Below the pieces are notes generated by a model. The model saw only the letters and a list, made by a program, of their open reading frames with translations. It was not told the DNA's origin and ran no database searches. This document shows, piece after piece, positions 1 through 64,000 of a stretch of DNA of 64,000 nt. The stretch's first letter is position 1. Each line of letters opens with the position of its first letter. Position numbers and translations under genes: made by a program. Source of the stretch: Aquisphaera giovannonii (GTDB lineage: Bacteria; Planctomycetota; Planctomycetia; Isosphaerales; Isosphaeraceae); the NCBI RefSeq assembly GCF_008087625.1, contig NZ_CP042997.1:7812001-7876000 (forward strand), given 5' to 3'.

Positions 1-1
1 G

Positions 2-748
2 CAGGTCGTGGTCAATCTCCTCAACAACGCCGCCAAGTACAGCGAAGACGGGGGCCGGATCCGACTCTCGGCCCGCGGCGAGGGGGACGAGGTCGTCATC
101 CGGGTGCAGGATTCGGGGATCGGCATCCCGCCCGAGAAGCTGACCCAGATCTTCGAACTCTTCGCCCAGGGCGACAGGTCGCTCGCCCGGAGCGAGGGCG
201 GGCTCGGCATCGGGCTCACCGTGGTGAAGAAGCTGGTTGAGCTGCACGGCGGGACCGTGGTTGCCCGGAGCGAAGGCTTCGGGAGGGGGAGCGAATTCAC
301 GATCCGCCTCCCGGCGGCGAAGGGCCGCGAGGGGGCCAGGCCGGGGCCGGCCGGCAGGACGCCGGGTGCGGGGAAGAGGGCGAAGATCCTGGTCGTCGAC
401 GACAACGAGGACACGGCGATCGCGATGTCGCGGCTCCTCAGGGCGCTCGGGCACGAAGTTTGGACGGCCCATTCGGGCCCGGACGCCATCCAGGCGGCGC
501 GGGAGCACAGGCCCGAGTTCATCCTGCTCGACATCGGCCTGCCCGGCATGGACGGGTACGAGGTCGCGTCCCGCCTCCGCCGGGAGGACTGCGGCAAGCA
601 CGCCGTGATCGTGGCGGTGTCGGGGTACGGGCAGGAGGAGGACCGTCGTCGGTCCCGGGAGGCGGGCTTCGACCACCACATGATCAAGCCCGTCGACCAC
701 GACGCCCTCCTGGCCCTGCTGTCCGGCGGTGGCATCGGCAAGGGCTGA
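2..748 (+). CDS. Hybrid sensor histidine kinase/response regulator, C-terminal part (5' truncated)
   Basis: The gene enters from the left edge, so its sensor and HisKA regions are not visible. What remains starts in the HATPase_c domain: the N-box (NLLNNAAKY), the G1 box (DSGIGIP), the F-box (IFELFAQG) and the G2 box (GGLGIGL) are all present. After a Gly/Pro/Arg-rich linker comes a complete receiver domain with the acidic pair in VVDDNE, the phospho-acceptor Asp in LLDIGLPGMDG and the Lys in HMIKPVD. This is the usual layout of a hybrid kinase that passes phosphate from its catalytic core to its own receiver. The receiver ends the protein, so a partner phosphotransfer protein or output is expected elsewhere. 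The reading frame is open to the first base, so the true start lies outside the window. Confidence 0.93.
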   Translation, partial: QVVVNLLNNAAKYSEDGGRIRLSARGEGDEVVIRVQDSGIGIPPEKLTQIFELFAQGDRSLARSEGGLGIGLTVVKKLVELHGGTVVARSEGFGRGSEFTIRLPAAKGREGARPGPAGRTPGAGKRAKILVVDDNEDTAIAMSRLLRALGHEVWTAHSGPDAIQAAREHRPEFILLDIGLPGMDGYEVASRLRREDCGKHAVIVAVSGYGQEEDRRRSREAGFDHHMIKPVDHDALLALLSGGGIGKG

Positions 749-843
749 AGCGGATCCCGGTCGTCAACCGCTCCGGGCCGCCGCCGATCCACGAAATCAG
801 CCGGGCCGCAGACGCGTCCTCGGACGACCCGACGACGCGTCCT

Positions 844-1071
844 TCACTGCGCCGGCCGCTCGGTCACCTCGCGAAGCGACCTGGAGAAGAACGACACGAC
901 CGTCCAGCCGCTCAACATCCCGAGCAGGTAGACGACGATCGCCAGCAGGGCGACGGGGCCGGTCGTCTTCCAGGTCCAGAAGCTGACCGTGATCGGGTCG
1001 GTGTTCTGGACGGCGAAGAGCCCGATTGCCCCGAGGAAGGCCAGCAGCAAGATGGCCTGAAGAAATCGCAT
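844..1071 (-). CDS. LapA-domain (DUF1049) small membrane protein
   Basis: A 75-residue protein with two hydrophobic segments (about residues 4-22 and 38-60) separated by the VQNTDPITVSFW motif typical of LapA/DUF1049 proteins. In proteobacteria such proteins sit in the inner membrane and help assemble or organise lipopolysaccharide; whether that role holds here is unknown. A longer open frame extends upstream, but the Met at 1071 is preferred because GGAGG lies 6 bases before it and the protein then begins directly with the first membrane helix. It ends in a short charged cytoplasmic tail. It stands alone, 85 bp downstream of the tandem DUF1508 gene on the same strand. Confidence 0.8.
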   Translation of the reverse strand: MRFLQAILLLAFLGAIGLFAVQNTDPITVSFWTWKTTGPVALLAIVVYLLGMLSGWTVVSFFSRSLREVTERPAQ

Positions 1072-1156
1072 GTTGTTCCTCCGAAGGAATGGGCCGGGAT
1101 ATCGCCCGCCCGGCTCGGCCTGCCGCGGGTGATCCCTTGCCCGAGGTCCCATACGT

Positions 1157-1636
1157 TCAGCCACGGCCCACCGCCGGCGCCTCCGGCTTCTCCGCGGACC
1201 TGGACTCCTCCACCTTCGCTCCATGTGCCCCCGTCCGGATGAACTCGATGGCGTTCTCGCAGTCCCGCTTGTCCTTGTAGCCCTGCCCGGATGTGGCGAT
1301 GACCTGGCCGTTGCTCGACTTCAGCCGCCAGCGGATCTCGCCCTTCGCGTCGTCGTACTGCTCGAATTTCAGCGTCCGCGCATCCTTCTTGATCCGTTCG
1401 ATGGCGTTGGCGCGGTCCCGCTTGTCCTTGTAGCCCTGCCCCGAAACGGCAATGACCTGGCCGTTGTTCGACCGCAGCCGCCAGCGGAATTCTTCCTTGA
1501 CGTCGGTGTACGTCTCGAACTTGAGCGGCGAAGTCGTCGCCTTCGCCTCCTGCCCCGCCGAGGCGGGTGCCTGGCGCATCGAGCAGGTCAGGAGGAGGGT
1601 CGGGAGCAGGATCACGTTGAGACGTCGCATGGGCAT
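1157..1636 (-). CDS. Secreted or lipid-anchored protein with tandem DUF1508 (YegP-like) domains
   Basis: The 159-residue product has a hydrophobic N-terminus (about residues 6-17) ending in LLTC, a weak lipobox, so it is exported and possibly lipid-anchored. Two near-identical copies of the DUF1508 fold follow, each with the pattern KFE.Y.D...E.RWRL.S.NGQVIA.SGQGYKDKRD followed by a short helix with AIE (about residues 38-85 and 89-136). The tail is charged and Pro/Ala rich. DUF1508 proteins such as E. coli YegP are small and have no settled function. The start is ambiguous between two in-frame ATGs two codons apart; the first has GGAGG four bases upstream. Confidence 0.75.
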   Translation of the reverse strand: MPMRRLNVILLPTLLLTCSMRQAPASAGQEAKATTSPLKFETYTDVKEEFRWRLRSNNGQVIAVSGQGYKDKRDRANAIERIKKDARTLKFEQYDDAKGEIRWRLKSSNGQVIATSGQGYKDKRDCENAIEFIRTGAHGAKVEESRSAEKPEAPAVGRG

Positions 1637-1819
1637 CCGCCCTCCGCTGGGGTGAGGTTGAGCCGACCGCGTGGAACGCGGCCATCACGCAGCCGGCCGG
1701 CAGCGATCCTCGACGAGTCAACCGGCTCGACTCGTGTCGTGATCCCGCGACCTTGAGCGTCGAGCCGCCCGGAGTGCATGCCGGAACGGAGATTGCGCTC
1801 ACGTTAACGCATTCTCAGG

Positions 1820-2083
1820 TTGAAATTGCCTCTCGCACTTTCGGTGCCCATCATCTCGATCCGGGCGAACGATGCCCTGGCCTGCGCACACGCGAACCAC
1901 GTCGCCGTGATCCATTCCGTCGACGCCCATTGGGTCCAGCACTTCGCGAACAAGGCGCACGCCAGCACGTTCCTAGGCATGCACGTCGTCGTCGACTCGA
2001 ACGGCGCCAAGGGGCTCAGCAACTCCACCTACATCGTGAAGTCGGTCGATGCTAATGGGGTGTTCAAGGTCGAGTGCACGTAA
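1820..2083 (+). CDS. Small hypothetical protein, possibly a gene remnant
   Basis: An 87-codon frame starting at TTG with third positions mostly G or C, as in real genes here. I do not recognise the product (central part HVAVIHSVDAHWV..., end NGVFKVECT). The frame is open only from 1808, there is no convincing ribosome binding site, and the same frame stays open for 13 further codons after the TAA at 2081, ending at TGA 2123-2125. That suggests a decayed gene, a sequencing error at the stop, or a short real gene with a poor start. Nothing else is visible in the roughly 540 bp between the flanking genes. Confidence 0.35.
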   Translation: MKLPLALSVPIISIRANDALACAHANHVAVIHSVDAHWVQHFANKAHASTFLGMHVVVDSNGAKGLSNSTYIVKSVDANGVFKVECT

Positions 2084-2176
2084 CAGTCGAACGACATGAG
2101 CGTCTACATCACGAGCCGGCCGTGAGCGGCCGCACCGGGAGCAAATCTTGCGACGTCCGCGGCCTCCGAGGCTCAT

Positions 2177-3511
2177 TCACAGCAGTTCACGCGGCGGCTG
2201 ACCGTTTTCCACGAGGCGGATCGGCCGGCCGTCGGGGGCTTCGAACTTGCGGTCGGGGTCGATGCCCAGCTTCAGGTAGACGAGTGCGGCGAGGTCGGCC
2301 GGGGTGACGGGACGGTCTGTGGGCAGGTCGCCGCGGGCGTCCGTCCTGCCCAGCACGAGGCCGCCGGGGATCCCCGCCCCGGCGAGGATCAGGCTGCTGG
2401 CGCGGCCGTGGTGGTCGCGGCCGGCGTTGGGGTTGATCTTCGGGGTGCGGCCGAACTCGCCCATCATCACGAGGAGCGTGTCCTTCAGCAGGCCGCGATC
2501 GGACAGGTCACCCAGCAGCGCCGTGAGGCCCTTGTCGAGTGGCGGGGCCAGGGTGTCCTTCAGCGTCGGGAAATTCTGGGCGTGGGTGTCCCAGCCGAGC
2601 GGTCCGGCGCCGCGGTCGTTGAGGGTGACGAACGACACGCCCGCCTCGATCAGGCGGCGGGCGAGGAGGCAGGATTGGCCGAACGGGTTGCGGCCGTAGC
2701 GGTCGCGGACCTCCGGCTTCTCGTCCGCGAGGCGGAAGGCGGCCTGGGCGGCGTTGCTGGTCATCAGCGAATAGGCCCGCTCGGCGAACCGATCGCGGCT
2801 CGTCGTGAGGGTCGTGGGCGGGACGTCGCGGGAGAACTCGTCGAGCGCCTGGACCATCGCCTTGCGGCGCAGAAGGCGCGTGAGCGTGACCTTGTCCGGA
2901 GGCGTCAGGTTCTGGACCCGGAATCCCTCCTGGCTGGGATCGCCCCCGACGACGAACGGGTCGTAGGCCGGGGAAAGGTAGCCCGCGCCCGAGGAGGCCG
3001 GCCCGTCGGGGATCGCGACGTAAGGCGGCAGGACGGTCCCGGTCGGGCTCGACTCGCGGACGCGGGCGACGACGCTGCCGTGGCTCGGATAGACGAGCGC
3101 GGGGCTCGGGCGATAGCCGGTCAGCTTGTGGTGCGAGGCCCGGTCGTGGTCGGCCTCGGGCGAGGTCATGGAGCGGATCAGGGTCACGCGATCCATCACC
3201 TTCGCCAGCTCGGGGAAGATCTCGCTGACCTGGAGGCCCGGGACCGATGTGGCGATCGGCTTGAACTCGCCCCGGACATCCGCCGGCGCGCCCGGCTTGG
3301 GATCGAACGTGTCGATGTGCGATGGCCCCCCGGCCAGCCAGATCAGGATGCAGTTCCGCGCCGGGGCGGTCGCCGACGACGGCGTCCCCGCCAACGAGCG
3401 GAGGCGGAGCCAGTCACCCAGGCCGAGGCCGAGGAAGCCGAGGGCGCCCGCCTTGAGGAGGTCGCGGCGGCGGAGATCGGAGTGGCCCGCGGGATGATGA
3501 GGATCGGACAT
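2177..3511 (-). CDS. DUF1501 domain-containing protein (Tat-exported)
   Basis: This 444-residue protein belongs to the DUF1501 family, abundant in planctomycetes and related to alkaline phosphatase/sulfatase-type folds. The N-terminus carries a twin-arginine signal (LRRRDLLKAG at residues 13-22, then a hydrophobic stretch), implying folded export. Typical DUF1501 motifs follow: LIWLAGGPSHIDTFDPKPG near residue 60, MTSPEADHDRASHHKLTGY, LIEAGVSFVTLNDRG, DTHAQNF, and MGEFGRTPKIN..AGRDHHG near the C-terminus, rich in His and Asp as expected of metal ligands. The frame extends further upstream, but starting at 3511 puts the Tat signal at the N-terminus. It lies 34 bp after the DUF1549/DUF1553 gene; this pair is the classic planctomycete couple, whose substrate is not established. 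Confidence 0.93.
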   Translation of the reverse strand: MSDPHHPAGHSDLRRRDLLKAGALGFLGLGLGDWLRLRSLAGTPSSATAPARNCILIWLAGGPSHIDTFDPKPGAPADVRGEFKPIATSVPGLQVSEIFPELAKVMDRVTLIRSMTSPEADHDRASHHKLTGYRPSPALVYPSHGSVVARVRESSPTGTVLPPYVAIPDGPASSGAGYLSPAYDPFVVGGDPSQEGFRVQNLTPPDKVTLTRLLRRKAMVQALDEFSRDVPPTTLTTSRDRFAERAYSLMTSNAAQAAFRLADEKPEVRDRYGRNPFGQSCLLARRLIEAGVSFVTLNDRGAGPLGWDTHAQNFPTLKDTLAPPLDKGLTALLGDLSDRGLLKDTLLVMMGEFGRTPKINPNAGRDHHGRASSLILAGAGIPGGLVLGRTDARGDLPTDRPVTPADLAALVYLKLGIDPDRKFEAPDGRPIRLVENGQPPRELL

Positions 3512-3545
3512 GGGAAGGGCCCCGGGGACGGTTGACGGTTCCCGA

Positions 3546-6122
3546 TCAATGATTGAAGGCAAATTCCCGCGAGCTGAGGAGCGACCAGAAGAGGTCCTCG
3601 GCCACCTCGCCACGGTTCGTGGCCTGCTTCAGCTCCGCCGACCAGCGGGACGATTCCTCGGCGGTGGGGAAGCGGCAGACCGTCCTCAGGTACAGGCTCT
3701 CGACGAGCTCCTCCGGCTCCAGTTCCAGCTTCATCGCGCTGGCGAGGTAGCCATTCAGGCTGGAGACCTTGCTGTCGATCGTGTCGCCGCCGATCAGGAG
3801 CAGGGCCTGCCGGAGGCTGAGCGGGGGCGTCTGCACCGGGGCACACGGGGTGGCCCTGGTGCAGCGGCCGAAGGCGTCGAGCACCGCGCTCGGGGTGCTC
3901 GGTTCGGAGACGCGGATCGCGAGCCTCGTCCCGAGCTGCCCGTACGCATTCGGGACGTCGGTCGCCTGGGCGAGCGCATCGGCCATCTGGTGGGCCGTGA
4001 GCGGCCTGGGCACGTGGTGCGAGAAGAGCCGGGAGTCGCGCTCGTTGCCGTGGATCGTCGCGGCGGAGAGCCCGTAGGCTTCGGACACGGCGATGGTCCG
4101 GACCAGGTCGCGGAGGTTGAACTTGCCGGCGACGAAGTGCTTCGCCAGGGCGTCGAGCAGTTCCGGGTGGACCGCCGGGTTGGACCGGCTCATGTCGTCC
4201 GGCGGATCGACGAGCCCCTTGCCGAACATCTGCGCCCACGCCCAGTTGACCGCGGCCTTCGCGAAGAAAGGGTTGTCCGCCGCGGTCATCCAGCGGGCGA
4301 GCTCGCGGCGAGGGTCGGCGTCGTTCGCCAAATCAACCCGCTTCCCGCCGGGTAGCCTCGGCGCGGCGGGTTGGCCGGTGCGGAGGTGGCGGACCTCTCC
4401 GATCGGATTCAGCGAGACCAGCATCCGGCCGTCCATCATCGCCCCCGGCTGCGTGCCGCCCCGTCCCACGCGGGCGAAGAACGCGGCCAGCCCGTAGTAG
4501 TCGTCCTGGGTCCAGACGTCGAACGGATGGTCGTGGCACTGGGCGCATCGCATCCGGAGCCCGAGGAAGCGCTGCGCGGTCAGCTCCGCCTGCGAGGTCG
4601 GGTCCGGGGGATCGACCGCGTAATTGACGGGGCCGCCCTTCTCCCGCTCGTTGGGATCGCCGAGTGCCGTCAGCAGTTGCGTCACCATGGCGTCCCATGG
4701 CATGTTCTCGGACAGGCAACGATCGATCCATTCCAGGTAGCGATACGACCCGTTGCCCTGGCGGGCCTGGCTGATCTGGAGGAGGTCGCCGAGCTTGATC
4801 CGCCAGAAGAGGACGAACTCCGGGCGGGCCAGGAGCCGGTCCACGAGTTTCGCGCGCTTCTCCGGGTCCTTGTCCGCCAGGAACTCCCGGACCTGCTGGG
4901 GAGTCGGCTGCTCGCCGGTGAGGTCGAGCGAGGCCCGCCTCAGGAAGGCGGCGTCGGCGGCCGGCGGGCTCGGCGGCACTCGCAGGGCGGCCAGGCGGCG
5001 GAACAGCTCCTCGTCGATGAAGTTGCGGGGCCTGAGGCTCGCGAAGTCGAACGCGATGTCGGGGTTGATGGCCGTGCTCAGCCGCGTGACGGCGACCGCG
5101 GACTGGTAGCGGACGATCACGTCGGCCTCGTCGCGGCGGAGGAGCGAGGCCAGGCCGTTCGAGGTGACGCCGGCGGCGGAATCGTCCGTCACCTTGTACG
5201 CGGCCAGTCGCGTGACGTCGCGAGCGTGGCCGTCGGCATAACGGGCCATCACGCGGAGCTGGCGTGGGCCGGGCCCGTCGAGCGGGGCGGGGCCCGGCTC
5301 AACCGTCAAGCCCTCCAGCGGGCCGTGCGTCTTGCCCTGCTCCATGGGCGCCCCGGCTCGGAGCCATCCCAGGAGCAATCGATACTCCGGCGACCCCTCC
5401 GCCACCCTGAGCCCTCCGCCGTGCCGCGACCTGCCGGTCGCCCGAGTCAGCAGTAAGCTTTCCTCGGGCCGGAAGGCGGAGACGCGCCGCCCGGCCCCGT
5501 CGCGGACGATCGCGCGAAAATCGCCCTCGGGATCGTATCCAAGGAACGAAAGGTGGAAGCCGTTCTGGCCGTCCGCCCTGCCGTGGCAACCGCCGGCGTT
5601 GCAACCGGCACGCGTCAGCACCGGGACGATGTCCTCCGCGAAGCTCCAGGGCCGGGGCTCGCGGGCCTCGATCGACACGCGGCACGTGGCGGACCGGCCC
5701 TCGTGTTCGGCGACGACCGTGACGGAACCGGCCTTCAGCGGACGCAGGTACCCCCCCGGCTCGATCTCCGCGGCACCGGGCGGGTCGACCTTCCAGGCGA
5801 CCCGGCCGGACAGGTCGCGGGCCGCCCCCCCGGCGATTGGCTCGCCGACCAGCAGTTGCATGCCGGGGTCGTCGGCCGTTATGGTGATCTGCTCGGGTGT
5901 GATCGCCAGGGGCGGCCGCGCCGTTGCGGCCCCGGCCGTCGCCGCGGGCACCGACTTCGCGGCGGCCTCCTTCGGGGCCGAACGGGCCGATGACTCGGTC
6001 CCGGCCGGCCGATCCGCGACGGCGGGCGAAGCCGGAGGCGGCGTGCCGACCCGGCCCCCGCAGCCGGTTAGCCAGAGCGGACACGCCAGCAGGGCCGGGA
6101 CGACGAGGCGGCGGGGCGTCAC
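3546..6122 (-). CDS. DUF1549/DUF1553 lipoprotein with Big-2 domain and haem-type Cys motifs
   Basis: An 858-residue exported lipoprotein: the N-terminus has a hydrophobic segment ending in the lipobox LTGC (Cys about residue 21). After a Pro/Ala-rich linker comes a bacterial Ig-like (Big-2) domain, then a cytochrome-like segment with C-X4-CH (GCNAGGCHG), a second Ig-like strand region, the DUF1549 domain with a true CxxCH (RCAQCHDHPFD) and the C-terminal DUF1553 domain. GTG at 6122 is chosen because GGAGGAG lies six bases upstream and the lipobox is then correctly placed; the in-frame Met at 6203 lies upstream of the predicted promoter. It is co-transcribed with the DUF1501 gene. These pairs are common in planctomycetes and often linked to polysaccharide use, but the reaction is unknown. 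Confidence 0.92.
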   Translation of the reverse strand: MTPRRLVVPALLACPLWLTGCGGRVGTPPPASPAVADRPAGTESSARSAPKEAAAKSVPAATAGAATARPPLAITPEQITITADDPGMQLLVGEPIAGGAARDLSGRVAWKVDPPGAAEIEPGGYLRPLKAGSVTVVAEHEGRSATCRVSIEAREPRPWSFAEDIVPVLTRAGCNAGGCHGRADGQNGFHLSFLGYDPEGDFRAIVRDGAGRRVSAFRPEESLLLTRATGRSRHGGGLRVAEGSPEYRLLLGWLRAGAPMEQGKTHGPLEGLTVEPGPAPLDGPGPRQLRVMARYADGHARDVTRLAAYKVTDDSAAGVTSNGLASLLRRDEADVIVRYQSAVAVTRLSTAINPDIAFDFASLRPRNFIDEELFRRLAALRVPPSPPAADAAFLRRASLDLTGEQPTPQQVREFLADKDPEKRAKLVDRLLARPEFVLFWRIKLGDLLQISQARQGNGSYRYLEWIDRCLSENMPWDAMVTQLLTALGDPNEREKGGPVNYAVDPPDPTSQAELTAQRFLGLRMRCAQCHDHPFDVWTQDDYYGLAAFFARVGRGGTQPGAMMDGRMLVSLNPIGEVRHLRTGQPAAPRLPGGKRVDLANDADPRRELARWMTAADNPFFAKAAVNWAWAQMFGKGLVDPPDDMSRSNPAVHPELLDALAKHFVAGKFNLRDLVRTIAVSEAYGLSAATIHGNERDSRLFSHHVPRPLTAHQMADALAQATDVPNAYGQLGTRLAIRVSEPSTPSAVLDAFGRCTRATPCAPVQTPPLSLRQALLLIGGDTIDSKVSSLNGYLASAMKLELEPEELVESLYLRTVCRFPTAEESSRWSAELKQATNRGEVAEDLFWSLLSSREFAFNH

Positions 6123-6187
6123 AATAGGCTCCTCCCGCGCGGGGCCGAGGCTGGAAGTGCGGGCGACGACAAACGTCGGACGCACGT

Positions 6188-6216
6188 ATGGTATCGGACC
6201 CACGGCGAAACGACAA
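6188..6216 (-). promoter_or_regulatory. Sigma70-like promoter for the DUF1549/DUF1553-DUF1501 operon
   Basis: Reading leftward, TTGTCG (6216-6211) and TACCAT (6193-6188) are separated by 17 bp. Transcription would begin near 6180, leaving a leader of about 58 nt before the GTG at 6122. Prediction from consensus only. Confidence 0.45.
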
Positions 6217-6286
6217 GCGAAAACGGTCTCAACGTCTATTGCGGGCGGCAGCGGCCGCTCCTCAGCTCCAGAGAGGGTTCAAGCAG

Positions 6287-6415
6287 ATGGGCAAGGGCGA
6301 CAAGCGGTCGAAGCGGGGCAAGTTGTTCAAGAAGACCTTCGGCAAGCGGCGGATGAAGCCCCAGACGCTCGCGAAGAAGGCCAAGAAGGCGGCGGCCGCG
6401 GCGACGGCCTCCTGA
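6287..6415 (+). CDS. 30S ribosomal protein bTHX
   Basis: A 42-residue, strongly basic protein whose start MGKGDKRSKRGK matches the signature of the small ribosomal protein bTHX, which sits in the head of the 30S subunit. Its second half keeps an FGK..R pattern like the family's YGKYRP and then runs into an Ala/Lys tail. An upstream in-frame extension is rejected because the family always begins at MGKGD and a purine-rich GAGAGGG lies about 9 bases before this ATG. It lies just after the divergent promoter of the DUF1549 operon and is not in an operon with other ribosomal genes. Confidence 0.8.
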   Translation: MGKGDKRSKRGKLFKKTFGKRRMKPQTLAKKAKKAAAAATAS

Positions 6416-6531
6416 TCGCGGGGCCTCGCCTCGCGACGTTGGCGCTTCTCGACAGGCCGGGCCGTTTATCCTAGGATATCTCTGGACAGGTTCGGCCTGA
6501 TACAACGCCAGCGGATAAGGAGGCAGTACCG

Positions 6532-6759
6532 ATGGCCAAGCTCCGACTGCTGAAGACGGGTCATGGAGACCTGACGCTCGCCGAGTGGGAGAAGAATCGG
6601 CCCGATTCGGTGGCCGTCGCCGAGGCCCTCTTCGCGGAGCACGTCACGCCGGGCAGGCTCGCGTTCCGTCTCGACGGCCCGGGCCAGTCCCGGCCCATCC
6701 AGCGGTTCGACGCCACGGCGCCGGAGATCCTGATCGTGCCGGCCATCCAGGGCGGCTGA
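6532..6759 (+). CDS. Small protein ending in Gly-Gly, possible beta-grasp (MoaD/ubiquitin-like) fold
   Basis: A 75-residue protein with a good ribosome binding site (AAGGAGG about 9 bases before the ATG). I do not recognise the family with certainty. Its end, a hydrophobic strand followed by VPAIQGG and the stop, resembles the C-terminus of MoaD/ThiS sulfur carriers and processed ubiquitin-like proteins, in which the exposed di-glycine is adenylated. The start (KLRLLKTGHGDLTLAEW) could form the first beta hairpin, and the segment VAVAEALFAEHV a helix, as the beta-grasp fold would need. No E1-like, MoaE or JAB gene is adjacent; the next gene, 48 bp downstream, is also unknown. The fold is inferred; the terminal Gly-Gly is seen directly. 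Confidence 0.75.
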   Translation: MAKLRLLKTGHGDLTLAEWEKNRPDSVAVAEALFAEHVTPGRLAFRLDGPGQSRPIQRFDATAPEILIVPAIQGG

Positions 6760-6807
6760 GGGACGGTCCAGGGAGGGCCACCGAGTCATGCAGCGAGCGG
6801 CCAGACC

Positions 6808-7668
6808 ATGATCCGGACGGGCTATCTCCGCTGGGAGATCGAAGTCGAGGACGTCCGAAGTCCGGCGGACGCCCTGGCGCGTGAGGTCGTCTTCCTGGCG
6901 AGGCCCTCCCACCGCGTCGTCCGGGTCAAGAGCAACCGGCACGCCGAGGCCGCGGAGCAGTTCACGCGCGGCGAGGCCTCGTATGACGCCGTGCTCCGGA
7001 CGCTGGAGCAGGGCGCCAGCCAGGTGGAGCTCACCATCCCCGACGTGGGCCCCGCCCGGTTCCGGTACTCCGAGGCCGATCGGGCGAAGATGCTCCGCTA
7101 CTGGCTGGACAAGCTCCAGCGGGAGGCGTCCGCCTTCGCGCACGAGGTCGTCCGCTCGGCGTCGTCGTTCCCCCAGCTCGTCATCGCCAGCCCGGCGCTG
7201 CGAGCGGGCTACGCCCGGATGGTGGAGGCGGAGATCTTCCGGGTGATCGAGGGCAAGAGCAAGCCTCAGCCGACGTCGGAGGAGCCGATCGACATCGACG
7301 CGACGACATACAAGCAGGGCGTGCCCGAGCTGGTCGCCGCGGAGCTCGTGCGCGACGTGGTGGAACCGAAGGAGTTCCACGAGTTCTGCCAGTTCGACGT
7401 GATCACCGTGAAGAACGGCGACAAGTTCTATCGGATCCCGCGGCGGCCGCACGGCCTGATCGAGGTCTGGGACGCGAACACCAGGCGGCCCGTGGCCCGG
7501 CTCTGCGTGGTCTTCCAGGACGCCGGCATGCCGCCCTCCGACGAGGTCGTGATGAAGTACCTGCTGGCGAAGCACCAGCCGGACATGCTCTGGCAGGTGG
7601 GAGTCCGCTTCAGCCCGCCCGCCGGCAGGTTCGAGATGACCGCGCCGCGTCGCTGGACGGTCGATTGA
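6808..7668 (+). CDS. Conserved hypothetical protein downstream of the Gly-Gly protein
   Basis: A 286-residue soluble protein without signal peptide or membrane helix. I do not recognise a family. The first half has a charged, partly helical region (EQFTRGEASYDAVLRTLEQG, then RFRYSEADRAKMLRYWLDKL). The second half looks like a compact alpha/beta domain with strand motifs FCQFDVITVKNGDKFYRIP, LIEVWDANTRRPVARLCVVF and a final helix DEVVMKYLLAKHQPDMLW. There are only two cysteines and no obvious catalytic motif. It lies 48 bp after the Gly-Gly protein on the same strand, so the two are probably co-transcribed and may work together. ATG at 6808 is the first in-frame start. Confidence 0.7.
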   Translation: MIRTGYLRWEIEVEDVRSPADALAREVVFLARPSHRVVRVKSNRHAEAAEQFTRGEASYDAVLRTLEQGASQVELTIPDVGPARFRYSEADRAKMLRYWLDKLQREASAFAHEVVRSASSFPQLVIASPALRAGYARMVEAEIFRVIEGKSKPQPTSEEPIDIDATTYKQGVPELVAAELVRDVVEPKEFHEFCQFDVITVKNGDKFYRIPRRPHGLIEVWDANTRRPVARLCVVFQDAGMPPSDEVVMKYLLAKHQPDMLWQVGVRFSPPAGRFEMTAPRRWTVD

Positions 7669-7707
7669 CCGGGCGGGCCGGCCGCCCGGCCGGCACCTCC
7701 ACCCTCC

Positions 7708-7736
7708 TTGCCCGTTCCCGGCCGAACTCCTATAGT
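7708..7736 (+). promoter_or_regulatory. Sigma70-like promoter for dxr-rseP
   Basis: TTGCCC (7708-7713) and TATAGT (7731-7736) are 17 bp apart; the -10 is one of the best in the window. The predicted leader to the dxr start is about 105 nt. Confidence 0.5.
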
Positions 7737-7848
7737 GCTAGCAGATTGGACGACTTCGGGCGGCTCCGCCCGTCGGCACCTCGGGGGTCGGTCGTGATCG
7801 AGAAGGATACCCCGGCCGGGGATCGTCCGGCCCGCTCCAGGGACTGCG

Positions 7849-9027
7849 GTGACCTTGATGAAGCCTGGTGATTCGCTCACGCGCGTGGTGATCCTGGGCT
7901 CGACCGGGTCGATCGGACGCAACGGGCTGGACGTCATCGCGCACGACGCCGGCAGGCGGCTGCGGGCCTGGGGGCTTAGCGGCCACCGCAGCCGGGAGAC
8001 GCTCCTGGAGCAGTGCCGGGCGCACCGGCCTCGGTACGTGACGGTGACCGATCCCGACACGGCGCGGTCCATCCGCGGCGACCTGAAGGGCCTGGACCTG
8101 GAGGTCCTCGACGGCCCCGAGGGCATCATCCGGATGGTCCAGGACCCCGCCACCGACAGGGTCCTGAGCGCGATCGTCGGGGCCGCGGGCCTCGAGGGGA
8201 CCTGGGCGGCGCTCGAGGCCGGGAAGACCGTCGCGCTGGCCAACAAGGAGAGCCTCGTCGTCGCCGGGCCGCTCGTGATGGAGCTGGTCGAACGTCGCGG
8301 CGGCCGCCTCCTGCCCGTGGACAGCGAGCACTCCGCGATCTTCCAGGCCCTCCGCTGCGGCGAGCCGAAGGAAGTCCGCAGGGTGATCCTCACGTCGTCC
8401 GGCGGCCCGTTCCGCGGCAAGACGCGGCGCGAGCTGCTCGGCGTCACGCCCGAGGAGGCCCTGCGGCACCCGACCTGGAAGATGGGGCCGAAGATCACGA
8501 TCGACTCGGCCACCCTGATGAACAAGGCCCTGGAGGTCATCGAGGCCCGCTGGCTGTTCGGCCTCGAGCCGGAGCAGGTCGAGGTCGTGATCCACCCCGA
8601 GAGCGTCGTCCACTCGATGGTGGAGTTCGCGGACGGCAGCGTGATCGCCCAGCTCTCTCCGCCCGACATGCGGCTGCCGATCCAGTACGCCCTGACCTAT
8701 CCCGACCGGCTCCCCTGCCCCGGGCCCCGCGTGGACCTGACCCGGCCGCTCTCGCTGCACTTCGAGCCGCCGGACCGCGACACGTTCCCCTGCCTGGACC
8801 TCGGCTTCGAGGTCATGAGCCGGGGAGGGACCGCCGGCGCGGCCCTGAACGCGGCGAACGAGGCCGCGGTCGCGCGGTTCCTCGGCGGCGAGATCGGCTT
8901 CCTCGACATCCCCCGGGCCTGCCGGGCCGCGATCGACGACCATACCTTTGATCCCCGTCCGTCGCTCGACCAGCTCTGGAAGGTCGACGCGAGGGCCCGC
9001 CTGGAGGTTCAGCGTTGGCAACCCTGA
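7849..9027 (+). CDS. dxr: 1-deoxy-D-xylulose 5-phosphate reductoisomerase
   Basis: The enzyme converts DXP to 2-C-methyl-D-erythritol 4-phosphate with NADPH, the committed step of the MEP isoprenoid pathway, in the cytosol. The 392-residue product has the NADPH-binding motif GSTGSIG near residue 18, ALANKESLVVAG, the metal/substrate segment DSEHSAIFQALR, and HPESVVHSMVEFADGS, all diagnostic of Dxr and in the usual order and length. The start may be GTG at 7849 or ATG three codons later at 7858; neither has a strong ribosome binding site. The 3' end overlaps the rseP start by 13 bp, so the two are translationally coupled, an arrangement common in other bacteria where dxr precedes rseP. Confidence 0.97.
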   Translation: MTLMKPGDSLTRVVILGSTGSIGRNGLDVIAHDAGRRLRAWGLSGHRSRETLLEQCRAHRPRYVTVTDPDTARSIRGDLKGLDLEVLDGPEGIIRMVQDPATDRVLSAIVGAAGLEGTWAALEAGKTVALANKESLVVAGPLVMELVERRGGRLLPVDSEHSAIFQALRCGEPKEVRRVILTSSGGPFRGKTRRELLGVTPEEALRHPTWKMGPKITIDSATLMNKALEVIEARWLFGLEPEQVEVVIHPESVVHSMVEFADGSVIAQLSPPDMRLPIQYALTYPDRLPCPGPRVDLTRPLSLHFEPPDRDTFPCLDLGFEVMSRGGTAGAALNAANEAAVARFLGGEIGFLDIPRACRAAIDDHTFDPRPSLDQLWKVDARARLEVQRWQP

Positions 9028-11012
9028 GCACGTTCTGGAACATCGCCCTGGTCGTCGTCGGCCTCGGGTTCGTGATCTTCTTCCACGAGCTGGGCCACTT
9101 CCTCCTGGCGAAGTGGAACGGGGTGAAGGTCGAGAAGTTCTCCATCGGCTTCGGGCCGACGCTGCTGGGCTTCCAGCGCGGGGAGACCGAGTACGTCATC
9201 GCGGCGATCCCGCTGGGCGGGTTCGTCAAGATGCTCGGCGAGGGGACCGAGGGCGAGGCGACGAGGTCGACCGACCCCCGCGCCTTCCCGAACAAGTCGG
9301 TCGGGGCGCGGATGGCCATCATCTCCGCCGGCGTCATCATGAACGTGATCCTGGGCCTGGCCTGCTTCGCCTACGCATACGGCCACGGGATGCTGGAGGC
9401 CCCGGCGAAGATCGGCGGAGTGGTCGCGGGCTCCCCGGCGTTCGAGGCCGGCCTCCGGCCCGGCGACGACATCGCGGCCATCGACGGCAAGACCGAGATC
9501 AGCTTCGCGAACATCATCCTCAAGGTGCGGCTCAGCGGCGAGGGGCAGACGCTCCGGTTCGACATCAAGCGGCCCGGCCGCGACGAGCCGATCCGCATGG
9601 AGATGCAGCCCCGTCGCGAGCCCGGCATCGACTTCCCGACCGTGGGCATCCTGCCCACGAAGAGCCTCGACGCGTTCGCGAGCCTGCCGCCGGCCGGGAC
9701 GACCGGCCCGTCCAAGCTCCCTGCGGATCTCTCGGACGCCGAGCGGAAGGCCTTCGAGACGCTCGTCGCGGCGGGCCCGGAGGGCGAGGCCCCAACCCCG
9801 CTGGCCGAACACGGAGCCTATCAGCGGCTCCTCTGCAAGTATCCGGACCGCCCGCTCGTCCACGTCTTCGAGCGGCACGCAACGCCCGACGCACCGGCCT
9901 CGGGCAAGAGCGAGTTCACGCTGCCCCCGTCCCGCTTCGTGGACTTCGGCTTCACGCCGACCGCCGAGCCGATTTCCGCGATCCGCAAGGAATCGATCGC
10001 CGAGCGGGCCGGCTTCCGCGCGGGGGATCGGATCGTCAAGGTGGACGGCCGCGAGGACTTCGACCCCATGAGGCTCCCCACGGATTGCCTTCGGAACGCG
10101 GGCAAGGCCATGACCTTCGAGGTCGAGCGCGGCTCCGGGCCTGATGCCAAGCGGGTCACGCTGACGGCGACGCCCGACGACAGCCCGGCGTGGCTCGAGC
10201 CGATCCTACCCAAGGAGCCGCTGGAGGTCCCCGGCCTCGGGCTCGCCTTCCCGATCCGGCCGAAGATCCAGGCGGTTCGCCCGGACTCCCCGGCCGCCCG
10301 CGCCGGGCTGAAGCCGGGCGACGAGGTCACCGCGATGGGATACGCGCCCAAGAAGCCGGCTTCGGCGAAGGACGCCGCCGCCAAGGAGACCGGGAAGAAG
10401 GACTCCGCGCCCGAGCTCGTCGGGTTCGGCGGCGACGATGGGGCCGCCTGGCCGTCGCGGTTCCAGGAGTTGCAGTATCACGAGGGCCCGGTCCTCCTGG
10501 TCGTCAACAACGGCTCCAGCCCGGTGAGCGTCACGCCGGAGCCGGTCGACGGCTGGTACTTCCCCGACAGGGGCCTCCGGTTCGTCGACCTCTTCCGCAA
10601 GCTCCCGCCGCAGAGCATCGGGTCGGCGATCCGGCGGGGATGGGACGACACGGTCGAGAACATCCTGAGCATCTACGCGATGATCCGCAGCCTCGCCCAG
10701 CACCGGGTGGGCACCAAGGGGGTGGCCGGCCCCGTCAGGATCGCGGGCATCGCCTATCAGGCCGCGTCGTCGGGGCTCACGGACCTGATCCACTTCCTGG
10801 GGCTCATCAGCATCAACCTCGCCGTGATCAACTTCCTGCCCATCCCGCCCCTGGACGGCGGCCAGATGGCCTTCCTGATCGCCGAGAAGGTCCGCGGGAA
10901 GCCGCTCCCCGAGTCGGCCCTGACGCCGATGGTGGTGACGGGCCTGGTCCTGATCCTCTGCCTCTTCGTCTTCGTGACGTATCAGGACATCTTCTCCTTC
11001 TTCGGCAAGTAG
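9015..11012 (+). CDS. rseP: RIP zinc metalloprotease RseP (site-2 protease) with three PDZ domains
   Basis: An intramembrane protease that cuts membrane-anchored proteins such as anti-sigma factors. The zinc motif HELGH is at residues 24-28 inside the first membrane helix, and the third-ligand motif (NFLPIPPLDGGQM) is near residue 605, followed by the last membrane helices. Between them lie three PDZ-like domains (about residues 125-200, 317-395 and 417-520), each with a GL.PGD or GF.AGD loop, and linkers. At 665 residues it is about 200 longer than E. coli RseP, which has two PDZ domains. The start is a TTG inside the end of dxr. No anti-sigma substrate gene is adjacent. Confidence 0.95.
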   Translation: MATLSTFWNIALVVVGLGFVIFFHELGHFLLAKWNGVKVEKFSIGFGPTLLGFQRGETEYVIAAIPLGGFVKMLGEGTEGEATRSTDPRAFPNKSVGARMAIISAGVIMNVILGLACFAYAYGHGMLEAPAKIGGVVAGSPAFEAGLRPGDDIAAIDGKTEISFANIILKVRLSGEGQTLRFDIKRPGRDEPIRMEMQPRREPGIDFPTVGILPTKSLDAFASLPPAGTTGPSKLPADLSDAERKAFETLVAAGPEGEAPTPLAEHGAYQRLLCKYPDRPLVHVFERHATPDAPASGKSEFTLPPSRFVDFGFTPTAEPISAIRKESIAERAGFRAGDRIVKVDGREDFDPMRLPTDCLRNAGKAMTFEVERGSGPDAKRVTLTATPDDSPAWLEPILPKEPLEVPGLGLAFPIRPKIQAVRPDSPAARAGLKPGDEVTAMGYAPKKPASAKDAAAKETGKKDSAPELVGFGGDDGAAWPSRFQELQYHEGPVLLVVNNGSSPVSVTPEPVDGWYFPDRGLRFVDLFRKLPPQSIGSAIRRGWDDTVENILSIYAMIRSLAQHRVGTKGVAGPVRIAGIAYQAASSGLTDLIHFLGLISINLAVINFLPIPPLDGGQMAFLIAEKVRGKPLPESALTPMVVTGLVLILCLFVFVTYQDIFSFFGK

Positions 11013-11046
11013 CGTCGCGGTCGAACGTCGTCCCGGAGCTTCGGCC

Positions 11047-11724
11047 ATGCGGAGTGACTACGACGAGATGGGCCTCGGCCGGGAGGCGGTCCTGGCCCAC
11101 CTCGAGCAGGGCAAGCCCCTGAACGGGCTCATGACCTCGCCGGGGGCGACAGCGGCCCTCGTCGTCGACAGCATCGCGGCGGTCGCGCTCGATGCGCACG
11201 GCGGCCTCGGCCCGACGCTCATCCGGCACGCCCCGCCCCGCCCGAAGCTCCTCAACGCCCTTACCGCGGGCTCCCTGGCGGGGCTCTTTCCCGGGGCCTC
11301 GCGGCGGTCTCTTCTGGCCCTCTCCGCCGGATTGCTCCAGGTCCACGACTTCTGGGAGGAGAGCCACTCCGCCGCCCAGGAGGCCGACGACCTGGGAGAG
11401 AAACACTTCTCCGCCTACTGGCACGGGATCGCCCACCGCCGCGAGCCGGACGCCGGGAATGCCTCCTACTGGTTCCGTCGCGTCGGCCGGCATGCGATCT
11501 TCGCGGACCTCCGCGAGGAGGCCGTCGCGATCTTCAAGGCGGCCGGGGACGATCGCTCGGGCGGGCGCCTCATGGGCGGCGGCGGCTGGGACCCCTACGA
11601 GATGATCAAACTCTGCACCTCCGCCCGCCCCGGGACGCCGGTGGAGGCCCTCGCGCGGCGGCTCCAGCGGGCCGAGATGCACCTGCTACTCGTCGCCAAC
11701 GCCGACGCCCTCCAGGGCGATTGA
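11047..11724 (+). CDS. Conserved hypothetical protein
   Basis: A 225-residue soluble protein with no signal peptide. It is rich in helices and has a His/Glu/Trp-rich central stretch ([34 protein letters not shown], then [11 protein letters not shown]), reminiscent of a metal- or ligand-binding helical bundle, though I cannot name a family. The C-terminal [10 protein letters not shown] and a final helix suggest a compact domain. It begins 34 bp after rseP and may belong to the dxr-rseP transcript. The downstream acs gene has its own spacer of 134 bp. Coding is supported by high GC at third positions and plausible length. Confidence 0.7.
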
Positions 11725-11858
11725 CGGGGCACCGGAGGGGGCTTAGGATCAGGGCCATCGCCCTTGACCATCGCGACGGCCTCGCGCCCACGAACCGGCT
11801 GGCGAGGCCGACGGGCCGCGACGCGTGCCAGCCCCATCCGAGCGAGGAATCAGCGAAC

Positions 11859-13844
11859 ATGCCCTCCCCCACCAGCAGCGGCGCCATCACGAGCGTCCTC
11901 CAAGAGACGCGGGTCTTCCCGCCCCCCGCGGAGTTCGCCCGCGCCGCCCACGTCTCCAGCCTGGAGCAGTACCAGGAGCTCTGGAACCGTGCGAAGGACG
12001 ACCCGGAGGGCTTCTGGGCCGAGCAGGCGGGCCGGCTGATTTCCTGGTTCAAGCCCTGGGACCGCGTCCTCGACTGGAACCCGCCGTTCGCGAAGTGGTT
12101 CGAGGGGGCGCTCGTCAACGCCAGCTACAACTGCGTGGACCGCCACTGCGAGGGCCCGAACAAAAACAAGGCCGCCCTGATCTGGGAGGGCGAGCCGGGC
12201 GACCGCCGGGTGCTCCGCTACCAGGACCTCCAGCGCGAGGTGGCCCGGTTCGCCAACGTCCTCAAGGGCCTGGGCGTCCGCAAGGGCGACGTCGTCGCCC
12301 TGTACCTGCCGATGATCCCCGAGCTGGTCGTCGCGGCCCTGGCCTGCGCGCGGATCGGCGCCCCGCACACGGTCGTCTTCGGAGGCTTCAGCGCCGAGGC
12401 CCTCGCCGGCCGGATCCAGGACTGCAAGGCGAAGGTCCTGGTCACCGCCGACGGCGGCTATCGCCGGGGCAAGGTTGTCCCCCTGAAGGAGAACGCCGAC
12501 GGCGCCGCGGCCGTCTGCCCGACGCTCCAGCACGTCGTCGTCTACCGGCGGACGGGCCTCGACGTTGCCTGGTCCCACGGCCGCGACCACTGGTGGCACG
12601 AGCTGGAGGCCAACGCCTCCGCCGTCTGCCCCCCCGAGCCGGTCGACAGCGAGCACCCGCTGTTCATCCTCTACACGTCCGGCTCCACGGGCAAGCCGAA
12701 GGGCATCCTGCACACGACCGGGGGCTACCTCGTGGGCACGGCCCTGACGACGCAATGGGTCTTCGACATCAAGGACGACGACACCTACTGGTGCACCGCC
12801 GACGTCGGCTGGGTCACCGGCCACTCGTACCTCGTCTACGGCCCGCTCGCCCTGGGCGCGACCTGCGTCATGTTCGAGGGCGCGCCGAACTGGCCCGATG
12901 AGGGGCGGTTCTGGAAGATCATCGAGGACTACCGGGTCACCATCCTCTACACCGCGCCCACGGCCATCCGCGCGTTCATGAAGTGGGGGGAGCAGTTCCC
13001 CAGGCGGCACGACCTTTCCAGCCTCCGGCTGCTGGGCTCCGTCGGCGAGCCGATCAATCCCGAGGCCTGGATGTGGTACCACAAGGTCATCGGCGGGGGA
13101 CGCTGCCCCGTGGTCGACACCTGGTGGCAGACCGAGACCGGGGCGATCATGATCTCCCCGCTCCCCGGCGCGACGCCGACCGTGCCGGGCTCCGCGACGC
13201 GCCCGCTCCCGGGCATCGTCCCGGAGGTCGTCACCAAGGACGGCACCCCGGTGGGGGTCAACGAGGGCGGCTTCCTCATCGTCAAGCAGCCGTGGCCGTC
13301 GATGCTCCGGACGATCTACGGGGACGACGACCGCTACAAGGCGCAGTACTGGAGCGACATCCCGGGCTCGTATTTCACGGGCGACGGCGCGCGGCGGGAT
13401 GAGAACGGCAACTTCTGGATCATGGGCCGCGTGGACGACGTCCTGAACGTCGCCGGGCATCGCCTCTCCACCATGGAGGTCGAGAGCGCGCTCGTCAGCC
13501 ACAGGGCCGTCGCCGAGGCCGCCGTGGTGGGCAAGCCGGACGACCTGAAGGGCCAGGCCATCGCCGCCTTCGTCACGCTCGAGTCCGGCTACGCCGCCAG
13601 CGAGGAGCTCCGCAAGGAGCTGCGGAATCACGTGGTGAAGGAGATCGGCGCGCTCGCACGGCCGGACGACATCCACTTCACGGACGCCCTGCCCAAGACG
13701 CGGAGCGGCAAGATCATGCGCCGGCTCCTGCGGGACATCGCCGCGGGGGTGGAGAGCGGCGGGGACACGTCCACGCTGGAAGACCTCAGCGTCATGGTCC
13801 GCCTCCGCCGCTTCGAGCAGAAGGCCGGCGGCGACGAGGAGTGA
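11859..13844 (+). CDS. acs: Acetyl-CoA synthetase
   Basis: AMP-forming acetate-CoA ligase of 661 residues, the normal family length. It activates acetate to acetyl-AMP and then acetyl-CoA in the cytosol. Signature motifs are all present: the P-loop-like [19 protein letters not shown] near residue 270, [10 protein letters not shown] near residue 425, the hinge region [16 protein letters not shown] and the C-terminal acetylatable lysine motif [11 protein letters not shown] near residue 613. An upstream in-frame extension exists, but ATG at 11859 is preferred because the N-terminus then matches family length and a GAGG lies about 12 bases upstream. Acetylation of the Lys in SGKIMRR is a well-known control of this family; no acetyltransferase is nearby. 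Confidence 0.97.
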
Positions 13845-13957
13845 CGGCCGGGATGGATCGGGCCGCTCGGCTCTTGCTTCGCGCGGCGGGGATCGGCCGT
13901 CCTGCGGCGTCGACGCGACTCGGGCGCTGACTGCGCAGGCTCAGGTGGCTCGCCTCG

Positions 13958-14593
13958 GTGCTGCTGCTGGCCTATGCGGCCCTCCACGCGTTCCCGCAGG
14001 TCCTGTTCGCCTACAGCGTCAGCGAGCGGGGCATCACGCTCTATTCGAGCCGGCCGATCGCCGCGCGGGCCGCCGATCGGCTGGCGCGGGCCCGGGACCT
14101 CATCGATCGCTCCGAGCTGGCCGTACCGGGCCGGAGCGAGCGGGTCTTCCTGTGCAACTCACCCTGGCTCTACCGCCTCTTCGCGCCGCTGTCCGGCGGT
14201 GCCTTCGCCGTGTCCATGCCGGCCACCGGCCACATCTTCGTTGCCATGGCCGACGTGGACGCCGACCTGGCCTACAGCCAGGCCGCGGTCTATAACCGTC
14301 GGACGTTCTCGGGCCTGGTCGCGCATGAGGCGACTCATAACCTGATCCGCCGGCGATTGGGACTGTGGCGAGCGTCGCGGCTACCCTCGTGGGTCGTGGA
14401 GGGTTATTGCGACCATGTCGCCGGCGACGGCAGCTTCCCGGAGGAACGCGGGCTCCGGCTGATCGCCGCCGGTGAATCCTCCCCCGAACTTTCGTTCCGC
14501 TACTTCGAGCATCGCAGGAGGGTGGCCAAGCTCATCGACGAGCAGGGCCTATCCTTCGAGATGCTGGCGCGATGGGCCGCCGAGCACGACTGA
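13958..14593 (+). CDS. Membrane-anchored protein with HEATH zinc-protease-like motif
   Basis: A 211-residue product with a hydrophobic N-terminus and a gluzincin-like signature: HEATH in GLVAHEATHNLIRRRLG (about residues 127-131) and a downstream Glu in WVVEGYCDHVAG about 27 residues later, the spacing expected for the third zinc ligand of peptidase-MA-like proteins. I infer a small zinc metallopeptidase or a relative; the substrate is unknown. The start is uncertain. GTG at 13958 leaves the signal anchor without its usual basic residues, whereas the frame is open back to a CTG at 13931 that would add LRRLRWLAS before the hydrophobic core. A 25-codon upstream frame in the same phase ends at the TGA just before it. 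It converges on rpmB. Confidence 0.75.
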   Translation: MLLLAYAALHAFPQVLFAYSVSERGITLYSSRPIAARAADRLARARDLIDRSELAVPGRSERVFLCNSPWLYRLFAPLSGGAFAVSMPATGHIFVAMADVDADLAYSQAAVYNRRTFSGLVAHEATHNLIRRRLGLWRASRLPSWVVEGYCDHVAGDGSFPEERGLRLIAAGESSPELSFRYFEHRRRVAKLIDEQGLSFEMLARWAAEHD

Positions 14594-14637
14594 GAACGCT
14601 CCCGCGAAGAGCCGCGGGACGGCCGTTCGAAACGCAA

Positions 14638-14664
14638 GGCCCCGGACCTTGCTAGCCCGGGGCC
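14638..14664. terminator. GC-rich hairpin between convergent genes
   Basis: GGCCCCGG (14638-14645) pairs with CCGGGGCC (14657-14664) around an 11-nt loop. It sits midway between the end of the metalloprotease-like gene and the end of rpmB, so it can act on both strands. There is no clear U-tract. Confidence 0.5.
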
Positions 14665-14687
14665 ATCACCATCCGTTCCCGTCCGGA

Positions 14688-15008
14688 TCAGATCGGGTAC
14701 AGGTTCTTGTTCTCCTTCCGCGCCTTCTGGCTCCCCTTGGAGGCCTTGATCAGCGGGAAGGTCTGGACCTTGCCGTCCACTTCCAGGGTCAACTGGCCGG
14801 TCCGGATCACCGAGGTCGCCACGCGGACGTAGCGGGTGGTGCCGTTGGGCAGCCAGACGTGGATCCACTGGAGATTCGGCTTGAACGTGCGGCGGCTGAT
14901 GCCGGTCGTCTTCTTGCCGACGCCGCCGAGATACTTGGCCTTGCCGCGCTCGGTCTTGTGGTTGCCGAACGAGGTCTTCTTGCCGGACACTTCGCACTCG
15001 CGACCCAT
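14688..15008 (-). CDS. rpmB: 50S ribosomal protein bL28
   Basis: The N-terminus (MGRECEVSGKKTSFGNHKTERGKAK), the central RRTFKPNLQ and the later VRVATSVIRT segment match bL28, a component of the large ribosomal subunit near the E site. At 106 residues it is about 30 longer than the E. coli protein, mainly through a loop before RRTFKPNLQ (KYLGGVGKKTTGIS) and a Lys/Asn-rich tail. GGAGATGG lies about 5 bases before the ATG. It follows rpmF on the same strand after 94 bp and probably shares its promoter. Confidence 0.93.
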   Translation of the reverse strand: MGRECEVSGKKTSFGNHKTERGKAKYLGGVGKKTTGISRRTFKPNLQWIHVWLPNGTTRYVRVATSVIRTGQLTLEVDGKVQTFPLIKASKGSQKARKENKNLYPI

Positions 15009-15102
15009 CGAACCATCTCCTCGCCGCCGCGCGATCCCGCGGGCTCGACAAAAGGGACCACCGCGGGCTGTACCTCGCGGCCCGGCCGGCTCGGCCCGGG
15101 AC

Positions 15103-15309
15103 TTACTTCTTCACCTTCTCCTTGGCGACCGGGTTGTGCGGCTTGCTGCGCTGGATGTTGCCGCACTCCTCGACCAGCTCGCACACCTTGTGGGGCGGGA
15201 CCGCCAGCTTGCACTGCGGGCAGATGTTCAGCGCGGGAGCAACCAGGAAATCGTGGCTCCTTCGCATGCCTTTCGCGGACTTAGACTTACGTCGCTTTGG
15301 TACGGCCAC
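15103..15309 (-). CDS. rpmF: 50S ribosomal protein bL32
   Basis: The protein begins VAVPKRRKSKSAKGMRRSH, the hallmark of bL32, and has the zinc-binding half NICPQCKLAVPPHKVC. With GTG at 15309 it is 68 residues, close to the family norm; a Met six codons upstream is possible but would add non-homologous sequence. GGAG lies about 11 bases before the GTG. A Lys-rich tail (NPVAKEKVKK) extends the C-terminus. In many bacteria rpmF is followed by fatty acid genes (plsX); here it precedes rpmB instead. Confidence 0.93.
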   Translation of the reverse strand: MAVPKRRKSKSAKGMRRSHDFLVAPALNICPQCKLAVPPHKVCELVEECGNIQRSKPHNPVAKEKVKK

Positions 15310-15362
15310 GAACCTGTTCTCCAGCACGAGACCACGGGCATCGTCGTCGATCGAAAAATCCT

Positions 15363-15390
15363 ATTATCCGGTTCCGCGCCTGGCTTTCAA
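15363..15390 (-). promoter_or_regulatory. Sigma70-like promoter for rpmF-rpmB
   Basis: On the minus strand TTGAAA (15390-15385) and GATAAT (15368-15363) are 16 bp apart, a strong match. Transcription would start near 15356, giving a leader of about 47 nt to rpmF. Confidence 0.6.
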
Positions 15391-15448
15391 GACGGACCTG
15401 GCGGATTCCGGCGTGCGTCGCCCGCGTCGGCAGCGGGGCGTGCGGTCC

Positions 15449-15477
15449 TTGCCCCGCCCGGGCGGTGCCTCTATGTT
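15449..15477 (+). promoter_or_regulatory. Sigma70-like promoter for the YfhO-like gene
   Basis: TTGCCC (15449-15454) and TATGTT (15472-15477) with a 17-bp spacer. It lies about 65 bp before the ATG and is back to back with the rpmF promoter. Confidence 0.4.
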
Positions 15478-15542
15478 ACAGGCCGCCTCGGGGTGGGGGA
15501 ACGTCCGGGGGTGCCTGCGGGCACGAGAAGGAGCTGGTGCCG

Positions 15543-17846
15543 ATGGGGATTGGTAAACGGAAGGAGCTCTTGCTCTTCGGGTTGGCGCTGGGCTTCCTCG
15601 TGGGTGCGTTCCTCCACGAGTCCCTGTTCCTGGGCAAGGTCCTCAGCCCGGCCGACGTGCTCCTCGTGGAGCGGACGTTCCACGCCGAAGGCGACGCGGG
15701 CGACTACGAGCCGCAGAACCGGCTCCTGATGGACCCGGTCCTCCAGTTCCAGCCGTGGCTGGAGTTCAATCGCGCCATGATCCGGCGGGGGCGAATCCCC
15801 CTCTGGAATCCCTATGCCGGTTGCGGAGCCCCGCACCTCGCCAACGGCCAGAGCGCGGTCTTCGATCCGATCAATGCGCTGGCCTACGCGGCCACGGTCC
15901 CCGTCGCGCTCGGCTGGATGGCGGCGATCCGGCTTTGGTTGGCCGGCCTGGGTGCCTTCCTCCTGGCGCGGTTCTGGGGTATGAGCCCCTGGGGCCGCTG
16001 GTTCGCGGGGCTCGTCTATCCATTCTGCGGGTTCCTCGTCGTCTGGCTGCTCTACCCGGTCACGCCGGTGGCCATCTGGCTGCCCTGGATGGTGCTGGCC
16101 AGCGACCGGGCGATCGAGGATCCGCGGCCGAGGTCGGCGGGACTGCTGGCGATCGTCGTCGCCCTGGCCATCCTGGGCGGGCACATCCAGACCGCCGCGC
16201 ACGTGCTCCTGGCGGCGCTGGCCTTCGCGGTCTGGCGACTCGGGGCGTCGGTGCCGTCCTGGAGCGAGAGGACGAGGCGGATGATCGCCTGGTCGGCGGG
16301 GATTGGATTGGGGACCCTGCTGGCCTCGGTGCAGGTCATCCCCCTGGCGGGCTACCTCTCCAGGAGCTCGGTCTGGGGCGATCGCCGGCAGGAGATGAAG
16401 CCGTGGTGGGCCTTCGCGAAACCCCGCGTGCTGGACTCGGCCTGCATGGCGTTCCCGTACGCTTACGGCAGCCAGCGGAGGGGGCAGCCGAACCTCGCCC
16501 GGGCGGTCGGCGTCCAGAACCTCAACGAGTCTGCGGGTTCGTATGCGGGGCTTGCGACGCTGCTCTGGCTGGCCCCGCTGGGGCTGCGGCGGCGGGGATG
16601 GGCCGGCGAGGCGGGCTTCCTGGCGGCGCTGGCGGCCTTCGGCGCGATGGCGGCCTATCGGCTGCCGCCGGTGGACAACCTCCTCCGCATGCTGCCGGTC
16701 CTGGACGTGACCGACAACCGCCGCATGGCCCTGTGGGCCGCCTTCGGCCTGGTCATGCTCGGGGCGGCCGGCATCGAGGCCCTGGCGCAGGGCGGACGGA
16801 TCGCCCGGTGGTGGATCGGGTGCTGGCTCGTCGCCGCGGCGGCCCTGGCGATCGCGGCCGCGGCGATCCCGAGGGCCGAGGGGATCTTCCGCGACCGGGC
16901 GGAGCGGCACGCCCTCGAAGCGGCGGAGAGGGGGCTCGCGGACGGCCGGGTAGCACAAGACCGGGCCGGGCGACAGGTCGCCGCGGCGATGCGATTCCTG
17001 CCACGCTACTACGGGCTCTGCGCCCTGGAGCTCGCCGCGCTCGCGGGGATCGCCCTCGCGGCGCGGCGAGGCCCGCCGCGGAGGTCGTGGCCGGCCGCCT
17101 GCGTCCTCGGGCTGACGCTGGCCGAGATGGCCGCCTTCGGCCTGGGCCTCAATCCCGCGATCGACCCGGAAATCCAGCGCCGGGAGCCTCCGGCCATCGC
17201 GAGGCTCCGCGAGCTGCTCCCCCCCGGCGCCCGCGCGCTGGGGATCGGCGAGGAGCTGCCGCCGAACGCCCTGATGCGATTCGGCCTGGCCGACCCCAGG
17301 AACTACGACTCCGTGGAGCTGGCGAGCAGCCTGGGCTGGCTGGCGCCGCTCTACGAGCCCTCCGACGAATCCTTGAGCAGCCGCCGCACGATCACCTGGG
17401 GGGGCGTGGCCCGGGCCCGGGCCCGCCTGGAGGCCGCCTGCGTGGCCGCGGTCGTCGGCGCCGAGCGTCCGCCGCCCGGCGCATTCCCGGGCGCCGAGCG
17501 TGCCGGCGGCGTCTGGATCGCCCGGCTCGACGCGGCCCCCTGGGCGTCCCCCGCCGGGGCCTCCGCGGCGCGCGAGCCCGGCCGGTGCCTGATCCGCATC
17601 GACGCCCGAGGCGATGAAACCGTGATCGTGCGCGAGGCGTGGGATCCGGGGTGGCGGGCCTTCGTGGACGGCCGGCCCGCGCCGGCCTCGCCCCACGAGG
17701 GGGCGTTCCTCTCCGTGGCCTGCCCCAAAGGGACTCATACCATCACGCTAGAATATCTACCTATCGAGTGGCCACTGGGCTGTTTCGGCTCGCTCCTGGG
17801 GGCCGCCGGGGCCATACTCGCCTTGACAGGAAGGCCGCGTTTTTGA
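15543..17846 (+). CDS. YfhO-family multi-spanning membrane protein
   Basis: A 767-residue membrane protein with about a dozen hydrophobic segments and a soluble C-terminal domain. The first loop holds the conserved NPYAGCGAPHLANGQSAVF, and the C-terminus has the beta-sandwich pattern REAWDPGWRAFVDGRPA seen at the end of YfhO-type proteins. In Gram-positive bacteria YfhO is linked to glycosylation of lipoteichoic acid; planctomycetes have many paralogues whose substrate is unknown. A transfer of sugars from a lipid carrier across the membrane is the likeliest role. ATG at 15543 has AAGGAGC about 8 bases upstream; a longer in-frame extension upstream has no family resemblance. Confidence 0.88.
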   Translation: MGIGKRKELLLFGLALGFLVGAFLHESLFLGKVLSPADVLLVERTFHAEGDAGDYEPQNRLLMDPVLQFQPWLEFNRAMIRRGRIPLWNPYAGCGAPHLANGQSAVFDPINALAYAATVPVALGWMAAIRLWLAGLGAFLLARFWGMSPWGRWFAGLVYPFCGFLVVWLLYPVTPVAIWLPWMVLASDRAIEDPRPRSAGLLAIVVALAILGGHIQTAAHVLLAALAFAVWRLGASVPSWSERTRRMIAWSAGIGLGTLLASVQVIPLAGYLSRSSVWGDRRQEMKPWWAFAKPRVLDSACMAFPYAYGSQRRGQPNLARAVGVQNLNESAGSYAGLATLLWLAPLGLRRRGWAGEAGFLAALAAFGAMAAYRLPPVDNLLRMLPVLDVTDNRRMALWAAFGLVMLGAAGIEALAQGGRIARWWIGCWLVAAAALAIAAAAIPRAEGIFRDRAERHALEAAERGLADGRVAQDRAGRQVAAAMRFLPRYYGLCALELAALAGIALAARRGPPRRSWPAACVLGLTLAEMAAFGLGLNPAIDPEIQRREPPAIARLRELLPPGARALGIGEELPPNALMRFGLADPRNYDSVELASSLGWLAPLYEPSDESLSSRRTITWGGVARARARLEAACVAAVVGAERPPPGAFPGAERAGGVWIARLDAAPWASPAGASAAREPGRCLIRIDARGDETVIVREAWDPGWRAFVDGRPAPASPHEGAFLSVACPKGTHTITLEYLPIEWPLGCFGSLLGAAGAILALTGRPRF

Positions 17847-17871
17847 ATTCCTGGAATAACCAAGACAGGGC

Positions 17872-17901
17872 TTGGACGGACCCAATTCCTGTGGTTAGAA
17901 T
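17872..17901 (+). promoter_or_regulatory. Sigma70-like promoter for the zinc-ribbon protein gene
   Basis: TTGGAC (17872-17877), an 18-bp spacer, then TAGAAT (17896-17901), a near-consensus -10. The start codon lies about 60 nt after the predicted transcription start. Confidence 0.45.
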
Positions 17902-17966
17902 CGACTCCGTGAGCTTGATGAGCAGGCGCTTGGAACCGGCTCAAACAACCTGAGGATGAAACGCTG

Positions 17967-18275
17967 ATGGTCCACTTCACGTGTGATCTCTGCGGCAAGG
18001 ACCTGACCGCATCCGGGGACCGCCGGCACGTGGTGAAGATCGAAGCTTACCCGGGTTTCGATCCGAACGAGATCAAGGAAGACGACCTGGACGACGACCC
18101 GATGGAGGCCATCACCCGGGTCCTCGAGCGCGACCAAGCCCTCTCGTCCGACGAGATCACCGCCTCGCTCAGCAAGAGCTTCCGCTTCGACCTCTGCCCC
18201 GATTGCCACAAGAAGTTCGTGAACGACCCGCTGGGCAAGGAAATGGTCCGCCTCTTCGACTTCAGCAAGAACTGA
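17967..18275 (+). CDS. Zinc-ribbon-like conserved hypothetical protein
   Basis: A 102-residue soluble protein framed by two Cys pairs: FTCDLCGKDL at residues 4-13 and FDLCPDCHKKF at about 73-83, which together can bind one zinc ion. Between them lies an acidic stretch (KEDDLDDDPMEAI) and a helix. I do not know its function. The layout fits a small regulatory or protein-binding zinc finger, and similar proteins appear widespread in planctomycetes. ATGA... AAACGCTG precedes the ATG without a strong ribosome binding site, but the promoter upstream and the codon bias support it. It is a single-gene unit facing the Ser/Thr kinase gene. Confidence 0.75.
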   Translation: MVHFTCDLCGKDLTASGDRRHVVKIEAYPGFDPNEIKEDDLDDDPMEAITRVLERDQALSSDEITASLSKSFRFDLCPDCHKKFVNDPLGKEMVRLFDFSKN

Positions 18276-18628
18276 ACGATACGGCCGGCCCCGTCCGACC
18301 ATCGCAGCGACCGCCCCGTCTCCCGCTCGACCTCCACCCTCCGCAACAAACCGTCTCGAGATCTAGGCCCGAGGGAGTCCCCCGAATGGAGCCCGGCTGC
18401 GCCATCGCGGCCGGGCGCGTCGGCGCGCGGTCCGCTCGAGGGGTGCACTTCCCCGACACGATCGATCCGGCCCCTGCCCTCCCATCGAACGGGAAGCACC
18501 GGGGGATCGCGAGCGACCCGAGACGCCCGATCGCCCTCACCGACTGCGCCGCGGAGACCGAGAGCCTAACGTACCATGCTCCCGGCGACGGGTCCCTCGT
18601 CGGTCGATGACGCCCCGGGCCGATCCCC
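18276..18628. other. Intergenic region without a recognisable gene
   Basis: The 350 bp between two convergent genes shows no frame with coding-like third positions and no homology I recognise. I see no strong terminator hairpin here. Confidence 0.6.
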
Positions 18629-19930
18629 TCAGCGGACGGTCAGCAGGATCACGTTGGTGATCACGGAGACAGCCAGGAGCATGCCGATGGTGGCGATGAT
18701 GGTGTTGCGGTTGTTCACGATGCCCGCGAGTTCGACCATCTGCTCCTCGCTCGGGCCGGCCACGTAGCCTTCCACGCCGTCCGACTCCCCCTCGACGAGG
18801 GCCTGCAGGCTCTCGGGCCTCTGGCCCGCGATCATCGGGCTCTCCCCCTGGCTCAGGCACTTGAGGTCGAGGATCAGGTCGTCCGGGTTGGAGTAGCGAT
18901 GCTCGCGGTTCTTCATGAGCATGGTCTCGATGACCATGCCCAGGCCGCTGGAGAGGTTGGTGTTGAGGTGGTCCGGGGGTACGAGCTGGACGCGCGGATC
19001 GACGTGCTTGCGCATGACCTCCGACGGGTTGTCGCCGCCGTAGGGCACCTTGCCGGTGACCATGTGGTAGAAGGTCGCGCCCAGGCTGTAGATGTCGGCG
19101 CGGATGTCGATGTCGGTCTGGCCGCGGACCTGCTCCGGGCTGATGTAGTAGGGCGTGCCGATGGCCATGCCGGCCTCGGAGAGCCCCCACTTCTCGTCGT
19201 CGGTCAGGCGGGCGAGCCCCAGGTCGGCGAGCTTGACGCCGCCGTCCTTCATCAGGATCACGTTCTCCGGCTTGATGTCCCGGTGGATGAGCCCGCGTTG
19301 GCTGGCGTGCTTGAGCGCCTCGGCCACCGCCGTGACGATGCGGATGGCCTCCTTCTCCTCGAAGGTCTTGTTCTTGTCGAGGAAGTCCTTGATCGTCGGA
19401 CCTTCCACGTACTCCATCACGAAGTAGTAGCGGCCGCCGGCCTCGCCGGCGTCGATGGCGTTGACGATGTTGTTGTGCGAGAGCTTGGCCGCGATCTTGG
19501 CCTCACGCTCGAACCGCTTGATGAATTCCTTGTTCTGGGCGAGCGAATCGAGCAGCACCTTGAGCGCGACCACGCGGTCGACGCTCAACTGCTTGGCCTT
19601 GTAGACCACGCCCATCGAGCCGCGGCCGAGCTTGTCGAGGATCTGGTAGCCGGGGACTTCCAACTTCCTCGCCGGCTCCCCCTTCTCCTTGAGGAGGCGG
19701 ACCATCTGGCTGCGCGTGAGGACCTTGGCGTCCACCATGACCTCGAGCAAGGTCGGAGAGGACTCCTTGCTCTTCTCCGCGATCTTCGTGCGGTGGGCCT
19801 TGCAGGCCTGGACCTCCGCCTCCGTCGCCAGCCCGCGCTGGACGATCGATTTCTCCAGGCTCGCCTCGTCCACGGCGGAGAGCGACTTGACGTCTTTCCC
19901 GGATGTGCTGCCTTCGACCGAGGTGGCCAT
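18629..19930 (-). CDS. Ser/Thr protein kinase with C-terminal membrane anchor
   Basis: A 433-residue eukaryotic-type (Hanks) kinase. The Gly-rich loop is GRGSMGVVY (102-110), the ATP-binding Lys is in VALKVL (Lys 124), the catalytic loop is HRDIKPEN (216-223), the Mg motif is DLG rather than DFG (236-238), and GTPYYISPEQ precedes a normal C-lobe. A single membrane helix ends the protein (about 407-429), leaving only a few outside residues, so there is no sensor domain. The N-terminal 90 residues are helical and may form a docking or dimer domain. The start at 19930 has GGAGA about 9 bases upstream; longer in-frame starts exist but lack one. It is divergent from leuB. Confidence 0.93.
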   Translation of the reverse strand: MATSVEGSTSGKDVKSLSAVDEASLEKSIVQRGLATEAEVQACKAHRTKIAEKSKESSPTLLEVMVDAKVLTRSQMVRLLKEKGEPARKLEVPGYQILDKLGRGSMGVVYKAKQLSVDRVVALKVLLDSLAQNKEFIKRFEREAKIAAKLSHNNIVNAIDAGEAGGRYYFVMEYVEGPTIKDFLDKNKTFEEKEAIRIVTAVAEALKHASQRGLIHRDIKPENVILMKDGGVKLADLGLARLTDDEKWGLSEAGMAIGTPYYISPEQVRGQTDIDIRADIYSLGATFYHMVTGKVPYGGDNPSEVMRKHVDPRVQLVPPDHLNTNLSSGLGMVIETMLMKNREHRYSNPDDLILDLKCLSQGESPMIAGQRPESLQALVEGESDGVEGYVAGPSEEQMVELAGIVNNRNTIIATIGMLLAVSVITNVILLTVR

Positions 19931-20080
19931 CACGCCGTCTCCGTGCCCCATGCCCGCGGCCGGGGTGGGGACCCCGTCCGTCGACGCGAATCCCGTCCGA
20001 GTTTTCGATGCTGTTGGGGGATTCGAGCGCAAACAGGACGTGTCGCAATTTCTCGCAGGGCCTTGCCCATGCTGACACTA

Positions 20081-20108
20081 AGTATGATTCGTCGCCGTCC
20101 CGTGTCAA
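20081..20108 (-). promoter_or_regulatory. Sigma70-like promoter for the Ser/Thr kinase gene
   Basis: On the minus strand a perfect TTGACA (20108-20103), 16-bp spacer and CATACT (20086-20081). It predicts a long leader of about 145 nt before the kinase start at 19930. Confidence 0.55.
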
Positions 20109-20203
20109 CGGGTTTCTCAACGAAGCTTCTCGTCGATGCCCGGCCGGCTTGCGGGCCCGGTACGCCGTGGTCCCGACGGCCGTCGCCTCGGCGAGCGTGA
20201 ACC

Positions 20204-20232
20204 TTGTGACACCCTCCCCGGCCCGATATCAT
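20204..20232 (+). promoter_or_regulatory. Sigma70-like promoter for leuB
   Basis: TTGTGA (20204-20209), 17-bp spacer, TATCAT (20227-20232). It is divergent from the kinase promoter about 100 bp away and gives a leader of about 118 nt. Confidence 0.5.
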
Positions 20233-20356
20233 CGGGGGCCTGTTCCCCCCTCCCCTTACGAGGTGAGGGCCCCGGCGGTGACCGGGCTCGGGGACGTCGT
20301 GATTCGAAGCAACGCCGGGTGACGGCGGTCGACCGGATGTAGGCTGGGAGGGGATT

Positions 20357-21466
20357 TTGGTCAAGATCGGTGTCATCCCGGGAGACGGCGTGGGCCCCGA
20401 GGTCACGGCCCAGGGGCTGGCCGTGCTGGAGCTGGTGGGCGGGCTGGACGGATTCCGCTACGAGCTGGAAGAGTTCGACCTCGGCGGCGAGCGTTACATG
20501 GCGACCGGCGAGGTGCTGACCGACGCCACGCTGGCGAGGCTGCGGTCATGCCGGGCGATCCTCCTGGGCGCCGTGGGCCACCCGGGGGTGCCGCCGGGCG
20601 TCCTCGAGAAGGGCATCCTGCTGAAGCTCCGGTTCGATTTCCAGCAGTACATCAACCTCCGCCCCGTGCACCTGTACCCGGGCGTGCAGACGCCGATCCG
20701 GGACAAGGGCCCGGACGACATCGACATGCTCGTCGTCCGCGAGAACAACGAGGACCTCTACGTCGGGGTCGGCGGGTTCACGCGCAAGGGGACGCCGGAG
20801 GAGGTCGCCCTCCAGACCTCGGTGAACACGCGGGCCGGCGTCGAACGCTGCGTCCGATATGCGTTCGAACAGGCCCGCAAGCGGGCCGGGGCGGGGCCCT
20901 TCCGCGGGCTGTCCAAGGCGGACCGGGACGCCGGCATGACCCGCCAGGTGACGCTCGTCGCGAAGACCAACGTGCTGACGTTCGCACACGACCTCTGGAT
21001 GCGGACCTTCGAGGAGGTCGGCCGCGAATATCCGGACATCAAGCGGGACTACCAGCACGTGGACGCCTGCTGCATGCGGATGGTCGTGAGCCCGGAGCGG
21101 TTCGACGTCATCGTGACGACCAACATGTTCGGCGACATCATCACGGACTTGGGCGCGGTGCTCCAGGGGGGCATGGGCCTGGCGGCCTCCGGCAACCTCA
21201 ACCCCGAAGGCACGGCGCCCAGCATGTTCGAGCCCGTCCACGGCTCCGCGCCGGACATCGCCGGCAAGGGGATCGCCAACCCGCTGGCATCGGTCCTCTC
21301 GGTGGCCATGATGCTCGATCACCTGGACGTCCCGGCCGCCGCCGCGAGGATCCGCCGGGCCGTCGCGCAGGTGCTCGCGGAGCCGGGGCCCAGGACTCCG
21401 GACCTCGGCGGGAAGGCCACCACGGCCGAGGTCGGCCGGGCCGTCGTCGAGGCCCTCCGCGCCTGA
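20357..21466 (+). CDS. leuB: 3-isopropylmalate dehydrogenase
   Basis: A 369-residue member of the isocitrate/isopropylmalate dehydrogenase family. Family features are IPGDGVGPEV at the start, LLKLRFDFQQYINLRPVHLYPG carrying the substrate-binding arginines, VVRENNEDLYVG, the metal Asp in TTNMFGDIITDLGAV, and the NAD-binding HGSAPDIAGKGIANP. The form with GHPGVPPGVLEKGILLKLRF resembles actinobacterial LeuB. It would oxidise and decarboxylate 3-isopropylmalate in leucine synthesis; a tartrate or related beta-decarboxylating dehydrogenase is the alternative, since no leuACD gene is adjacent. It starts with TTG, with GGGAGGGG a few bases upstream. Confidence 0.87.
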   Translation: MVKIGVIPGDGVGPEVTAQGLAVLELVGGLDGFRYELEEFDLGGERYMATGEVLTDATLARLRSCRAILLGAVGHPGVPPGVLEKGILLKLRFDFQQYINLRPVHLYPGVQTPIRDKGPDDIDMLVVRENNEDLYVGVGGFTRKGTPEEVALQTSVNTRAGVERCVRYAFEQARKRAGAGPFRGLSKADRDAGMTRQVTLVAKTNVLTFAHDLWMRTFEEVGREYPDIKRDYQHVDACCMRMVVSPERFDVIVTTNMFGDIITDLGAVLQGGMGLAASGNLNPEGTAPSMFEPVHGSAPDIAGKGIANPLASVLSVAMMLDHLDVPAAAARIRRAVAQVLAEPGPRTPDLGGKATTAEVGRAVVEALRA

Positions 21467-21564
21467 CGGCGAGGCCTCCGGGCCATCCCGGGGAACTCGC
21501 CCCCCGCTCGCCGATCAGGGCCGGCAGCCCGTGCGCCTCCCGGCGTGATTCCAAGCATAGCTCG

Positions 21565-21593
21565 TTGGCAGGCTTGGCCGGGTCGTGTATGCT
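21565..21593 (+). promoter_or_regulatory. Sigma70-like promoter for the DUF1559 gene
   Basis: TTGGCA (21565-21570), 17-bp spacer, TATGCT (21588-21593), about 75 bp before the start codon. Confidence 0.4.
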
Positions 21594-21671
21594 GCACATA
21601 GGGTCGTCGTTTGATCGTCGCAACGGCGGCCGAGGAAATGCGCCGCTCAGCCGCAGGTCGGGGGAGATCCG

Positions 21672-22619
21672 ATGCATCGCTATCCGGGTTCGCGTCGTGT
21701 GGCGGGCTTCACGCTGATCGAGCTCCTCGTGGTGATCGCCATCATCGCGGTGCTCGTCGCGCTCCTCCTCCCGGCCGTCCAGTCGGCCCGCGAGGCCGGC
21801 CGTCGCGCCCAGTGCCAGAACAACCTCCGGCAGCTCGGCCTGGCCGCCCAGCAATATCACGACGCCTTCAGCTCCTTCCCTTCGGGCTGGTACTGCATGC
21901 AGCCCGTCTATGACCCGGCGAACGCGTCCACCCTGCTCAGCGGCGACATCAACTGCGCCACGGCCTCCACCCCCTACCAACCCTACATGTGGGGCCTGCT
22001 CCCGGGCCTGTTCAGCAAGCTTGAGGCGGGGAACCTCTACAACGAGATCAACGTCAACCTGCCGCCCAACAACATCGAGAACTCCACCGCGATCCGGCGC
22101 ACGCTGGACTTCCTCGTCTGCCCGTCCAACCGGCGGCCCGAGGCGCAGGCCCAGACCGGGACGACGGCGAAGATCGGGCCCTCGGACTATCGCGGCAACA
22201 TGGCGGCGGGCATGGTCCTCCCCGGGGCCAACACCAACTGCCCGACCCAGGATCCGACCAACATCTACTGCTGCTATTACGACAACGGCCTGACCTATCA
22301 GAACTCCACGGTGACCATCGCGGACATCACCGACGGCACCTCGAATACCGTCCTCATGGGCGAGTCCCTCACCGGAAACTGGTCCCAGGCCACCAGCTGC
22401 TGCGTCCGCACCAACACCGATCGGACGATCAACAAGCCCATCGTCGTGGGCGGCCAGAACTACTACACCTACTGGATCAGCAAGCACCCCAGCCAGGTGA
22501 ACTTCGTCAATTGCGACGGCTCCATCCGCCTGGTGAATCAGACCATCAACAAGGTCGTCCTCAATAAGATCATGACCCGCAACGGCGGCGAGACGATCTC
22601 GGCCGACGAAACGCGCTGA
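21672..22619 (+). CDS. DUF1559 domain protein with type IV pilin-like N-terminus
   Basis: The 315-residue product has a class III signal: a basic leader ending in Gly 12, then [20 protein letters not shown], with the conserved Glu at position 5 of the mature protein. The DUF1559 region follows, with [23 protein letters not shown], paired cysteines and the C-terminal H-x-G-like [12 protein letters not shown]. Such proteins occur in dozens per planctomycete genome and are thought to be exported and assembled as pseudopilins, but the role is unknown. GGGGGAGA lies about 4 bases before the ATG. A convergent GspE-type ATPase gene follows, which may or may not be related in function. Confidence 0.95.
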
Positions 22620-22640
22620 GCCGCCGCCCTCGGCGGTCGG

Positions 22641-22665
22641 CCCGACCCGCGACCGCCGGGTCGGG
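22641..22665. terminator. Hairpin between convergent DUF1559 and gspE-like genes
   Basis: CCCGACCC (22641-22648) pairs with GGGTCGGG (22658-22665) around a 9-nt loop, between two tail-to-tail genes. Confidence 0.5.
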
Positions 22666-22693
22666 GACAGGTCAGGGACGGGTCCCGTCGGCC

Positions 22694-23947
22694 TCACCCC
22701 GGCTGCGTCGAGACGCCGAGCACCCGGCGGATCTCCGCCGGCGAGGTCAGCCCGGACTCGACGGCGTCGTAGGCACGCTGCCAGCGGGTCACCATTCCGG
22801 CCTCGCGGGCGAGGCGTTCCAGGTCGTGCACGTCGGCCTTGGCGAGGATGGCGGGGCCGATCGGGCCGACCCTCGGCATGAGCAGCTCCGCCAGCACGAT
22901 CCGGCCGCGGTAGCCGGTCCGGCCGCAGAGGTCGCAGCCGACGGGGACGCTCGCCCGCGAGACGGGCAGGCCCAGGAACTGCTCCGGCGAGCTCGCCGGC
23001 GTTGCACAGCTCGGGCAGAGGCGGCGGGCCAGGCGCAGCGAGAGGACGGCCAGGAGGCCGCTGCGGATGGCGTACGGCTCCAGGCCCATGTCCAGGAGCC
23101 GGCCCACGACCTCGACGGCGGAGCCGGCGTGGAAGGTCGTCAGCGTCAGGTGCCCGGTGAGCGCGGCCTGGAAGGCCAGCTCCGCCGTCGGCCGGTCGCG
23201 GATCTCGCCGATCGCCAGGACCTCGGGATCCTGGCGCAGGAGCGACTTCAGGCCGGACTCGAGCGTCAGGCCGGCGACGAGGTTCACCTGGGCCTGGGCG
23301 ACGCCGGGCACGGCCGACTCGATCGGATCTTCCATCGTCGCCAGGCTCCGCTCGCCCTTCGTCCGCGCGGCCAGCTCGCGGAGGCACGCGTAGATCGTCG
23401 TCGTCTTCCCGCTGCCCGCCGGCCCCGAGAGCACGACCGCGCCGGAGGTCTCGTCGAGCAGGCCCGAGAGGGCGTCGCGGACCTCCGGGGGCAGGCTTAG
23501 GTCGTCCAGCCTCAGGAACGCCCCGGGCGCGGCGAAGACCCGGATGACCGCCCGCTCGCCGTGGAGCGTCGGGAACGTGGAGATCCGCATCTCGACCTCG
23601 CCCGGTGTCGCGCGGATGCGGCCCTCCTGCGGCACGTCCGTCCGGTACGACAGCAGCTCGGCCAGCACCTTCAGCCTCGCCACCACGTTCGGCGCCAGCC
23701 TCGCGGGGAGCACGGCGACGGGGAGGAGCACGCCGTCGAGCCGCCAGCGGACCTCGAGCCCCCCCTGCCCCGGGTGGAAATGCACGTCGCTGGCGCGGAC
23801 CTGCCTGGCGTGCGACAGGACGAGCTCGACGGCGTCCGTCGCATACCGCGGGCTCGCCGGATCGAGCCTCCCGAGAAGGTCGGCCAGCGCCGCGGCGGCC
23901 ACCGGCGAGCCTTCCGTCGACGGTCCCTTCTTGCCCACCGTGTTCAT
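22694..23947 (-). CDS. GspE/PilB-family secretion ATPase (short form)
   Basis: A 417-residue type II secretion/type IV pilus assembly ATPase. It has Walker A GPAGSGKTTT (about residues 176-185), the Asp box around TMEDPIE, Walker B-like LAIGEIRDRPTAELAF, and the His box TTFHAG. A zinc-binding Cys module (RLCPSCATP, then GCDLCGRTGYRGR) is typical of GspE. It lacks the N-terminal GspL-interacting domain, making it about 80-150 residues shorter than E. coli GspE. It energises pseudopilus assembly at the inner membrane, but no gspF, gspD or pilC lies next to it, so partners must be elsewhere. The ATG at 23947 is the first in frame. Confidence 0.92.
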   Translation of the reverse strand: MNTVGKKGPSTEGSPVAAAALADLLGRLDPASPRYATDAVELVLSHARQVRASDVHFHPGQGGLEVRWRLDGVLLPVAVLPARLAPNVVARLKVLAELLSYRTDVPQEGRIRATPGEVEMRISTFPTLHGERAVIRVFAAPGAFLRLDDLSLPPEVRDALSGLLDETSGAVVLSGPAGSGKTTTIYACLRELAARTKGERSLATMEDPIESAVPGVAQAQVNLVAGLTLESGLKSLLRQDPEVLAIGEIRDRPTAELAFQAALTGHLTLTTFHAGSAVEVVGRLLDMGLEPYAIRSGLLAVLSLRLARRLCPSCATPASSPEQFLGLPVSRASVPVGCDLCGRTGYRGRIVLAELLMPRVGPIGPAILAKADVHDLERLAREAGMVTRWQRAYDAVESGLTSPAEIRRVLGVSTQPG

Positions 23948-24550
23948 CCCCGAGCTCCTCCCCGCAGCGCACGACGCACCCGTCCCGTCGTCGCGTGCCT
24001 CATTCTATCGGACGCCTTGCCTGGAGGGACGCGGCTTCCGACCGTGCGGCCTGACCGAGGCCGGCCGCCGATCCTGCAAGCCGGAGGACGACGGCGAGCA
24101 GTGCCACCTGCCGAGATTCTTCGGACACGGAGATCGCGCACGCCGCGTCGAGCGACGGCCGCATGCAGCGAAAGCCCCCGGTCGACGAGAGAAAGACATC
24201 GCTCCGGCCCGCGGTGCAGGCCGTCCGGAAACCCGTGATCCTCCGCCCTCCGCGAGCGACACGCACGCCTCCTCGCGCTCGACGGCCGCACCGCCGAACC
24301 CGCGGCCGCCGCGATGGCCGCCCTGCGACTCAACCGCTCCCTCCCCCTGCCCCGGACCATCCGCATCCGGGACGCCCTCGAGCGCCGCGACTCCAGTCAG
24401 GCGCGGAGCGATCTCGACGCCCGCATCGCCGTCAATCCGGCCAGCCCCCCCGTCCTGGAACGATGGTTCGCCGGGCAGGTCAGTCAGGTCCGCCCGCGGT
24501 GAAGGGGAAGCCCGCGGCCGGCCTGGTGCGTCCGTGCGCTCCTACTCGGC
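23948..24550. other. Intergenic region with a possible gene remnant
   Basis: These 600 bp hold no clear gene. The plus-strand frame from 24239 to 24502 has strongly GC-biased third positions and would encode a helical, Arg/Leu-rich peptide (after ATG 24314: RIRDALERRDSSQARSDLDA...) resembling the end of a TPR-like protein. It has no start with a ribosome binding site and a stop just upstream at 24236. A decayed or frame-shifted gene is likelier than an intact one. Confidence 0.4.
24314..24502 (+). CDS. Possible small protein or C-terminal gene remnant
   Basis: A 62-codon frame with high GC3 ending in LERWFAGQVSQVRPR. No family recognised, and no ribosome binding site before the ATG. Listed because the codon bias is coding-like; the open frame continues 25 codons upstream of this ATG without another normal start. 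Confidence 0.25.
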   Translation: MAALRLNRSLPLPRTIRIRDALERRDSSQARSDLDARIAVNPASPPVLERWFAGQVSQVRPR

Positions 24551-24721
24551 TCAGCCCCGGCCGCCCTCGCAGCAGGTCTCGCAGATGGTCCGGCATCGGG
24601 AGCAGATGAGCTTTCCGCGCCTCTCCTCCAGCTTCCCGCCGCAGGCCGGGCACGCCGGTCGGCACGTTTCCGCGGATTGGGGTCGAGGGCTTTCCCGCTC
24701 TCTCGGGTTCTCGGTCGTCAT
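24551..24721 (-). CDS. Small double-CxxC zinc-ribbon protein
   Basis: A 56-residue protein with CPACGGKLEERRGKLICSRC, a classic zinc ribbon with two CxxC knuckles 12 residues apart, followed by TICETCCEGG at the C-terminus. It is preceded by GGAGAGG about 7 bases before the ATG, which selects this start over a longer frame. It lies 170 bp downstream of the epimerase gene on the same strand and may be the last gene of the lpxK operon. Its function is unknown; ribbons of this size often bind nucleic acid or act as protein adaptors. Confidence 0.65.
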   Translation of the reverse strand: MTTENPRERESPRPQSAETCRPACPACGGKLEERRGKLICSRCRTICETCCEGGRG

Positions 24722-24891
24722 CCCGCCACCTCTCCAGGGGCCAACCGACGATTCGACGCTCCCTGACGAGTGTAGCATGATCCGGGCCGGCCCTGCCGGG
24801 GAGACGCGTCCCATCCGAGCTGCGATGGGCTCGCAATTCGGATTCGGGGCCGCCCGTCGGCGATCCCCGACTGGGCGGGACCTGCCCCTGC

Positions 24892-25821
24892 TCAGGCGAG
24901 GAGAAGCGCGTCCCAGAGCTCACGCAGGCTCTGTTCGAACGGGATCGCCGGCGCCCAGCCGGTGTGCTCCCGGATCCTGCGGGTGTCCGCCCGGGAATCG
25001 CGGGGGCCTCGGCTCCACATCCGGCTCGGATCGGCGTGGAGGCGGACGGTGCGCCCGCTGAGTCGGATCAGGCATTCGAGGCCCTCGCGGACGGATCGTG
25101 AGGTTCCCGTCCCCACGTGGTAGGCCCGTCCCGGCTTCCCGCGGCCCGCGAGGGCGATCAGCGCAGCAGCGACGTCGCGGACGTCGATGAAGTCGCGGCG
25201 AGACTCCAGGTCGCCGACGGCCAGCTCGAGCGGATCCGTCGAGGGGGCGGCGAGCCTCACTGCGAAGTCGCCGAACGCCTGGGAGGCAGGCATGCCCGGG
25301 CCGATCGGGTTGAAGACGCGGGCGCAGCAGACCTCCAGCGGCGCCGACTCCGAGAGCCCGGCGAGGGTCGCCGTGAGCTTGCTGCGGCCATACGCGCCGT
25401 CCGGCCTGCAGGGGTAGTCTTCGCCGACCGGCAGTTCGGCCTCCGGGACCGGGCCGAGCTCCGCCGCGGATCCGGCGAGGACCACGCGCACCGGCTTGCC
25501 CAGCGAGCGGAGCGCCCCCAGGACGTGGGCGGTCGCCACGACGTTCGATCGCTCCATTTCCTCGTCCGACGCCGGCGGCGTGCGGCCCGCGGCGTGGATG
25601 ACAAAGTCTGGCTCGACCATACGCACCGCGAGACTGGTCGGCCCGGGCTCCGCCAGGTCCGCCGCCACGAACCGATCCGCCGGGATGGCCTCCGGCCTGC
25701 TACGGCCGATCGCGACGACGCGGTCTTCCTCCCCCGAGTCGCGGGCTGGGCCCGCCTCGAGGAGGCCGAGGACGTGGCGGCCGAGGAAGCCCGTCGCGCC
25801 GGTGATCAGCCAGGTCGCCAT
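24892..25821 (-). CDS. NAD(P)-dependent sugar epimerase/dehydratase (extended SDR)
   Basis: A 309-residue extended short-chain dehydrogenase. The N-terminal Rossmann motif is GATGFLGRH (8-16). The catalytic pair is the YGRSK motif (YxxxK) with the Ser/Thr-like residue in VLAGSAAELGP upstream, and the RVFNPIGPG loop follows, as in GDP-mannose and NDP-sugar dehydratases/epimerases. It likely modifies a nucleotide-linked sugar for the envelope glycolipid made by its neighbours, although the substrate cannot be read from sequence. It begins 3 bp after the stop of the family 9 glycosyltransferase gene, so translation is coupled. Confidence 0.87.
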   Translation of the reverse strand: MATWLITGATGFLGRHVLGLLEAGPARDSGEEDRVVAIGRSRPEAIPADRFVAADLAEPGPTSLAVRMVEPDFVIHAAGRTPPASDEEMERSNVVATAHVLGALRSLGKPVRVVLAGSAAELGPVPEAELPVGEDYPCRPDGAYGRSKLTATLAGLSESAPLEVCCARVFNPIGPGMPASQAFGDFAVRLAAPSTDPLELAVGDLESRRDFIDVRDVAAALIALAGRGKPGRAYHVGTGTSRSVREGLECLIRLSGRTVRLHADPSRMWSRGPRDSRADTRRIREHTGWAPAIPFEQSLRELWDALLLA

Positions 25822-25824
25822 CGG

Positions 25825-26937
25825 TCAGGCTCCGGCCTCCTGGCCGATCGTGCCCCTGCGGGTCAGGGCCTCCCCGGGATGACGACCGGTCCGTCTGTGC
25901 GAGCCGCCGTCGAGGAGCCGGCACGCGGCGTGGAAGACGGACTCGGGGGAAAGCTCCCGCATGCAGCGGTGATGGCCTTCCGGACAGACCGGACGCTGGC
26001 AGGGCCCGCACGGGACCGGCCGGATCAGGTGGACGGCCGCGGGGTGGTAGGTGCGGGTCCACGCGATGTGGGTCGGGCCGAACAGGGTGACGACGGGCGT
26101 GCCGAAGGCCGCCGCGAAGTGGCGGGGCCCGGAGTCCGTGGTCACGAGCAGCGAGGCGCGTCGGACGAAGGCCTTGGACAGGCCCAGGCTCGTCGGCAGG
26201 TCCGCCAGGCTGGCGACGTCCGGATGGTCGGCCAGCCGGACGATCTCGCGGGCCGAGTCTCGCTCCGCGGGCCCGCACAGGACCAGCACCGAGGCCCCGC
26301 GCTCGGCGACTAGCCGCCTGGCCACCTCGGCGAACGAGGCCGCGGGCCAATTCTTGGCCGGGCCGAAGGCACCGCCCGTATTCAGGCAGACCAGCGGGCG
26401 ATCGCCGCCCAGGCCGAGGATCGCCGCGGCCCGGTCGGCGGCCCTCTCGTCGTCGTCCGTCGTCCGCAATTCGAGGCGCACGGAGGCGCCCCGACAGCCG
26501 AGCAAGCCGGCCAGGGCGAGGTAGTATTCGACGATCGGCGTCGGCAGGTACTTCCCCGTCGCATCGCGAGGGGGCAGGAGCCGGTCCGTCAGCAGGAGGC
26601 CGCGGCCGTAGCGGACGTAGCCGACGCGCCGCGGGATCCCCGAGCGCCAGGCCGTCCAGGCGGAGCGGAACGAGTTGGGGAGCAGTATCGCGACGTCGTG
26701 GCGGCCCTGCCGCAGGCGGCGGATCACCGCGGGGTTGCGTTCCTCGATGCGGCCCGACTTGTGGTGGGCGCGGACGACCTCGTCGAACCACGGGTTGCCG
26801 TCCAGGACGGGGGCGACCTGGGGCCGGACCAGGGCCGTCAGCCGGGCCCCGGGGAAGTGTTCCCGAAGGGCGCGGATGGCCGGGGTCGCCATGACGGTGT
26901 CGCCGATCAGGTTCGGGCAGAAGACCACGATGTTCAT
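25825..26937 (-). CDS. Glycosyltransferase family 9 (heptosyltransferase-like)
   Basis: A 370-residue GT-B enzyme of family 9. The N-terminus (CPNLIGDTVMATPAIRALRE) has the GD.....P.....R pattern of ADP-heptose:LPS heptosyltransferases, and the C-terminal donor site is VTTDSGPRHFAAAFGTPVVTLFGPT, with the segment NTGGAFGPAKNWP earlier. It probably adds a heptose or similar sugar to lipid A-core at the cytoplasmic face of the inner membrane, most like WaaF. The Cys-rich PCGPCQRPVCPEGHHRC loop is typical of this group. It lies between lpxK (69 bp upstream) and an epimerase (3 bp downstream), supporting a lipopolysaccharide role. Confidence 0.9.
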   Translation of the reverse strand: MNIVVFCPNLIGDTVMATPAIRALREHFPGARLTALVRPQVAPVLDGNPWFDEVVRAHHKSGRIEERNPAVIRRLRQGRHDVAILLPNSFRSAWTAWRSGIPRRVGYVRYGRGLLLTDRLLPPRDATGKYLPTPIVEYYLALAGLLGCRGASVRLELRTTDDDERAADRAAAILGLGGDRPLVCLNTGGAFGPAKNWPAASFAEVARRLVAERGASVLVLCGPAERDSAREIVRLADHPDVASLADLPTSLGLSKAFVRRASLLVTTDSGPRHFAAAFGTPVVTLFGPTHIAWTRTYHPAAVHLIRPVPCGPCQRPVCPEGHHRCMRELSPESVFHAACRLLDGGSHRRTGRHPGEALTRRGTIGQEAGA

Positions 26938-27006
26938 CGGCGCGACATGCCTTCCGGCCAGTCCTTGGCCCCGGCCGACCTCGTCGGGCGCCTCTCGCCG
27001 GCCGGG

Positions 27007-28119
27007 TCAGCCGCCCGGCACGGGGCGGACCAGGGGGGCGAGGATCCCTTCCAGCGCCTCGAGACCCTCCGTGATCTCCAGGCCGATGCGCAGGACGCGC
27101 AGGGGGACGGCGCCGAGTGTCGAGGTCCGGAGCTTGACGGAATCCTTCTGGGTGGTCAAGGCGAGATCCGCCCCGGAGCGGCGCGCCCATTCGGTCAGCT
27201 CGGCCACGTCCCTGGCGTCGTATCGGTGATGGTCGGGGAAGACCCGCAAATCGACCACCTCGCCGCAGAGCGGCCGGATGGTCCGGCGGAAGCCCTCCGG
27301 GTTGCCGATCCCGCAGAAGGCCGCGACCCGCTTGCCGGCGAGGTCGGCGACCGGCCCGGACCCTCCGTCGGCGTCGAGCAGGTCGATCGGGGCGTGCCGC
27401 GTGAGGAGGAATGGCCTGCCCGGCGCGACGCGATCGACGGCCCGCCGGATCGCGGCGAGGGGCTCGCCGTCGAGCGTATCGGCCCGCGAGAGGACCACGG
27501 CCGAGGCCCTCCGGAGCGAGCCGATCGGCTCGCGCAGCAGGCCCCGAGGGAAGAGGCGCCCGAGGCCGAACGGGTCCAGCGCGTCGAGCATGACGATGTC
27601 CACGTCCCTCGCCAGGCGGCGGTGCTGGAACCCGTCGTCGAGCACGATCAGCTCGGCCTCGAGCTCCTCGACCGCGATCCGCGCGAGCGACACCCGGTCC
27701 GCATCCTGGAGGTGGGGGACGTCGCCGAGGTTCTCCTCGAGGACCAGGCCCTCGTCGTTGATCCCGCCGCCGTGGCCATAGCCGCGGCTCAGGAGCGTCA
27801 CGCGGACGCCGCGGCGGCGATACCAGCGCGCCAGCCATTCCACCATCGGGGTCTTGCCGGTCCCGCCGAGGGTCAGGTTGCCGACCGACACGACCGGGAC
27901 GCTCGCCCGGGATGAGGGCTTCCAGCCCAGGTCGAACGCCAGGTTGCGGGCGCGGACGGCGAGCCCATACGGGATCGCGGCGGCCCCGAGACCCATCCTC
28001 GCGACGGCGGCCGCGGGGTTGCGGAGCTCCCCTCGGACCAGTCTCAGGAACAATTCCGGTTCCAGCCTTCGCACGTGCTGCCGTCCCTGGCCAGTCGGGG
28101 TCGAGGCACGGCCGGTCAT
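27007..28119 (-). CDS. lpxK: Tetraacyldisaccharide 4'-kinase
   Basis: LpxK phosphorylates the 4' position of the lipid A disaccharide at the inner membrane, forming lipid IVA. The 370-residue protein has the Walker A VGNLTLGGTGKTPMVEWL (about residues 78-95), SRGYG, VLDDGFQHRRL and, near the end, FPDHHRYDARDV, all family signatures. The N-terminal hydrophobic helix that anchors the family is represented by MGLGAAAIPYGLAVRARN. It is the first gene of a leftward operon with the family 9 glycosyltransferase and epimerase, indicating that this planctomycete makes lipid A and a sugar core. The ATG at 28119 is the first in frame. Confidence 0.95.
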   Translation of the reverse strand: MTGRASTPTGQGRQHVRRLEPELFLRLVRGELRNPAAAVARMGLGAAAIPYGLAVRARNLAFDLGWKPSSRASVPVVSVGNLTLGGTGKTPMVEWLARWYRRRGVRVTLLSRGYGHGGGINDEGLVLEENLGDVPHLQDADRVSLARIAVEELEAELIVLDDGFQHRRLARDVDIVMLDALDPFGLGRLFPRGLLREPIGSLRRASAVVLSRADTLDGEPLAAIRRAVDRVAPGRPFLLTRHAPIDLLDADGGSGPVADLAGKRVAAFCGIGNPEGFRRTIRPLCGEVVDLRVFPDHHRYDARDVAELTEWARRSGADLALTTQKDSVKLRTSTLGAVPLRVLRIGLEITEGLEALEGILAPLVRPVPGG

Positions 28120-28263
28120 CCCGGGCCCCGGCCCAATTCCCGGAAGAACGCTGGCATTCGCATCCAGCCCCTATTACCATCATATGAGATGGGCCGACAG
28201 GCTAATCCAAAGCCGTCCGGGCCGTCAAGCCGCCCCCTGACGATGCTCCCGGAGTCAGCCTCG

Positions 28264-28635
28264 ATGGTCTACCCTCCGCAAGAACCCAGCCCCCTCATCG
28301 CGCACTGGGTCGAGCGTCATCGGCATCCCCTGAGCTTCGCCCTGCACATGGTGGGCATCCCGCCGACCATCCTGGGTGTGCTCCTCTTCTCGGTCTACGT
28401 GGGGCTGCTCTCCGCACCGGTGATGGCGCTGTCGCTGGCCCTCTTCTTCGGCGGCTATCTGCTCCAGTTCGCCGGGCACGTCCTGGAGGGCACCGACCCC
28501 GGGGAGATCGTCTTCTTCAAGAAGAAGCTGGGGATGCCCTACGTCGAATTCCCCCCGGCACGCGGGGCCGTCGCGACGGCCGCCTCGGCCGGCCGCGACC
28601 GGACCACGGGGAAGCCGGCCGCCGCGCCTGGCTGA
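28264..28635 (+). CDS. DUF962 (Mpo1-like) membrane protein
   Basis: A 123-residue protein with two or three membrane helices and the signature HWVERHRHPLSFALHMVGIP followed by FGGYLLQFAGHVLEGTDPG, matching DUF962/Mpo1. In yeast Mpo1 is an iron-dependent dioxygenase that alpha-oxidises 2-hydroxy fatty acids; the conserved His residues here agree with metal binding, but the bacterial role is unproven. ATG at 28264 is preferred over 28243 because GGAG lies 9 bases before it. It is divergent from lpxK with only 144 bp between the starts, and the shared CATATG-containing region probably holds both promoters. Confidence 0.83.
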   Translation: MVYPPQEPSPLIAHWVERHRHPLSFALHMVGIPPTILGVLLFSVYVGLLSAPVMALSLALFFGGYLLQFAGHVLEGTDPGEIVFFKKKLGMPYVEFPPARGAVATAASAGRDRTTGKPAAAPG

Positions 28636-29150
28636 TCCCGCCTCCCGCCTCGTAACCGTCGCCGCGGGTTGCGCCGAGCATTCCGGCGTCGATCGCAGGA
28701 AGACGTCGAGACGAGCCGTCCCTTTGGGTCGAGCCTAGGAGATGGTGCGTCCCGGGGCGACGCATCCTCGAAGGATTCCATACGCCGATCACTTTGGCCT
28801 AGGAGAGAATCGGCATAATCCGTAAGATCCCGCGCATCGATTCAAGTCCCGCGTTTCGCAGATCCGATACAAACCGATGGCAGCATCTTCCGACTCCTGG
28901 TCGGGAGGTCGGAACCGGGGTGTGATGCGTCGCCCTGGTCACCAAGCAGGCTCCAGGGCCGGATCCGGCACGTCTTCCCGGCTCGTCGGCGGTTCGCGAA
29001 ATGTTCGATTCGGGGCAGTCGGGCCCGGGCGAGAGGCGATCCCGGGCCAGGGACCATGAACCGGCGAGGAGCCAAGCCAAGGACGGCGCGGCGCGACCCC
29101 GCGGCTTGAGTGACGCGTCACATGGCGAACTTTGTCAAGGACGGCGGGCC
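28636..29150. other. Intergenic region without a recognisable gene
   Basis: About 515 bp upstream of the TolC-like gene. No coding-like frame is evident. A short direct repeat (GCCTAGGAGA at about 28735 and 28798) and the palindrome at 29110 are the only structures I can point to. The length suggests a long leader or regulatory region for the efflux gene. Confidence 0.5.
29110..29121. promoter_or_regulatory. 12-bp perfect palindrome upstream of tolC-like gene
   Basis: GTGACGCGTCAC is a perfect inverted repeat 29 bp before the ATG at 29151, a position suited to an operator or to a transcription factor dimer. The binding protein is unknown. Confidence 0.4.
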
Positions 29151-31613
29151 ATGCGATTGACTCTAAGCACGAACCGGTGGACTCCTGCTGCCCTGGCGGC
29201 GGTCTGGCTCTTCTCCGCCGGTTGCCAGAGGCTTCCCTACATCGACCAGTCCAAGCAGGTCCCCCATGACAACATGGGGAAGATCGCGCAGGAGGACCGG
29301 GAGGTCAAGCAGGCCGACTTCCTCAGCAGCACGCTGCCGATGCAGCTCCCCAAGGTGGCGAAGCCGCGCACCACCAACGACCCGGAGGCGCAGGAGCTCT
29401 GGCCCCTGACCCTCCAGGAGGCGATCCGGATCGGCCTGGACAACGCCGAGGTCATCCGCGTGATCAACCTCGGTGCTCAGGGCATCCCGATCGAGGGCTT
29501 CGAGCCGACGTTCCTCGCCCCGGCCCTCGCGGCGGGCTCCGCCGGCCAGGCGGTCCTCGGCGGCGGCGGCCTGGCGAGCGTGTACGACCCGGCCCTCCAG
29601 GAGACGCAGATCGCCCAGGCGCTCTCGGTCTTCGACACGGCGTTCACGACCCAGATCAACTGGGGCCGGGCCACCCAGCCGTTCAACAACGCGATCCAGG
29701 GCGGCTCGCTCACCCTGACGGGGCCCAGGACGGCCGTCGTCTCGCAGCAGGACACGGTGAACTACCAGTTCGGCCTGCAGAAGCGCGGGGCGACGGGCAC
29801 CCAGATGAGCATCGTGCACAACATCAACTGGCTCTACCAGAACAGCACGTTCCTCGTCACGCCGTCGGCCTACACCACGAACCTGCAGATGAGCGTCACC
29901 CAGCCGCTGCTCGGCTCGGCGCCGCTGCCGGGCCAGCCGATCAACAACTTCTCGAACCTGGTGGGCCTGGAGGCGAACCGGGCGCCGATCGTCATCGCCC
30001 GATTGCAGGCGGATGAGAGCGTCTGGAACTTCAAGCTCAACGTGATGGAGCACGTCCGCTCGATCGAGCAGCAGTACTGGATCCTGGCCCGCAAGCACGT
30101 CCAGCTGTGGTCGTCGGAGAAGGCCGTGGACCTCGCCCGCGAGATCGTCAATCGCGAGCAGGCGGAGCTCGTCGTGGGCAAGGGCACGGTGGCCGACGTG
30201 GCCGAGGCCCAGCAGCGTCTCGAGCAGTTCAGCCTCGAGCTGGTCACGCGGACCTCGGACCTCATCACGACCGAGCGTCAGCTCCGCAACCTCCTGGGCC
30301 TGCCGCCGGCGGACAACCGCCGCATCGTCCCGGTGACTCCGCCTACGGAGGCCCGGCTCGAGCCCGACTGGGATTCCAGCGTCGCCCAGATGCTCTCGTT
30401 CTACCCCGACATCGTCCGCCAGCAGATCGCCGTCCGCGTGGCGGAGCTCCAGCTCGTCATCGCCCGCAACCAGCTGCTGCCGCAGTTGAACCTGAACCTG
30501 CTCTATCAGCTCAACGGCCTGGGCCAGCAGCTCGACCAGGCGGAGGCCGTGATGACCGGGGCCACGATCAAGGCCCTGGAGCCGGTCGTCGCCGCCCGGG
30601 AGCGGGCCGCGGGCCTTCCGGGCAACCCCGGCCTCTACAACAACTTCCACACCTGGCAGGTGGGCTTCACCTTCCAGATGCCCCTGGGCAACCGGTCGCC
30701 GCTGGCGAACACCCGCTACGCCCAGTACGGCCTCCTGCGGCAGCGGGCGTTCCTCCAGCAGATGGTCCACCAGCGCCTGCACCAGCTCGCCCGCTACTAC
30801 CTGGAAATCGACGCCAACTACAAGCAGTTCAAGACGGCCTCGCGGCTGCGGGCCGCCGCCGCCCAGCGGCTGGACGCCCAGCGGGCCTACTACGAGGAAG
30901 GCCGGATCACGATCGACCGCTTCCTCGACGCGGTCAGCCAGTACGCCCAGGCGGTGGCGACCGAGGCGGAATGGAAGACCCTGTACAACATCTCGATCAT
31001 CGTGTTCGAGGAGTCCAAGGGGACGCTGCTGGCCTACAACAACATCGCCGTGGCGGAAGGCCCGCTGCCGAGGAAGGCGTACGTCCAGGCCCGCGACATC
31101 CAGAACGCCCACCGCAAGCTGCCGATCCCGCACGACGGCCCGATGTACAACCCGCCGGCGTCCGGCCCGGTCAGCCCGGACTCGACCCCGCCCGCGGACA
31201 TCCCCGGCGTGAACCCGCTTCAGTCCCCGGCGATGCCGGCCCCCGTGGGCCCGCTCGGCCCGCCGCCGACCCCGGCTCCCCCGTTCCGCCCGGCCGGCGA
31301 GCCGCCGATCCTCTCCCAGAAGCCGGCCGGCGAGGTCCCCGGGGCCCTCGGCATCCCAACCTCGCCCACCGGCGCCCCGTCGCTGCTGACGGGGACCCGG
31401 CCCGCGGCCGATGCGTCGACCATTCCGGCATCCGCCCCGGCGATGCCGCCCTCGGCCCCCGCGGCCGGGCCGAGCCAGGCCCCCGCCCTGCCCCCCTTGC
31501 CGCCGGCGGCCTCGGCCGAGCCCGCGCCGTCCGCACCCGCCGGGGCGCAGAGCACGGAGGAACTGCCCGAGCTCCCCGCCGACATCGGCCTGCCGCCCTT
31601 GCCGAAGTCCTGA
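29151..31613 (+). CDS. TolC-family outer membrane efflux lipoprotein
   Basis: An 820-residue protein. The signal peptide ends in a lipobox SAGC (Cys 25), so it is lipid-anchored as in OprM-type channels. Two TolC repeats follow: the first around LTLQEAIRIGLDNAEVIRV and the long coiled coil with AREIVNREQAELVVGKGTVADVAEAQ, the second with FQMPLGNRSPLANTRYA and YYEEGRITIDRFLDAVSQYAQA. It forms the outer-membrane exit duct of tripartite efflux or type I secretion. The last 140 residues or so are Pro/Ala/Gly-rich and disordered, unusually long for the family. AAGGA lies 10 bases before the ATG. No membrane fusion protein or pump gene is adjacent. Confidence 0.93.
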   Translation: MRLTLSTNRWTPAALAAVWLFSAGCQRLPYIDQSKQVPHDNMGKIAQEDREVKQADFLSSTLPMQLPKVAKPRTTNDPEAQELWPLTLQEAIRIGLDNAEVIRVINLGAQGIPIEGFEPTFLAPALAAGSAGQAVLGGGGLASVYDPALQETQIAQALSVFDTAFTTQINWGRATQPFNNAIQGGSLTLTGPRTAVVSQQDTVNYQFGLQKRGATGTQMSIVHNINWLYQNSTFLVTPSAYTTNLQMSVTQPLLGSAPLPGQPINNFSNLVGLEANRAPIVIARLQADESVWNFKLNVMEHVRSIEQQYWILARKHVQLWSSEKAVDLAREIVNREQAELVVGKGTVADVAEAQQRLEQFSLELVTRTSDLITTERQLRNLLGLPPADNRRIVPVTPPTEARLEPDWDSSVAQMLSFYPDIVRQQIAVRVAELQLVIARNQLLPQLNLNLLYQLNGLGQQLDQAEAVMTGATIKALEPVVAARERAAGLPGNPGLYNNFHTWQVGFTFQMPLGNRSPLANTRYAQYGLLRQRAFLQQMVHQRLHQLARYYLEIDANYKQFKTASRLRAAAAQRLDAQRAYYEEGRITIDRFLDAVSQYAQAVATEAEWKTLYNISIIVFEESKGTLLAYNNIAVAEGPLPRKAYVQARDIQNAHRKLPIPHDGPMYNPPASGPVSPDSTPPADIPGVNPLQSPAMPAPVGPLGPPPTPAPPFRPAGEPPILSQKPAGEVPGALGIPTSPTGAPSLLTGTRPAADASTIPASAPAMPPSAPAAGPSQAPALPPLPPAASAEPAPSAPAGAQSTEELPELPADIGLPPLPKS

Positions 31614-31644
31614 GCCGTTGGCCGCCCGCCACCCCGACCGGACT

Positions 31645-31679
31645 CCGAGCCCGCTCCCCCCGCCGGGGAGCGGGCTCGG
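31645..31679. terminator. Strong bidirectional hairpin terminator
   Basis: A perfect 15-bp stem, CCGAGCCCGCTCCCC (31645-31659) with GGGGAGCGGGCTCGG (31665-31679), loop of 5 nt, followed by CTCGTTAT. It lies between the convergent tolC-like and WD40-kinase genes. Confidence 0.75.
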
Positions 31680-31726
31680 CTCGTTATGGGCCCCGCCCGG
31701 CCCCATCGAGGACCAGCCGCGAATCC

Positions 31727-34700
31727 TCAATCGGAGCGCACCGGGCCTTCGCCGGGCATGCGACCGGGCGGGTCGCCCGGGGACGCCCCGGTCGGCTCCC
31801 TGGGAGTCGGCGCCAGGATCGCCGCGGGGGCGGCCTCCCAGAGGTTGATCATCCGGTCGTAGCTGGCCGAGGCGAGGGTCCGGCCGTCCGGGCTGAACCG
31901 GATGCAACGGATCGGCCCCGTGTGCCCCTTGAGGTCCAGCAGGGTCTGCCCGCTGGCGCAATCCCAGAGCAGGATGGTCTTGTCCTTGCCCGACGACGCG
32001 AGCCGGCCGTCGGGGTTGTACGCGAGGCCGAGGACCTCGTCGGTGTGCCCTTCCAGGACGCCCCGGGGGGAGCCGTGCAGGACGTCCCAGAGTCGCACGG
32101 TGTGGTCGTCCGAGGCCGTGGCGATCGTCAGCCCGTCGGGGCTGAAGGCGACCCTGTTGACCCGGTCGGTGTGCCCCCGCAGCGTCAAGCGGGGCCGCCG
32201 CTCGGCGAGGTCCCAGAGGATGCAGGTCATGTCATCGCTGGCGGAGGCGAGCGTGCGGCCGTCGTCGCTGACCGCCAGGTCGTTGATCGAGTCCGAGTGG
32301 CCCCGCAGGACGTACAGGACGGCGGCGGTCTCCGGGGCCCATGCCTGGATGTTGCGGTCGAAGCCGGCCGAGAGGACCGTATGGTCGTCCGCGAAGGCCA
32401 GGGACTTCAGCCGGTCGGCATGCCCGGTGAACGCGAGCCGGGGCTCGCCGGTCTCGGCGTCCCAGAGCCGGGCCGTCCCATCCAGGCTGGCGGAGGCGAT
32501 CGTCCGGCCATCGGGGCTGAAGGCGACGGACCTGACGGCCATCGTGTGGCCCTTGAGGATCCGGGGCGGGCCGCCCGAGCGGAGGTCCCAGAGCCGCAGC
32601 GCGTGGTCGTCGTGGCCGGAGGCGAGGCGGCGCCCGTCGCCGCGGAACGCGACGCACTCCGCGGCCCCGCCGTAGGTGAGGACCGAGGGGCTCTGGAGCG
32701 TGAGGGGTCGGGGCGGGCTGTCGGGATCCCACGCGCGGATCGACTCGCCGGAGAGCGACAGGATCGCGCGCCCGTCGGGGCTCACGGAGAGGGCGACGAC
32801 CCCTTCCTGGTGCCCCTGGAAGGTGCGCAGCCCCCGCCCGGATCCGGCGTCCCAGACGCGCACCGTCTCGTCCTCGGAGCCCGTCACGACCCGGATGTTG
32901 CCGGGCAGGAAGGCCACGGACGTCACCGCGCCGGCGTGTCCCCGGATCACGGCGTGCCCCGCACCCGACCGGGCATCCCAGATCCGAAGGGTCCGGTCCC
33001 GGCTGGCGGACGCGATCCAACGACCGTCGGGGCTGAAGGCCACGGCGCGGACCTCGTCGGTGTGCCCATTCAGGACCGCGCGGGGGCGTGATCGGTCGTC
33101 GAGGCCCCACAGCTTCACGGTGTTGTCGAAGCTGGCGGAGGCGAGGGTGCGGCCGTCGGGGCTGAACGCGACGCAGGCGACCGGCCCGCCATGGCCCCCG
33201 AAGGCCTCGTGGAGCCGGCGGCCGTCGCGGGCGTCCCAGACCCGCATGACGTGGGCGGTGATGGCGGCGACGAGGGTCCGGCCGTCCGGGCTCCAGGCCA
33301 GCCCCAGGACCGTACGCGGGGAGCCTTCGAAGCGCAGGACGGGCCGTCCGGTTTCGACGTCGTACAGGACGAGGCTGTCGTCCGGCCCGGGACCGGCGAT
33401 GGCACGCCCGTCGGGGCGGAAGGCGATCGCCCCGACGCCGCCGGCCAGGCTCGCGGGCCTTCCCCCGGTCGTGATCCCCATCGTCCGCTTCAATTCCCCG
33501 GAGCGGAGGTCCCGGATCTGGATGCGGCCCCTCGACTCCAGGCTGGCGAAGCTCTGCCCGTCGGGGCTGAAGGCCACGTCGGCGAAGTCGTCCTCCCGGC
33601 CCCGCAGCGTCAGCCGGTCCTCGTGGTCGAGCTGCCAGAGGTAGCGCCACTCCCAGCCGCGAGGGTCGGGCTCGCCGGGACCCGGGCGCAACTGGTCGAT
33701 GAGGCTGCGGAGGCGGCGGACGTCAGCGTTGTCCCAGGCGGCCAGGGCGAGGTTGGAACGGGTGGCATACACGGTCCGCCGGAGCCTCTCCTCCTCGGCG
33801 TTGAGCCGGGCGTTGGCCTCGTCGGCCTTGCGGCGGGCCCCGGACTCCTCCTGCGCGAGCCTGCGCTCGGTCTCCGCCTGCGCCCGGAAGCGTCGCGCCG
33901 CCACCAGCGACCCGGCCGTGGCGACCACCAGCACGCCGGTGAGCACCGCGCCGAGGATCGCGACGGCCGGGTTGCGGCGAGCCCACCGCCAGTAGCGCTC
34001 CGCAGCATTCGCCCGCCGCGCCAGGATCGGCTCGTCCGCCAGGTATCGGCGCAAGTCCTCGGCCATCGCCCCGGCCGTCTGGTAGCGGCGTTCCGGATCC
34101 TTGGCGGTCGCCTTCAGGACGATCGTCTCCAGGTCGCGCGGGATCCGGCCGTCGATCGCCCGGGGCCGCGCCGGCTCCTCGGCCTTGATGAGGTCGATGA
34201 GCGAGAGCCGGTCGGCGGACGAGAACGCCGGCCGTAGCGTCAGCAGCTCGTAGAGGGTCAGGCCCAGGGCGTAGACGTCCGCGCGGGCGTCGCCCCCGCC
34301 GCGGAACCGCTCCGGCGCCAGGTAGCGGAGGGTCCCCAGCACGTCGCCCGTGGCGGTCAGGCCGTCGTCGCCGGCCTTGGCCAGGCCGAAGTCGGTGATC
34401 CAGACGACCCCCGCGGTGTCGAGCAGCAGGTTGGAGGGCTTGATGTCGCGGTGGACGACGCCCCGCGCGTGGGCGTGGGCGAGGCCCTGCGCCGCCTGCC
34501 GGCCGATCTGGGCCACGCTCGCGTAATAGGGGAGCCGACTCCGGGACGCGTCGGCCTCCGGGACGGCGGGCCCGCCGGGCAGCACGGCCGAGGTCGTCGC
34601 GTCGGGCACTCCTCCGCCCTCGGGGGCGTCGCCGATCGTATCCGGCGGCCCGTCGATCCGGCTCCGCCCCGGTCCGATCGGCTCGGTCGTGGCAAGCCCG

Positions 34701-35428
34701 TCGGCGGCCGATTCGCGCAGGGTCGTGCCCGACCCGCCGGCCGCGAGTCGGCCGGTCAGCAGGCATGCGGCGGCCCTCCGGACTCGGCCCCCCTCCCGCG
34801 AGGCGTGCGCGGGGGCCGGGGACCCGTTCTCCGTCGCGGCCCCCCCGCGGTGCATGCCCCTGGGCGCCTCGCCGCCGGTCGTGCCGGCGGGGTGTCGCAG
34901 CCGCTTCAGCTCGCGGATGACCTGGTCGAGCCCCTGGCCCTGGATGAATTGCATCGCGTAGAAGGCGACGTCGCCCTTCTGCCCGACCTCGTAGACCGGC
35001 ACGATGTTGGTGTGGTGCAGGCCGGCCGCGGCCTTGGCCTCGCGGCGGAAACGCTGAAGCGCCCTGCGGTCCCCCACCACATGGGAGGGGAGCACCTTCA
35101 GGGCGACCCGGCGGCCGAGCGAGACCTGCTCGGCCTCGTAGACGATCCCCATGCCGCCGCGGCCGACCTCGCGCACGATCCGGTAGTCGCCCACCTCCCG
35201 GAGGCGCGGGGGGTTGGGCGGCGAGGTCGCCCGATCGCGCGACTCATCATCGCCCCGTCCGGCGGCGAGGAGGGTCGGGAAGACCCGGCGGATCCGGTCC
35301 GCCATCCCCGGCAGGCGGCCGACGTATTCCTCCACGTCCGGCCGCTCGCCGCGGCGGCAGCGCGCGGCGAACTCCTCGGCGAGCTCGTCGAAACGTCCGT
35401 CCTCGCGGGATTCCGGTGACGTCGTCAT
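31727..35428 (-). CDS. Ser/Thr protein kinase fused to 14 WD40 repeats
   Basis: A 1233-residue membrane protein. The N-terminal kinase has GRGGMGIVY (89-97), VALKVL (Lys 111), HRDIKPSN (326-333) and DFG (346-348). Between the hinge and the catalytic loop lies an insert of about 120 low-complexity residues (178-298). A membrane helix ([20 protein letters not shown]) separates the cytoplasmic kinase from a charged coiled-coil stretch and then 14 WD40 repeats ending in a variant of the GH....V..V.FSPDGR..AS.S.D.T..LWD pattern, enough for two seven-bladed propellers. The outer WD40 part probably senses or scaffolds. ATG at 35428 gives the usual N-terminus; the frame continues upstream without homology. 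It is transcribed alone. Confidence 0.93.
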
Positions 35429-35595
35429 CGTCAGCCCCCCCAGGCCACCGGCCGGCATCGCCGCAAGGTTCCCGGGCCGACTCGGGGCGTCGAGCGCCCC
35501 CCTCGCGTGCCCCGCGACGCCGGGGCGCGCGGGTCGCCCCCGGGCCGCCGGGGCGGCCCGCCGACGGGTCGCATCTCCCGAAGCGTTGTGAGTCG

Positions 35596-35625
35596 AGTCT
35601 AATGTCTCGCGCGTCGAACATGTAA
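35596..35625 (-). promoter_or_regulatory. Possible promoter for the WD40 kinase gene
   Basis: On the minus strand TTACAT (35625-35620), an 18-bp spacer and TAGACT (35601-35596). The -35 is poor, so confidence is low. Confidence 0.3.
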
Positions 35626-35675
35626 GCGGGAAGCACAGGTCCTCGGATTCAGGATGCATGTGCGGGGGCCGCGGC

Positions 35676-36653
35676 CTAGCCGGCGATCGCGGCGCCTCGG
35701 TTGGCCGCCGTCGTCCAGGACACGGCCGACGGGCTGAGCTGGAATCCGAGGCGGAGCGAGGAACCGATCCGCTCGCGGTCCCGCTCCCCGAGACGCCCGA
35801 AGGCGTACAGCGTCGGCCCCCACGAGGTCTGCCCGGCGCCCACGAGGCCGATTCGACCCAGCTCCTCGACGATCGCCTCGGCCTGGGGGCTCGCGTAGGT
35901 GCCCCCCTGCGACGGGGCGAAGGCCCGGCCGACCTCGCGCTGAAGGTCACTCAGGGCCTCCCCGAACGCGGCGAGGTCGCGCTCGAGGACGGCGGGGACG
36001 AGGCCCAGGAGAACGAGCCGGCACAGGCGGTCCGTCGTCCGGTAGGGGAGCGGAGGGAGCTCCGAGAAGGCAGACCGCTCCTCGGCCCCGTGCCGGCCCT
36101 GGGGCCCGGGGGGCCGGATCAGCAGGATCGACCAATCCTCCGGGAAGGCGACCCGCGCGACCAGCGGCGGCGGTCCCGCGTCGGCGCGCGAGGCGCGGCC
36201 CCCGTCGACGATCAGCCCGCCGTGGAGGAAGCCGTGGAGGCCGATGCCGGATCGCCGGCCGCGGCCCGTCAGGCGGGCCATCTCGGGCGCGTCGGCCGGC
36301 GGGAGGCCTTCCAGCTCCAGCATCAAGCGGAGGACCGCCAGGCTGAGCTGGGTCCCGACGCCCAGGCCCACGTGCTCCGGCGACGCCTCCAGGACCTCGA
36401 CGTGACAGGGCGCCGCGGATGCGAGCGGATGCGACGCGATCGCGGCCAATTGCCGGATCTCCCGGAGGATCGCGAGGACGCGAGATGCCAGAGGTCCGGC
36501 GGCGGACCACTCAGGCGCCCGCTCGCCGGCGATCCGGATCCCCCCCGACTCGACCATCAGCCCCACGCCGCCGAACTGGCGAGGGGCGTCCGGCCCCCAG
36601 CCGAGGAGGCCGAAGTGGAGGCGCCCGGGCGTCCGGATCTCGGGGCGATTCAT
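35676..36653 (-). CDS. mptG: Beta-ribofuranosylaminobenzene 5'-phosphate synthase (beta-RFAP synthase)
   Basis: This GHMP-kinase-fold enzyme joins 4-hydroxybenzoate or 4-aminobenzoate to PRPP, releasing CO2 and PPi, the first committed step toward the arylamine part of tetrahydromethanopterin. The 325-residue protein carries TPGRLHFGLLGWG at the N-terminus, GLGVGTQLSLAVLRLMLE and GRGRRSGIGLHGFLHGGLIVDGG, the diagnostic motifs of the family. The start codon overlaps the end of the DUF447 gene by 4 bp, and it is the last gene of the leftward DHPS-like-DUF447-mptG unit. The longer upstream frame is rejected because the family starts near TP.RLHFG. Confidence 0.88.
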   Translation of the reverse strand: MNRPEIRTPGRLHFGLLGWGPDAPRQFGGVGLMVESGGIRIAGERAPEWSAAGPLASRVLAILREIRQLAAIASHPLASAAPCHVEVLEASPEHVGLGVGTQLSLAVLRLMLELEGLPPADAPEMARLTGRGRRSGIGLHGFLHGGLIVDGGRASRADAGPPPLVARVAFPEDWSILLIRPPGPQGRHGAEERSAFSELPPLPYRTTDRLCRLVLLGLVPAVLERDLAAFGEALSDLQREVGRAFAPSQGGTYASPQAEAIVEELGRIGLVGAGQTSWGPTLYAFGRLGERDRERIGSSLRLGFQLSPSAVSWTTAANRGAAIAG

Positions 36654-37255
36654 GGGACCCCCGCGCCATCCACGATGGGGCCGACTCCGGCGTTCCGGGT
36701 CACGTGATCCCGGAGGAGATCGAAGGCCGCCCGCTCGACCGCGCCCCCGGTCTTCTCCACCGGGACCGCCAGCCATTCGAGGTCCCGGAGGATGTCCTGG
36801 CGGGGGAGGAAGGCCGTCCGGGTCGCGAGGATCGCCGCCTCCAGGACCGCGTGCCGCGCCCTGTTGAAGCCGAGGAAGTCCCGGAGCCGGCCCTCGCGGA
36901 GCGTCTCCACGTCGACGCGGGCCCGAGCGGCTGAGTCGTCCAGGCCCAGGACCCGGAATTCATAGAACCGGCAGCAGTCCAGGAGGACCCAGCCGGCGAT
37001 CCGCTCCGCCTGCGCCAGCCGGGGCGCGGGCGTTGGCGTCAGGCCGATCGCGGTCTGGGCGAGCAGCAGGACGTCGTCCGTCACGTGGAAGACGCCGGCT
37101 CCCTGCGACCTCATGTTGCGGAACGTGGTCGAGGACGGGTAGGGTCGCAGCTCGAACTTCGCGAAGTCGAGGTCGGGGCCGAGCGTCATCCCCATGGGCG
37201 CGATGTTGACCTCGCCCCGCCCGTCCACCGTGGTCACGATCCCCTCGACGATCAC
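36650..37255 (-). CDS. DUF447 family protein of the H4MPT pathway
   Basis: A 201-residue DUF447 protein, a family found almost only in organisms with methanopterin-linked C1 metabolism. The N-terminal half resembles a flavin-binding split barrel (VNIAPMGMTLGPDLDFAKFELRPY, then NMRSQGAGVFHVTDDV). Its exact reaction is not known. The start is GTG at 37255, sharing GTGA with the stop of the upstream DHPS-like gene, and it overlaps the mptG start by 4 bp, so all three genes are translationally coupled. A longer in-frame Met upstream would run into that upstream gene and is unlikely. Confidence 0.85.
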   Translation of the reverse strand: MIVEGIVTTVDGRGEVNIAPMGMTLGPDLDFAKFELRPYPSSTTFRNMRSQGAGVFHVTDDVLLLAQTAIGLTPTPAPRLAQAERIAGWVLLDCCRFYEFRVLGLDDSAARARVDVETLREGRLRDFLGFNRARHAVLEAAILATRTAFLPRQDILRDLEWLAVPVEKTGGAVERAAFDLLRDHVTRNAGVGPIVDGAGVP

Positions 37256-38706
37256 GCCGGCTCCCCGTCTTCTGGCCCGGGCGGCCCCGCGGCGGGCGCG
37301 GTGTGGGCCGCCGCCGCGTGCGCCTTGCGGCGGGCGTGATGGCTCTCCTCGGGCTCGGTGAGGAATCCCCACTCCAGGGCTTGATCCTGCCGATAGTTCT
37401 TGCCGAGCGTCAAGGCGGTTTTCGCCTTCATGAGCTCGCATCCCAGGTAGAACGCATGCGACGGGTCCAGGCCCTCCATCTGCTCGAAGACCTCGAAGGG
37501 ATCGCGGCCCCGCAGGAACTGCCGGCCGTTCATCGCGTAGAGGACCCCGTCCTCGGCGAAGATCCGCCAGTTCGGGTCGCGGATGCGACGCTGAAGCTCG
37601 GCGAGGTTCTCACGCCCGAACCGCTCGACGCGGGGATCCCGGAGCATCACCAGGCGGGGCTCGACGTGCTTGGGCAGCGTCTTCCGCGTGACGGCGTGAT
37701 GGGCCAGCCGGCGGGCCAGGTCGATCTCGCGGACCGAGGACCGGGCCCAGTTGATCACGGCCGTGGTCAGGACGCTCCGGACCCCGATCTCCTGGCAGAA
37801 TCCGATGAGGACCGTGTTGATCCCCGCGCTGTCCGAGTCCGTCAGCTCCGTGAGGTTGCCGACCCCCATCATCATCGGCCACTCCGGCGCCCGGCGGCGG
37901 ACCTCCAGATATCGTCCCAGCGAGGCGGCGAAGCCGAAGCCGATCGGCTCCACGATCGGGTCCACGCGGTACGGGACGCCCCGGGATTCGAGGTAGGCGA
38001 CCGTCTCGTCGAGCCCGTCCAGCGAGCCCGGCCGGTCGGGGATGGCGACGACCTCGACCCCCCAGTCGGCGGCCCGCTCCCGGTTCGACTCGTTCACGCT
38101 CAGCACCAGCTCCGCCCCCGCGGCGGCCGCGGCCGAGACCTCGTCCGGGTCGAAGCTGTCTATCGAGACCCGGAACCCGCCGTCCCGTAGCGCCCGGACG
38201 GCGTCGCCCACGCCGTCCCAGCGTGCGGACGGGTCGCAGCCGAGGTCGATCACGTCCGCGCCCTCGCGCCGGAACGCCTCCGCCCGCTCGATCAGATCGC
38301 CCCTGCTAAGCCGGGGGGCGTGGTTGATCTCGGCGAGGATCTCGATGTCGAAGCCGCCGTAGCCCTCGTCCCGCGCCGGGTCGTGGCCGAAGTACCGCGG
38401 GAGCTCGCGCAGGTCCGCCGGCCCGAGGGCCACCTCCGCCTCTCCGGCGCGTTCCCGCACCGGGGAGAGGTCGCCGCCGCAGGCGCCGGGCAGGATGATC
38501 CGCGAGACGCCCGGCGGGACCTCGAGGTGTCGCGCGACCCATCGCGGGGTCATCAGCGCCGCGACGGTGATCGGCAGGACCGCGACCTCCGGGATGAAGC
38601 CGGCGCGGGGTGCCAGCTCTTCGAGGACCTGGCGGAGGGCGAACTCGGCGAGCCGGCCGGTGACGAACAGCAGTCTCGGTGGGTTGTCGTTCGGGCCTGC
38701 GCTCAC
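37252..38706 (-). CDS. Dihydropteroate synthase-like protein (H4MPT biosynthesis)
   Basis: A 484-residue protein whose central TIM-barrel carries pterin-binding signatures: FDIEILAEINHAPRLS (equivalent of the DHPS N-terminal strand), ADVIDLGCDPSA, and FRVSIDSFDPDEV. The N-terminal part (RLLFVTGRLAEFALRQVLEEL) and the C-terminal DUF6513-like part are typical of the DHPS-related proteins tied to methanopterin synthesis in archaea and methylotrophs. It probably joins a pterin to the beta-RFAP-derived arylamine. The GTG at 38706 has GAGG 6 bases upstream and fits family length. It is the first gene of the leftward three-gene unit. Confidence 0.85.
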   Translation of the reverse strand: MSAGPNDNPPRLLFVTGRLAEFALRQVLEELAPRAGFIPEVAVLPITVAALMTPRWVARHLEVPPGVSRIILPGACGGDLSPVRERAGEAEVALGPADLRELPRYFGHDPARDEGYGGFDIEILAEINHAPRLSRGDLIERAEAFRREGADVIDLGCDPSARWDGVGDAVRALRDGGFRVSIDSFDPDEVSAAAAAGAELVLSVNESNRERAADWGVEVVAIPDRPGSLDGLDETVAYLESRGVPYRVDPIVEPIGFGFAASLGRYLEVRRRAPEWPMMMGVGNLTELTDSDSAGINTVLIGFCQEIGVRSVLTTAVINWARSSVREIDLARRLAHHAVTRKTLPKHVEPRLVMLRDPRVERFGRENLAELQRRIRDPNWRIFAEDGVLYAMNGRQFLRGRDPFEVFEQMEGLDPSHAFYLGCELMKAKTALTLGKNYRQDQALEWGFLTEPEESHHARRKAHAAAAHTAPAAGPPGPEDGEPA

Positions 38707-38783
38707 GATCGTCCTCGCCTCGATGCGGATCAGGAGCGGATCCGCGAGACCGTTGTCGCTGCCCCTGGAACAGGGCCTCGCCC

Positions 38784-38970
38784 CTTTCTTATCCCCTCCC
38801 CCCACCGCGGAGGATGGCTAGGGAGAGGGGGTCCGGAGGGCCATCGAAAGTTTCGCGAGCCGGCGAGCAGGAGCGGGACTCGACGATCCGGCCCGAATCT
38901 TCTTGCAATGTCCGAGGCGGTCGCCCCCTCTCCCTAACCCTCCCCCGCGGTGGGGGGAGGGGATAAGAAG
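38784..38970. repeat. Inverted pair of about 48-bp palindromic intergenic repeats
   Basis: The segment 38784-38831 (CTTATCCCCTCC...CCACCGCGG...) reappears inverted at 38923-38970 with only a few mismatches, 91 bp apart. Each copy is GC-rich and pyrimidine/purine-skewed. It looks like a repetitive extragenic element. It lies in the 338-bp gap between the DHPS-like gene and the short-chain dehydrogenase, a stretch with no gene. Confidence 0.75.
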
Positions 38971-39044
38971 GGGACCTCCGCTCGAGTCGCGGGTCATGCC
39001 AAGTCCCAAGGAAGCGCGATGATAAGGTCTTGCACGGAAGTCAC

Positions 39045-39812
39045 TCATCGGACGGCTCCGCCGTTGATGCGGACCACCTGGCCGGTCACGAAGCGGGCCG
39101 AGGGGCTCACGAGGTAGCAGGCGGCCCCCGCCACGTCCTCCGCCGTGCCCCATCGCCGGAGCGGCACCTCGCGGAGGACCCGATCCTGCCACTCGGGCGG
39201 GGCGGTCTCGCCCCACTCCGTCCGGATCCAGCCGGGAGCCAGGGCGTTGACCCGGACCGCGGGCGCGAGGCTCAGCGCGAGGCTGCGGGTGAACGCCATG
39301 ATCGCCCCCTTCGTGGCGCCGAAGTACGCGCCCGAGTCGCCGTCCATCCCGGTCTCCGCCTGGTCCCAGCCCATGGTGACGATGGCGCCGTGCCCCTGCT
39401 CCTTCATCCTCCGGCCGATCTCCCGGCCGAGGCGGATCGTGGCGACCACGTCCACCGCCCAGAGGAGGTCGAGCTTCTCATCGAAGGACAGCTTGGCGCC
39501 CGGGCCGGTCAGGACGTCCGCGCCGGCGATGTGCAGCCAGGCGTCCAGCCCGCCCCACGTGCGCCAGGCCTCGTCGGCGAAGCGATCCGCCGCGGGCCGG
39601 TCCCCGAGGTCGGCGAGCAGGACGCGCGTGCGGACGCCCGTCGCGCGGAGGGTGCCGGACAGCTCCTCGGCCGCGGCGGCGGAGCGGTTGCCGTGGACGA
39701 GCACGTCCGCGCCGGCCGCGGCCATCGCGATCGCCGTGGCCCGGCCGATGCCCGAGGTGGCCCCCAGGACGGCGGCCCGCATGCCCCGCAACGGCTTGTC
39801 GGAAGGTTCCAT
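39045..39812 (-). CDS. Short-chain dehydrogenase/reductase with altered active site
   Basis: A 255-residue classical SDR: Rossmann motif GATSGIGRA (17-25), NAG-like HIAGAD, the YxxxK pair in AYFGATKGA, and a C-terminal GQVVRINGG. The usual Ser about 13 residues before the Tyr is missing: the strand reads VTMGWDQAETG in place of NISS. So it may be a redox enzyme with another catalytic residue or an inactive relative. Its position inside the methanopterin region suggests, but does not show, a role with pterin or C1 substrates. The start at 39812 is the first ATG in frame. It is divergent from the SGNH-like gene. Confidence 0.85.
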   Translation of the reverse strand: MEPSDKPLRGMRAAVLGATSGIGRATAIAMAAAGADVLVHGNRSAAAAEELSGTLRATGVRTRVLLADLGDRPAADRFADEAWRTWGGLDAWLHIAGADVLTGPGAKLSFDEKLDLLWAVDVVATIRLGREIGRRMKEQGHGAIVTMGWDQAETGMDGDSGAYFGATKGAIMAFTRSLALSLAPAVRVNALAPGWIRTEWGETAPPEWQDRVLREVPLRRWGTAEDVAGAACYLVSPSARFVTGQVVRINGGAVR

Positions 39813-39925
39813 GGGCGTGGGGTGGAGGGGGCTTACACGCCGGGCTGGTCCGCCCCGGCCGGGTGTCGTAAAGTCGTTCCGTCCACGCTACCCACGCCCC
39901 GTTGCTGGAGACAAGGCGAGAGCCC

Positions 39926-41134
39926 ATGAGACGCCTGGCGAGATGGCTGCCGCGAGTACTCGCCGGAATCCGCACGGCCTGGCTGCTCGTCGGGGCGACG
40001 CTCCTCCTGATCGCGGCCCTGGAGTTGGCCCTCCGCGCCGGGTTCTGGCTTAAGGACATGGGCCGGCCCCAGATCCCCCCGGACCCCCGCGTGCTCGCCT
40101 CAATCCCGGGCAGCGAGTCGTGGCTGCCGCTCCATTACCGCGAGCTGGAGCAACTCTCCGATCGCTGGCAACCTTATGTCTACTTTCGCCAGCGAGCCTT
40201 CACAGGCCAGACAATCCGCATCGAGCCCAGGGGCACCCGGGCGACGTGGGAGCCGGACTCGTCGCATGAGGCGAAGGCGGATCGGCCGCTCCGGCTCCTC
40301 ATGCTCGGCGGCTCGTCCCTCTGGGGCTTCGGCGCCCGCGATGATCGGACGATCCCGTCTCTGGTCGCGCGCAAGCTGCACGATCTCGGCATCCACGCCA
40401 AGGTCGAGAATTTCTCCGAGATCGGCTACGTGAGCACTCAAGAGGCCATCACGCTCATGCGGCTGCTCCAGATTGGACACCCGCCGGATGTGGTCCTCTT
40501 CTTCGACGGCGTGAATGACACGACGTCCGCCATGATCGAGGGCATGGCGACGGTGACGACCAACGAGGGTAATCGCGTCCGGGAATTCAACCTGCTCCAG
40601 TCGACGGGACGACTGACGGGGGCCTTGCTGGGGAACCTCGCCACGAGCTCTGCGCTCTACCGCGTGGCGATCGGCATCCGGACGAGGCTGGGGATCGCCG
40701 GCCCCGTGCGGCCCGTCCCGTCGCAGTACCGGCTCGACCAGCTCGTGGAGGGGGTCGTCGGCGGCTACGAGGCGAATGTGGCGATGATCGAGGCCCTGGG
40801 CAGGGAGTACGGCTTTCGGCCGCTCCTGGTCTGGCAGCCGGTCGTCTTCTCGAAGCGGACGCTCGTCCCGTTCGAGGCCGAGGAGGCCGCCAAGTTCCAC
40901 TGGGTGCGACCGCTCTTCGAGGAGGTCCACCGCCGCCTCCGCGAGTCGCCGGCGCTCAAGGGCGACGCGGCGTTCCTGGACCTGAGCGGACGCCTCGACG
41001 GCCTGGAATCCCTGGCCTACCTCGACTACTGCCACGTCACGGAGGAGGCCAATGAGCTCCTCGCGACCTCGATCGTCGAGCGGATGATCGAGCTGGGGAT
41101 GGACAAGTCCAGGGCCGCCGGGACGGGACGTTGA
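39926..41134 (+). CDS. SGNH/GDSL hydrolase-like membrane-anchored protein
   Basis: A 402-residue protein with an N-terminal membrane anchor (about residues 16-38, AWLLVGATLLLIAALELAL) and a periplasmic domain of SGNH-hydrolase type: the nucleophile block is LMLGGSSLWGFGA, a later DGVND matches block III, and the Asp-x-x-His pair is DYCHVT near the end. Such anchored hydrolases remove acyl groups from envelope polysaccharides or sugars, but the substrate is unknown. ATG at 39926 is preferred over a TTG eight codons upstream because AAGGCGAG lies just before it. A hairpin terminator starts at its stop codon. Confidence 0.82.
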   Translation: MRRLARWLPRVLAGIRTAWLLVGATLLLIAALELALRAGFWLKDMGRPQIPPDPRVLASIPGSESWLPLHYRELEQLSDRWQPYVYFRQRAFTGQTIRIEPRGTRATWEPDSSHEAKADRPLRLLMLGGSSLWGFGARDDRTIPSLVARKLHDLGIHAKVENFSEIGYVSTQEAITLMRLLQIGHPPDVVLFFDGVNDTTSAMIEGMATVTTNEGNRVREFNLLQSTGRLTGALLGNLATSSALYRVAIGIRTRLGIAGPVRPVPSQYRLDQLVEGVVGGYEANVAMIEALGREYGFRPLLVWQPVVFSKRTLVPFEAEEAAKFHWVRPLFEEVHRRLRESPALKGDAAFLDLSGRLDGLESLAYLDYCHVTEEANELLATSIVERMIELGMDKSRAAGTGR

Positions 41135-41152
41135 CCGGCGGCGGCCGCCGGT
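41134..41152 (+). terminator. Hairpin at the end of the SGNH-like gene
   Basis: ACCGGCGGCGGCCGCCGGT is a perfect palindrome overlapping the stop codon, followed by TTT. It immediately precedes the promoter of the fhc operon, insulating it. Confidence 0.55.
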
Positions 41153-41181
41153 TTGACTTGGGCTGTTGGCCCTGGGAGAAT
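41153..41181 (+). promoter_or_regulatory. Sigma70-like promoter for the fhc-mch operon
   Basis: TTGACT (41153-41158), 17-bp spacer, GAGAAT (41176-41181). The predicted start near 41188 gives a leader of about 60 nt to fhcB. The same TTGAC-17-GAGAAT arrangement recurs at 53595. Confidence 0.55.
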
Positions 41182-41248
41182 CGAGCCTGACGCCCGACCG
41201 CGGGCGTCGAGTCCTGACTTAGATCCCGCCCCCCAGACGAGTGGCTCG

Positions 41249-42577
41249 ATGCCCGATTCGCCTCCCGCCGACACCCGGACCACCGGCGGGGACAAGACGC
41301 AGGCCGCGACGATCGACGCCGTGACCTGCCTGGCCTGCGGCTGCCTCTGCGACGACCTCGTCGTCGCCTTCGACGGGTCGGGGCGGTTGGCATCGGTGCG
41401 CAAGGCGTGCCCGATCGGCGAGGCGTGGTTCCTGGAGAATGCGTCTCGGGCGGACGAGGAAGGCTGGGCGACGGCCCTGATCGACGGCGAGCCGGCCGAT
41501 CCCGTCGAAGCCGTCGCACGGGCCGGGGCCCTCCTGGCCGGCTCGCGGTCGCCGGTCGTCCTGGGGCTCGATCGGTCCACGAACGAGACCGTGGCCGCGG
41601 CGGTCGGCCTCGCGGATCGGATCGGGGCCTACGTGGAGGTCGGGGACGGCGCGTCGTCGACGCCTCGCATCCTGGCGTTCCAGCGTGCCGGCCGCGTCTC
41701 CGCGACGCTCGGCGAGGTCCGGGCCCGGGCGGACGTCGTCGTCTTGTGGCGGGCCGATCCTGTCGCGACGCATCCCCGGCACCTCGAGCGGTATTCGGCG
41801 GAGCCCCGCGGGCGATTCGTGCCCGAGGGCCGCGCCGGGCGGACCGTGATCGTCGTGGACACGGGCCGCACGGCGACGGCCGGGCGTGCGGATGCGACCC
41901 TCGCCATCGACGAGGATCGCGAATTCGAGGTCCTCTGGACGCTCCGCGCCCTCGTCCGCGATGCGGGCCTCGGCGACGACCGCATCCGCGCGGCGACGGG
42001 CTGCGAGCCGGAATCGCTCCGGGCCCTCGCGGCCCGCCTCCGGGCGGCCCGATACGGGGCGTTCTTCCTGGGCGAGGTCGCGGGCCCGTCCCCCGCCCGG
42101 GCGGCGGCGCGGATCGAGGCGGCGAACCTCCTGGTTCGCGACCTCCGCGAGCACACCCGGTTCGTGCTGCTCGGCATGGGCACGCCCGGGAATCGCACGG
42201 GTGCGGAGTCCGTGCTGGCCCGGCAGACGGGATTCCCGACCTGCGTGGACCTGGGCGCGGGCCACCCGGAGTCGCTCCCGGGCGTGGCAACCGCGTCGGC
42301 GGACGTGGCGTTGATCGTCGGCGAGGGGGCACCTCCGAGATATCCGGGAGCCGAGACGACCCGGATCGTGATCGGCCGGCCGGCCCTCGGCGCCACGCCG
42401 GATCGGGCGGCGGTCTGGCTGACGTCCTCGTTGCCAGGGCTCGACGAGGCGGGGACCGTGACCAGGGTGGACGGCATCTCGCTTCCGCTGCGTGCCCATC
42501 GACCGTCGAGATTCCCGGGCGAACGCGAGTGGATCACGCGGATCCACGACGCGATCGGCCACGGTGCGAGGGCCTGA
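41249..42577 (+). CDS. fhcB: Formylmethanofuran dehydrogenase-like subunit B (FhcB)
   Basis: The 442-residue protein is homologous to subunit B of archaeal formylmethanofuran dehydrogenase but belongs to the bacterial formyltransferase/hydrolase (Fhc) complex, which releases formate from formylmethanofuran. The N-terminus keeps CLACGCLCDD and KACPIGEAWF. The segment matching the archaeal Mo/W-ligand loop (STSCEAQ) reads RSTNETVAAA, without the cysteine, so redox chemistry at a metal-pterin is not expected. It leads the fhcB-A-D-C order, 5 bp before fhcA. The ATG at 41249 follows no strong ribosome binding site, but an earlier in-frame start would lie on the promoter. Confidence 0.92.
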   Translation: MPDSPPADTRTTGGDKTQAATIDAVTCLACGCLCDDLVVAFDGSGRLASVRKACPIGEAWFLENASRADEEGWATALIDGEPADPVEAVARAGALLAGSRSPVVLGLDRSTNETVAAAVGLADRIGAYVEVGDGASSTPRILAFQRAGRVSATLGEVRARADVVVLWRADPVATHPRHLERYSAEPRGRFVPEGRAGRTVIVVDTGRTATAGRADATLAIDEDREFEVLWTLRALVRDAGLGDDRIRAATGCEPESLRALAARLRAARYGAFFLGEVAGPSPARAAARIEAANLLVRDLREHTRFVLLGMGTPGNRTGAESVLARQTGFPTCVDLGAGHPESLPGVATASADVALIVGEGAPPRYPGAETTRIVIGRPALGATPDRAAVWLTSSLPGLDEAGTVTRVDGISLPLRAHRPSRFPGEREWITRIHDAIGHGARA

Positions 42578-42582
42578 GGACC

Positions 42583-44241
42583 ATGCCCACACTGCGGATT
42601 GCCGGCGGAAGGCTCGTGGACCCGGCGAACGGGATCAAGGACGAGGTCCGCGACGTCTGGATCGAGGACGGCAAGGTGGTCGCCCCCCCGCCGGATCCCT
42701 CGGCGCGGGCCGATCGCACGATCGACGCTCGCGGGTTCGTCGTGATGCCGGGCGGGGTGGACGTCCACTCGCACATCGCGGGGTCCAAGGTCAACGGGAC
42801 GCGGATGCTCCGGCCCGAGGAGCGTCGCGACCCGGAGTCGGTGTGGCCCCGACGGGACGGCTTCCGGTCGGGGACGATCGGCAGCGTCCCGTCCACCTTC
42901 GTCACCGGATACATGTACGGCGGGCTCGGCTACACGACGGCCGTGGACGCGGCCATCCCGCCGCTGTCCGCCCGCCAGGCCCACGCCGAGTTCCGGGACA
43001 CGCCCATCGTGGACAAGCTCATGCTCGTCCTGATGGGGAACAGCCACTCGGTGCTGGATCTCGTGGGCCAAGATGATCCGGATCGGCTCCGGCAGGCCGT
43101 GGCCTGGCTGCTGGACTCGGCCGGCGGGTACGGCGTCAAGGTCGTCAACCCCGGCGGCGTGGAGCAGTGGAAGCAAGGGGGGAAGAAGATCGCCCGCTGG
43201 GACGACCGGGTGGAGACGTTCGACGTCACGCCTACGCAGATCCTCCAGGGCCTCGCGGGAGCCGTGGATGAGCTGCGCCTGCCGCATCCCGTCCACCTCC
43301 ACGGCATGAACCTGGGCCTGCCGGGCAACTGGGGGACGACGCTGGAGGGGATGAAGGTGCTGGAAGGCCGCCGCGCCCACCTCGCCCACGTCCAGTTCCA
43401 CAGCTACGGCGGGTCGGCCGACGACCCGTCGAGCATGGACTCGCAGGTCGGGCCGCTGGCCGACTACCTGAACTCGCACCCGAACCTCTCCGCGGACGTG
43501 GGCCAGGTCCTCTTCGGCGAGACCACGAGCATGACCGCCGACGGCGCCGTGGGCCAGTACCTCGCCAACCTGACCGGCCGGAAGTGGCTCAGCATCGACG
43601 TCGAGCAGGAGGACGGCTGCGGCGTCGTGCCGATCACCTACGACGACCGGAACTACGTCCATGCCCTCCAGTGGGCCATCGGGCTGGAGTGGTTCCTCCG
43701 CGTCGAGGACCCCTGGCGGATCGCGCTCTCGACCGACCACCCCAACGGTGCGTCCTTCCTCAGCTATCCGCGGGTCATCGCACTGCTGATGGATAGGAAT
43801 CTCCGCGACGAGACGTTCGCGAGGCTGCCGGAGCGGCTGAAGGGCAAGACCGGCCTGGCGGACCTCTCGCGCGAGTACACCCTGGAAGAGGTCGCGATCC
43901 TGACCCGCGCGGCGCCGGCGCGGATCCTCGGCCTGCGGACGAAGGGCCACCTCGGCCCCGGGGCCGACGCCGACGTGACGATCTACGCGCCGGACGACGA
44001 CCGGCGGCGGATGTTCGCGATGCCGCGTTACGTGATCAAGGCCGGCGTGGTCGTCGTGGACGACGGCGACCTGCGGTCGGCCCCGGACGGGGACACCCTG
44101 CTCGTCGATCCGGGCGTGGACCCGCGGGCCCGCTCGGGCTTCGAGGCGAGGCTGGCGGAGGAGTCGTCGATCCACCCGGCGAACTTCCGGGTCCGGGCCG
44201 ACGAGGTGGCCCGGCCGCGGGCGGTGCCGGCGGGACATTGA
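42583..44241 (+). CDS. fhcA: Formyltransferase/hydrolase complex subunit A (FhcA)
   Basis: A 552-residue amidohydrolase-fold protein, the hydrolytic subunit that cleaves formylmethanofuran to methanofuran and formate. The first metal-binding motif is VDVHSHIAG (His 62 and His 64), HLHGMNLGLPGNWG and HLAHVQFHSYG carry further His ligands, and LSTDHPNGASF has the conserved Asp. GAGG lies 3-6 bases before the ATG, overlapping the end of fhcB. It is followed by fhcD after 13 bp. In methylotrophs FhcA works as a tight complex with B, C and D in the cytosol. Confidence 0.96.
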   Translation: MPTLRIAGGRLVDPANGIKDEVRDVWIEDGKVVAPPPDPSARADRTIDARGFVVMPGGVDVHSHIAGSKVNGTRMLRPEERRDPESVWPRRDGFRSGTIGSVPSTFVTGYMYGGLGYTTAVDAAIPPLSARQAHAEFRDTPIVDKLMLVLMGNSHSVLDLVGQDDPDRLRQAVAWLLDSAGGYGVKVVNPGGVEQWKQGGKKIARWDDRVETFDVTPTQILQGLAGAVDELRLPHPVHLHGMNLGLPGNWGTTLEGMKVLEGRRAHLAHVQFHSYGGSADDPSSMDSQVGPLADYLNSHPNLSADVGQVLFGETTSMTADGAVGQYLANLTGRKWLSIDVEQEDGCGVVPITYDDRNYVHALQWAIGLEWFLRVEDPWRIALSTDHPNGASFLSYPRVIALLMDRNLRDETFARLPERLKGKTGLADLSREYTLEEVAILTRAAPARILGLRTKGHLGPGADADVTIYAPDDDRRRMFAMPRYVIKAGVVVVDDGDLRSAPDGDTLLVDPGVDPRARSGFEARLAEESSIHPANFRVRADEVARPRAVPAGH

Positions 44242-44254
44242 GGAGGCAGCGGCG

Positions 44255-45178
44255 ATGCAGATCGGCGGGGTGAAGATCGCGGACACGTTCGCCGAGGCGT
44301 TCCCGATGACCGCCGCGCGGGCGATCGTCACGGCCGACACCGCGGCCTGGGCCGAGACCTGCGGCCGCACGATGGCCGGCTACGCCACGAGCGTCATCGG
44401 CTGCGACGCCGAGGCGGCCATCGAGCGGACGCTCGCGCCGGAGGAGACGCCCGACGGCCGGCCCGGCGTCAGCGTCCTGGTCTTCGCGTTCAGCCGCGAG
44501 GCCCTGGAGAAGGCGATGGTCAAACGCGTCGGCCAGTGCGTGATGACCTGCCCGACGACGGCCTGCTACAGCGGCCTGCCGGCCGGCGAGAAGGCGATCA
44601 AGGTCGGCGGCAGCCTGCGATACTTCGGCGACGGCTGGCAGATCTCCAAGAGGCTGGCCGGCCGCCGATACTGGCGGATCCCGGTGATGGACGGCGAGTT
44701 CACCTGCGAGGAACTGTTCGGCACGACCAAGGGAGTGGCCGGCGGCAACCTCATCCTGCTCGGCACCGACCGGGCCGGCGTTTTGCGGGCCACCGAGGAG
44801 GCCGTGGCGGCGATGCGGCGGGTCCCGGACGTCATCCTCCCGTTCCCGGGCGGCATCGCCCGATCGGGCTCCAAGGTGGGGAGCAAGTACAAGGCCCTGC
44901 GGGCGAGCACGAACACGGCCTACGCGCCCACGCTCCGGGGCCTGGTCCCGACCGAGCTGCCCGAGGGCGTGTCGTGCGTCTACGAGATCGTGATCGACGG
45001 CCTGACGCTGGAGGCCGTCGAACGCGCCACCACCGCCGGCCTGCACGCCGGCGCCCGGGCCGACCTCGGCGTCACGGCGATCACCGCGGGCAATTACGGC
45101 GGCAAGCTCGGGCCGTTCCACATCCGCCTCCACGACGTGCTGAAATCGAGTGCCGCGCCGACCGGAGCGGGGGGATGA
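44255..45178 (+). CDS. fhcD: Formylmethanofuran:tetrahydromethanopterin formyltransferase (FhcD)
   Basis: The enzyme moves the formyl group between N5-formyl-H4MPT and methanofuran, feeding FhcA. The 307-residue sequence matches bacterial and archaeal Ftr along its length: IADTFAEAFPMTAARAIVTA at the start, FAFSREALEKAMVKRVGQCVMTCPTTAC, RYFGDGWQISK, FTCEELFGTTKGVAGGN, and the C-terminal AITAGNYGGKLGPFHI. GAGGAGG lies 9 bases before the ATG. It sits between fhcA and fhcC with gaps of 13 and 4 bp, and its place inside the operon is conserved in methylotrophs. Confidence 0.97.
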   Translation: MQIGGVKIADTFAEAFPMTAARAIVTADTAAWAETCGRTMAGYATSVIGCDAEAAIERTLAPEETPDGRPGVSVLVFAFSREALEKAMVKRVGQCVMTCPTTACYSGLPAGEKAIKVGGSLRYFGDGWQISKRLAGRRYWRIPVMDGEFTCEELFGTTKGVAGGNLILLGTDRAGVLRATEEAVAAMRRVPDVILPFPGGIARSGSKVGSKYKALRASTNTAYAPTLRGLVPTELPEGVSCVYEIVIDGLTLEAVERATTAGLHAGARADLGVTAITAGNYGGKLGPFHIRLHDVLKSSAAPTGAGG

Positions 45179-45182
45179 GACG

Positions 45183-46016
45183 ATGTCGCTGACGATCACC
45201 TGGCGCGGCGCGACGGCCCTCCCCGTGGACGGCAGGACGCTCAAGCCCGCGACTTTCGCCGTCATGAGCGTCGACGAAGCCCGCCGCGTCGCGATCCGCG
45301 TGGGCAACGGGAAGGTGGAGCTGGGTGAGCTGTTCGACGTCCGGGGGGGCGGAGGCGGCGACGGACTCACGATCGAGGGCGATCTCCGGGGCGTCCGCGG
45401 CATCGGCCGGCGGATGGCGGCGGGAACGATGGTCCTCCGCGGTGACGTCGGGGCGGAGCTCGGCGCCGAGATGTCCGGCGGGATCATCGAGCTGCACGGC
45501 TCCGCCGGCCCTTACGCCGGGGCCGAGATGCGCGGGGGGAGGCTGTCGATCCGGGGCGACGCCGGGGACCACCTGGGCGCGGCGTACCCGGGCAGCCGGC
45601 TGGGCATGCGCGAGGGGGTCATCCTGGTCGAGGGCCGGGCGGGCGAGGACGTCGGCGCCGTCATGAGGAGGGGCCTGATCGCCATCCGCGGCGACGTCGG
45701 CGCGGGGCTCGGCCGGGGCATGATCGCGGGGACGGCCCTCGTGCTGGGGGCCGTCGGCCGCCAGGCCGGCGCCGGGATGAAGCGGGGGAGCCTCATCCTG
45801 CCCGACCTGGATGGCCAGGCGGAGGCGTTCCTGGTCCCCACGTTCGCGCCCGCCGGGAGGTACCCCGCCCCATTCCTGGAAATCTATTACCGGCAGCTCG
45901 AGGCCTGGGGGTTCGCGATCCCCCGGGCGATATCCTCGCGGATGCTTCATCGATACAATGGCGACGTCCTGATCGGGGGCCGGGGCGAGGTCCTGGCCGG
46001 CATCCGGGGCGGCTGA
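45183..46016 (+). CDS. fhcC: Formyltransferase/hydrolase complex subunit C (FhcC)
   Basis: A 277-residue right-handed beta-helix protein built of G..G...G..M..G repeats (for example GDVGAELGAEMSGGIIELHG, GDAGDHLGAAY), as in FwdC/FmdC and the C-terminal domain of glutamate synthase. It is the structural subunit of the Fhc complex. The C-terminal segment (RYPAPFLEIYYRQLEAWGF) is typical. It starts 4 bp after fhcD with GATGAGA before the ATG; an upstream in-frame start would overlap fhcD by 29 bp and is less likely. mch follows after 34 bp. Confidence 0.95.
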   Translation: MSLTITWRGATALPVDGRTLKPATFAVMSVDEARRVAIRVGNGKVELGELFDVRGGGGGDGLTIEGDLRGVRGIGRRMAAGTMVLRGDVGAELGAEMSGGIIELHGSAGPYAGAEMRGGRLSIRGDAGDHLGAAYPGSRLGMREGVILVEGRAGEDVGAVMRRGLIAIRGDVGAGLGRGMIAGTALVLGAVGRQAGAGMKRGSLILPDLDGQAEAFLVPTFAPAGRYPAPFLEIYYRQLEAWGFAIPRAISSRMLHRYNGDVLIGGRGEVLAGIRGG

Positions 46017-46050
46017 TCCGAAATCGAGCGCGACGACAGGTGGGCCCATC

Positions 46051-47001
46051 ATGACGATGTCCGTGAACCGCCGTGCCCTCTGGCTCGTGGAGGCCCTCCT
46101 GGCCCACGCCCAGGAACGCAGGGTGACGCTCCACCTGATCGAGGGCGGTGGCCGGTACATCGATTGCGGCATCGCGGCCCGCGGGGGCCTGCTCGCGGGG
46201 CTCGAGCTCGCCCGCGTCTGCCTCGGTGACCTCGCCGCGGTGTGCATCGTCCCGGGGGAATTCGCCGGACGCGCCGTGCCCCTCGTCCAGGTGGTGACCG
46301 ACCATCCCGTCCAGGCGTGCCTGGCCAGCCAGTACGCGGGTTGGGGGATCCAGGAGGGCAAGTACTTCGCGATGGGCTCCGGCCCCATGCGGGCCGTCCG
46401 CGGCAAGGAGCCGGTGTACGACGCCATCGGCTGCCGCGAGAGAGAACCGGCGGTCGTCGGCGTCCTGGAGGCCCGCAAGGCCCCGCCGCCCGCCGTCTTC
46501 GCGCAGGTCGCGGGCGAGTGCGGCGTCGAGCAGGCCGGCGTGACGCTCCTGGCGGCTCCCACGGCGAGCCTCGCCGGCGGGGTCCAGGTCGTGGCCCGGT
46601 CGGTGGAGACGGCGCTGCACAAGCTGCACGCGCTGGACTTCCCCATGGGTCGCATCCAGTCCGCGTTCGGGACGGCGCCGCTGCCGCCGGTAGCCCGGGA
46701 CGACATCTCGGCCATCGGCCGGACGAACGACGCGGTGCTCTACGGCGGCCGGGTGATCCTCCAGGTCACCGGCGACGACGCCAGCCTCGAGGAGATCGGC
46801 CCGAAGGTCCCGTCGTCATCCTCGAAAGACCACGGCGAGCCCTTCGCGGCGATCTTCGCCCGCTACAAGAACGACTTCTACGCCGTCGACCCGCACCTTT
46901 TCAGCCCGGCGGAGGTCGTCTTCCAGAACCTCGACACGGGCCGGACGCACGCGTTCGGCAGGGTGGAGCCCGAGGTCCTCGCCGGCTCGTTCTGGTCCTG
47001 A
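46051..47001 (+). CDS. mch: Methenyltetrahydromethanopterin cyclohydrolase
   Basis: Mch hydrolyses N5,N10-methenyl-H4MPT to N5-formyl-H4MPT, the step before FhcD. The 316-residue protein shows the family patterns VQVVTDHPVQACLASQYAGW, YFAMGSGPMRA, GVTLLAAPTASLAGGVQV, KLHALDFP and FGTAPLPPVARDD, at normal length. It belongs to the fhc operon, and its 3' neighbour is a RimK-type ligase 14 bp on. No methylene-H4MPT dehydrogenase (mtdB/mtdC) or fae lies in the window, so the oxidation of methylene-H4MPT must be encoded elsewhere. Confidence 0.97.
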   Translation: MTMSVNRRALWLVEALLAHAQERRVTLHLIEGGGRYIDCGIAARGGLLAGLELARVCLGDLAAVCIVPGEFAGRAVPLVQVVTDHPVQACLASQYAGWGIQEGKYFAMGSGPMRAVRGKEPVYDAIGCREREPAVVGVLEARKAPPPAVFAQVAGECGVEQAGVTLLAAPTASLAGGVQVVARSVETALHKLHALDFPMGRIQSAFGTAPLPPVARDDISAIGRTNDAVLYGGRVILQVTGDDASLEEIGPKVPSSSSKDHGEPFAAIFARYKNDFYAVDPHLFSPAEVVFQNLDTGRTHAFGRVEPEVLAGSFWS

Positions 47002-47015
47002 CCGGGAGCGAGCCG

Positions 47016-47909
47016 ATGCCGACGCCCACGATCGCCGCCCTCGCCTCCGGATTCGGCTGGCACGTCACGGACCTCCTCCGCGCCGCCGAGCTGCTGGGGG
47101 TCCGCCTCGAGGTCGCGCCATTCCCGGAGGTCTCGGCCCGCGTGGGGGGCGGCCCGGCGCGGGTCGGGGCCGGCAAGATCGACCTGACCGGCCTGGACGG
47201 CGTGCTCGTCCGGATGATGCCTCCGGGGACCCTGGAGCAGGTCGTCTTCCGGATGGACGCCCTCCATCGCGTGGCGGCCGCCGGCGTCCCGGTCTGGAAC
47301 CCGCCGCGGGCGATCGAGGCGGCCGTGGACAAGTACCTCACGCTGGCGACGCTCGATCAGCACGGGATCGCCGTGCCGGCGACCTGGGTCGGCCAGTCCG
47401 CCGAGGATGCGCTGCGGGCCTTCGAGGAGCTCGGCGGCGACGTCGTGATCAAGCCGCTGTTCGGCTCCGAGGGCCGGGGCATCCTCCGCGTCTCGGACCG
47501 CGAGATCGCCTGGCGGAGCGTCCACGCGCTCGAGCGGCTGGGCGCGGTCCTGTACCTCCAGCGGTTCGTCCGTCATCCCGGCCATGACGTGCGGGCGTTC
47601 GTCCTCCGGGGGCGGGTCCTCGCCGCGATGCGGCGGTCCGCGACCGGCGGCGAGTGGCGGACGAACGTCTCGCTCGGGGGCCGCGCGGAGCCGGCCAGGC
47701 TCGACCGGGCCGCCGACCGGCTGGCGCTTGCGGCCGCGCAGGCCATCGGCGCCGAGGTGGCCGGGGTGGACCTCGTGGAAGACCTCGACCGGGACGAGCT
47801 CGTCGTCCTGGAGGTGAACGCCGTCCCGGGCTGGAAGGCCCTCTCCGCCGTGACGAAAGTCGACGCGGCGGCGGCGATCCTCGAGGCGCTCCGGGACCAG
47901 GCGCGATGA
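47016..47909 (+). CDS. RimK-type ATP-grasp ligase, probable H4MPT-modifying glutamate ligase
   Basis: A 297-residue ATP-grasp enzyme related to RimK and MptN (tetrahydromethanopterin:alpha-L-glutamate ligase of methanogens). ATP-grasp features are VVIKPLFGSEGRGILRV for the nucleotide loop, LYLQRFVRHPGHDVRAFVL, and the metal-binding ELVVLEVNAVPGWKAL. It probably adds glutamate or another amino acid to the cofactor or a precursor. The ATG at 47016 is preceded by GGGAGCGAG. The stop overlaps the next start as ATGA. Location right after mch supports a cofactor role, but the substrate is an inference. Confidence 0.85.
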   Translation: MPTPTIAALASGFGWHVTDLLRAAELLGVRLEVAPFPEVSARVGGGPARVGAGKIDLTGLDGVLVRMMPPGTLEQVVFRMDALHRVAAAGVPVWNPPRAIEAAVDKYLTLATLDQHGIAVPATWVGQSAEDALRAFEELGGDVVIKPLFGSEGRGILRVSDREIAWRSVHALERLGAVLYLQRFVRHPGHDVRAFVLRGRVLAAMRRSATGGEWRTNVSLGGRAEPARLDRAADRLALAAAQAIGAEVAGVDLVEDLDRDELVVLEVNAVPGWKALSAVTKVDAAAAILEALRDQAR

Positions 47910-48817
47910 CGGGCACCGGCGGCGACGTGCGGGGCGGGCCGGCCTCCAGCCTCTCCGTCGGGCGGCTGGCGGAGATCGCCTGCATCCTGGAGGTCTCCGC
48001 CCGCAAGCCGGGGAACGTCCACCCGGGGGCGTCGTTCCGGGACCTCCATCACCTCGACTTCCTCCTCAGTGCCGGCGCAATCGCGGGCCCGCTCGACGAG
48101 GCCCGCCATCGTGGGGTCGGGCGTAGCATCCTGGCGGCGACGGAGGCCACGCGGCGGGTCGTCCGCACGAACACGAACCTGGGGATCATCCTCCTGCTGG
48201 CCCCCCTGGCCGCCGTGCCCGCCGAGGTCGGGCTGGCCGAGGGGATCGAGTCCGTCCTCGCGGCGACGACGGTCGAAGATGCCCGCGCGGCCTACCGGGC
48301 CATCCGGCTGGCGATGCCCGGCGGGCTCGGCCGCGCGGCGGAGCAGGACGTCGCGGACGAGCCCACCGCGACCCTCCGCGAGGTCATGTCCCTCGCCGCG
48401 GACCGGGACCTCATCGCCCGCCAGTACGCCGACGGCTTCCGCGAGGTCCTCTCCGAGGCGGCGCCGATGCTCAGCCAGGCGGTACGCGGGGGCTCGCCCC
48501 TGGAGCCCGCCATCGTCGGCACGTTCCTGGGCCTGCTCGCCCGCCACGAGGACACGCTCATCGTCAGGAAGGCCGGGCGGCAAGTCGCCGCCGAGGCCTC
48601 GCGGAAGGCCGGCGCGGTTCTGGAGGCCGGAGGCGTGGGGACGGCCGCCGGTCGGGAGCGACTGGCGGAGCTCGACGCCTGGCTCCGCGCCGAGGGCTCG
48701 CTACGCAACCCCGGCGCGACGGCGGACCTCGTCACGGCGGCCTTGTTCGCGGCGCTCCGGGACGGCACAATCCCGTTGCCCCGCGATCCCGGTCCGGCCG
48801 GCTGGTCGGGCGATTGA
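47906..48817 (+). CDS. CitG/MdcB-like protein of the H4MPT cluster
   Basis: A 303-residue homologue of triphosphoribosyl-dephospho-CoA synthase (CitG/MdcB; COG1767). Motifs are ACILEVSARKPGNVHPGASF, DFLLSAGAIAGPL and RTNTNLGIILLLAPL. Genes of this type occur in methanopterin C1 clusters without any citrate lyase or malonate decarboxylase genes, so the substrate here is probably a C1 cofactor precursor, with attachment of a phosphoribosyl group a plausible reaction. The ATG overlaps the upstream stop (ATGA), so translation is coupled. The tail is short and Pro/Gly rich. Confidence 0.83.
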   Translation: MTGTGGDVRGGPASSLSVGRLAEIACILEVSARKPGNVHPGASFRDLHHLDFLLSAGAIAGPLDEARHRGVGRSILAATEATRRVVRTNTNLGIILLLAPLAAVPAEVGLAEGIESVLAATTVEDARAAYRAIRLAMPGGLGRAAEQDVADEPTATLREVMSLAADRDLIARQYADGFREVLSEAAPMLSQAVRGGSPLEPAIVGTFLGLLARHEDTLIVRKAGRQVAAEASRKAGAVLEAGGVGTAAGRERLAELDAWLRAEGSLRNPGATADLVTAALFAALRDGTIPLPRDPGPAGWSGD

Positions 48818-48852
48818 GCGGGGCCCGCCGCCCTCCCGGGAGACGCCCTCCG

Positions 48853-49347
48853 ATGCCGAGCTCGCGCTACAAGGTCCGGGTCACGAAGGACTATCTCGTC
48901 TTCTCGTCGGGCCACTTCATCACCTTCAACGGCGACACGTGCGAGCCGATCCACGGCCACAACTACCGGACGGCCGTGGAGGTCGAGGGGGACCTGGACG
49001 AGAACCATTACGTCTTCGACTTCATCGCGCTCCGGGACATGACCCGGGCGATCGTGGACGAGCTGGACCACCGGATGCTCCTGCCGACGCAGAGCCCCCA
49101 CATCCGCCTCTCCGAGGACGGGCCGAACGTCCGGGCGACCTACCGCGACCGCTACTGGAGCTTCCCCCGCGACGAGTGCGTGCTGCTCCCCGTGGCGAAC
49201 ACGACGTCGGAGCGGCTGGCGGAGTACATCGCCGGCCGCCTCCGCGAGGCGATGGCCGGCCGCGGCCTGGCCGTCTCGCGGGTGATCCGCGTCGAGGTCG
49301 AGGAGTGCTTCGGCCAGTCGGCCGAGATCGAATGGCGGGCCGACTGA
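48853..49347 (+). CDS. 6-pyruvoyltetrahydropterin synthase/QueD family protein
   Basis: A 164-residue PTPS-fold protein. The zinc ligands are His 21 in SSGHF and His 34/His 36 in IHGHNY, with the family's catalytic Cys 30 in TCEPIHGH, and the C-terminal VEVEECFGQSAEI holds the conserved Glu. Members act on dihydroneopterin triphosphate or its analogues. In this operon a role in making the pterin of H4MPT is likely, in place of or next to queuosine synthesis. ATG at 48853 is chosen, with GGGAG about 10 bases upstream; a TTG at 48814 overlapping the preceding stop would add a basic Pro/Arg tail. It ends the rightward run that began with fhcB. Confidence 0.85.
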   Translation: MPSSRYKVRVTKDYLVFSSGHFITFNGDTCEPIHGHNYRTAVEVEGDLDENHYVFDFIALRDMTRAIVDELDHRMLLPTQSPHIRLSEDGPNVRATYRDRYWSFPRDECVLLPVANTTSERLAEYIAGRLREAMAGRGLAVSRVIRVEVEECFGQSAEIEWRAD

Positions 49348-49390
49348 GGCGGACGCCAGCCTTCCTGGACGGAGGTTAACCCCGCCGGAT

Positions 49391-49897
49391 TCACCCGCGC
49401 AGGCCGAGCGCCTCGCGGATCGCCGGCTCAACCTTCGCGGGCGTGGTGATCGGCGCGAACCGGCGGATCGGCCGGCCATCCCGGCCGATCAGGAACTTCG
49501 TGAAGTTCCACTTGATGGAGCGGCCGAGCAGTCCCGGGAGCTCGGTCGTCAGCCAGCGGAACACCGGGTGGGCCCGCGGGCCGTTCACGTCGACCTTCTC
49601 GAAGACGGGGAAGCTCACGCCGTAGTTGACCAGGCACGTCGACTCGATGGCCTGCGCGTCGCCCGGCTCCTGGTTGCCGAACTGGTTGCAAGGGAACCCG
49701 AGGATGACCAGGCCGTCGCCCTCGTACTTCTTGTACAGCTCTTCCAGGCCGGCGTACTGGGGCGTGAAGCCGCACTTGCTCGCCGTATTGACGGCCAGGA
49801 CGACCTTGCCGTCGTAGCGCGAGAAGTCGACGTCCTCCCCGCGCAGGTTGCGGGCGTGGAACCCGTGGAAACCGCTGGTCCGCTCGTCGGTCTGCAT
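49391..49897 (-). CDS. Glutathione peroxidase-family thiol peroxidase
   Basis: A 168-residue peroxidase reducing hydroperoxides with thioredoxin or glutathione. The catalytic motif NTASKCGFTPQY has Cys 42, and FPCNQFGNQEPG and WNFTKFLI supply the Gln and Trp of the catalytic tetrad. A Cys in FPCNQFG is the likely resolving residue of thioredoxin-dependent members. ATG at 49897 follows GAGGAGG by 8 bases, which favours it over a longer frame. It interrupts the H4MPT cluster on the opposite strand and has no visible link with it, beyond being downstream of the HisA-like gene. Confidence 0.93.
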   Translation of the reverse strand: MQTDERTSGFHGFHARNLRGEDVDFSRYDGKVVLAVNTASKCGFTPQYAGLEELYKKYEGDGLVILGFPCNQFGNQEPGDAQAIESTCLVNYGVSFPVFEKVDVNGPRAHPVFRWLTTELPGLLGRSIKWNFTKFLIGRDGRPIRRFAPITTPAKVEPAIREALGLRG

Positions 49898-49982
49898 CGG
49901 CTGGGCCTCCTCACGAGACGCTCGCAGGACGTGGTCATCGTAGGCGCCCGGGGCGGCTTCGACAACCGCGCCCGACATCGGC

Positions 49983-50735
49983 TCAGGGCCGGAGGGCGGC
50001 CAAGGCTCGGGCGTCGATGCGGCCGTCGTGGAGCGCCGAGCCGATCAGGACGGCCGAGGCCCCCGCCGCACCGAGCCTCGCCGCGTCCTCGATCGACGAG
50101 ATCCCTCCGCCGATGGCAAGCTCCGCATCGGGGAGGCGATCGCGGAGCCACGCCAGCAGGCCCTCGGTCCCGACACCTCGACCGCGACCGACCCGGGCGA
50201 GGTCCAGCAGCAGCAGGCGGCGGAGGCCGAGATTCGCGGCCAGGAGGGCGACGTCGGCCGGATCTCGCGAGGGCCACCCGTCCCCCGGCGCGAACCGGGG
50301 CACGCCTTCGAAGAGGTCGAGGCTGAAGACGCAGCGTCCGGGGCCGACCCGGTCGAGGATCGGCGGGATGGCCCGCGGCCCTCGCAAAGTCTCGAGCCCG
50401 AGGACGACCGTCGCCGACGTCGGGTCGGCGAGCGGCCCGAGGTCGTCCGACGACCGGATGCCGGCGTCGATCCAGGGCCGCAGGCCGTGATCGATGAGTC
50501 GGTTGTAGAGCGAGAGGGAAGGCGGGCCGCCGGCGATCGCGTCGAGGTCGGCGAGGTATGGCTCGTCCAGGCCGAGGGCGTCGCGATAGGCGAGGGCGAT
50601 CGAGATCGGGTCGCTGGAGGGGTGCAGGAGGCTGCGGAGGTCCCCATAATGGGAACGCAGCCCGCCGACGGCGTGCACGGCGCGGCCGCCTTTCACGTCG
50701 AGGACGGGGATCACGCGAGGCGGGCGAGACGGCAT
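49983..50735 (-). CDS. HisA-like TIM-barrel protein of C1 clusters (COG1411 type)
   Basis: A 250-residue TIM barrel related to HisA: VIPVLDVKGGRAVHAVGG at the N-terminus, YLADLDAIAGG with the Asp, IDAGIRSSDDL, and the phosphate-binding AIGGGISSIEDAARLGAAGASAVLIGSAL. Histidine synthesis is not indicated by neighbours; relatives lie next to methanopterin and methanofuran genes in archaea and methylotrophs. It probably isomerises or condenses a phosphorylated precursor. Its ATG (50733-50735 read on the minus strand) overlaps the start of the divergent ATP-grasp gene. GAGGGG lies about 3 bases before it; a GTG at 50714 is the alternative start. Confidence 0.85.
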   Translation of the reverse strand: MPSRPPRVIPVLDVKGGRAVHAVGGLRSHYGDLRSLLHPSSDPISIALAYRDALGLDEPYLADLDAIAGGPPSLSLYNRLIDHGLRPWIDAGIRSSDDLGPLADPTSATVVLGLETLRGPRAIPPILDRVGPGRCVFSLDLFEGVPRFAPGDGWPSRDPADVALLAANLGLRRLLLLDLARVGRGRGVGTEGLLAWLRDRLPDAELAIGGGISSIEDAARLGAAGASAVLIGSALHDGRIDARALAALRP

Positions 50736-51780
50736 GGGCCCCTCGGGGACGACGGTCCTGGTGCACGAATGGGTCACCGGCGGCGGCCTCGCGGGCGAGG
50801 CCATGCCGCCGTCGCTGGCGGCGGAAGGGTCCGCGATGCGCCGGGCGCTGGCGCGGGAGTTCGCCGCCGCCGGCCTTCGCGTCCGGGTCACGCTCGACGC
50901 CCGATTTTTGGAGGACGATCCGGGTCCCTGGTCCGTCGTCCGGCTCGTCGGGACGGACGCGGAGGGCCTCATCCCGGCCGCCAGGGAGGCGGATTATACC
51001 CTCGCGATCGCGCCCGAGACAGCGGGCGTGCTCGCGGGGCTGGCCCGGGCGATGGAGGCGGAGGGCGTCCGATCGCTGGGCTGCTCGGCCGCCGCGATCG
51101 ACCTCGCGGGCGACAAGGCCCGGATGGCCCGGTGGCTGGAGGACCATGGCTTCGAGACGCCCGCATCCCGCGTCGTCGTACCCGCCTCGGGCCTGCCGCG
51201 AGGCGTGCGCTTCCCGGCCGTCCTGAAGCCCATCGACGGCGCGGGGGCGATCGACACGTACCGGATCGACGGCCCCGACGACCTGCCCCCGCGCGGCCGG
51301 GCCATGCGGCTCGCGCTCCTCCAGGAATACCGGCCCGGGGTGCCGATGAGCGCAAGCTTCCTCGTCGACGGCGGGCGCGCCGAGCTCGTCGCGACGGGCA
51401 GGCAGGACGTCGTCATCGAGGGGGGGCGCTTCGTCTACCGCGGCGGCTCGCTGCCGGTCCCCTGCCCCGCCGCCGTCCCCTCGCTCGTGCGGCTCGTCGA
51501 ATCCTTGCCGGGCCTCCGGGGGCTGGTCGGCGTGGACTTCCTCTGGGACCCGGATCGCCGAGAGGCGGTCGTCCTGGAGATCAACCCGCGGCCGACGACC
51601 TCGGTCGTCGGGCTCTGCCGGCTGCTGCCGCCGGGCCTGCTCGCGCGAGCCTGGCTCGCGGCCTGCGACGCGCCGGGCTTCGAGCCGCCGACGCCCGGCA
51701 CGCTCGCGGCGTCGATCGGCCCCGGAGTCCGTGCGGACTTCGAGGCCGGCGGGCGGTCGGAAATCGTCCAGGTGGATTAG
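50734..51780 (+). CDS. ATP-grasp ligase, MfnD-like (methanofuran biosynthesis)
   Basis: A 348-residue ATP-grasp enzyme of the COG1821 type that includes MfnD, the tyramine:L-glutamate ligase of methanofuran synthesis. The N-terminus has VLVHEWVTGGGLAG, the mid-region AAIDLAGDKARMARWLEDHGF, the nucleotide-binding FPAVLKPIDGAGA, and the metal site VVLEINPRPTTSVVG. It would couple glutamate to tyramine or to a related amine. The ATG overlaps that of the divergent HisA-like gene (CATG), so its promoter lies inside that gene. It is followed 10 bp later by the MfnF-like gene. Confidence 0.87.
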   Translation: MGPSGTTVLVHEWVTGGGLAGEAMPPSLAAEGSAMRRALAREFAAAGLRVRVTLDARFLEDDPGPWSVVRLVGTDAEGLIPAAREADYTLAIAPETAGVLAGLARAMEAEGVRSLGCSAAAIDLAGDKARMARWLEDHGFETPASRVVVPASGLPRGVRFPAVLKPIDGAGAIDTYRIDGPDDLPPRGRAMRLALLQEYRPGVPMSASFLVDGGRAELVATGRQDVVIEGGRFVYRGGSLPVPCPAAVPSLVRLVESLPGLRGLVGVDFLWDPDRREAVVLEINPRPTTSVVGLCRLLPPGLLARAWLAACDAPGFEPPTPGTLAASIGPGVRADFEAGGRSEIVQVD

Positions 51781-51790
51781 AGAGACGATC

Positions 51791-52867
51791 ATGCAAAAGG
51801 ACCCGGACCCTTCGACGACGGCCTGGCTCGCCCTCGACGTCGGCGGCGCGAACCTCAAGGCGGCCCACCAGTCGGGCGACGTCGCGACTTCGCCATTCGA
51901 GGTCTGGAAGCGGCCCGAGGGGCTTGCCGCCGCCCTGGCAGAGCTGGCCGGGTCGCTCCCGGAATATGGCCGCGTTGCCCTGACGATGACGGCCGAGCTC
52001 TGCGACTGCTTCCGGACCAAGGCGGATGGGGTCCGCGCCGTGCTGGAGGCGGTCGAGTCGGCCGCCGGCGGGCGTCCCGTCTGGACCTGGGGGACCGACG
52101 GCCGCTTCCACGATGTGGCCTCCATCCGCCGGGAGCCGGCGGCGGCGGCGGCCTCGAACTGGCTGGCGCTCGCCTCCGTGGCGGCGGGGATCGCCGGCAA
52201 CCGGCCCGGGATCCTCATCGACGTGGGCTCCACCACGACGGACCTCATCCCGCTGGACCGCGGGGCCGTCGCCGCCCGGGGGCGGAGCGACCCCGAGCGG
52301 CTGAGGACCGGGGAGCTCGTCTACGCGGGGGTCCGGAGGACGCCCGTCTGCGCCCTCGCCACCGAGCTGTCGCCCCGCGGAGGCGAGCCGATCGGCCTGG
52401 CCGCCGAGCTGTTCGCGACGACCCTGGACGTCTTCCTGACGACGGGCGACATCCCGGAAGACCCGGGCGACCTCGCCACGGCGGACGGCCGGCCCGCCAC
52501 GATCGACGCGGCGCGCGACCGCCTCGCGCGGATGATCGGCGACGACCGCGAGGGCGTCGCGCCGGCCGACGCCCTGGCGCTGGCCAGGGCTGCGGAGGCC
52601 TGCCTGCTGGATCGGCTCGCCAGGGCCGCCCGGCGGCTGTGTGCCGCGACGATCGGCGAACCGGACGTGATCCTCGTGTCGGGATCGGGCGAGTTCCTGG
52701 CCCGCCGCGTCGCGGACGCCGCCTTCGGCCACGGCCCGGCCCGGATCGGCCTCTCGGAATCCTGGGGGCCGGCGGGCTCCACGGCCGCGTGCGCCTGCGC
52801 CCTGCTGCGCCTGGCCGCGGCACGCGACGCATCCGCGGTGACGGCCGGAGGGGGCCGACGTGATTGA
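51791..52867 (+). CDS. ASKHA-type protein, MfnF-like (COG1548)
   Basis: A 358-residue member of the hydantoinase/oxoprolinase-like ASKHA family tied to methanopterin-linked C1 pathways. Phosphate-binding motifs are WLALDVGGANLKAA at the N-terminus and GILIDVGSTTTDLIPL in the middle, and VILVSGSGEFLAR near the end. In methanogens MfnF joins the phenol amine and aminomethyl-furan parts of methanofuran, and that is the likeliest role. The ATG at 51791 follows AGAGA. Its stop codon overlaps the GTG start of the MfnE-like kinase by 8 bp, so the two are coupled. Confidence 0.86.
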   Translation: MQKDPDPSTTAWLALDVGGANLKAAHQSGDVATSPFEVWKRPEGLAAALAELAGSLPEYGRVALTMTAELCDCFRTKADGVRAVLEAVESAAGGRPVWTWGTDGRFHDVASIRREPAAAAASNWLALASVAAGIAGNRPGILIDVGSTTTDLIPLDRGAVAARGRSDPERLRTGELVYAGVRRTPVCALATELSPRGGEPIGLAAELFATTLDVFLTTGDIPEDPGDLATADGRPATIDAARDRLARMIGDDREGVAPADALALARAAEACLLDRLARAARRLCAATIGEPDVILVSGSGEFLARRVADAAFGHGPARIGLSESWGPAGSTAACACALLRLAAARDASAVTAGGGRRD

Positions 52868-53525
52868 TCCTCCTGTCGGGGAGGACGTCGCCTCATGGGG
52901 GCTGGTTGGGGCCGTCGTGGTCAAGGTCGGGGGCAGCCTGCTCGGCTGGCCCGAGCTGCCGGGAAGGCTGGCCGGATGGCTCGACGCGCAGCGAGCGTCC
53001 GGGGCCCCCTCCGCCGATCCGGTGCTCATCGTGATCGCCGGGGGGGGCCCCTTCGCCGACGCGGTGCGGGACCTGGACCGCGTCCACGGCCTGGGGGATG
53101 AGGCGGCCCATCGCCTGGCGATCCGGTCGATGGACCTGACGGCGGCCCTCCTGGCCGGGCTCCTGCCGGGGTCGAGGCTCGTCGCGGGCCGGCGAGAGCT
53201 CCTCGCGTCGTGCCGCCTCGGGGCCGTGCTCGTCGCCACGCCCGGGCCGCTCCTGCGGGATCTCGACGACGCGGGGCCGGATCCGCTCCCCTCGTCGTGG
53301 GACGTCACCTCGGATTCGATCGCGGCGAGGATCGCGGCCCGCCTCGGCGCGTCGCGTCTGGTCCTGCTCAAGAGCCGGCCTATTGCGGACGGTGCGAGCC
53401 TCCGGGAGGCGGCCGCCATCGGCCTCGTCGATCCACGATTCCCGGAGGTGGCCGCGGGCCTCCGCCGCATCGAGGTCGTCTCCCTGCGCGACCCGGCGCT
53501 GCCGCCCTCCCGTCTGCGTCCGTGA
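52860..53525 (+). CDS. Amino acid kinase-family protein, MfnE-like
   Basis: A 221-residue AAK-fold kinase: VVVKVGGSLLG at the N-terminus, VIAGGGPFADAVRDLD for the phosphate loop, WDVTSDSIAARIAARLGASRLVLLKSRP for the nucleotide site. In methanofuran synthesis MfnE phosphorylates the aminomethyl-furan phosphate so that MfnF can use it. Start GTG at 52860 overlaps the upstream stop; a later GTG in front of VKVGGS is possible. It is the last gene of the cluster and is followed by a hairpin terminator. It is shorter than typical AAK proteins, as MfnE also is. Confidence 0.86.
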   Translation: MIDPPVGEDVASWGLVGAVVVKVGGSLLGWPELPGRLAGWLDAQRASGAPSADPVLIVIAGGGPFADAVRDLDRVHGLGDEAAHRLAIRSMDLTAALLAGLLPGSRLVAGRRELLASCRLGAVLVATPGPLLRDLDDAGPDPLPSSWDVTSDSIAARIAARLGASRLVLLKSRPIADGASLREAAAIGLVDPRFPEVAAGLRRIEVVSLRDPALPPSRLRP

Positions 53526-53544
53526 TCCCCGGCACGCCGGGTCC

Positions 53545-53574
53545 GGGGCCCGGAACCGCGGTTGACCGGGCCCC
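53545..53574 (+). terminator. Hairpin after the methanofuran genes
   Basis: GGGGCCCGG (53545-53553) pairs with CCGGGCCCC (53566-53574), loop of 12 nt, 20 bp after the stop of the MfnE-like gene. No U-tract follows. Confidence 0.5.
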
Positions 53575-53594
53575 ACACGCACGCGCCCTCAGGC

Positions 53595-53623
53595 TTGACG
53601 CCCGTTTGCCCCTCGTGGAGAAT
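53595..53623 (+). promoter_or_regulatory. Sigma70-like promoter for the 53719 operon
   Basis: TTGACG (53595-53600), 17-bp spacer, GAGAAT (53618-53623), the same arrangement as before fhcB. It gives a leader of about 90 nt. Confidence 0.5.
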
Positions 53624-53718
53624 CCCATTCCCGGCGCCGCGGCTCGCGAGTGTCCCTGGGAGTCGGCCTGCCGGTCGGCGGTGGGGTGGAGAGTCCCTGA
53701 TTAGCGAAGGCGGGTCCC

Positions 53719-54027
53719 ATGGCGCAAATCCAGGTCGTGTCGGTCGAACACCCCGACGTCCCGCCGTTCCCGATCTCCGCCCGGCTCAGGTCGCAGCTCG
53801 TGTACTTCATGTCGTCCCCGGGCCGGGACGGCATGCCGGCGCTCGGCGAGGGGGAGTACTGGATCGCCCGCGACGACATCACGCGATGGCTGATGGAGGG
53901 CGTCTTCCAGCTCGTCTCGCCGCTCGACACCGAGAAGGCGACCGACGTGGAGCTGACGGACGAGCAGGATGCGTTCCTGAACTGGCTCGAGAAGTCGCGG
54001 ACGCAGCACATCCGCGTCGTCGAGTAG
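53719..54027 (+). CDS. Conserved hypothetical protein
   Basis: A 102-residue acidic soluble protein without cysteines. It begins MAQIQVVSVEHPDVPPFPISARL and ends in NWLEKSRTQHIRVVE; an internal segment EGEYWIARDDITRWLMEGVF could fold as a small alpha/beta domain. I recognise no function. It is preceded by a promoter and lies 17 bp before the DUF1444 gene, so the two share a transcript and perhaps a function. The ATG has GAAGGCGGG about 6 bases upstream. Confidence 0.7.
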   Translation: MAQIQVVSVEHPDVPPFPISARLRSQLVYFMSSPGRDGMPALGEGEYWIARDDITRWLMEGVFQLVSPLDTEKATDVELTDEQDAFLNWLEKSRTQHIRVVE

Positions 54028-54044
54028 TCCCCCGGGGGGAGTCG

Positions 54045-55271
54045 GTGGATATCGTCGATCGACTCCTGGGCTCCTATCGCCGCCGGCAGTTCGCGCGGCT
54101 GATCACGGCGGGCCTGAGGAAGGCCGGCGAGCCCCTGGAGTTCCGCTACGACGCCCGGGAGTTCCGCCTGGTCTCCTCCGGCGACACGGGCTACCTGATC
54201 AACCTCGGGAACACGTATCGCGAGTACCTCGCGGTCCCGAGGGCGGAGCGCCCGCTGGTCCTCTCCCGCTTCCTCCGGAGCTGGATCGAGGGCCGCAAGG
54301 GGATCCCCGAGGACTTCGCGGACGCGTCCCACGACCTCCTGCCCGGCGTCCGCAACCGGTCCTCGTTCGAGATCATGAAGATGCAGGCCAGGGCCGAGGG
54401 CGGCACCGAATTCGACTGGCCCTATCGCGTCGTCGGCGAGCACTACGGGGCCGGCCTCGTCTACGACCTGCCCCACGCCATGTCGCAGATCAACGGCCAG
54501 CAGCTCGAGCGCTGGGGCGTCGAGCTGGAGGAGGCCCTGGAGCTGGCCGTCGGCAACCTCGAGCAGATCAGCGGGCAGGGCCTCCAGCCGCTGGGCCCCG
54601 GGGTCTGGCGATCGCCGTGGCGGGACAACTACGACGCCTCCCGCATCCTCCTCCCGGGGATGCTGGAGGCGCACGACGTCGAGGGCGATCCCGTCGTCAT
54701 GATCCCGAACCGGGACACGCTGCTGCTCACGGGGTCCGACGACCAGGACGGGCAGATGATCATGGCGGCGACGGCGGCCGAGGCGCTCCGGCGGCCCCGG
54801 CCCCTGCACGCGATGCCGCTTCGCCTGCGGTACGGGACGTGGACGCCCTACCTGCCGCCGGAAGACTTCGCCTCCCACCAGCCCATCCGGCAGATGCTGA
54901 TCGGCATCATGTCGAGGGACTATGGCGACCAGAAGGAGTTGCTCCAGGCGGTCCACCAGGCGGACGGGACGGGCGTCTTCGTCGCCGGGCACGCCCTGAT
55001 GCAGGAGCGTCGCACCGGCAAGGTGGTCAGCTATTGCATGTGGGCCCGCGGCCTGGATAGCCTGCTCCCCCGGACCGACGTCGTCCACTTCGCCGACCCT
55101 GGCCGTCCGGAAGGGGAAACGCTGGTCGCCTCCGCGACCTGGGACCAGGTGATGGAGATCGTCGGCGACCGCGTGGAGCCGGCGGATGTCTATCCCGAAC
55201 GCTTCCTCGTACGTTCCTTCCCGGGCCCGGATGAGCTCGATCGGCTCAGGGAGGCCTTCGGGCCCCCCTGA
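54045..55271 (+). CDS. DUF1444 family protein
   Basis: A 408-residue cytosolic protein. The pattern WRDNYDASRILLPGMLEAHDVEGDPVVMIPNRDTLLLTGSDD matches the core of DUF1444 (B. subtilis YtpQ), whose function is not known. The N-terminal 200 residues are a helical extension (IVDRLLGSYRRRQFARLITAGLR) not found in the short Firmicute forms. GTG at 54045 follows GGGGGGAG by 4 bases and sits 17 bp after the preceding gene; the longer frame upstream runs across the promoter. The next gene begins 29 bp later. Confidence 0.8.
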   Translation: MDIVDRLLGSYRRRQFARLITAGLRKAGEPLEFRYDAREFRLVSSGDTGYLINLGNTYREYLAVPRAERPLVLSRFLRSWIEGRKGIPEDFADASHDLLPGVRNRSSFEIMKMQARAEGGTEFDWPYRVVGEHYGAGLVYDLPHAMSQINGQQLERWGVELEEALELAVGNLEQISGQGLQPLGPGVWRSPWRDNYDASRILLPGMLEAHDVEGDPVVMIPNRDTLLLTGSDDQDGQMIMAATAAEALRRPRPLHAMPLRLRYGTWTPYLPPEDFASHQPIRQMLIGIMSRDYGDQKELLQAVHQADGTGVFVAGHALMQERRTGKVVSYCMWARGLDSLLPRTDVVHFADPGRPEGETLVASATWDQVMEIVGDRVEPADVYPERFLVRSFPGPDELDRLREAFGPP

Positions 55272-55300
55272 TCGTCGCGACCCGTGGCGGGGGCGAGCCC

Positions 55301-56911
55301 ATGGACCTGCACGAGTTGATCGAGGGCCTGTCCGACCCGGCCGCCTTCGAGCCGAGGCCCGACCGCGTCGAGGTCCGCCAGACGCACATCTCGGTCGTGG
55401 CCCTCGCCGGGCCGATCGTCTACAAGGTCAAGAAGCCGGTCCGCCTGGGCTTCGCGGATTACGGCACGCTCGGCCTCCGCAAGCATTTCTGCGAGGAGGA
55501 GGTGCGCCTCAACAGGCGGCTGGCGGCCGGCGTGTACCTCGGCGTGGTGCCGATCGCCCTCGAAGGAGGCAGGCTGCGGGTCGAGGGCCGTGGCGAGCCG
55601 GTGGAATGGGCGGTCAAGATGGAGCGGCTGCCGGACGAGGCCACGCTGCTGAGCCTCGTGGAGCGGGACCTCGCCGGGCAGGCCCTTCTCGTCGAGCTCG
55701 GCCGCCGGCTGGCGGGCTTCCACGCCTCGGCCACGCGGGGCGAGCGGATCTCCTCCCTCGCCGGGCATGGCCGCCTCCGGGCGCTCGCGGAGGAGAACTT
55801 CGCTCAGGCCGCCGGCCACGTCGGGCTCACCGTCTCGCCCGCGGTCTTCGACCGCCTGAAGGCGCTCACGGGCCGGGCGGCCGAGGACCTCCGGCCGCTC
55901 ATCGAAGGGCGGGTGGCCCGCGGGATCCCGTGCGAGACGCACGGCGACCTCCGGCCGGAGCACGTGTACATCCTGCCCGACAGGCCGCCGCCGGGCGACA
56001 TCGCGATCATCGACTGCGTCGAGTTCAACGAGGCCTACCGAGCCGCGGATCCGGCGGCCGATGTCGCCTTCCTGATCATGGAGCTGATCGCCCTCGACAG
56101 GCCAGACCTCGCCGCGGCCATCCGGGACGCCTACGTGTCGGCCTCCGGCGACCTGGAGGTCCATCGGCTCCTGCCGTTCTTCGTGTCCTATCGCGCCGCA
56201 GTCCGCGGCAAGGTAGAAGGCATGATGGCGGCCGCCCAGGAGGTCGCCGAGGCGGACCGCGCCCGGGCCCTCCGGCGGGCGAGGGCCCACTGGCTCGTGG
56301 CCCTCGCCGCCCTGGAGGCCCCGGGCCTGCGCCCGTGCCTGGTCCTGGTCGGGGGGCTCCCGGGCTCCGGCAAATCGACCCTGGCGCGGGGCCTCGCCGC
56401 CCGAGGGGGCTTCGAGGTCATCCGGTCCGACGCGGTCCGCAAGGAGCTGGCGGGGCTTCGGCCGGAGGAGCCCGCGCCGGCGGCGTTCGGGGAGGGCCTC
56501 TATACGCCGGATGGCGATGACCGGACGTACCGCGAGTGCTTCGACCGGGCGGCCGCGGCGATCCGCGAGGGGAAGCGGGTGATCGTGGACGCCAGCTTCC
56601 GCGCGGAGGCCCGCCGAGGCCAGTTCCTCGACCTGGCGGCCCGGTCCGGGGTGGCGGGCCTCTTCCTGCATTGCGAAGCGGACCGCGCGGTCGTCGACGG
56701 GAGGCTGGCCGCTCGCCGTGGTGATGCGTCGGATGCCGACGGCTCGATCCTGGAGGGGGCCATCGCCGCCTGGGAGCCGCTCGGCGAGGCGACCCGGCGG
56801 AAGACGCGCCCGATTGAAACCGGCGGCACGCCCGAGCAGGCCCTGTCCGCCGCGGCCGCCGAGCTGACCCGGCGGGGACTCTGGCGTCCCGACGGCCCGT
56901 GCGACGGTTGA
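55301..56911 (+). CDS. Fused aminoglycoside-phosphotransferase-like and P-loop kinase protein
   Basis: A 536-residue two-domain protein. The N-terminal part (1-340) is a kinase-like fold: YKVKKPVRLGFADYGTL for the nucleotide-binding region, HGDLRPEHVYIL as the catalytic loop and IIDCVEFNEAYR as the metal loop. The C-terminal part (345-536) is a P-loop kinase with Walker A GGLPGSGKSTLARGL (about 349-363) and a lid with REGKRVIVDASF. Such fusions are common in bacteria, and the substrates of both domains are unknown; small-molecule or sugar phosphorylation is likely, and antibiotic resistance is not implied. It belongs to the 53719 transcript. Confidence 0.87.
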   Translation: MDLHELIEGLSDPAAFEPRPDRVEVRQTHISVVALAGPIVYKVKKPVRLGFADYGTLGLRKHFCEEEVRLNRRLAAGVYLGVVPIALEGGRLRVEGRGEPVEWAVKMERLPDEATLLSLVERDLAGQALLVELGRRLAGFHASATRGERISSLAGHGRLRALAEENFAQAAGHVGLTVSPAVFDRLKALTGRAAEDLRPLIEGRVARGIPCETHGDLRPEHVYILPDRPPPGDIAIIDCVEFNEAYRAADPAADVAFLIMELIALDRPDLAAAIRDAYVSASGDLEVHRLLPFFVSYRAAVRGKVEGMMAAAQEVAEADRARALRRARAHWLVALAALEAPGLRPCLVLVGGLPGSGKSTLARGLAARGGFEVIRSDAVRKELAGLRPEEPAPAAFGEGLYTPDGDDRTYRECFDRAAAAIREGKRVIVDASFRAEARRGQFLDLAARSGVAGLFLHCEADRAVVDGRLAARRGDASDADGSILEGAIAAWEPLGEATRRKTRPIETGGTPEQALSAAAAELTRRGLWRPDGPCDG

Positions 56912-56936
56912 CCGCCGGTTGGCGGGCGTCGATACT
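56908..56936 (+). promoter_or_regulatory. Sigma70-like promoter for the PhoR-like kinase gene
   Basis: TTGACC (56908-56913) overlaps the stop codon of the preceding gene; after a 17-bp spacer comes GATACT (56931-56936). The ATG follows about 45 nt after the predicted start. Confidence 0.5.
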
Positions 56937-56986
56937 GGGGTCCGAATGACTTGGGCCGGGCAGGCGGAGCGAGGACGCGGGGACGC

Positions 56987-58336
56987 ATGGCGGGGGTCCT
57001 GATCGCCCTGGGGCTCGTGGCGGCGGGGGCGGCGGCGGCCCTGGCCTGGCAATGGTCGCGTGCGCTCCGGGAGGTCGGGCGTGGGCTGCAGTCCCTCGGC
57101 CAGGGGCGTCGCGCCAGGCCGGTCCTCGTGGACGTGGGCGGCCCCGTGGGCCCTGTCGTCCGGTCGTTCAACACGGCTTCGCCGCTCATCCAGGGCCGGC
57201 TGGACCGCCTGGAGGGGGACCGCGAGCAGCTCCGGGTCGTCCTCGGCGCGATGGCCGAGGCCGTGATCGCCGTGGATCCCAGGCGCCGGCTCCTCCTGGC
57301 CAACGCGAGCGCCGACGCTATGTTCGGCTTCGACTCGCACTCCGTCGGCCGCCTCGTGCCGGAGCTGATCCGCAGCCCCCAGGTGCAGGGGGCGGTCGAG
57401 GAGACCCTGCGGATGTCCCCCCCGGACGCCTTCCAGGGGGAGGTCAACCTGCCGTTCCGCGAGCCGGCCATGCGGGGCATCACGCGGACGCTCTCGGTCC
57501 GGGGAACCCCACTCCACGGGAGCCCGGCCGCCGGCGCCGTGCTGGTCTTCCACGACGTGACCGACCTCCGCCGCCTGGAGCGGATGCGGCAGGACTTCGT
57601 CGCCAACGCGTCGCACGAGCTGAAGACCCCGCTCGCCTCCATCAAGGCCTACACCGAGACGCTCCTCGACTGGGCGCTGCACGACGAGGGCGTGAACCGG
57701 CGATACCTGGAGCGGATCGACGAGCAGGCGGACCGCCTCAACCAGCTCATCCTGGACATGCTCAGCCTGGCACGCCTGGAGTCCGGCCAGGAGTTCTACG
57801 AGCACCGGCCGACGCGCCTGCTTCCCCTGCTGGCGGACTGCCTGGAAGGGCACCGGGGCCGGGCCGACGCCAAGGGCCTGTCGCTCGCCTTCGAACCCGG
57901 CGGCGTGGACGCCGAGGCGCTCGTCGTGGCCGACGAGGAGGCCATCCGGCAGATCTTCGACAACCTCCTGGACAACGCGATCAAGTACACGCCCGAGTCC
58001 GGGTCGGTGCGGATGGCCTGCAGCCAGGGCGAGGGGGCGGTGATCGTGGAGGTCGTGGACACGGGCATCGGCATCCCCCGCGACGACCAGCCGAGGATCT
58101 TCGAGCGGTTCTATCGCGTGGACAAGGCGCGGAGCCGCGAGCTGGGCGGCACCGGGCTGGGCCTGGCGATCGTGAAGCACCTCGTCTCCTCGATCCGCGG
58201 CCAGGTCGCGGTCGCCAGCCGCCCGGGCTCGGGGTCGCGATTCACGGTGACGATCCCCCGCTACCCCGGGACGCTCCACGCCGCATCGGACCCGAGGAGC
58301 CCGGCCGGCGAGGCCCAGCCCAGGCCGTTGCTCTGA
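56987..58336 (+). CDS. PhoR-like sensor histidine kinase
   Basis: A 449-residue membrane kinase. One membrane helix (about 3-22) is followed by a HAMP-like linker, a PAS domain (about 80-190, AVIAVDPRRRLLLANASADAMFGF), a HisKA domain with phospho-acceptor His 210 in NASHELKTPLASIK, and HATPase_c with DNLLDNAIKYTP, DTGIGIP and GGTGLGLAIVK. The layout matches PhoR without a large periplasmic sensor. Its most plausible partner is the PhoB-like regulator at 60598-61305 on the other strand, separated by trxB and csrA. The ATG at 56987 has GGGGAC a few bases upstream; a longer frame from 56951 adds no family features. Confidence 0.9.
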   Translation: MAGVLIALGLVAAGAAAALAWQWSRALREVGRGLQSLGQGRRARPVLVDVGGPVGPVVRSFNTASPLIQGRLDRLEGDREQLRVVLGAMAEAVIAVDPRRRLLLANASADAMFGFDSHSVGRLVPELIRSPQVQGAVEETLRMSPPDAFQGEVNLPFREPAMRGITRTLSVRGTPLHGSPAAGAVLVFHDVTDLRRLERMRQDFVANASHELKTPLASIKAYTETLLDWALHDEGVNRRYLERIDEQADRLNQLILDMLSLARLESGQEFYEHRPTRLLPLLADCLEGHRGRADAKGLSLAFEPGGVDAEALVVADEEAIRQIFDNLLDNAIKYTPESGSVRMACSQGEGAVIVEVVDTGIGIPRDDQPRIFERFYRVDKARSRELGGTGLGLAIVKHLVSSIRGQVAVASRPGSGSRFTVTIPRYPGTLHAASDPRSPAGEAQPRPLL

Positions 58337-58378
58337 CACGGAAACCCAGGCGTTGCCCCCGCCCTCTCCCTTTGCAGG

Positions 58379-58559
58379 TATGCTTTACCCACAAGTCGAA
58401 CATGCGGGCTCCCGGGTAGGGCGGGTCAGCCGAGCTTGCGAGGCGCAATCCACCGCATTTCGGTGGGTTGCGCCGACTCCGTCGGCTGACCCACCCTACC
58501 CCGATGCGGCCCCGCAAGGGCCTGGCCGGAAAGAACTTGCGAGTTGTGGGTGAAGCATA
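58379..58559. repeat. Nested palindromic repeat element
   Basis: Two 20-bp ends, 58379-58398 and 58540-58559, match in inverse with 18 of 20 positions. Between them GGGTAGGGCGGGTCAGCCGA (58414-58433) pairs with TCGGCTGACCCACCCTACCC (58482-58501), and inside that GGCGCAATCCACCG (58442-58455) pairs with CGGTGGGTTGCGCC (58461-58474). It forms one long hairpin of about 88 nt with flanking ends. It lies downstream of the histidine kinase gene and may serve as its terminator. No coding capacity is apparent. Confidence 0.8.
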
Positions 58560-58613
58560 GCCAGGCACCGTCCCAAATGCTGGAGCCCCAACTTGACACT
58601 GCGCCGGGGGATG

Positions 58614-58825
58614 CATGGACACGTGACCACCCGCGTGAGCGGGTGGTTCGGACGGGCGAAGCCTCCAGCCTCCGGCGTCAGCCGGATCGGCGGGGCCGGC
58701 CTCGGCCCGCGGGAGCAGCCTCGTCCTCGCCACGATGCCCCGGCGCCCCGGGTCGCACCGACGTGCGAGGCGGGAGGCTTCGGCCGTCCGAACCACGATC
58801 CGACGATCGTGGTCACCCGTGCATG
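58614..58825. repeat. Inverted pair of 53-bp hairpin elements with covarying stem
   Basis: 58614-58666 recurs inverted at 58773-58825. Each copy contains a 9-bp stem with 4-nt loop: ACCACCCGC/GCGGGTGGT (58626-58647) and ACCACGATC/GATCGTGGT (58792-58813). The inner four base pairs differ completely between copies but stay paired, and the flanks (TTCGGACGG.CGAAGCCTCC) are conserved. The pair encloses about 100 bp. Together with the element before it, it fills the intergenic space to trxB, which holds no gene. Confidence 0.78.
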
Positions 58826-59056
58826 CGGGGCCGTGCCAACCGTCAACCTCCCCGTGATGGCTCCCCAGTCATTCGGGACGACGCCCATAGCCCTGATGAA
58901 GGGGGAGCTATAGGGGGTGCATAGGTCCAGCCGAGCAGATCGATTTCACCCCCTACATTTCCCTTCGTATGGCGGGAAATGAATTCCGCCCTCTTCCCGC
59001 CACGAGCCGTCCGAGGGCGGCCTCAGGGCCGCGGCGTCCTCCGGGGGCGGGCTCGC

Positions 59057-60097
59057 TCACGCCGCGTCGTGGAGGCTCTCCAGCCACTTCTCGCAGTCCA
59101 TGGCCGCGGCGCAGCCGGAGCCGGCGGCGGTGATCGCCTGGCGGTAGTGGGTGTCCACCACGTCGCCGCAGGCGAAGACGCCCTCCACGCTCGTGGCCGT
59201 GCCGTAATTCGGGAGGGAGTCCAGCAGGCCGGCCGGGGCCTCCACGCCCTTCCATGACAGGGCCGACCGATTCAGCAGGTAGCCCTCCGGCGTCGTGGCG
59301 AGCTGGCCCTTGAAGATCGACGTGTTCGGGATGTGGCCGATCGCCAGGAACAGCCCGTCGATCTTCAGGTCGCGGGTCGAGCCGTCCTTCGTGGACTTCA
59401 GCCGGACGCCATTGAGGATGTCCACGTTGTTGAACCGCTCGCCGAGGATCGAGTCCACCACCGAATTCCAGGCGTAATCGATCTTGGGGTTGGACTCCAG
59501 GCGGTGCTGCATGACCTTGGAGGCCCGGAGGGTGTCGCGGCGGTGAATCAGCGTGACCTTGGACGCGAAGCGGGTGAGGAAGGTCGCCTCCTCGATCGCC
59601 GAGTCGCCGCCCCCGACCACGGCGATCTCCTTGCCCCGATAGAGCGCCCCGTCGCAGGTGGCGCAGGTGCTCACCCCGTTCCCCTTGTAGGGCCCCTCGA
59701 TGCCCAGCCAGCGGGCCGAGGCCCCGGTGGCCACGATCAGGGCGTCCGCGGTGTAGTCCCTCAGCGTGCCGCTGGACGGGTCGCCGCTCGGGTCGTCGGT
59801 CGTCTGGACGCGGAAGGGCCGCTTCGACAGGTCCACCGCATAGGCCGATTCCCAGAGCGTGCGGGCGCCGAAGCGCTGGGCCTGCTTGCGCATCTGCTCC
59901 ATCAGCTCCGGACCCTGGATGCCCTCCGGGAAGCCCGGGAAGTTGTCCACCGAGGTGGTGAGCGTGAGCTGCCCCCCCGGTTCCCTCCCCTCGAACACCA
60001 GGGGCGCGAGGTTCGCCCTCGAGGCGTAAAGCGCGGCGGTCAGGCCGGACGAGCCGGAGCCGATGATGATCACGGAGGCGTGGGTCTGGGACATCAT
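59057..60097 (-). CDS. trxB: Thioredoxin-disulfide reductase
   Basis: A 346-residue flavoprotein reducing thioredoxin with NADPH. It has the FAD motif GSGSSGLTAALYASRA near the start, GQLTLTTSVDNFPGFP, the redox-active CATC (145-148) within STCATCDGALYRG, the NADPH motif VVGGGDSAIEEA, and the C-terminal FAD motif VFACGDVVD. A slightly longer loop after residue 100 (DDPSGDPSSG) is the only oddity. Two adjacent ATGs (60097 and 60094) are possible starts, with GAGGGA immediately upstream. It is transcribed alone, opposite csrA. Confidence 0.96.
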   Translation of the reverse strand: MMSQTHASVIIIGSGSSGLTAALYASRANLAPLVFEGREPGGQLTLTTSVDNFPGFPEGIQGPELMEQMRKQAQRFGARTLWESAYAVDLSKRPFRVQTTDDPSGDPSSGTLRDYTADALIVATGASARWLGIEGPYKGNGVSTCATCDGALYRGKEIAVVGGGDSAIEEATFLTRFASKVTLIHRRDTLRASKVMQHRLESNPKIDYAWNSVVDSILGERFNNVDILNGVRLKSTKDGSTRDLKIDGLFLAIGHIPNTSIFKGQLATTPEGYLLNRSALSWKGVEAPAGLLDSLPNYGTATSVEGVFACGDVVDTHYRQAITAAGSGCAAAMDCEKWLESLHDAA

Positions 60098-60346
60098 TCC
60101 CTCGAGGGCAAGTCGGGAGGCGTGCCGTCACGGCCGCGGCCGCGCGGCGTGTCTCGGCGAGCTCCCCGGGCGTGGAGGGGCCCGCATGGGCGATTATACA
60201 GGGGGAGTCCCCGCGGGGGCGAGTGTGCGGAGGGCCCCGGACCGTCGGGCCTCCCGGATGCGGAAAGCGAGCATGCCGGCGCGACTGTGACCTACAGTCC
60301 TGGAAGAGGGACCCACCAAAACCGGGAGCGAACGAGGACGAAAGAC

Positions 60347-60634
60347 ATGCTGGTGCTGACCCGCAAGTTGTTGGAGAAGCTCTACATAGGCGACAACATC
60401 TGCGTCACCGTCGTTCGCCTGGAGGGGGGCCAGGTCCGGCTCGGGATCGAGGCGCCTCGCTCGGTCAACGTGGTCCGCGCGGAGCTCGTCCCCGAGCGGG
60501 ACCAGCACCAGCCCTGGCCGGAGGAGGACGTCCGGGCCGATGCCCCGACGCCGATCCGGCATGGCCTGCGCCGCGTCCCCCCGCCGGGCCCCGCGGTTCA
60601 GGAGCCCACGAGGCGGGGCTCGTGGAACCGGTAG
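60347..60634 (+). CDS. csrA: CsrA-type translational regulator with extended C-terminus
   Basis: CsrA binds GGA motifs in mRNA leaders and controls translation. The first 50 residues fit the family (MLVLTRKLLEKLYIGDNICV, GQVRLGIEAPRSVNVVRAEL), including the Arg near position 44 needed for RNA binding. At 95 residues it is 25-35 longer than usual, with a Pro/Arg-rich, probably disordered tail. GAGG lies about 9 bases before the ATG. Its last 37 bp overlap the 3' end of the convergent phoB-like gene. A 5-5 inverted repeat, ACTGTGACCTACAGT at about 60285, lies in its leader region and could matter for its control. Confidence 0.92.
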   Translation: MLVLTRKLLEKLYIGDNICVTVVRLEGGQVRLGIEAPRSVNVVRAELVPERDQHQPWPEEDVRADAPTPIRHGLRRVPPPGPAVQEPTRRGSWNR

Positions 60635-61305
60635 CCGACGCCGCGGACGGTCTCGATCAGCTCGCCGGCCTCGCCGAGCTTCTTCCGCAGGCTGCGGATG
60701 TGCACGTCGATCGTCCGCTCCAGGACGATGGCATCCTCGCCGATGGCCGCGTCCATGAGCTCGTAACGGCTGAAGGCGCGGCCGGCCTGGCGGACGAGCA
60801 CCTCGAGGAGGCGGAACTCGGTCGGAGTCAGCGGCAGCTCCTGGTCGAGGTAGAGGGCACGATGGCTGTGCCGGTCGATCACCACGCCCTGGCTCTCGTG
60901 CACGACGCCCGCCGGCGTCTCCTCCTGGGCCTGGGCGCGCCGCAGCTCCTTCTTGATCCGCTGGACGAGCACCTTCATGCTGTAGGGCTTCGTCACGTAA
61001 TCGTCCGCGCCCGTGGCGAACCCGACGAGCTGGTCCGTCTCCTCCGCCTTGGCGGTGACCATGATGATCGGGATGTCCCGGGTCCGCGGCCCCATCCTCA
61101 GCTCCCGGCAGACCTCCAGGCCCGGCTTGAGCGGCAGCATCAGGTCCAGCACGATGAGGTCGGGCAGCTTCAACTGCGCCTGCCGCAGGCCGTCCTGGCC
61201 GTCGTACGCCATGAAGACCTCGAACCCTTCGCGCTCGAGGTTCACCGCGAGGACCTCGACGAGCGCCCGCTCGTCCTCGATCACCAGAATCTTGGGCTTG
61301 GGCAT
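60598..61305 (-). CDS. phoB: PhoB-like OmpR-family response regulator
   Basis: A 235-residue two-domain regulator. The receiver has the acidic pair in VIEDE, the phospho-acceptor Asp 54 in VLDLMLP, and the Lys in VTKPYS; the winged-helix DNA-binding domain ends in the typical DVHIRSLRKKLGE...ETVRGVGYRF. It resembles PhoB/PhoP. The probable partner is the PhoR-like kinase about 2.3 kb away. ATG at 61305 follows AGG by about 6 bases; an 11-codon upstream start is less likely. A tandem 11-bp repeat in its leader may be its own operator. Confidence 0.9.
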   Translation of the reverse strand: MPKPKILVIEDERALVEVLAVNLEREGFEVFMAYDGQDGLRQAQLKLPDLIVLDLMLPLKPGLEVCRELRMGPRTRDIPIIMVTAKAEETDQLVGFATGADDYVTKPYSMKVLVQRIKKELRRAQAQEETPAGVVHESQGVVIDRHSHRALYLDQELPLTPTEFRLLEVLVRQAGRAFSRYELMDAAIGEDAIVLERTIDVHIRSLRKKLGEAGELIETVRGVGYRFHEPRLVGS

Positions 61306-61361
61306 GGCTGCCTGACCATCCTCACGTCGGAGAGGCATGAACTCGACCCGGTCTCGAATCC

Positions 61362-61415
61362 ATTCTAGGGATGCAGGTGACCCAATAATGAAGACGATGT
61401 GAAGAAATGGCGAAG
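61362..61415 (-). promoter_or_regulatory. Promoter with possible Pho-box repeats upstream of phoB
   Basis: On the minus strand CTTC occurs three times at exact 11-bp steps (61415, 61404 and 61393 leftward; GAAG at 61390, 61401 and 61412 on the plus strand), two of them as TCTTCA. PhoB sites are tandem 11-bp repeats. A -10-like TAGAAT lies at 61367-61362. Autoregulation is an inference. Confidence 0.45.
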
Positions 61416-61462
61416 ACGCCGTCCCCGGTTCCGGTCGTATCGACGGCCCGGCGCGGCGATGG

Positions 61463-62590
61463 TCAGGGGGCCTCGGAGATCGCGCTGGAGCGGATCATCC
61501 GCCGGACGACCTCGGTGAGGTCGCCCGTCTCGCGGTAGGTGGCGAGCTGGCGGACGGAGCCGGTCGGCTCCTCGACCATCTCGCGGACGATCTCCAGCTG
61601 GGAGCGGCAGCCGAGATCCCGGGCCCGGCCTTCCAGCCGATCGACCATCTCGCGGACCGTCCGCCGCACCGGGACGACGCGGAAGGACCGGGGATCGACG
61701 AGGTGGGCGTCCATCCCGTAGCGGGCCGCCCGCCACTTGTTCTGGCGGACGAGGAACGGGTGGGCGTCGGACTGGTAGATCCCCCGGTCCACCTCGTCGG
61801 ACAGGTCCTGGACGAGGCACTGCACGAGCCCCGTCAGGCCCAGGACCTGGCGCAGGGTGGGCGGCATGTCGCAGATCCGGACCTCGACGGTGCCGAAGTT
61901 GTGGTGCGGCCGGACGTCCCACCAGATCTCCCGGATGGTCTGGATGAACCCGGTCTCGACCATGTGGTTCAGCAGCCAGGTGTACTCGCTCCAGTTCCGC
62001 ATGAGCGGCGGCAGGCCGGAGGTCGGCAGGGTCTCCATGACCTTGCTGCGGTGGGAGTGCAGGCCCGTCTCGCGGCCCTGCCAGAACGGGCTGTTCGCCG
62101 AGAGGGCCAGGAGCACCGGGAGGTAGGGGAGGATCCGGTCGCAGATCATGATGGCCTTGTCGCCCGAGTCGAGCCCCACGTGCACGTGCAGGCCGAAGGT
62201 GATCAGCCGCCGGGCGGTCTCCTGGAGCAGGTCCACGAGCCCGAGGTAGCGTTCCGTCTGCGTGACCTCCTGGGCGTGCCAGGGGGAGAACGGGTGCGTG
62301 CCGCTCCAGAAGAGCCTCATGCCCCGGTCGGCCGCCAGCCGCTCGAGGACGGCGAGCTTCGCCGAAAGGTCGCGCCCGACCTCCTCCACGTCCCGGCAGA
62401 CCCCGGTGTTGATCTCCACGTAGCACTGGAAGAGCTCGGGCTTCACCGCGCCTTTCAGGTCGGGCGGGAGGGCCTCCAGGATGGGCGTCGCGCCGCTCCG
62501 CAGGGCCATGGTCCGCGCGTCGACGAGGTTGAGCTCCAGCTCCACGCCGAGGGTGGGACCGTCGCTCTTCGCGAACACGTAAGGGCTCAC
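61463..62590 (-). CDS. Carboxylate-amine ligase (YbdK-type, GCS2 family)
   Basis: A 375-residue member of the glutamate-cysteine ligase family 2. Features are LGVELELNLVDARTM at the start, FQCYVEINTGVCRDV, FGLHVHVGLDSGDKA, and FGTVEVRICDMPPTLRQ, the usual ATP and metal-binding blocks. Such proteins have weak gamma-glutamyl-cysteine ligase activity, and the real substrate is often unknown. The start is GTG at 62590, sharing GTGA with the stop of the M20 gene, so the two are translationally coupled and probably act on related amides. No glutathione synthetase is adjacent. Confidence 0.9.
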   Translation of the reverse strand: MSPYVFAKSDGPTLGVELELNLVDARTMALRSGATPILEALPPDLKGAVKPELFQCYVEINTGVCRDVEEVGRDLSAKLAVLERLAADRGMRLFWSGTHPFSPWHAQEVTQTERYLGLVDLLQETARRLITFGLHVHVGLDSGDKAIMICDRILPYLPVLLALSANSPFWQGRETGLHSHRSKVMETLPTSGLPPLMRNWSEYTWLLNHMVETGFIQTIREIWWDVRPHHNFGTVEVRICDMPPTLRQVLGLTGLVQCLVQDLSDEVDRGIYQSDAHPFLVRQNKWRAARYGMDAHLVDPRSFRVVPVRRTVREMVDRLEGRARDLGCRSQLEIVREMVEEPTGSVRQLATYRETGDLTEVVRRMIRSSAISEAP

Positions 62591-63792
62591 GGCCGGTGGC
62601 TCCTGGACGCGTCGGAGAGCAGGACCGTGCTGTGCGCCAGGACCTTCGCCCCGACGGTCAGCGCCCGCTCGTCGATGTCGAACTGGGGCGAGTGGAGGAA
62701 CGGCGACGGCTTGCCGGGCCCGGCCACGCCCAGCCGGAGGAGGCAGCCCGGCGCGTGCTTGAGATACCCGGAGAAGTCCTCGCCGCCCATGCTCGGCAGC
62801 GGGATCTCCTCGACGTTCGCCGGGCCGACGACCTCGCCGGCGGCGCGGATGCAGGCCCGAGTCACCTCCGGGTCGTTGACGACCGCGTCGGTCCCCCGGC
62901 GGAACTCGACCTCGATCACGGCGCCGCTGGCCTCGGTCAGGCCGAAGGCGATCTGCTTGATCCGCTCGGCCACGCGGCCGGCCGAGGCCTCGCTGAGCGT
63001 CCGGATCGTCCCCTTCAGCACGACGTATTCCGGGATGATGTTGGCGCTCGTGCCCCCCTGGATCGAGCCGAAGGTCACGACCACCGGGTCGCGGGAGTCC
63101 ACCGAGCGGGGCACGAACTGGTAGACGCTCGTGATGAACTGGCTGGCCACGCCGATCGGGTCGATGGACTGGTGCGGCCGCGCAGCATGGCCGCCCATGC
63201 CCTGGATGATGACCTGGAGCTCCTGGCAGAACGCCGTGAGCACCCCCTGGCGGTAGGCGAGATAGCCGAGCCTGACCGTCGGGTCGACGTGGAGCGCGAC
63301 GACCGCCGAGACCCGCTCCATCGCGCCGGCCGCGACCATCTCCAGGGCCCCCGCGCCGATCTCCTCCGCGGGCTGGAAGATCGCCCGCCAGGGGATGTCG
63401 CCCGGCAGCAGGCCCCGGCACTCGTGCAGCGCGAGCGACGCGGCGAGCGCCATCGCGGTGTGGGCGTCGTGGCCGCAGGCGTGCATCACGCCTTCCCGCG
63501 TCGACCGGTACGGCGTCTCCTTGGCGTCGTGGATCCGCAGGGCGTCGATGTCGGCCCGGAAGGCGACGAGCGAATGGCCGTCCTCCGGCTGGGGCCCGGC
63601 GACGAGCCCCCGGCCCGTGGGGGCGATCTTCACGGGGATGCCGGCCTCTTGGAGCCTGTCGGCGAGGAACCGGGTCGTCTGGAACTCCTCCTTGCTCGGC
63701 TCGGGGTGGGCATGCAGCCGCCTCCGGACGTCGCGGATCTCGTCCCCGTGCCCGTCGATCCACGCGTCGATCGCCTCGCGCCAGTCCGCCAT
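62587..63792 (-). CDS. M20-family amidohydrolase (N-acyl amino acid hydrolase-like)
   Basis: A 401-residue zinc peptidase/amidohydrolase of the hippuricase type. Metal-binding motifs are MHACGHDAHTAMA, the Glu pair in FQPAEEIGAGA, and the C-terminal MGGEDFSGYL; the dimerisation domain carries GGHAARPHQSIDP. It probably removes acyl groups from N-acyl amino acids or opens amides in the cytosol. It overlaps the carboxylate-amine ligase gene by 4 bp, suggesting that one enzyme forms and the other breaks related amide bonds. ATG at 63792 is in frame with family length. Confidence 0.94.
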   Translation of the reverse strand: MADWREAIDAWIDGHGDEIRDVRRRLHAHPEPSKEEFQTTRFLADRLQEAGIPVKIAPTGRGLVAGPQPEDGHSLVAFRADIDALRIHDAKETPYRSTREGVMHACGHDAHTAMALAASLALHECRGLLPGDIPWRAIFQPAEEIGAGALEMVAAGAMERVSAVVALHVDPTVRLGYLAYRQGVLTAFCQELQVIIQGMGGHAARPHQSIDPIGVASQFITSVYQFVPRSVDSRDPVVVTFGSIQGGTSANIIPEYVVLKGTIRTLSEASAGRVAERIKQIAFGLTEASGAVIEVEFRRGTDAVVNDPEVTRACIRAAGEVVGPANVEEIPLPSMGGEDFSGYLKHAPGCLLRLGVAGPGKPSPFLHSPQFDIDERALTVGAKVLAHSTVLLSDASRSHRP

Positions 63793-63883
63793 CGTCCCGA
63801 TTGCCCCCCTCGGCTCGGAGCCCCGTCTCCCCAGGGCCCAATTCTATGAAGTCATGGGAGCGCGCGGGAAGGACTCGCCTTCC

Positions 63884-64000
63884 TCATCCGTCGAGCCAAC
63901 GGTCCCAGAGGGGCTCGCCCCGGGGGTCCGAGGTGCGGCCCCGCCCGCCCGTCGCGGGAGGCATGGGCCCGCCCGCACCCAGCCAGGACGTGAGGCGGAG
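63884..64000 (-). CDS. C-terminal end of an unknown gene (cut by window edge)
   Basis: On the minus strand a frame enters from the right edge and ends at TGA (63886-63884): the last 38 residues read LRLTSWLGAGG... RGEPLWDRWLDG. Third positions are GC-rich and the end is compatible with a real protein, but the fragment is too short to identify. The start and most of the gene lie outside the window. Confidence 0.4.
   Translation of the reverse strand, partial: LRLTSWLGAGGPMPPATGGRGRTSDPRGEPLWDRWLDG

Follow-up and report, generated by a model that had tools for sequence, protein, structure and literature searches.

The window, a 64,000-nucleotide stretch of Aquisphaera giovannonii DNA (contig NZ_CP042997.1, positions 7,812,001 to 7,876,000 of the forward strand), carries between positions 35676 and 53525 a gene cluster for tetrahydromethanopterin (H4MPT)- and methanofuran-linked C1 transfer. 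All 14 genes named there in the original prediction were found by profile search, and the list below adds three that it had left out, the short-chain dehydrogenase (SDR), GDSL-like and glutathione-peroxidase-like genes. Names that come from models matched below their cut-offs stand for 'family of' and not for proven equivalogs.

35676..36776, minus strand: beta-RFAP synthase family protein, taken to catalyze the first committed reaction on the way to H4MPT (TIGR00144, 155 bits, over cut-off; equivalog NF040726, 164 bits, below its cut-off of 328)
36650..37441, minus strand, true start probably near 37255: DUF447 protein (PF04289/PF20766; PDB 3b5m, E 1.8e-34)
37252..38805, minus strand: DHPS-like protein with DUF6513 (PF20123) and pterin-binding (PF00809) domains (TIGR00284, 169 bits, below cut-off), proposed to condense the pterin with beta-RFAP
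39045..39812, minus strand: SDR of 255 amino acids (Pfam adh_short_C2, 156 bits)
39902-41134, plus strand: GDSL-like protein
41153..42577, plus strand: FhcB, formyltransferase/hydrolase complex subunit B (TIGR03129, 258 bits, below the equivalog cut-off of 328; no Pfam match)
42583..44241, plus strand: FhcA (TIGR03121, 656 bits; the match begins at residue 396 of an over-long ORF, 41407-44241; true start near 42583)
44255..45178, plus strand: FhcD formyltransferase (PF01913/PF02741; TIGR03119, 431 bits)
45150..46016, plus strand: FhcC (TIGR03122, 215 bits)
46051..47001, plus strand: Mch, methenyl-H4MPT cyclohydrolase (PF02289, 400 bits; TIGR03120, 389 bits)
47016..47909, plus strand, true start near 47016: RimK-type ligase of the MptN/MyfB family (PF08443, 112 bits; NF040720 MptN, 245 bits, below cut-off), which may polyglutamylate a methanofuran-type cofactor, by analogy with the accessible text of PMC8141765
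47906..48817, plus strand, true start 47906: CitG-like protein (PF01874, 240 bits)
48814..49347, plus strand: PTPS-family protein with a CExxHGH motif (PF01242, 76 bits), a proposed stand-in for dihydroneopterin aldolase
49391-49978, minus strand: glutathione-peroxidase-like protein
49983..50972, minus strand, true start probably near 50738: HisA-like protein of the Orf17 type (PF00977, 92 bits; TIGR00734, 92 bits, below cut-off), which may act in the methanofuran branch, again by analogy with what is accessible of PMC8141765
50734..51780, plus strand: MfnD-like ATP-grasp ligase (PF02655, 91 bits; NF040722, 68 bits, below cut-off)
51731..52867, plus strand, true start probably 51791: MfnF-like protein of the Orf9 type (TIGR03123, 258 bits, over cut-off; NF040623, 141 bits, below)
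52860..53525, plus strand: MfnE-like kinase (PF00696, 40 bits; NF040622, 55 bits, below cut-off)

The predicted ORFs of FhcA, the RimK-type ligase and CitG extend too far upstream. The CE..HGH motif of the PTPS-family protein was present in all 24 related loci found. In the minus-strand row the SDR comes first, followed in order by the DHPS-like, DUF447 and beta-RFAP synthase genes. The profile scores, together with a gene order that recurs in relatives, rule out a chance finding.

The formaldehyde module in the rest of the genome

The original prediction had listed fae and mtdB/mtdC as missing, which is correct for the window and does not hold for the genome. A genome-wide profile search located two fae copies on the chromosome, at C1:8016033 (243 bits; 256 bits with TIGR03126) and C1:9823824 (191 bits), together with a third match, partial but above the cut-off. 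Directly after the first copy lies an mtdB/C-type methylene-H4MPT dehydrogenase gene (C1:8016586; PF09176, 110 bits), which places the pair ~160 kb downstream of mch. The search for these homologues had been suggested with the remark that their absence from the whole genome, together with undetectable cofactors, would count against the module; both genes are present. Synthesis genes for both cofactors are also present, including mfnB at C1:3333678. Elsewhere on the chromosome lies another ATP-grasp gene, which belongs to the type found between mtdB and mch in proteobacterial clusters. The locus genes, fae and the methylene-H4MPT dehydrogenase gene thus support the reading as a planctomycete H4MPT/methanofuran-linked formaldehyde module.

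The statement that H4MPT-linked C1 genes occur in planctomycetes agrees with the accessible part of PMC5020050, which dates such reports to 2004 or earlier. Within the organism's own order, mch was found in 42 of 45 genomes, and the module is an order-wide trait of known kind, not an unusual one. The informative gene of the locus is the one passed over before, the SDR.

Co-occurrence and neighborhood of the SDR

In a phylum sample of 294 genomes, an SDR orthologue (E <= 6.6e-61) was present in 27 of the 28 mch-positive genomes, the window's own included, and in none of the 266 without mch (Fisher p 2e-37, a value that ignores shared ancestry). The next two matches below this level (6.5e-37 and 8.0e-36) belong to ordinary SDRs, which carry Ser and Tyr. 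The one mch-positive genome lacking an orthologue, G185, has only a partial AfpA match of 22 bits. For comparison, the DHPS-like gene occurs in 29 of the 294 genomes, 28 of them mch-positive.

In 14 of the 28 mch-positive genomes, these 14 coming from seven families (f1, f2, f3, f52, f54, f69 and f75), and in 11 of 19 additional genomes from the order, the SDR gene is on the 5' side of the DHPS-like gene, in the same orientation and no more than 0.7 kb away. The same placement was found in all three Gemmatimonadota MAGs among the matches listed. In 12 of the 28 genomes the SDR gene falls outside the region surrounding the DHPS-like gene; in G291 it is several kb 3' of that gene.

Beyond the phylum sample, the SDR-clade genome check covered a sample of 40 of at least 80 loci; three mch-positive planctomycete genomes (L245, L263 and L267) had entered through ordinary SDRs and were left out of the SDR-clade search. 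Among the matches listed, mch was absent from 6 of the 19 SDR-clade genomes checked, namely four Thermoguttaceae, one chloroflexote and one other planctomycete, all of them MAGs with divergent copies, and these cases weaken a strict link between SDR and mch. Also among the matches listed are four gammaproteobacterial MAGs in which the SDR gene lies away from the pathway genes; in one of them the contig with the SDR and the contig with mch and fhc both measure 66,551 bases. Taken as a whole, membership of the SDR in the H4MPT pathway is strongly supported.

Active site and fold of the SDR

The SDR has a Rossmann fold with the glycine-rich GX3GXG motif, and its structure model (pLDDT 93) superimposes on FabG 4jro with VIA Z 34.2 and rmsd 2.0 over 240 aligned positions. 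Among solved structures, FabG and glucose/ribitol dehydrogenase are its closest relatives, the latter being the best PDB sequence match, and the 50 structural matches listed are FabG-like and other SDRs, with PTR1 not among them. The catalytic tetrad is altered: alignment to 3emk maps N-S-Y-K onto D121-W149-F164-K168. The pattern D-W-D-F/Y-K holds in all 100 SDR-clade rows, which include a few duplicates of one genome, whereas 25 of 26 other SDRs carry the Ser and all 26 the Tyr. As the Asn is kept in only 15 of these 26, the change at D121 is less telling than those at W149 and F164. The rows were assigned to 'clade' or 'other' by eye from residues and scores, an assignment then upheld by a tree in which the clade received 100/100 support after removal of 3 of the 126 rows (two duplicates and the fragment L246).

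The YX3K motif reads FX3K in 95 of the 100 clade rows, the window's included, and keeps Tyr in the other 5. At the position of TGX3RXG the window has LGATSGIG, and the clade rows displayed have Gly in place of the Arg. PTR1 carries an aspartate 13 residues before its tyrosine; an exact equivalence of D150 with that residue was considered and dropped, as in the alignment to 3emk the catalytic Ser pairs with W149 and the Tyr with F164. An ordinary FabG-like bystander was likewise rejected, on the grounds of co-occurrence and clade membership.

The SDR occupies the place of AfpA/DmrB

In 12 proteobacterial stretches, the DHPS-like gene has an AfpA/DmrB gene on its 5' side, in the same orientation and -18 to +42 nt away; in the planctomycete and Gemmatimonadota loci this place is held by the SDR. 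Six of these proteobacterial proteins scored 78-109 bits with TIGR02700, 'dihydromethanopterin reductase (acceptor)', and 76-93 bits with TIGR02699, all below cut-off. Since proteins of the type itself score so low, the curated TIGR02699 cut-off of 192 bits is too high to serve as a criterion, and scores were compared instead. TIGR02699 had no match in the window's genome at E <= 0.001, peaked at 30.6 bits, confined to a short stretch, in the 27 SDR-bearing genomes of the phylum sample, and gave at most 24.8 bits in 16 of 16 further SDR-clade genomes among the matches listed. An AfpA hidden elsewhere in SDR genomes was rejected on the same scores, which were short, partial and no higher than 30.6 bits across 29 planctomycetes (the 27 together with G185 and G167). 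According to the accessible portion of PMC5020050, the Afp gene encodes the last H4MPT step and goes unrecognised in planctomycete genomes.

Lack of AfpA alone is no reason to expect this SDR, as plasmids of the Azospirillum brasilense group carry mch with neither an AfpA match nor an SDR on the plasmids. In a Methylococcaceae MAG with mch, there was no AfpA match and the SDR match was an ordinary one.

The same data fit another reductive step of the H4MPT pathway. During H4MPT synthesis the ribofuranosyl ring is reductively opened, giving the deoxyribitol chain, and the SDR could catalyze this earlier step, with another protein as the final reductase. Co-occurrence and linkage would be the same, the SDR gene adjoins the DHPS-like and beta-RFAP synthase genes, and glucose/ribitol dehydrogenase is the best PDB match. 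However, ring opening should be needed in all H4MPT makers, and none of 36 plasmids with mch has a match to the SDR at clade level on the plasmid; moreover, the proteobacterial gene in the SDR's place belongs to a known final-reductase family. We consider this assignment unlikely.

DUF447, presumably a flavin-binding protein, could instead be the planctomycete dihydromethanopterin reductase and the SDR an accessory. It was found in all 46 mch-positive genomes searched (a set of mch-positive genomes only), it shares the gene row with the SDR, and it has solved homologues. Nevertheless, it also stands beside AfpA in Proteobacteria and occurs in the control archaea Methanocaldococcus jannaschii, Methanosarcina acetivorans, Haloferax volcanii and Sulfolobus acidocaldarius, so it is no simple AfpA replacement, and the role of final reductase is improbable for it. 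Reduction of both dihydrofolate and dihydromethanopterin by the single DHFR that PF00186 finds in the genome, the SDR then having a regulatory function in C1 metabolism or an unrelated one, has in its favor the DHFR relationship of Methylorubrum DmrA (PMC6193120, as far as accessible) but is highly improbable, as the gene adjoins thymidylate synthase (thyA), a folate context, and the SDR co-occurrence would be left unexplained.

Discussion

We consider it fairly probable that the locus is the core of H4MPT/methanofuran-type formaldehyde oxidation and that the SDR is its dihydromethanopterin reductase. Fae and the methylene-H4MPT dehydrogenase would load formaldehyde onto H4MPT and oxidize it, Mch and FhcABCD would carry the C1 unit on to formate, and the remaining locus genes would serve cofactor synthesis. 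The row from the SDR to beta-RFAP synthase would build the H4MPT skeleton. The SDR would act last in this branch, reducing dihydromethanopterin with NAD(P)H by hydride transfer to C6 of its 7,8-dihydropterin ring, and would replace the flavoprotein DmrB/AfpA, holder of the same gene place in Proteobacteria. The gene content, the linkage and co-occurrence, the altered tetrad and the failure to find a comparable AfpA are observations; from them we infer the substrate, reaction and nucleotide cofactor of the SDR. The exchange of Tyr for Phe and of Ser/Asn for Trp/Asp may be tolerated because reduction of a C=N bond can do without a phenol as proton donor.

As described in the accessible parts of PMC5020050 and PMC8141765, planctomycete and proteobacterial H4MPT modules share Fae, methylene-H4MPT dehydrogenase, Mch, FhcABCD and beta-RFAP synthase, as well as DUF447, DUF6513, CitG-like, RimK-type, HisA-like and Mfn genes, in a partly shared order. 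Apart from the SDR, they differ in that the planctomycete and Gemmatimonadota loci have the PTPS gene where several proteobacterial clusters have dihydroneopterin aldolase. The SDR resembles the flavoprotein reductases DmrB/AfpA and DmrX in its proposed reaction and in the position of its gene, immediately 5' of that for the DHPS-like protein, but belongs to a different protein family. DmrA of Methylorubrum would share the reaction and is likewise a non-homologous replacement (PMC6193120 and PMC5020050, in their accessible text), but is of the DHFR family, whose sole member found in this genome adjoins thyA. PTR1, FolM and PruA share the SDR fold and, as proposed here, dihydropterin reduction; the SDR pteridine reductases carry YX3K and TGX3RXG according to the accessible text of PMC13259868, whereas the window's SDR has neither, a point against the proposed role. 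FabG and glucose/ribitol dehydrogenases have the same fold, but their catalytic Asn, Ser and Tyr are all replaced in the window's SDR. The Gemmatimonadetes methanol-use locus of PMC5103831 is described, in the text accessible, as holding the entire H4MPT formaldehyde oxidation pathway with biosynthesis genes nearby; the three Gemmatimonadota MAGs among our matches carry the SDR beside such genes, and the word 'dihydromethanopterin' does not appear in the accessible main text of that paper.

The formaldehyde module is already known for the group, and the new point is the SDR beside it. Among the papers searched, mostly open ones, none joined methanopterin, short-chain dehydrogenase and planctomycetes, none mentioned DUF6513 and none joined PTPS-III and methanopterin; a description elsewhere is possible. 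Pteridine reductase, short-chain dehydrogenase and tetrahydromethanopterin came together only in PMC13259868, by its accessible text a review on other pterins.

We propose the SDR as a good candidate for the dihydromethanopterin reductase of Planctomycetes and Gemmatimonadota. On balance, its clade appears to be a new, structurally unrelated dihydromethanopterin reductase with a D-W-F-K tetrad that displaced DmrB/AfpA in these two phyla and probably also serves some Gammaproteobacteria. The SDR is the one candidate named here and comes with a specific prediction, the reduction of H2MPT. If this is true, a gap in the C1 pathway of planctomycetes and Gemmatimonadota would be closed, it would be seen how an SDR can be remodeled to reduce a C=N bond after losing its tyrosine, metagenomes would gain a marker gene for the H4MPT pathway, and the debate on the spread of H4MPT pathways would gain a further case of non-homologous replacement.

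An SDR gene within the methanopterin/methanofuran module

The original prediction had named 14 genes of a methanopterin/methanofuran module at 35676-53525, and every one of them was recovered by Pfam and NCBIfam profile searches of the window, which spans C1:7812001-7876000 of a 10.5 Mb genome in three contigs. Several of the ORFs have over-long 5′ ends, as expected at ~70-75% GC. The module is laid out as two divergent blocks, a minus-strand block in the order SDR, DHPS-like gene, DUF447 and beta-RFAP synthase, and a plus-strand block in the order fhcBADC, mch, RimK-type ligase, citG-like gene and PTPS, followed by a HisA-like gene (minus strand) and then mfnD/F/E-like genes. The SDR gene was absent from the predicted gene list.

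Window features (window coordinates)
39045-39812, minus strand: SDR gene, encoding 255 aa
37252-38805, minus strand: DHPS-like gene (DUF6513 and pterin-binding)
39902-41134, plus strand: GDSL-like gene, inside the module
48814-49347, plus strand: PTPS-family gene with a CExxHGH motif
49391-49978, minus strand: glutathione-peroxidase-like gene, inside the module

The SDR recurs beside the DHPS-like gene in relatives, and the GDSL-like gene adjoins the SDR again in several relatives from the same order. Within this order mch was found in 42 of 45 genomes, the three without it being draft assemblies that are 64 to 92% complete, and in a phylum-wide sample it was found in 28 of 294 genomes (the window's genome counted). 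When gene order was compared among 20 mch stretches, of which 14 came from the order and the rest from other families, the row was mostly kept within the order (exception, G304) and scattered in the other six. Given this frequency and conservation, the module is a trait common to the order, of a kind already in print.

Dihydromethanopterin reductase is the step left without a known gene

Both fae and an mtdB/C-type gene, which had been listed as missing, are present elsewhere on C1.

Pathway genes outside the window
C1:8016033: fae, first copy
C1:9823824: fae, second copy
L007 (fetched stretch) 16146-17141, plus strand: DUF1464 gene (PF07318), near fae and the methylene-H4MPT dehydrogenase gene
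C1:3333678: mfnB

A PF09176 dehydrogenase gene directly follows the first fae copy, and a further C-terminal fae-like match lies ~1 kb from the second (C1:9822676-9824318). Near the first copy are also one ATP-grasp gene, whose product shares 27-34% identity with the protein that proteobacterial clusters encode between mtdB and mch, and the DUF1464 gene, another gene tied to the H4MPT pathway whose annotation names no function. In three Gemmatimonadota MAGs (L293, L294 and L295), DUF1464 has fhc and the same ATP-grasp gene as neighbours. For dihydromethanopterin reductase, the profile search of the genome gave no match to AfpA/DmrB, the flavoprotein type, at E ≤ 0.001, and the single DHFR gene lies directly beside the thymidylate synthase gene, and therefore the reductase is unaccounted for.

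The SDR co-occurs with mch and lies beside the DHPS-like gene

A tblastn search with the SDR (E ≤ 1e-35) matched 29 of the 294 genomes. All 27 matches with E ≤ 6.6e-61 were in genomes with mch, and the remaining two (6.5e-37 and 8.0e-36) were in genomes without mch and carried the ordinary Ser and Tyr. From this score gap and these residues, an SDR orthologue was assigned to 27 of 28 mch-positive and 0 of 266 mch-negative genomes. In G185, the lone mch-positive genome without it, the SDR's place 5′ of the DHPS-like gene is held by a pterin-4a-carbinolamine dehydratase gene (L150 9473-9832, plus strand); genes of this type occur in proteobacterial clusters too. The DHPS-like gene was found in 29 of the 294 genomes, namely the 28 with mch and G167, a single-contig planctomycete with the DHPS-like (DUF6513) gene (L137, G167:C1:4272000-4291999, gene 8733-10196), no mch and no SDR orthologue.

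Measured between aligned ends, the SDR is a same-strand neighbour <0.7 kb 5′ of the DHPS-like gene in 14 of 28 genomes. In 12 others the sequence fetched around the DHPS-like gene does not contain it, and in G291 it is several kb away on the 3′ side. For another 19 genomes of the order, the SDR is within 0.7 kb of the DHPS-like gene in 11 and upstream by 1.5 to 5.8 kb in 6, and the sequence fetched from the last 2 does not contain it.

The SDR takes the gene place of AfpA/DmrB

Fifteen plasmid stretches were compared for Proteobacteria, taken from plasmids matching mch (36 records) or AfpA (27 records). AfpA and the DUF6513 gene occur together in 12, from alpha-, beta- and gammaproteobacteria, and in 12/12 of these the flavoprotein gene lies directly 5′ of the DUF6513 gene, at -18 to +42 nt. 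Of the remaining stretches, one from Thiodictyon lacks the DUF6513 gene, and two, both on a single Azospirillum argentinense plasmid, lack AfpA. Six annotated flavoproteins scored 78-109 bits with TIGR02700, 'dihydromethanopterin reductase (acceptor)', and 76-93 bits with TIGR02699, under the cut-offs. Among the best 30 of the 36 mch plasmids, AfpA was found on 23 and not matched on 7, all Azospirillum.

Reciprocally, the SDR searched against all 72,556 plasmid records at E ≤ 1e-25 gave one match only, at the level of ordinary SDRs (35% identity, 113 bits), and the top AfpA score among the SDR-clade genomes tested was 30.6 bits over a short stretch. In bacterium GBS-1, which has mch and an ordinary SDR match, the DHPS-like gene is closely followed on its 3′ side by AfpA (140 bits). 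Since the SDR lies 5′ of the DHPS-like gene where AfpA lies in Proteobacteria, it takes the known reductase's place in Planctomycetes and Gemmatimonadota.

On the Azospirillum argentinense plasmid (L300/L305), AfpA is absent from its place, and A. oryzae has AfpA. The same region encodes a 286-aa RibD-C/DHFR-like reductase, which may be yet another replacement.

The SDR clade has an altered active site

The AlphaFold2 model (35 orthologues in the alignment) has an SDR fold (pLDDT 93, pTM 0.92), and FabG structures are closest to it (4jro, Z 34.2, rmsd 2.0, 240 aligned). Alignment to 3emk places D121, W149, F164 and K168 on the catalytic Asn, Ser, Tyr and Lys. The pattern D-W-D-F/Y-K was found in 100 of 100 clade rows (95 Phe, 5 Tyr); of 26 other SDRs, 25 have Ser at position 149, 26 have Tyr at position 164 and 15 have Asn at position 121. 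In the 123-row tree, a branch supported at 100/100 separates the clade from the remaining rows, and the nearest named relative of the window SDR is from an Isosphaeraceae MAG, Singulisphaera sp. (L192), in keeping with the assignment of the window to a planctomycete. Ordinary alcohol/ketone chemistry appears unlikely for such proteins, because the 17-beta-HSD Tyr-to-Phe mutant 3itd is titled 'inactive' in its PDB entry. Such a tyrosine would not be needed for reducing a dihydropterin at its N5=C6 imine. The window SDR differs from the known SDR pteridine reductases and is not one of them, since both motifs given for these in a review, YX3K and TGX3RXG (PMC13259868), fail in it.

The clade extends beyond Planctomycetes

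A GTDB contig scan with the clade alignment, of which the best 80 matches were kept so that counts are lower bounds, found a clade SDR in at least three Gemmatimonadota MAGs, where it too lies on the 5′ side of the DHPS-like gene, at 453-669 bp. These stretches carry HisA-like and MfnF genes in 2/3, MfnE in 3/3, and DUF447 and beta-RFAP synthase in 1/3. At least four gammaproteobacterial MAGs and at least one Chloroflexota MAG have a clade SDR without pathway neighbours; in one of the former (L232), the SDR contig and the mch/fhc/fae contig are both of 66,551 bases, with ~32 kb between the SDR and these genes. The SDR of a 'Bacteroidales' MAG contig (L209) was placed within the planctomycete part of the clade and is probably a binning error.

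Among 19 clade-positive genomes tested, mch was found in 13 (3/3 Gemmatimonadota, 4/4 Gammaproteobacteria and 6/12 others). The mch-negative six comprise four MAGs of Thermoguttaceae, one of Chloroflexota and one of another planctomycete (L220, L225, L227, L234, L242, L238). Among genomes brought in by ordinary SDRs, 6/21 had mch, four of the six being planctomycetes. The residue after the WD pair is Gly or Ala in five of the six mch-negative members and Met in the Chloroflexota one, and in mch-positive rows it is mostly Gln, a few rows having His, Met or Thr instead. The mch-negative members have perhaps changed function or are pathway remnants.

A possible second replacement in the pathway

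CExxHGH was found in the window PTPS and in 24/24 of the relatives recovered from Planctomycetes and Gemmatimonadota. Studies of PTPS-III enzymes suggest that 6-hydroxymethyl-dihydropterin can be formed by a protein of this kind. In several proteobacterial H4MPT clusters, a gene annotated dihydroneopterin aldolase is present instead of PTPS; the Phyllobacterium gene so annotated looks more like MfnE by comparison. PTPS for dihydroneopterin aldolase is a possible, predicted second enzyme replacement.

The predicted function of the SDR

The main rival reading assigns to the SDR an earlier step of H4MPT synthesis, the reduction that opens the ring. Activity as the dihydromethanopterin reductase, the reading that we favour, does not explain the genomes with the SDR and without mch, G185, an mch-positive Methylococcaceae MAG without AfpA, or the Azospirillum plasmids with neither AfpA nor SDR. 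We consider it moderately probable that the SDR is the dihydromethanopterin reductase, because it has swapped places with AfpA, no comparable AfpA match and no second DHFR were found, and its active site is altered. Its membership of the H4MPT pathway in these phyla is highly probable.
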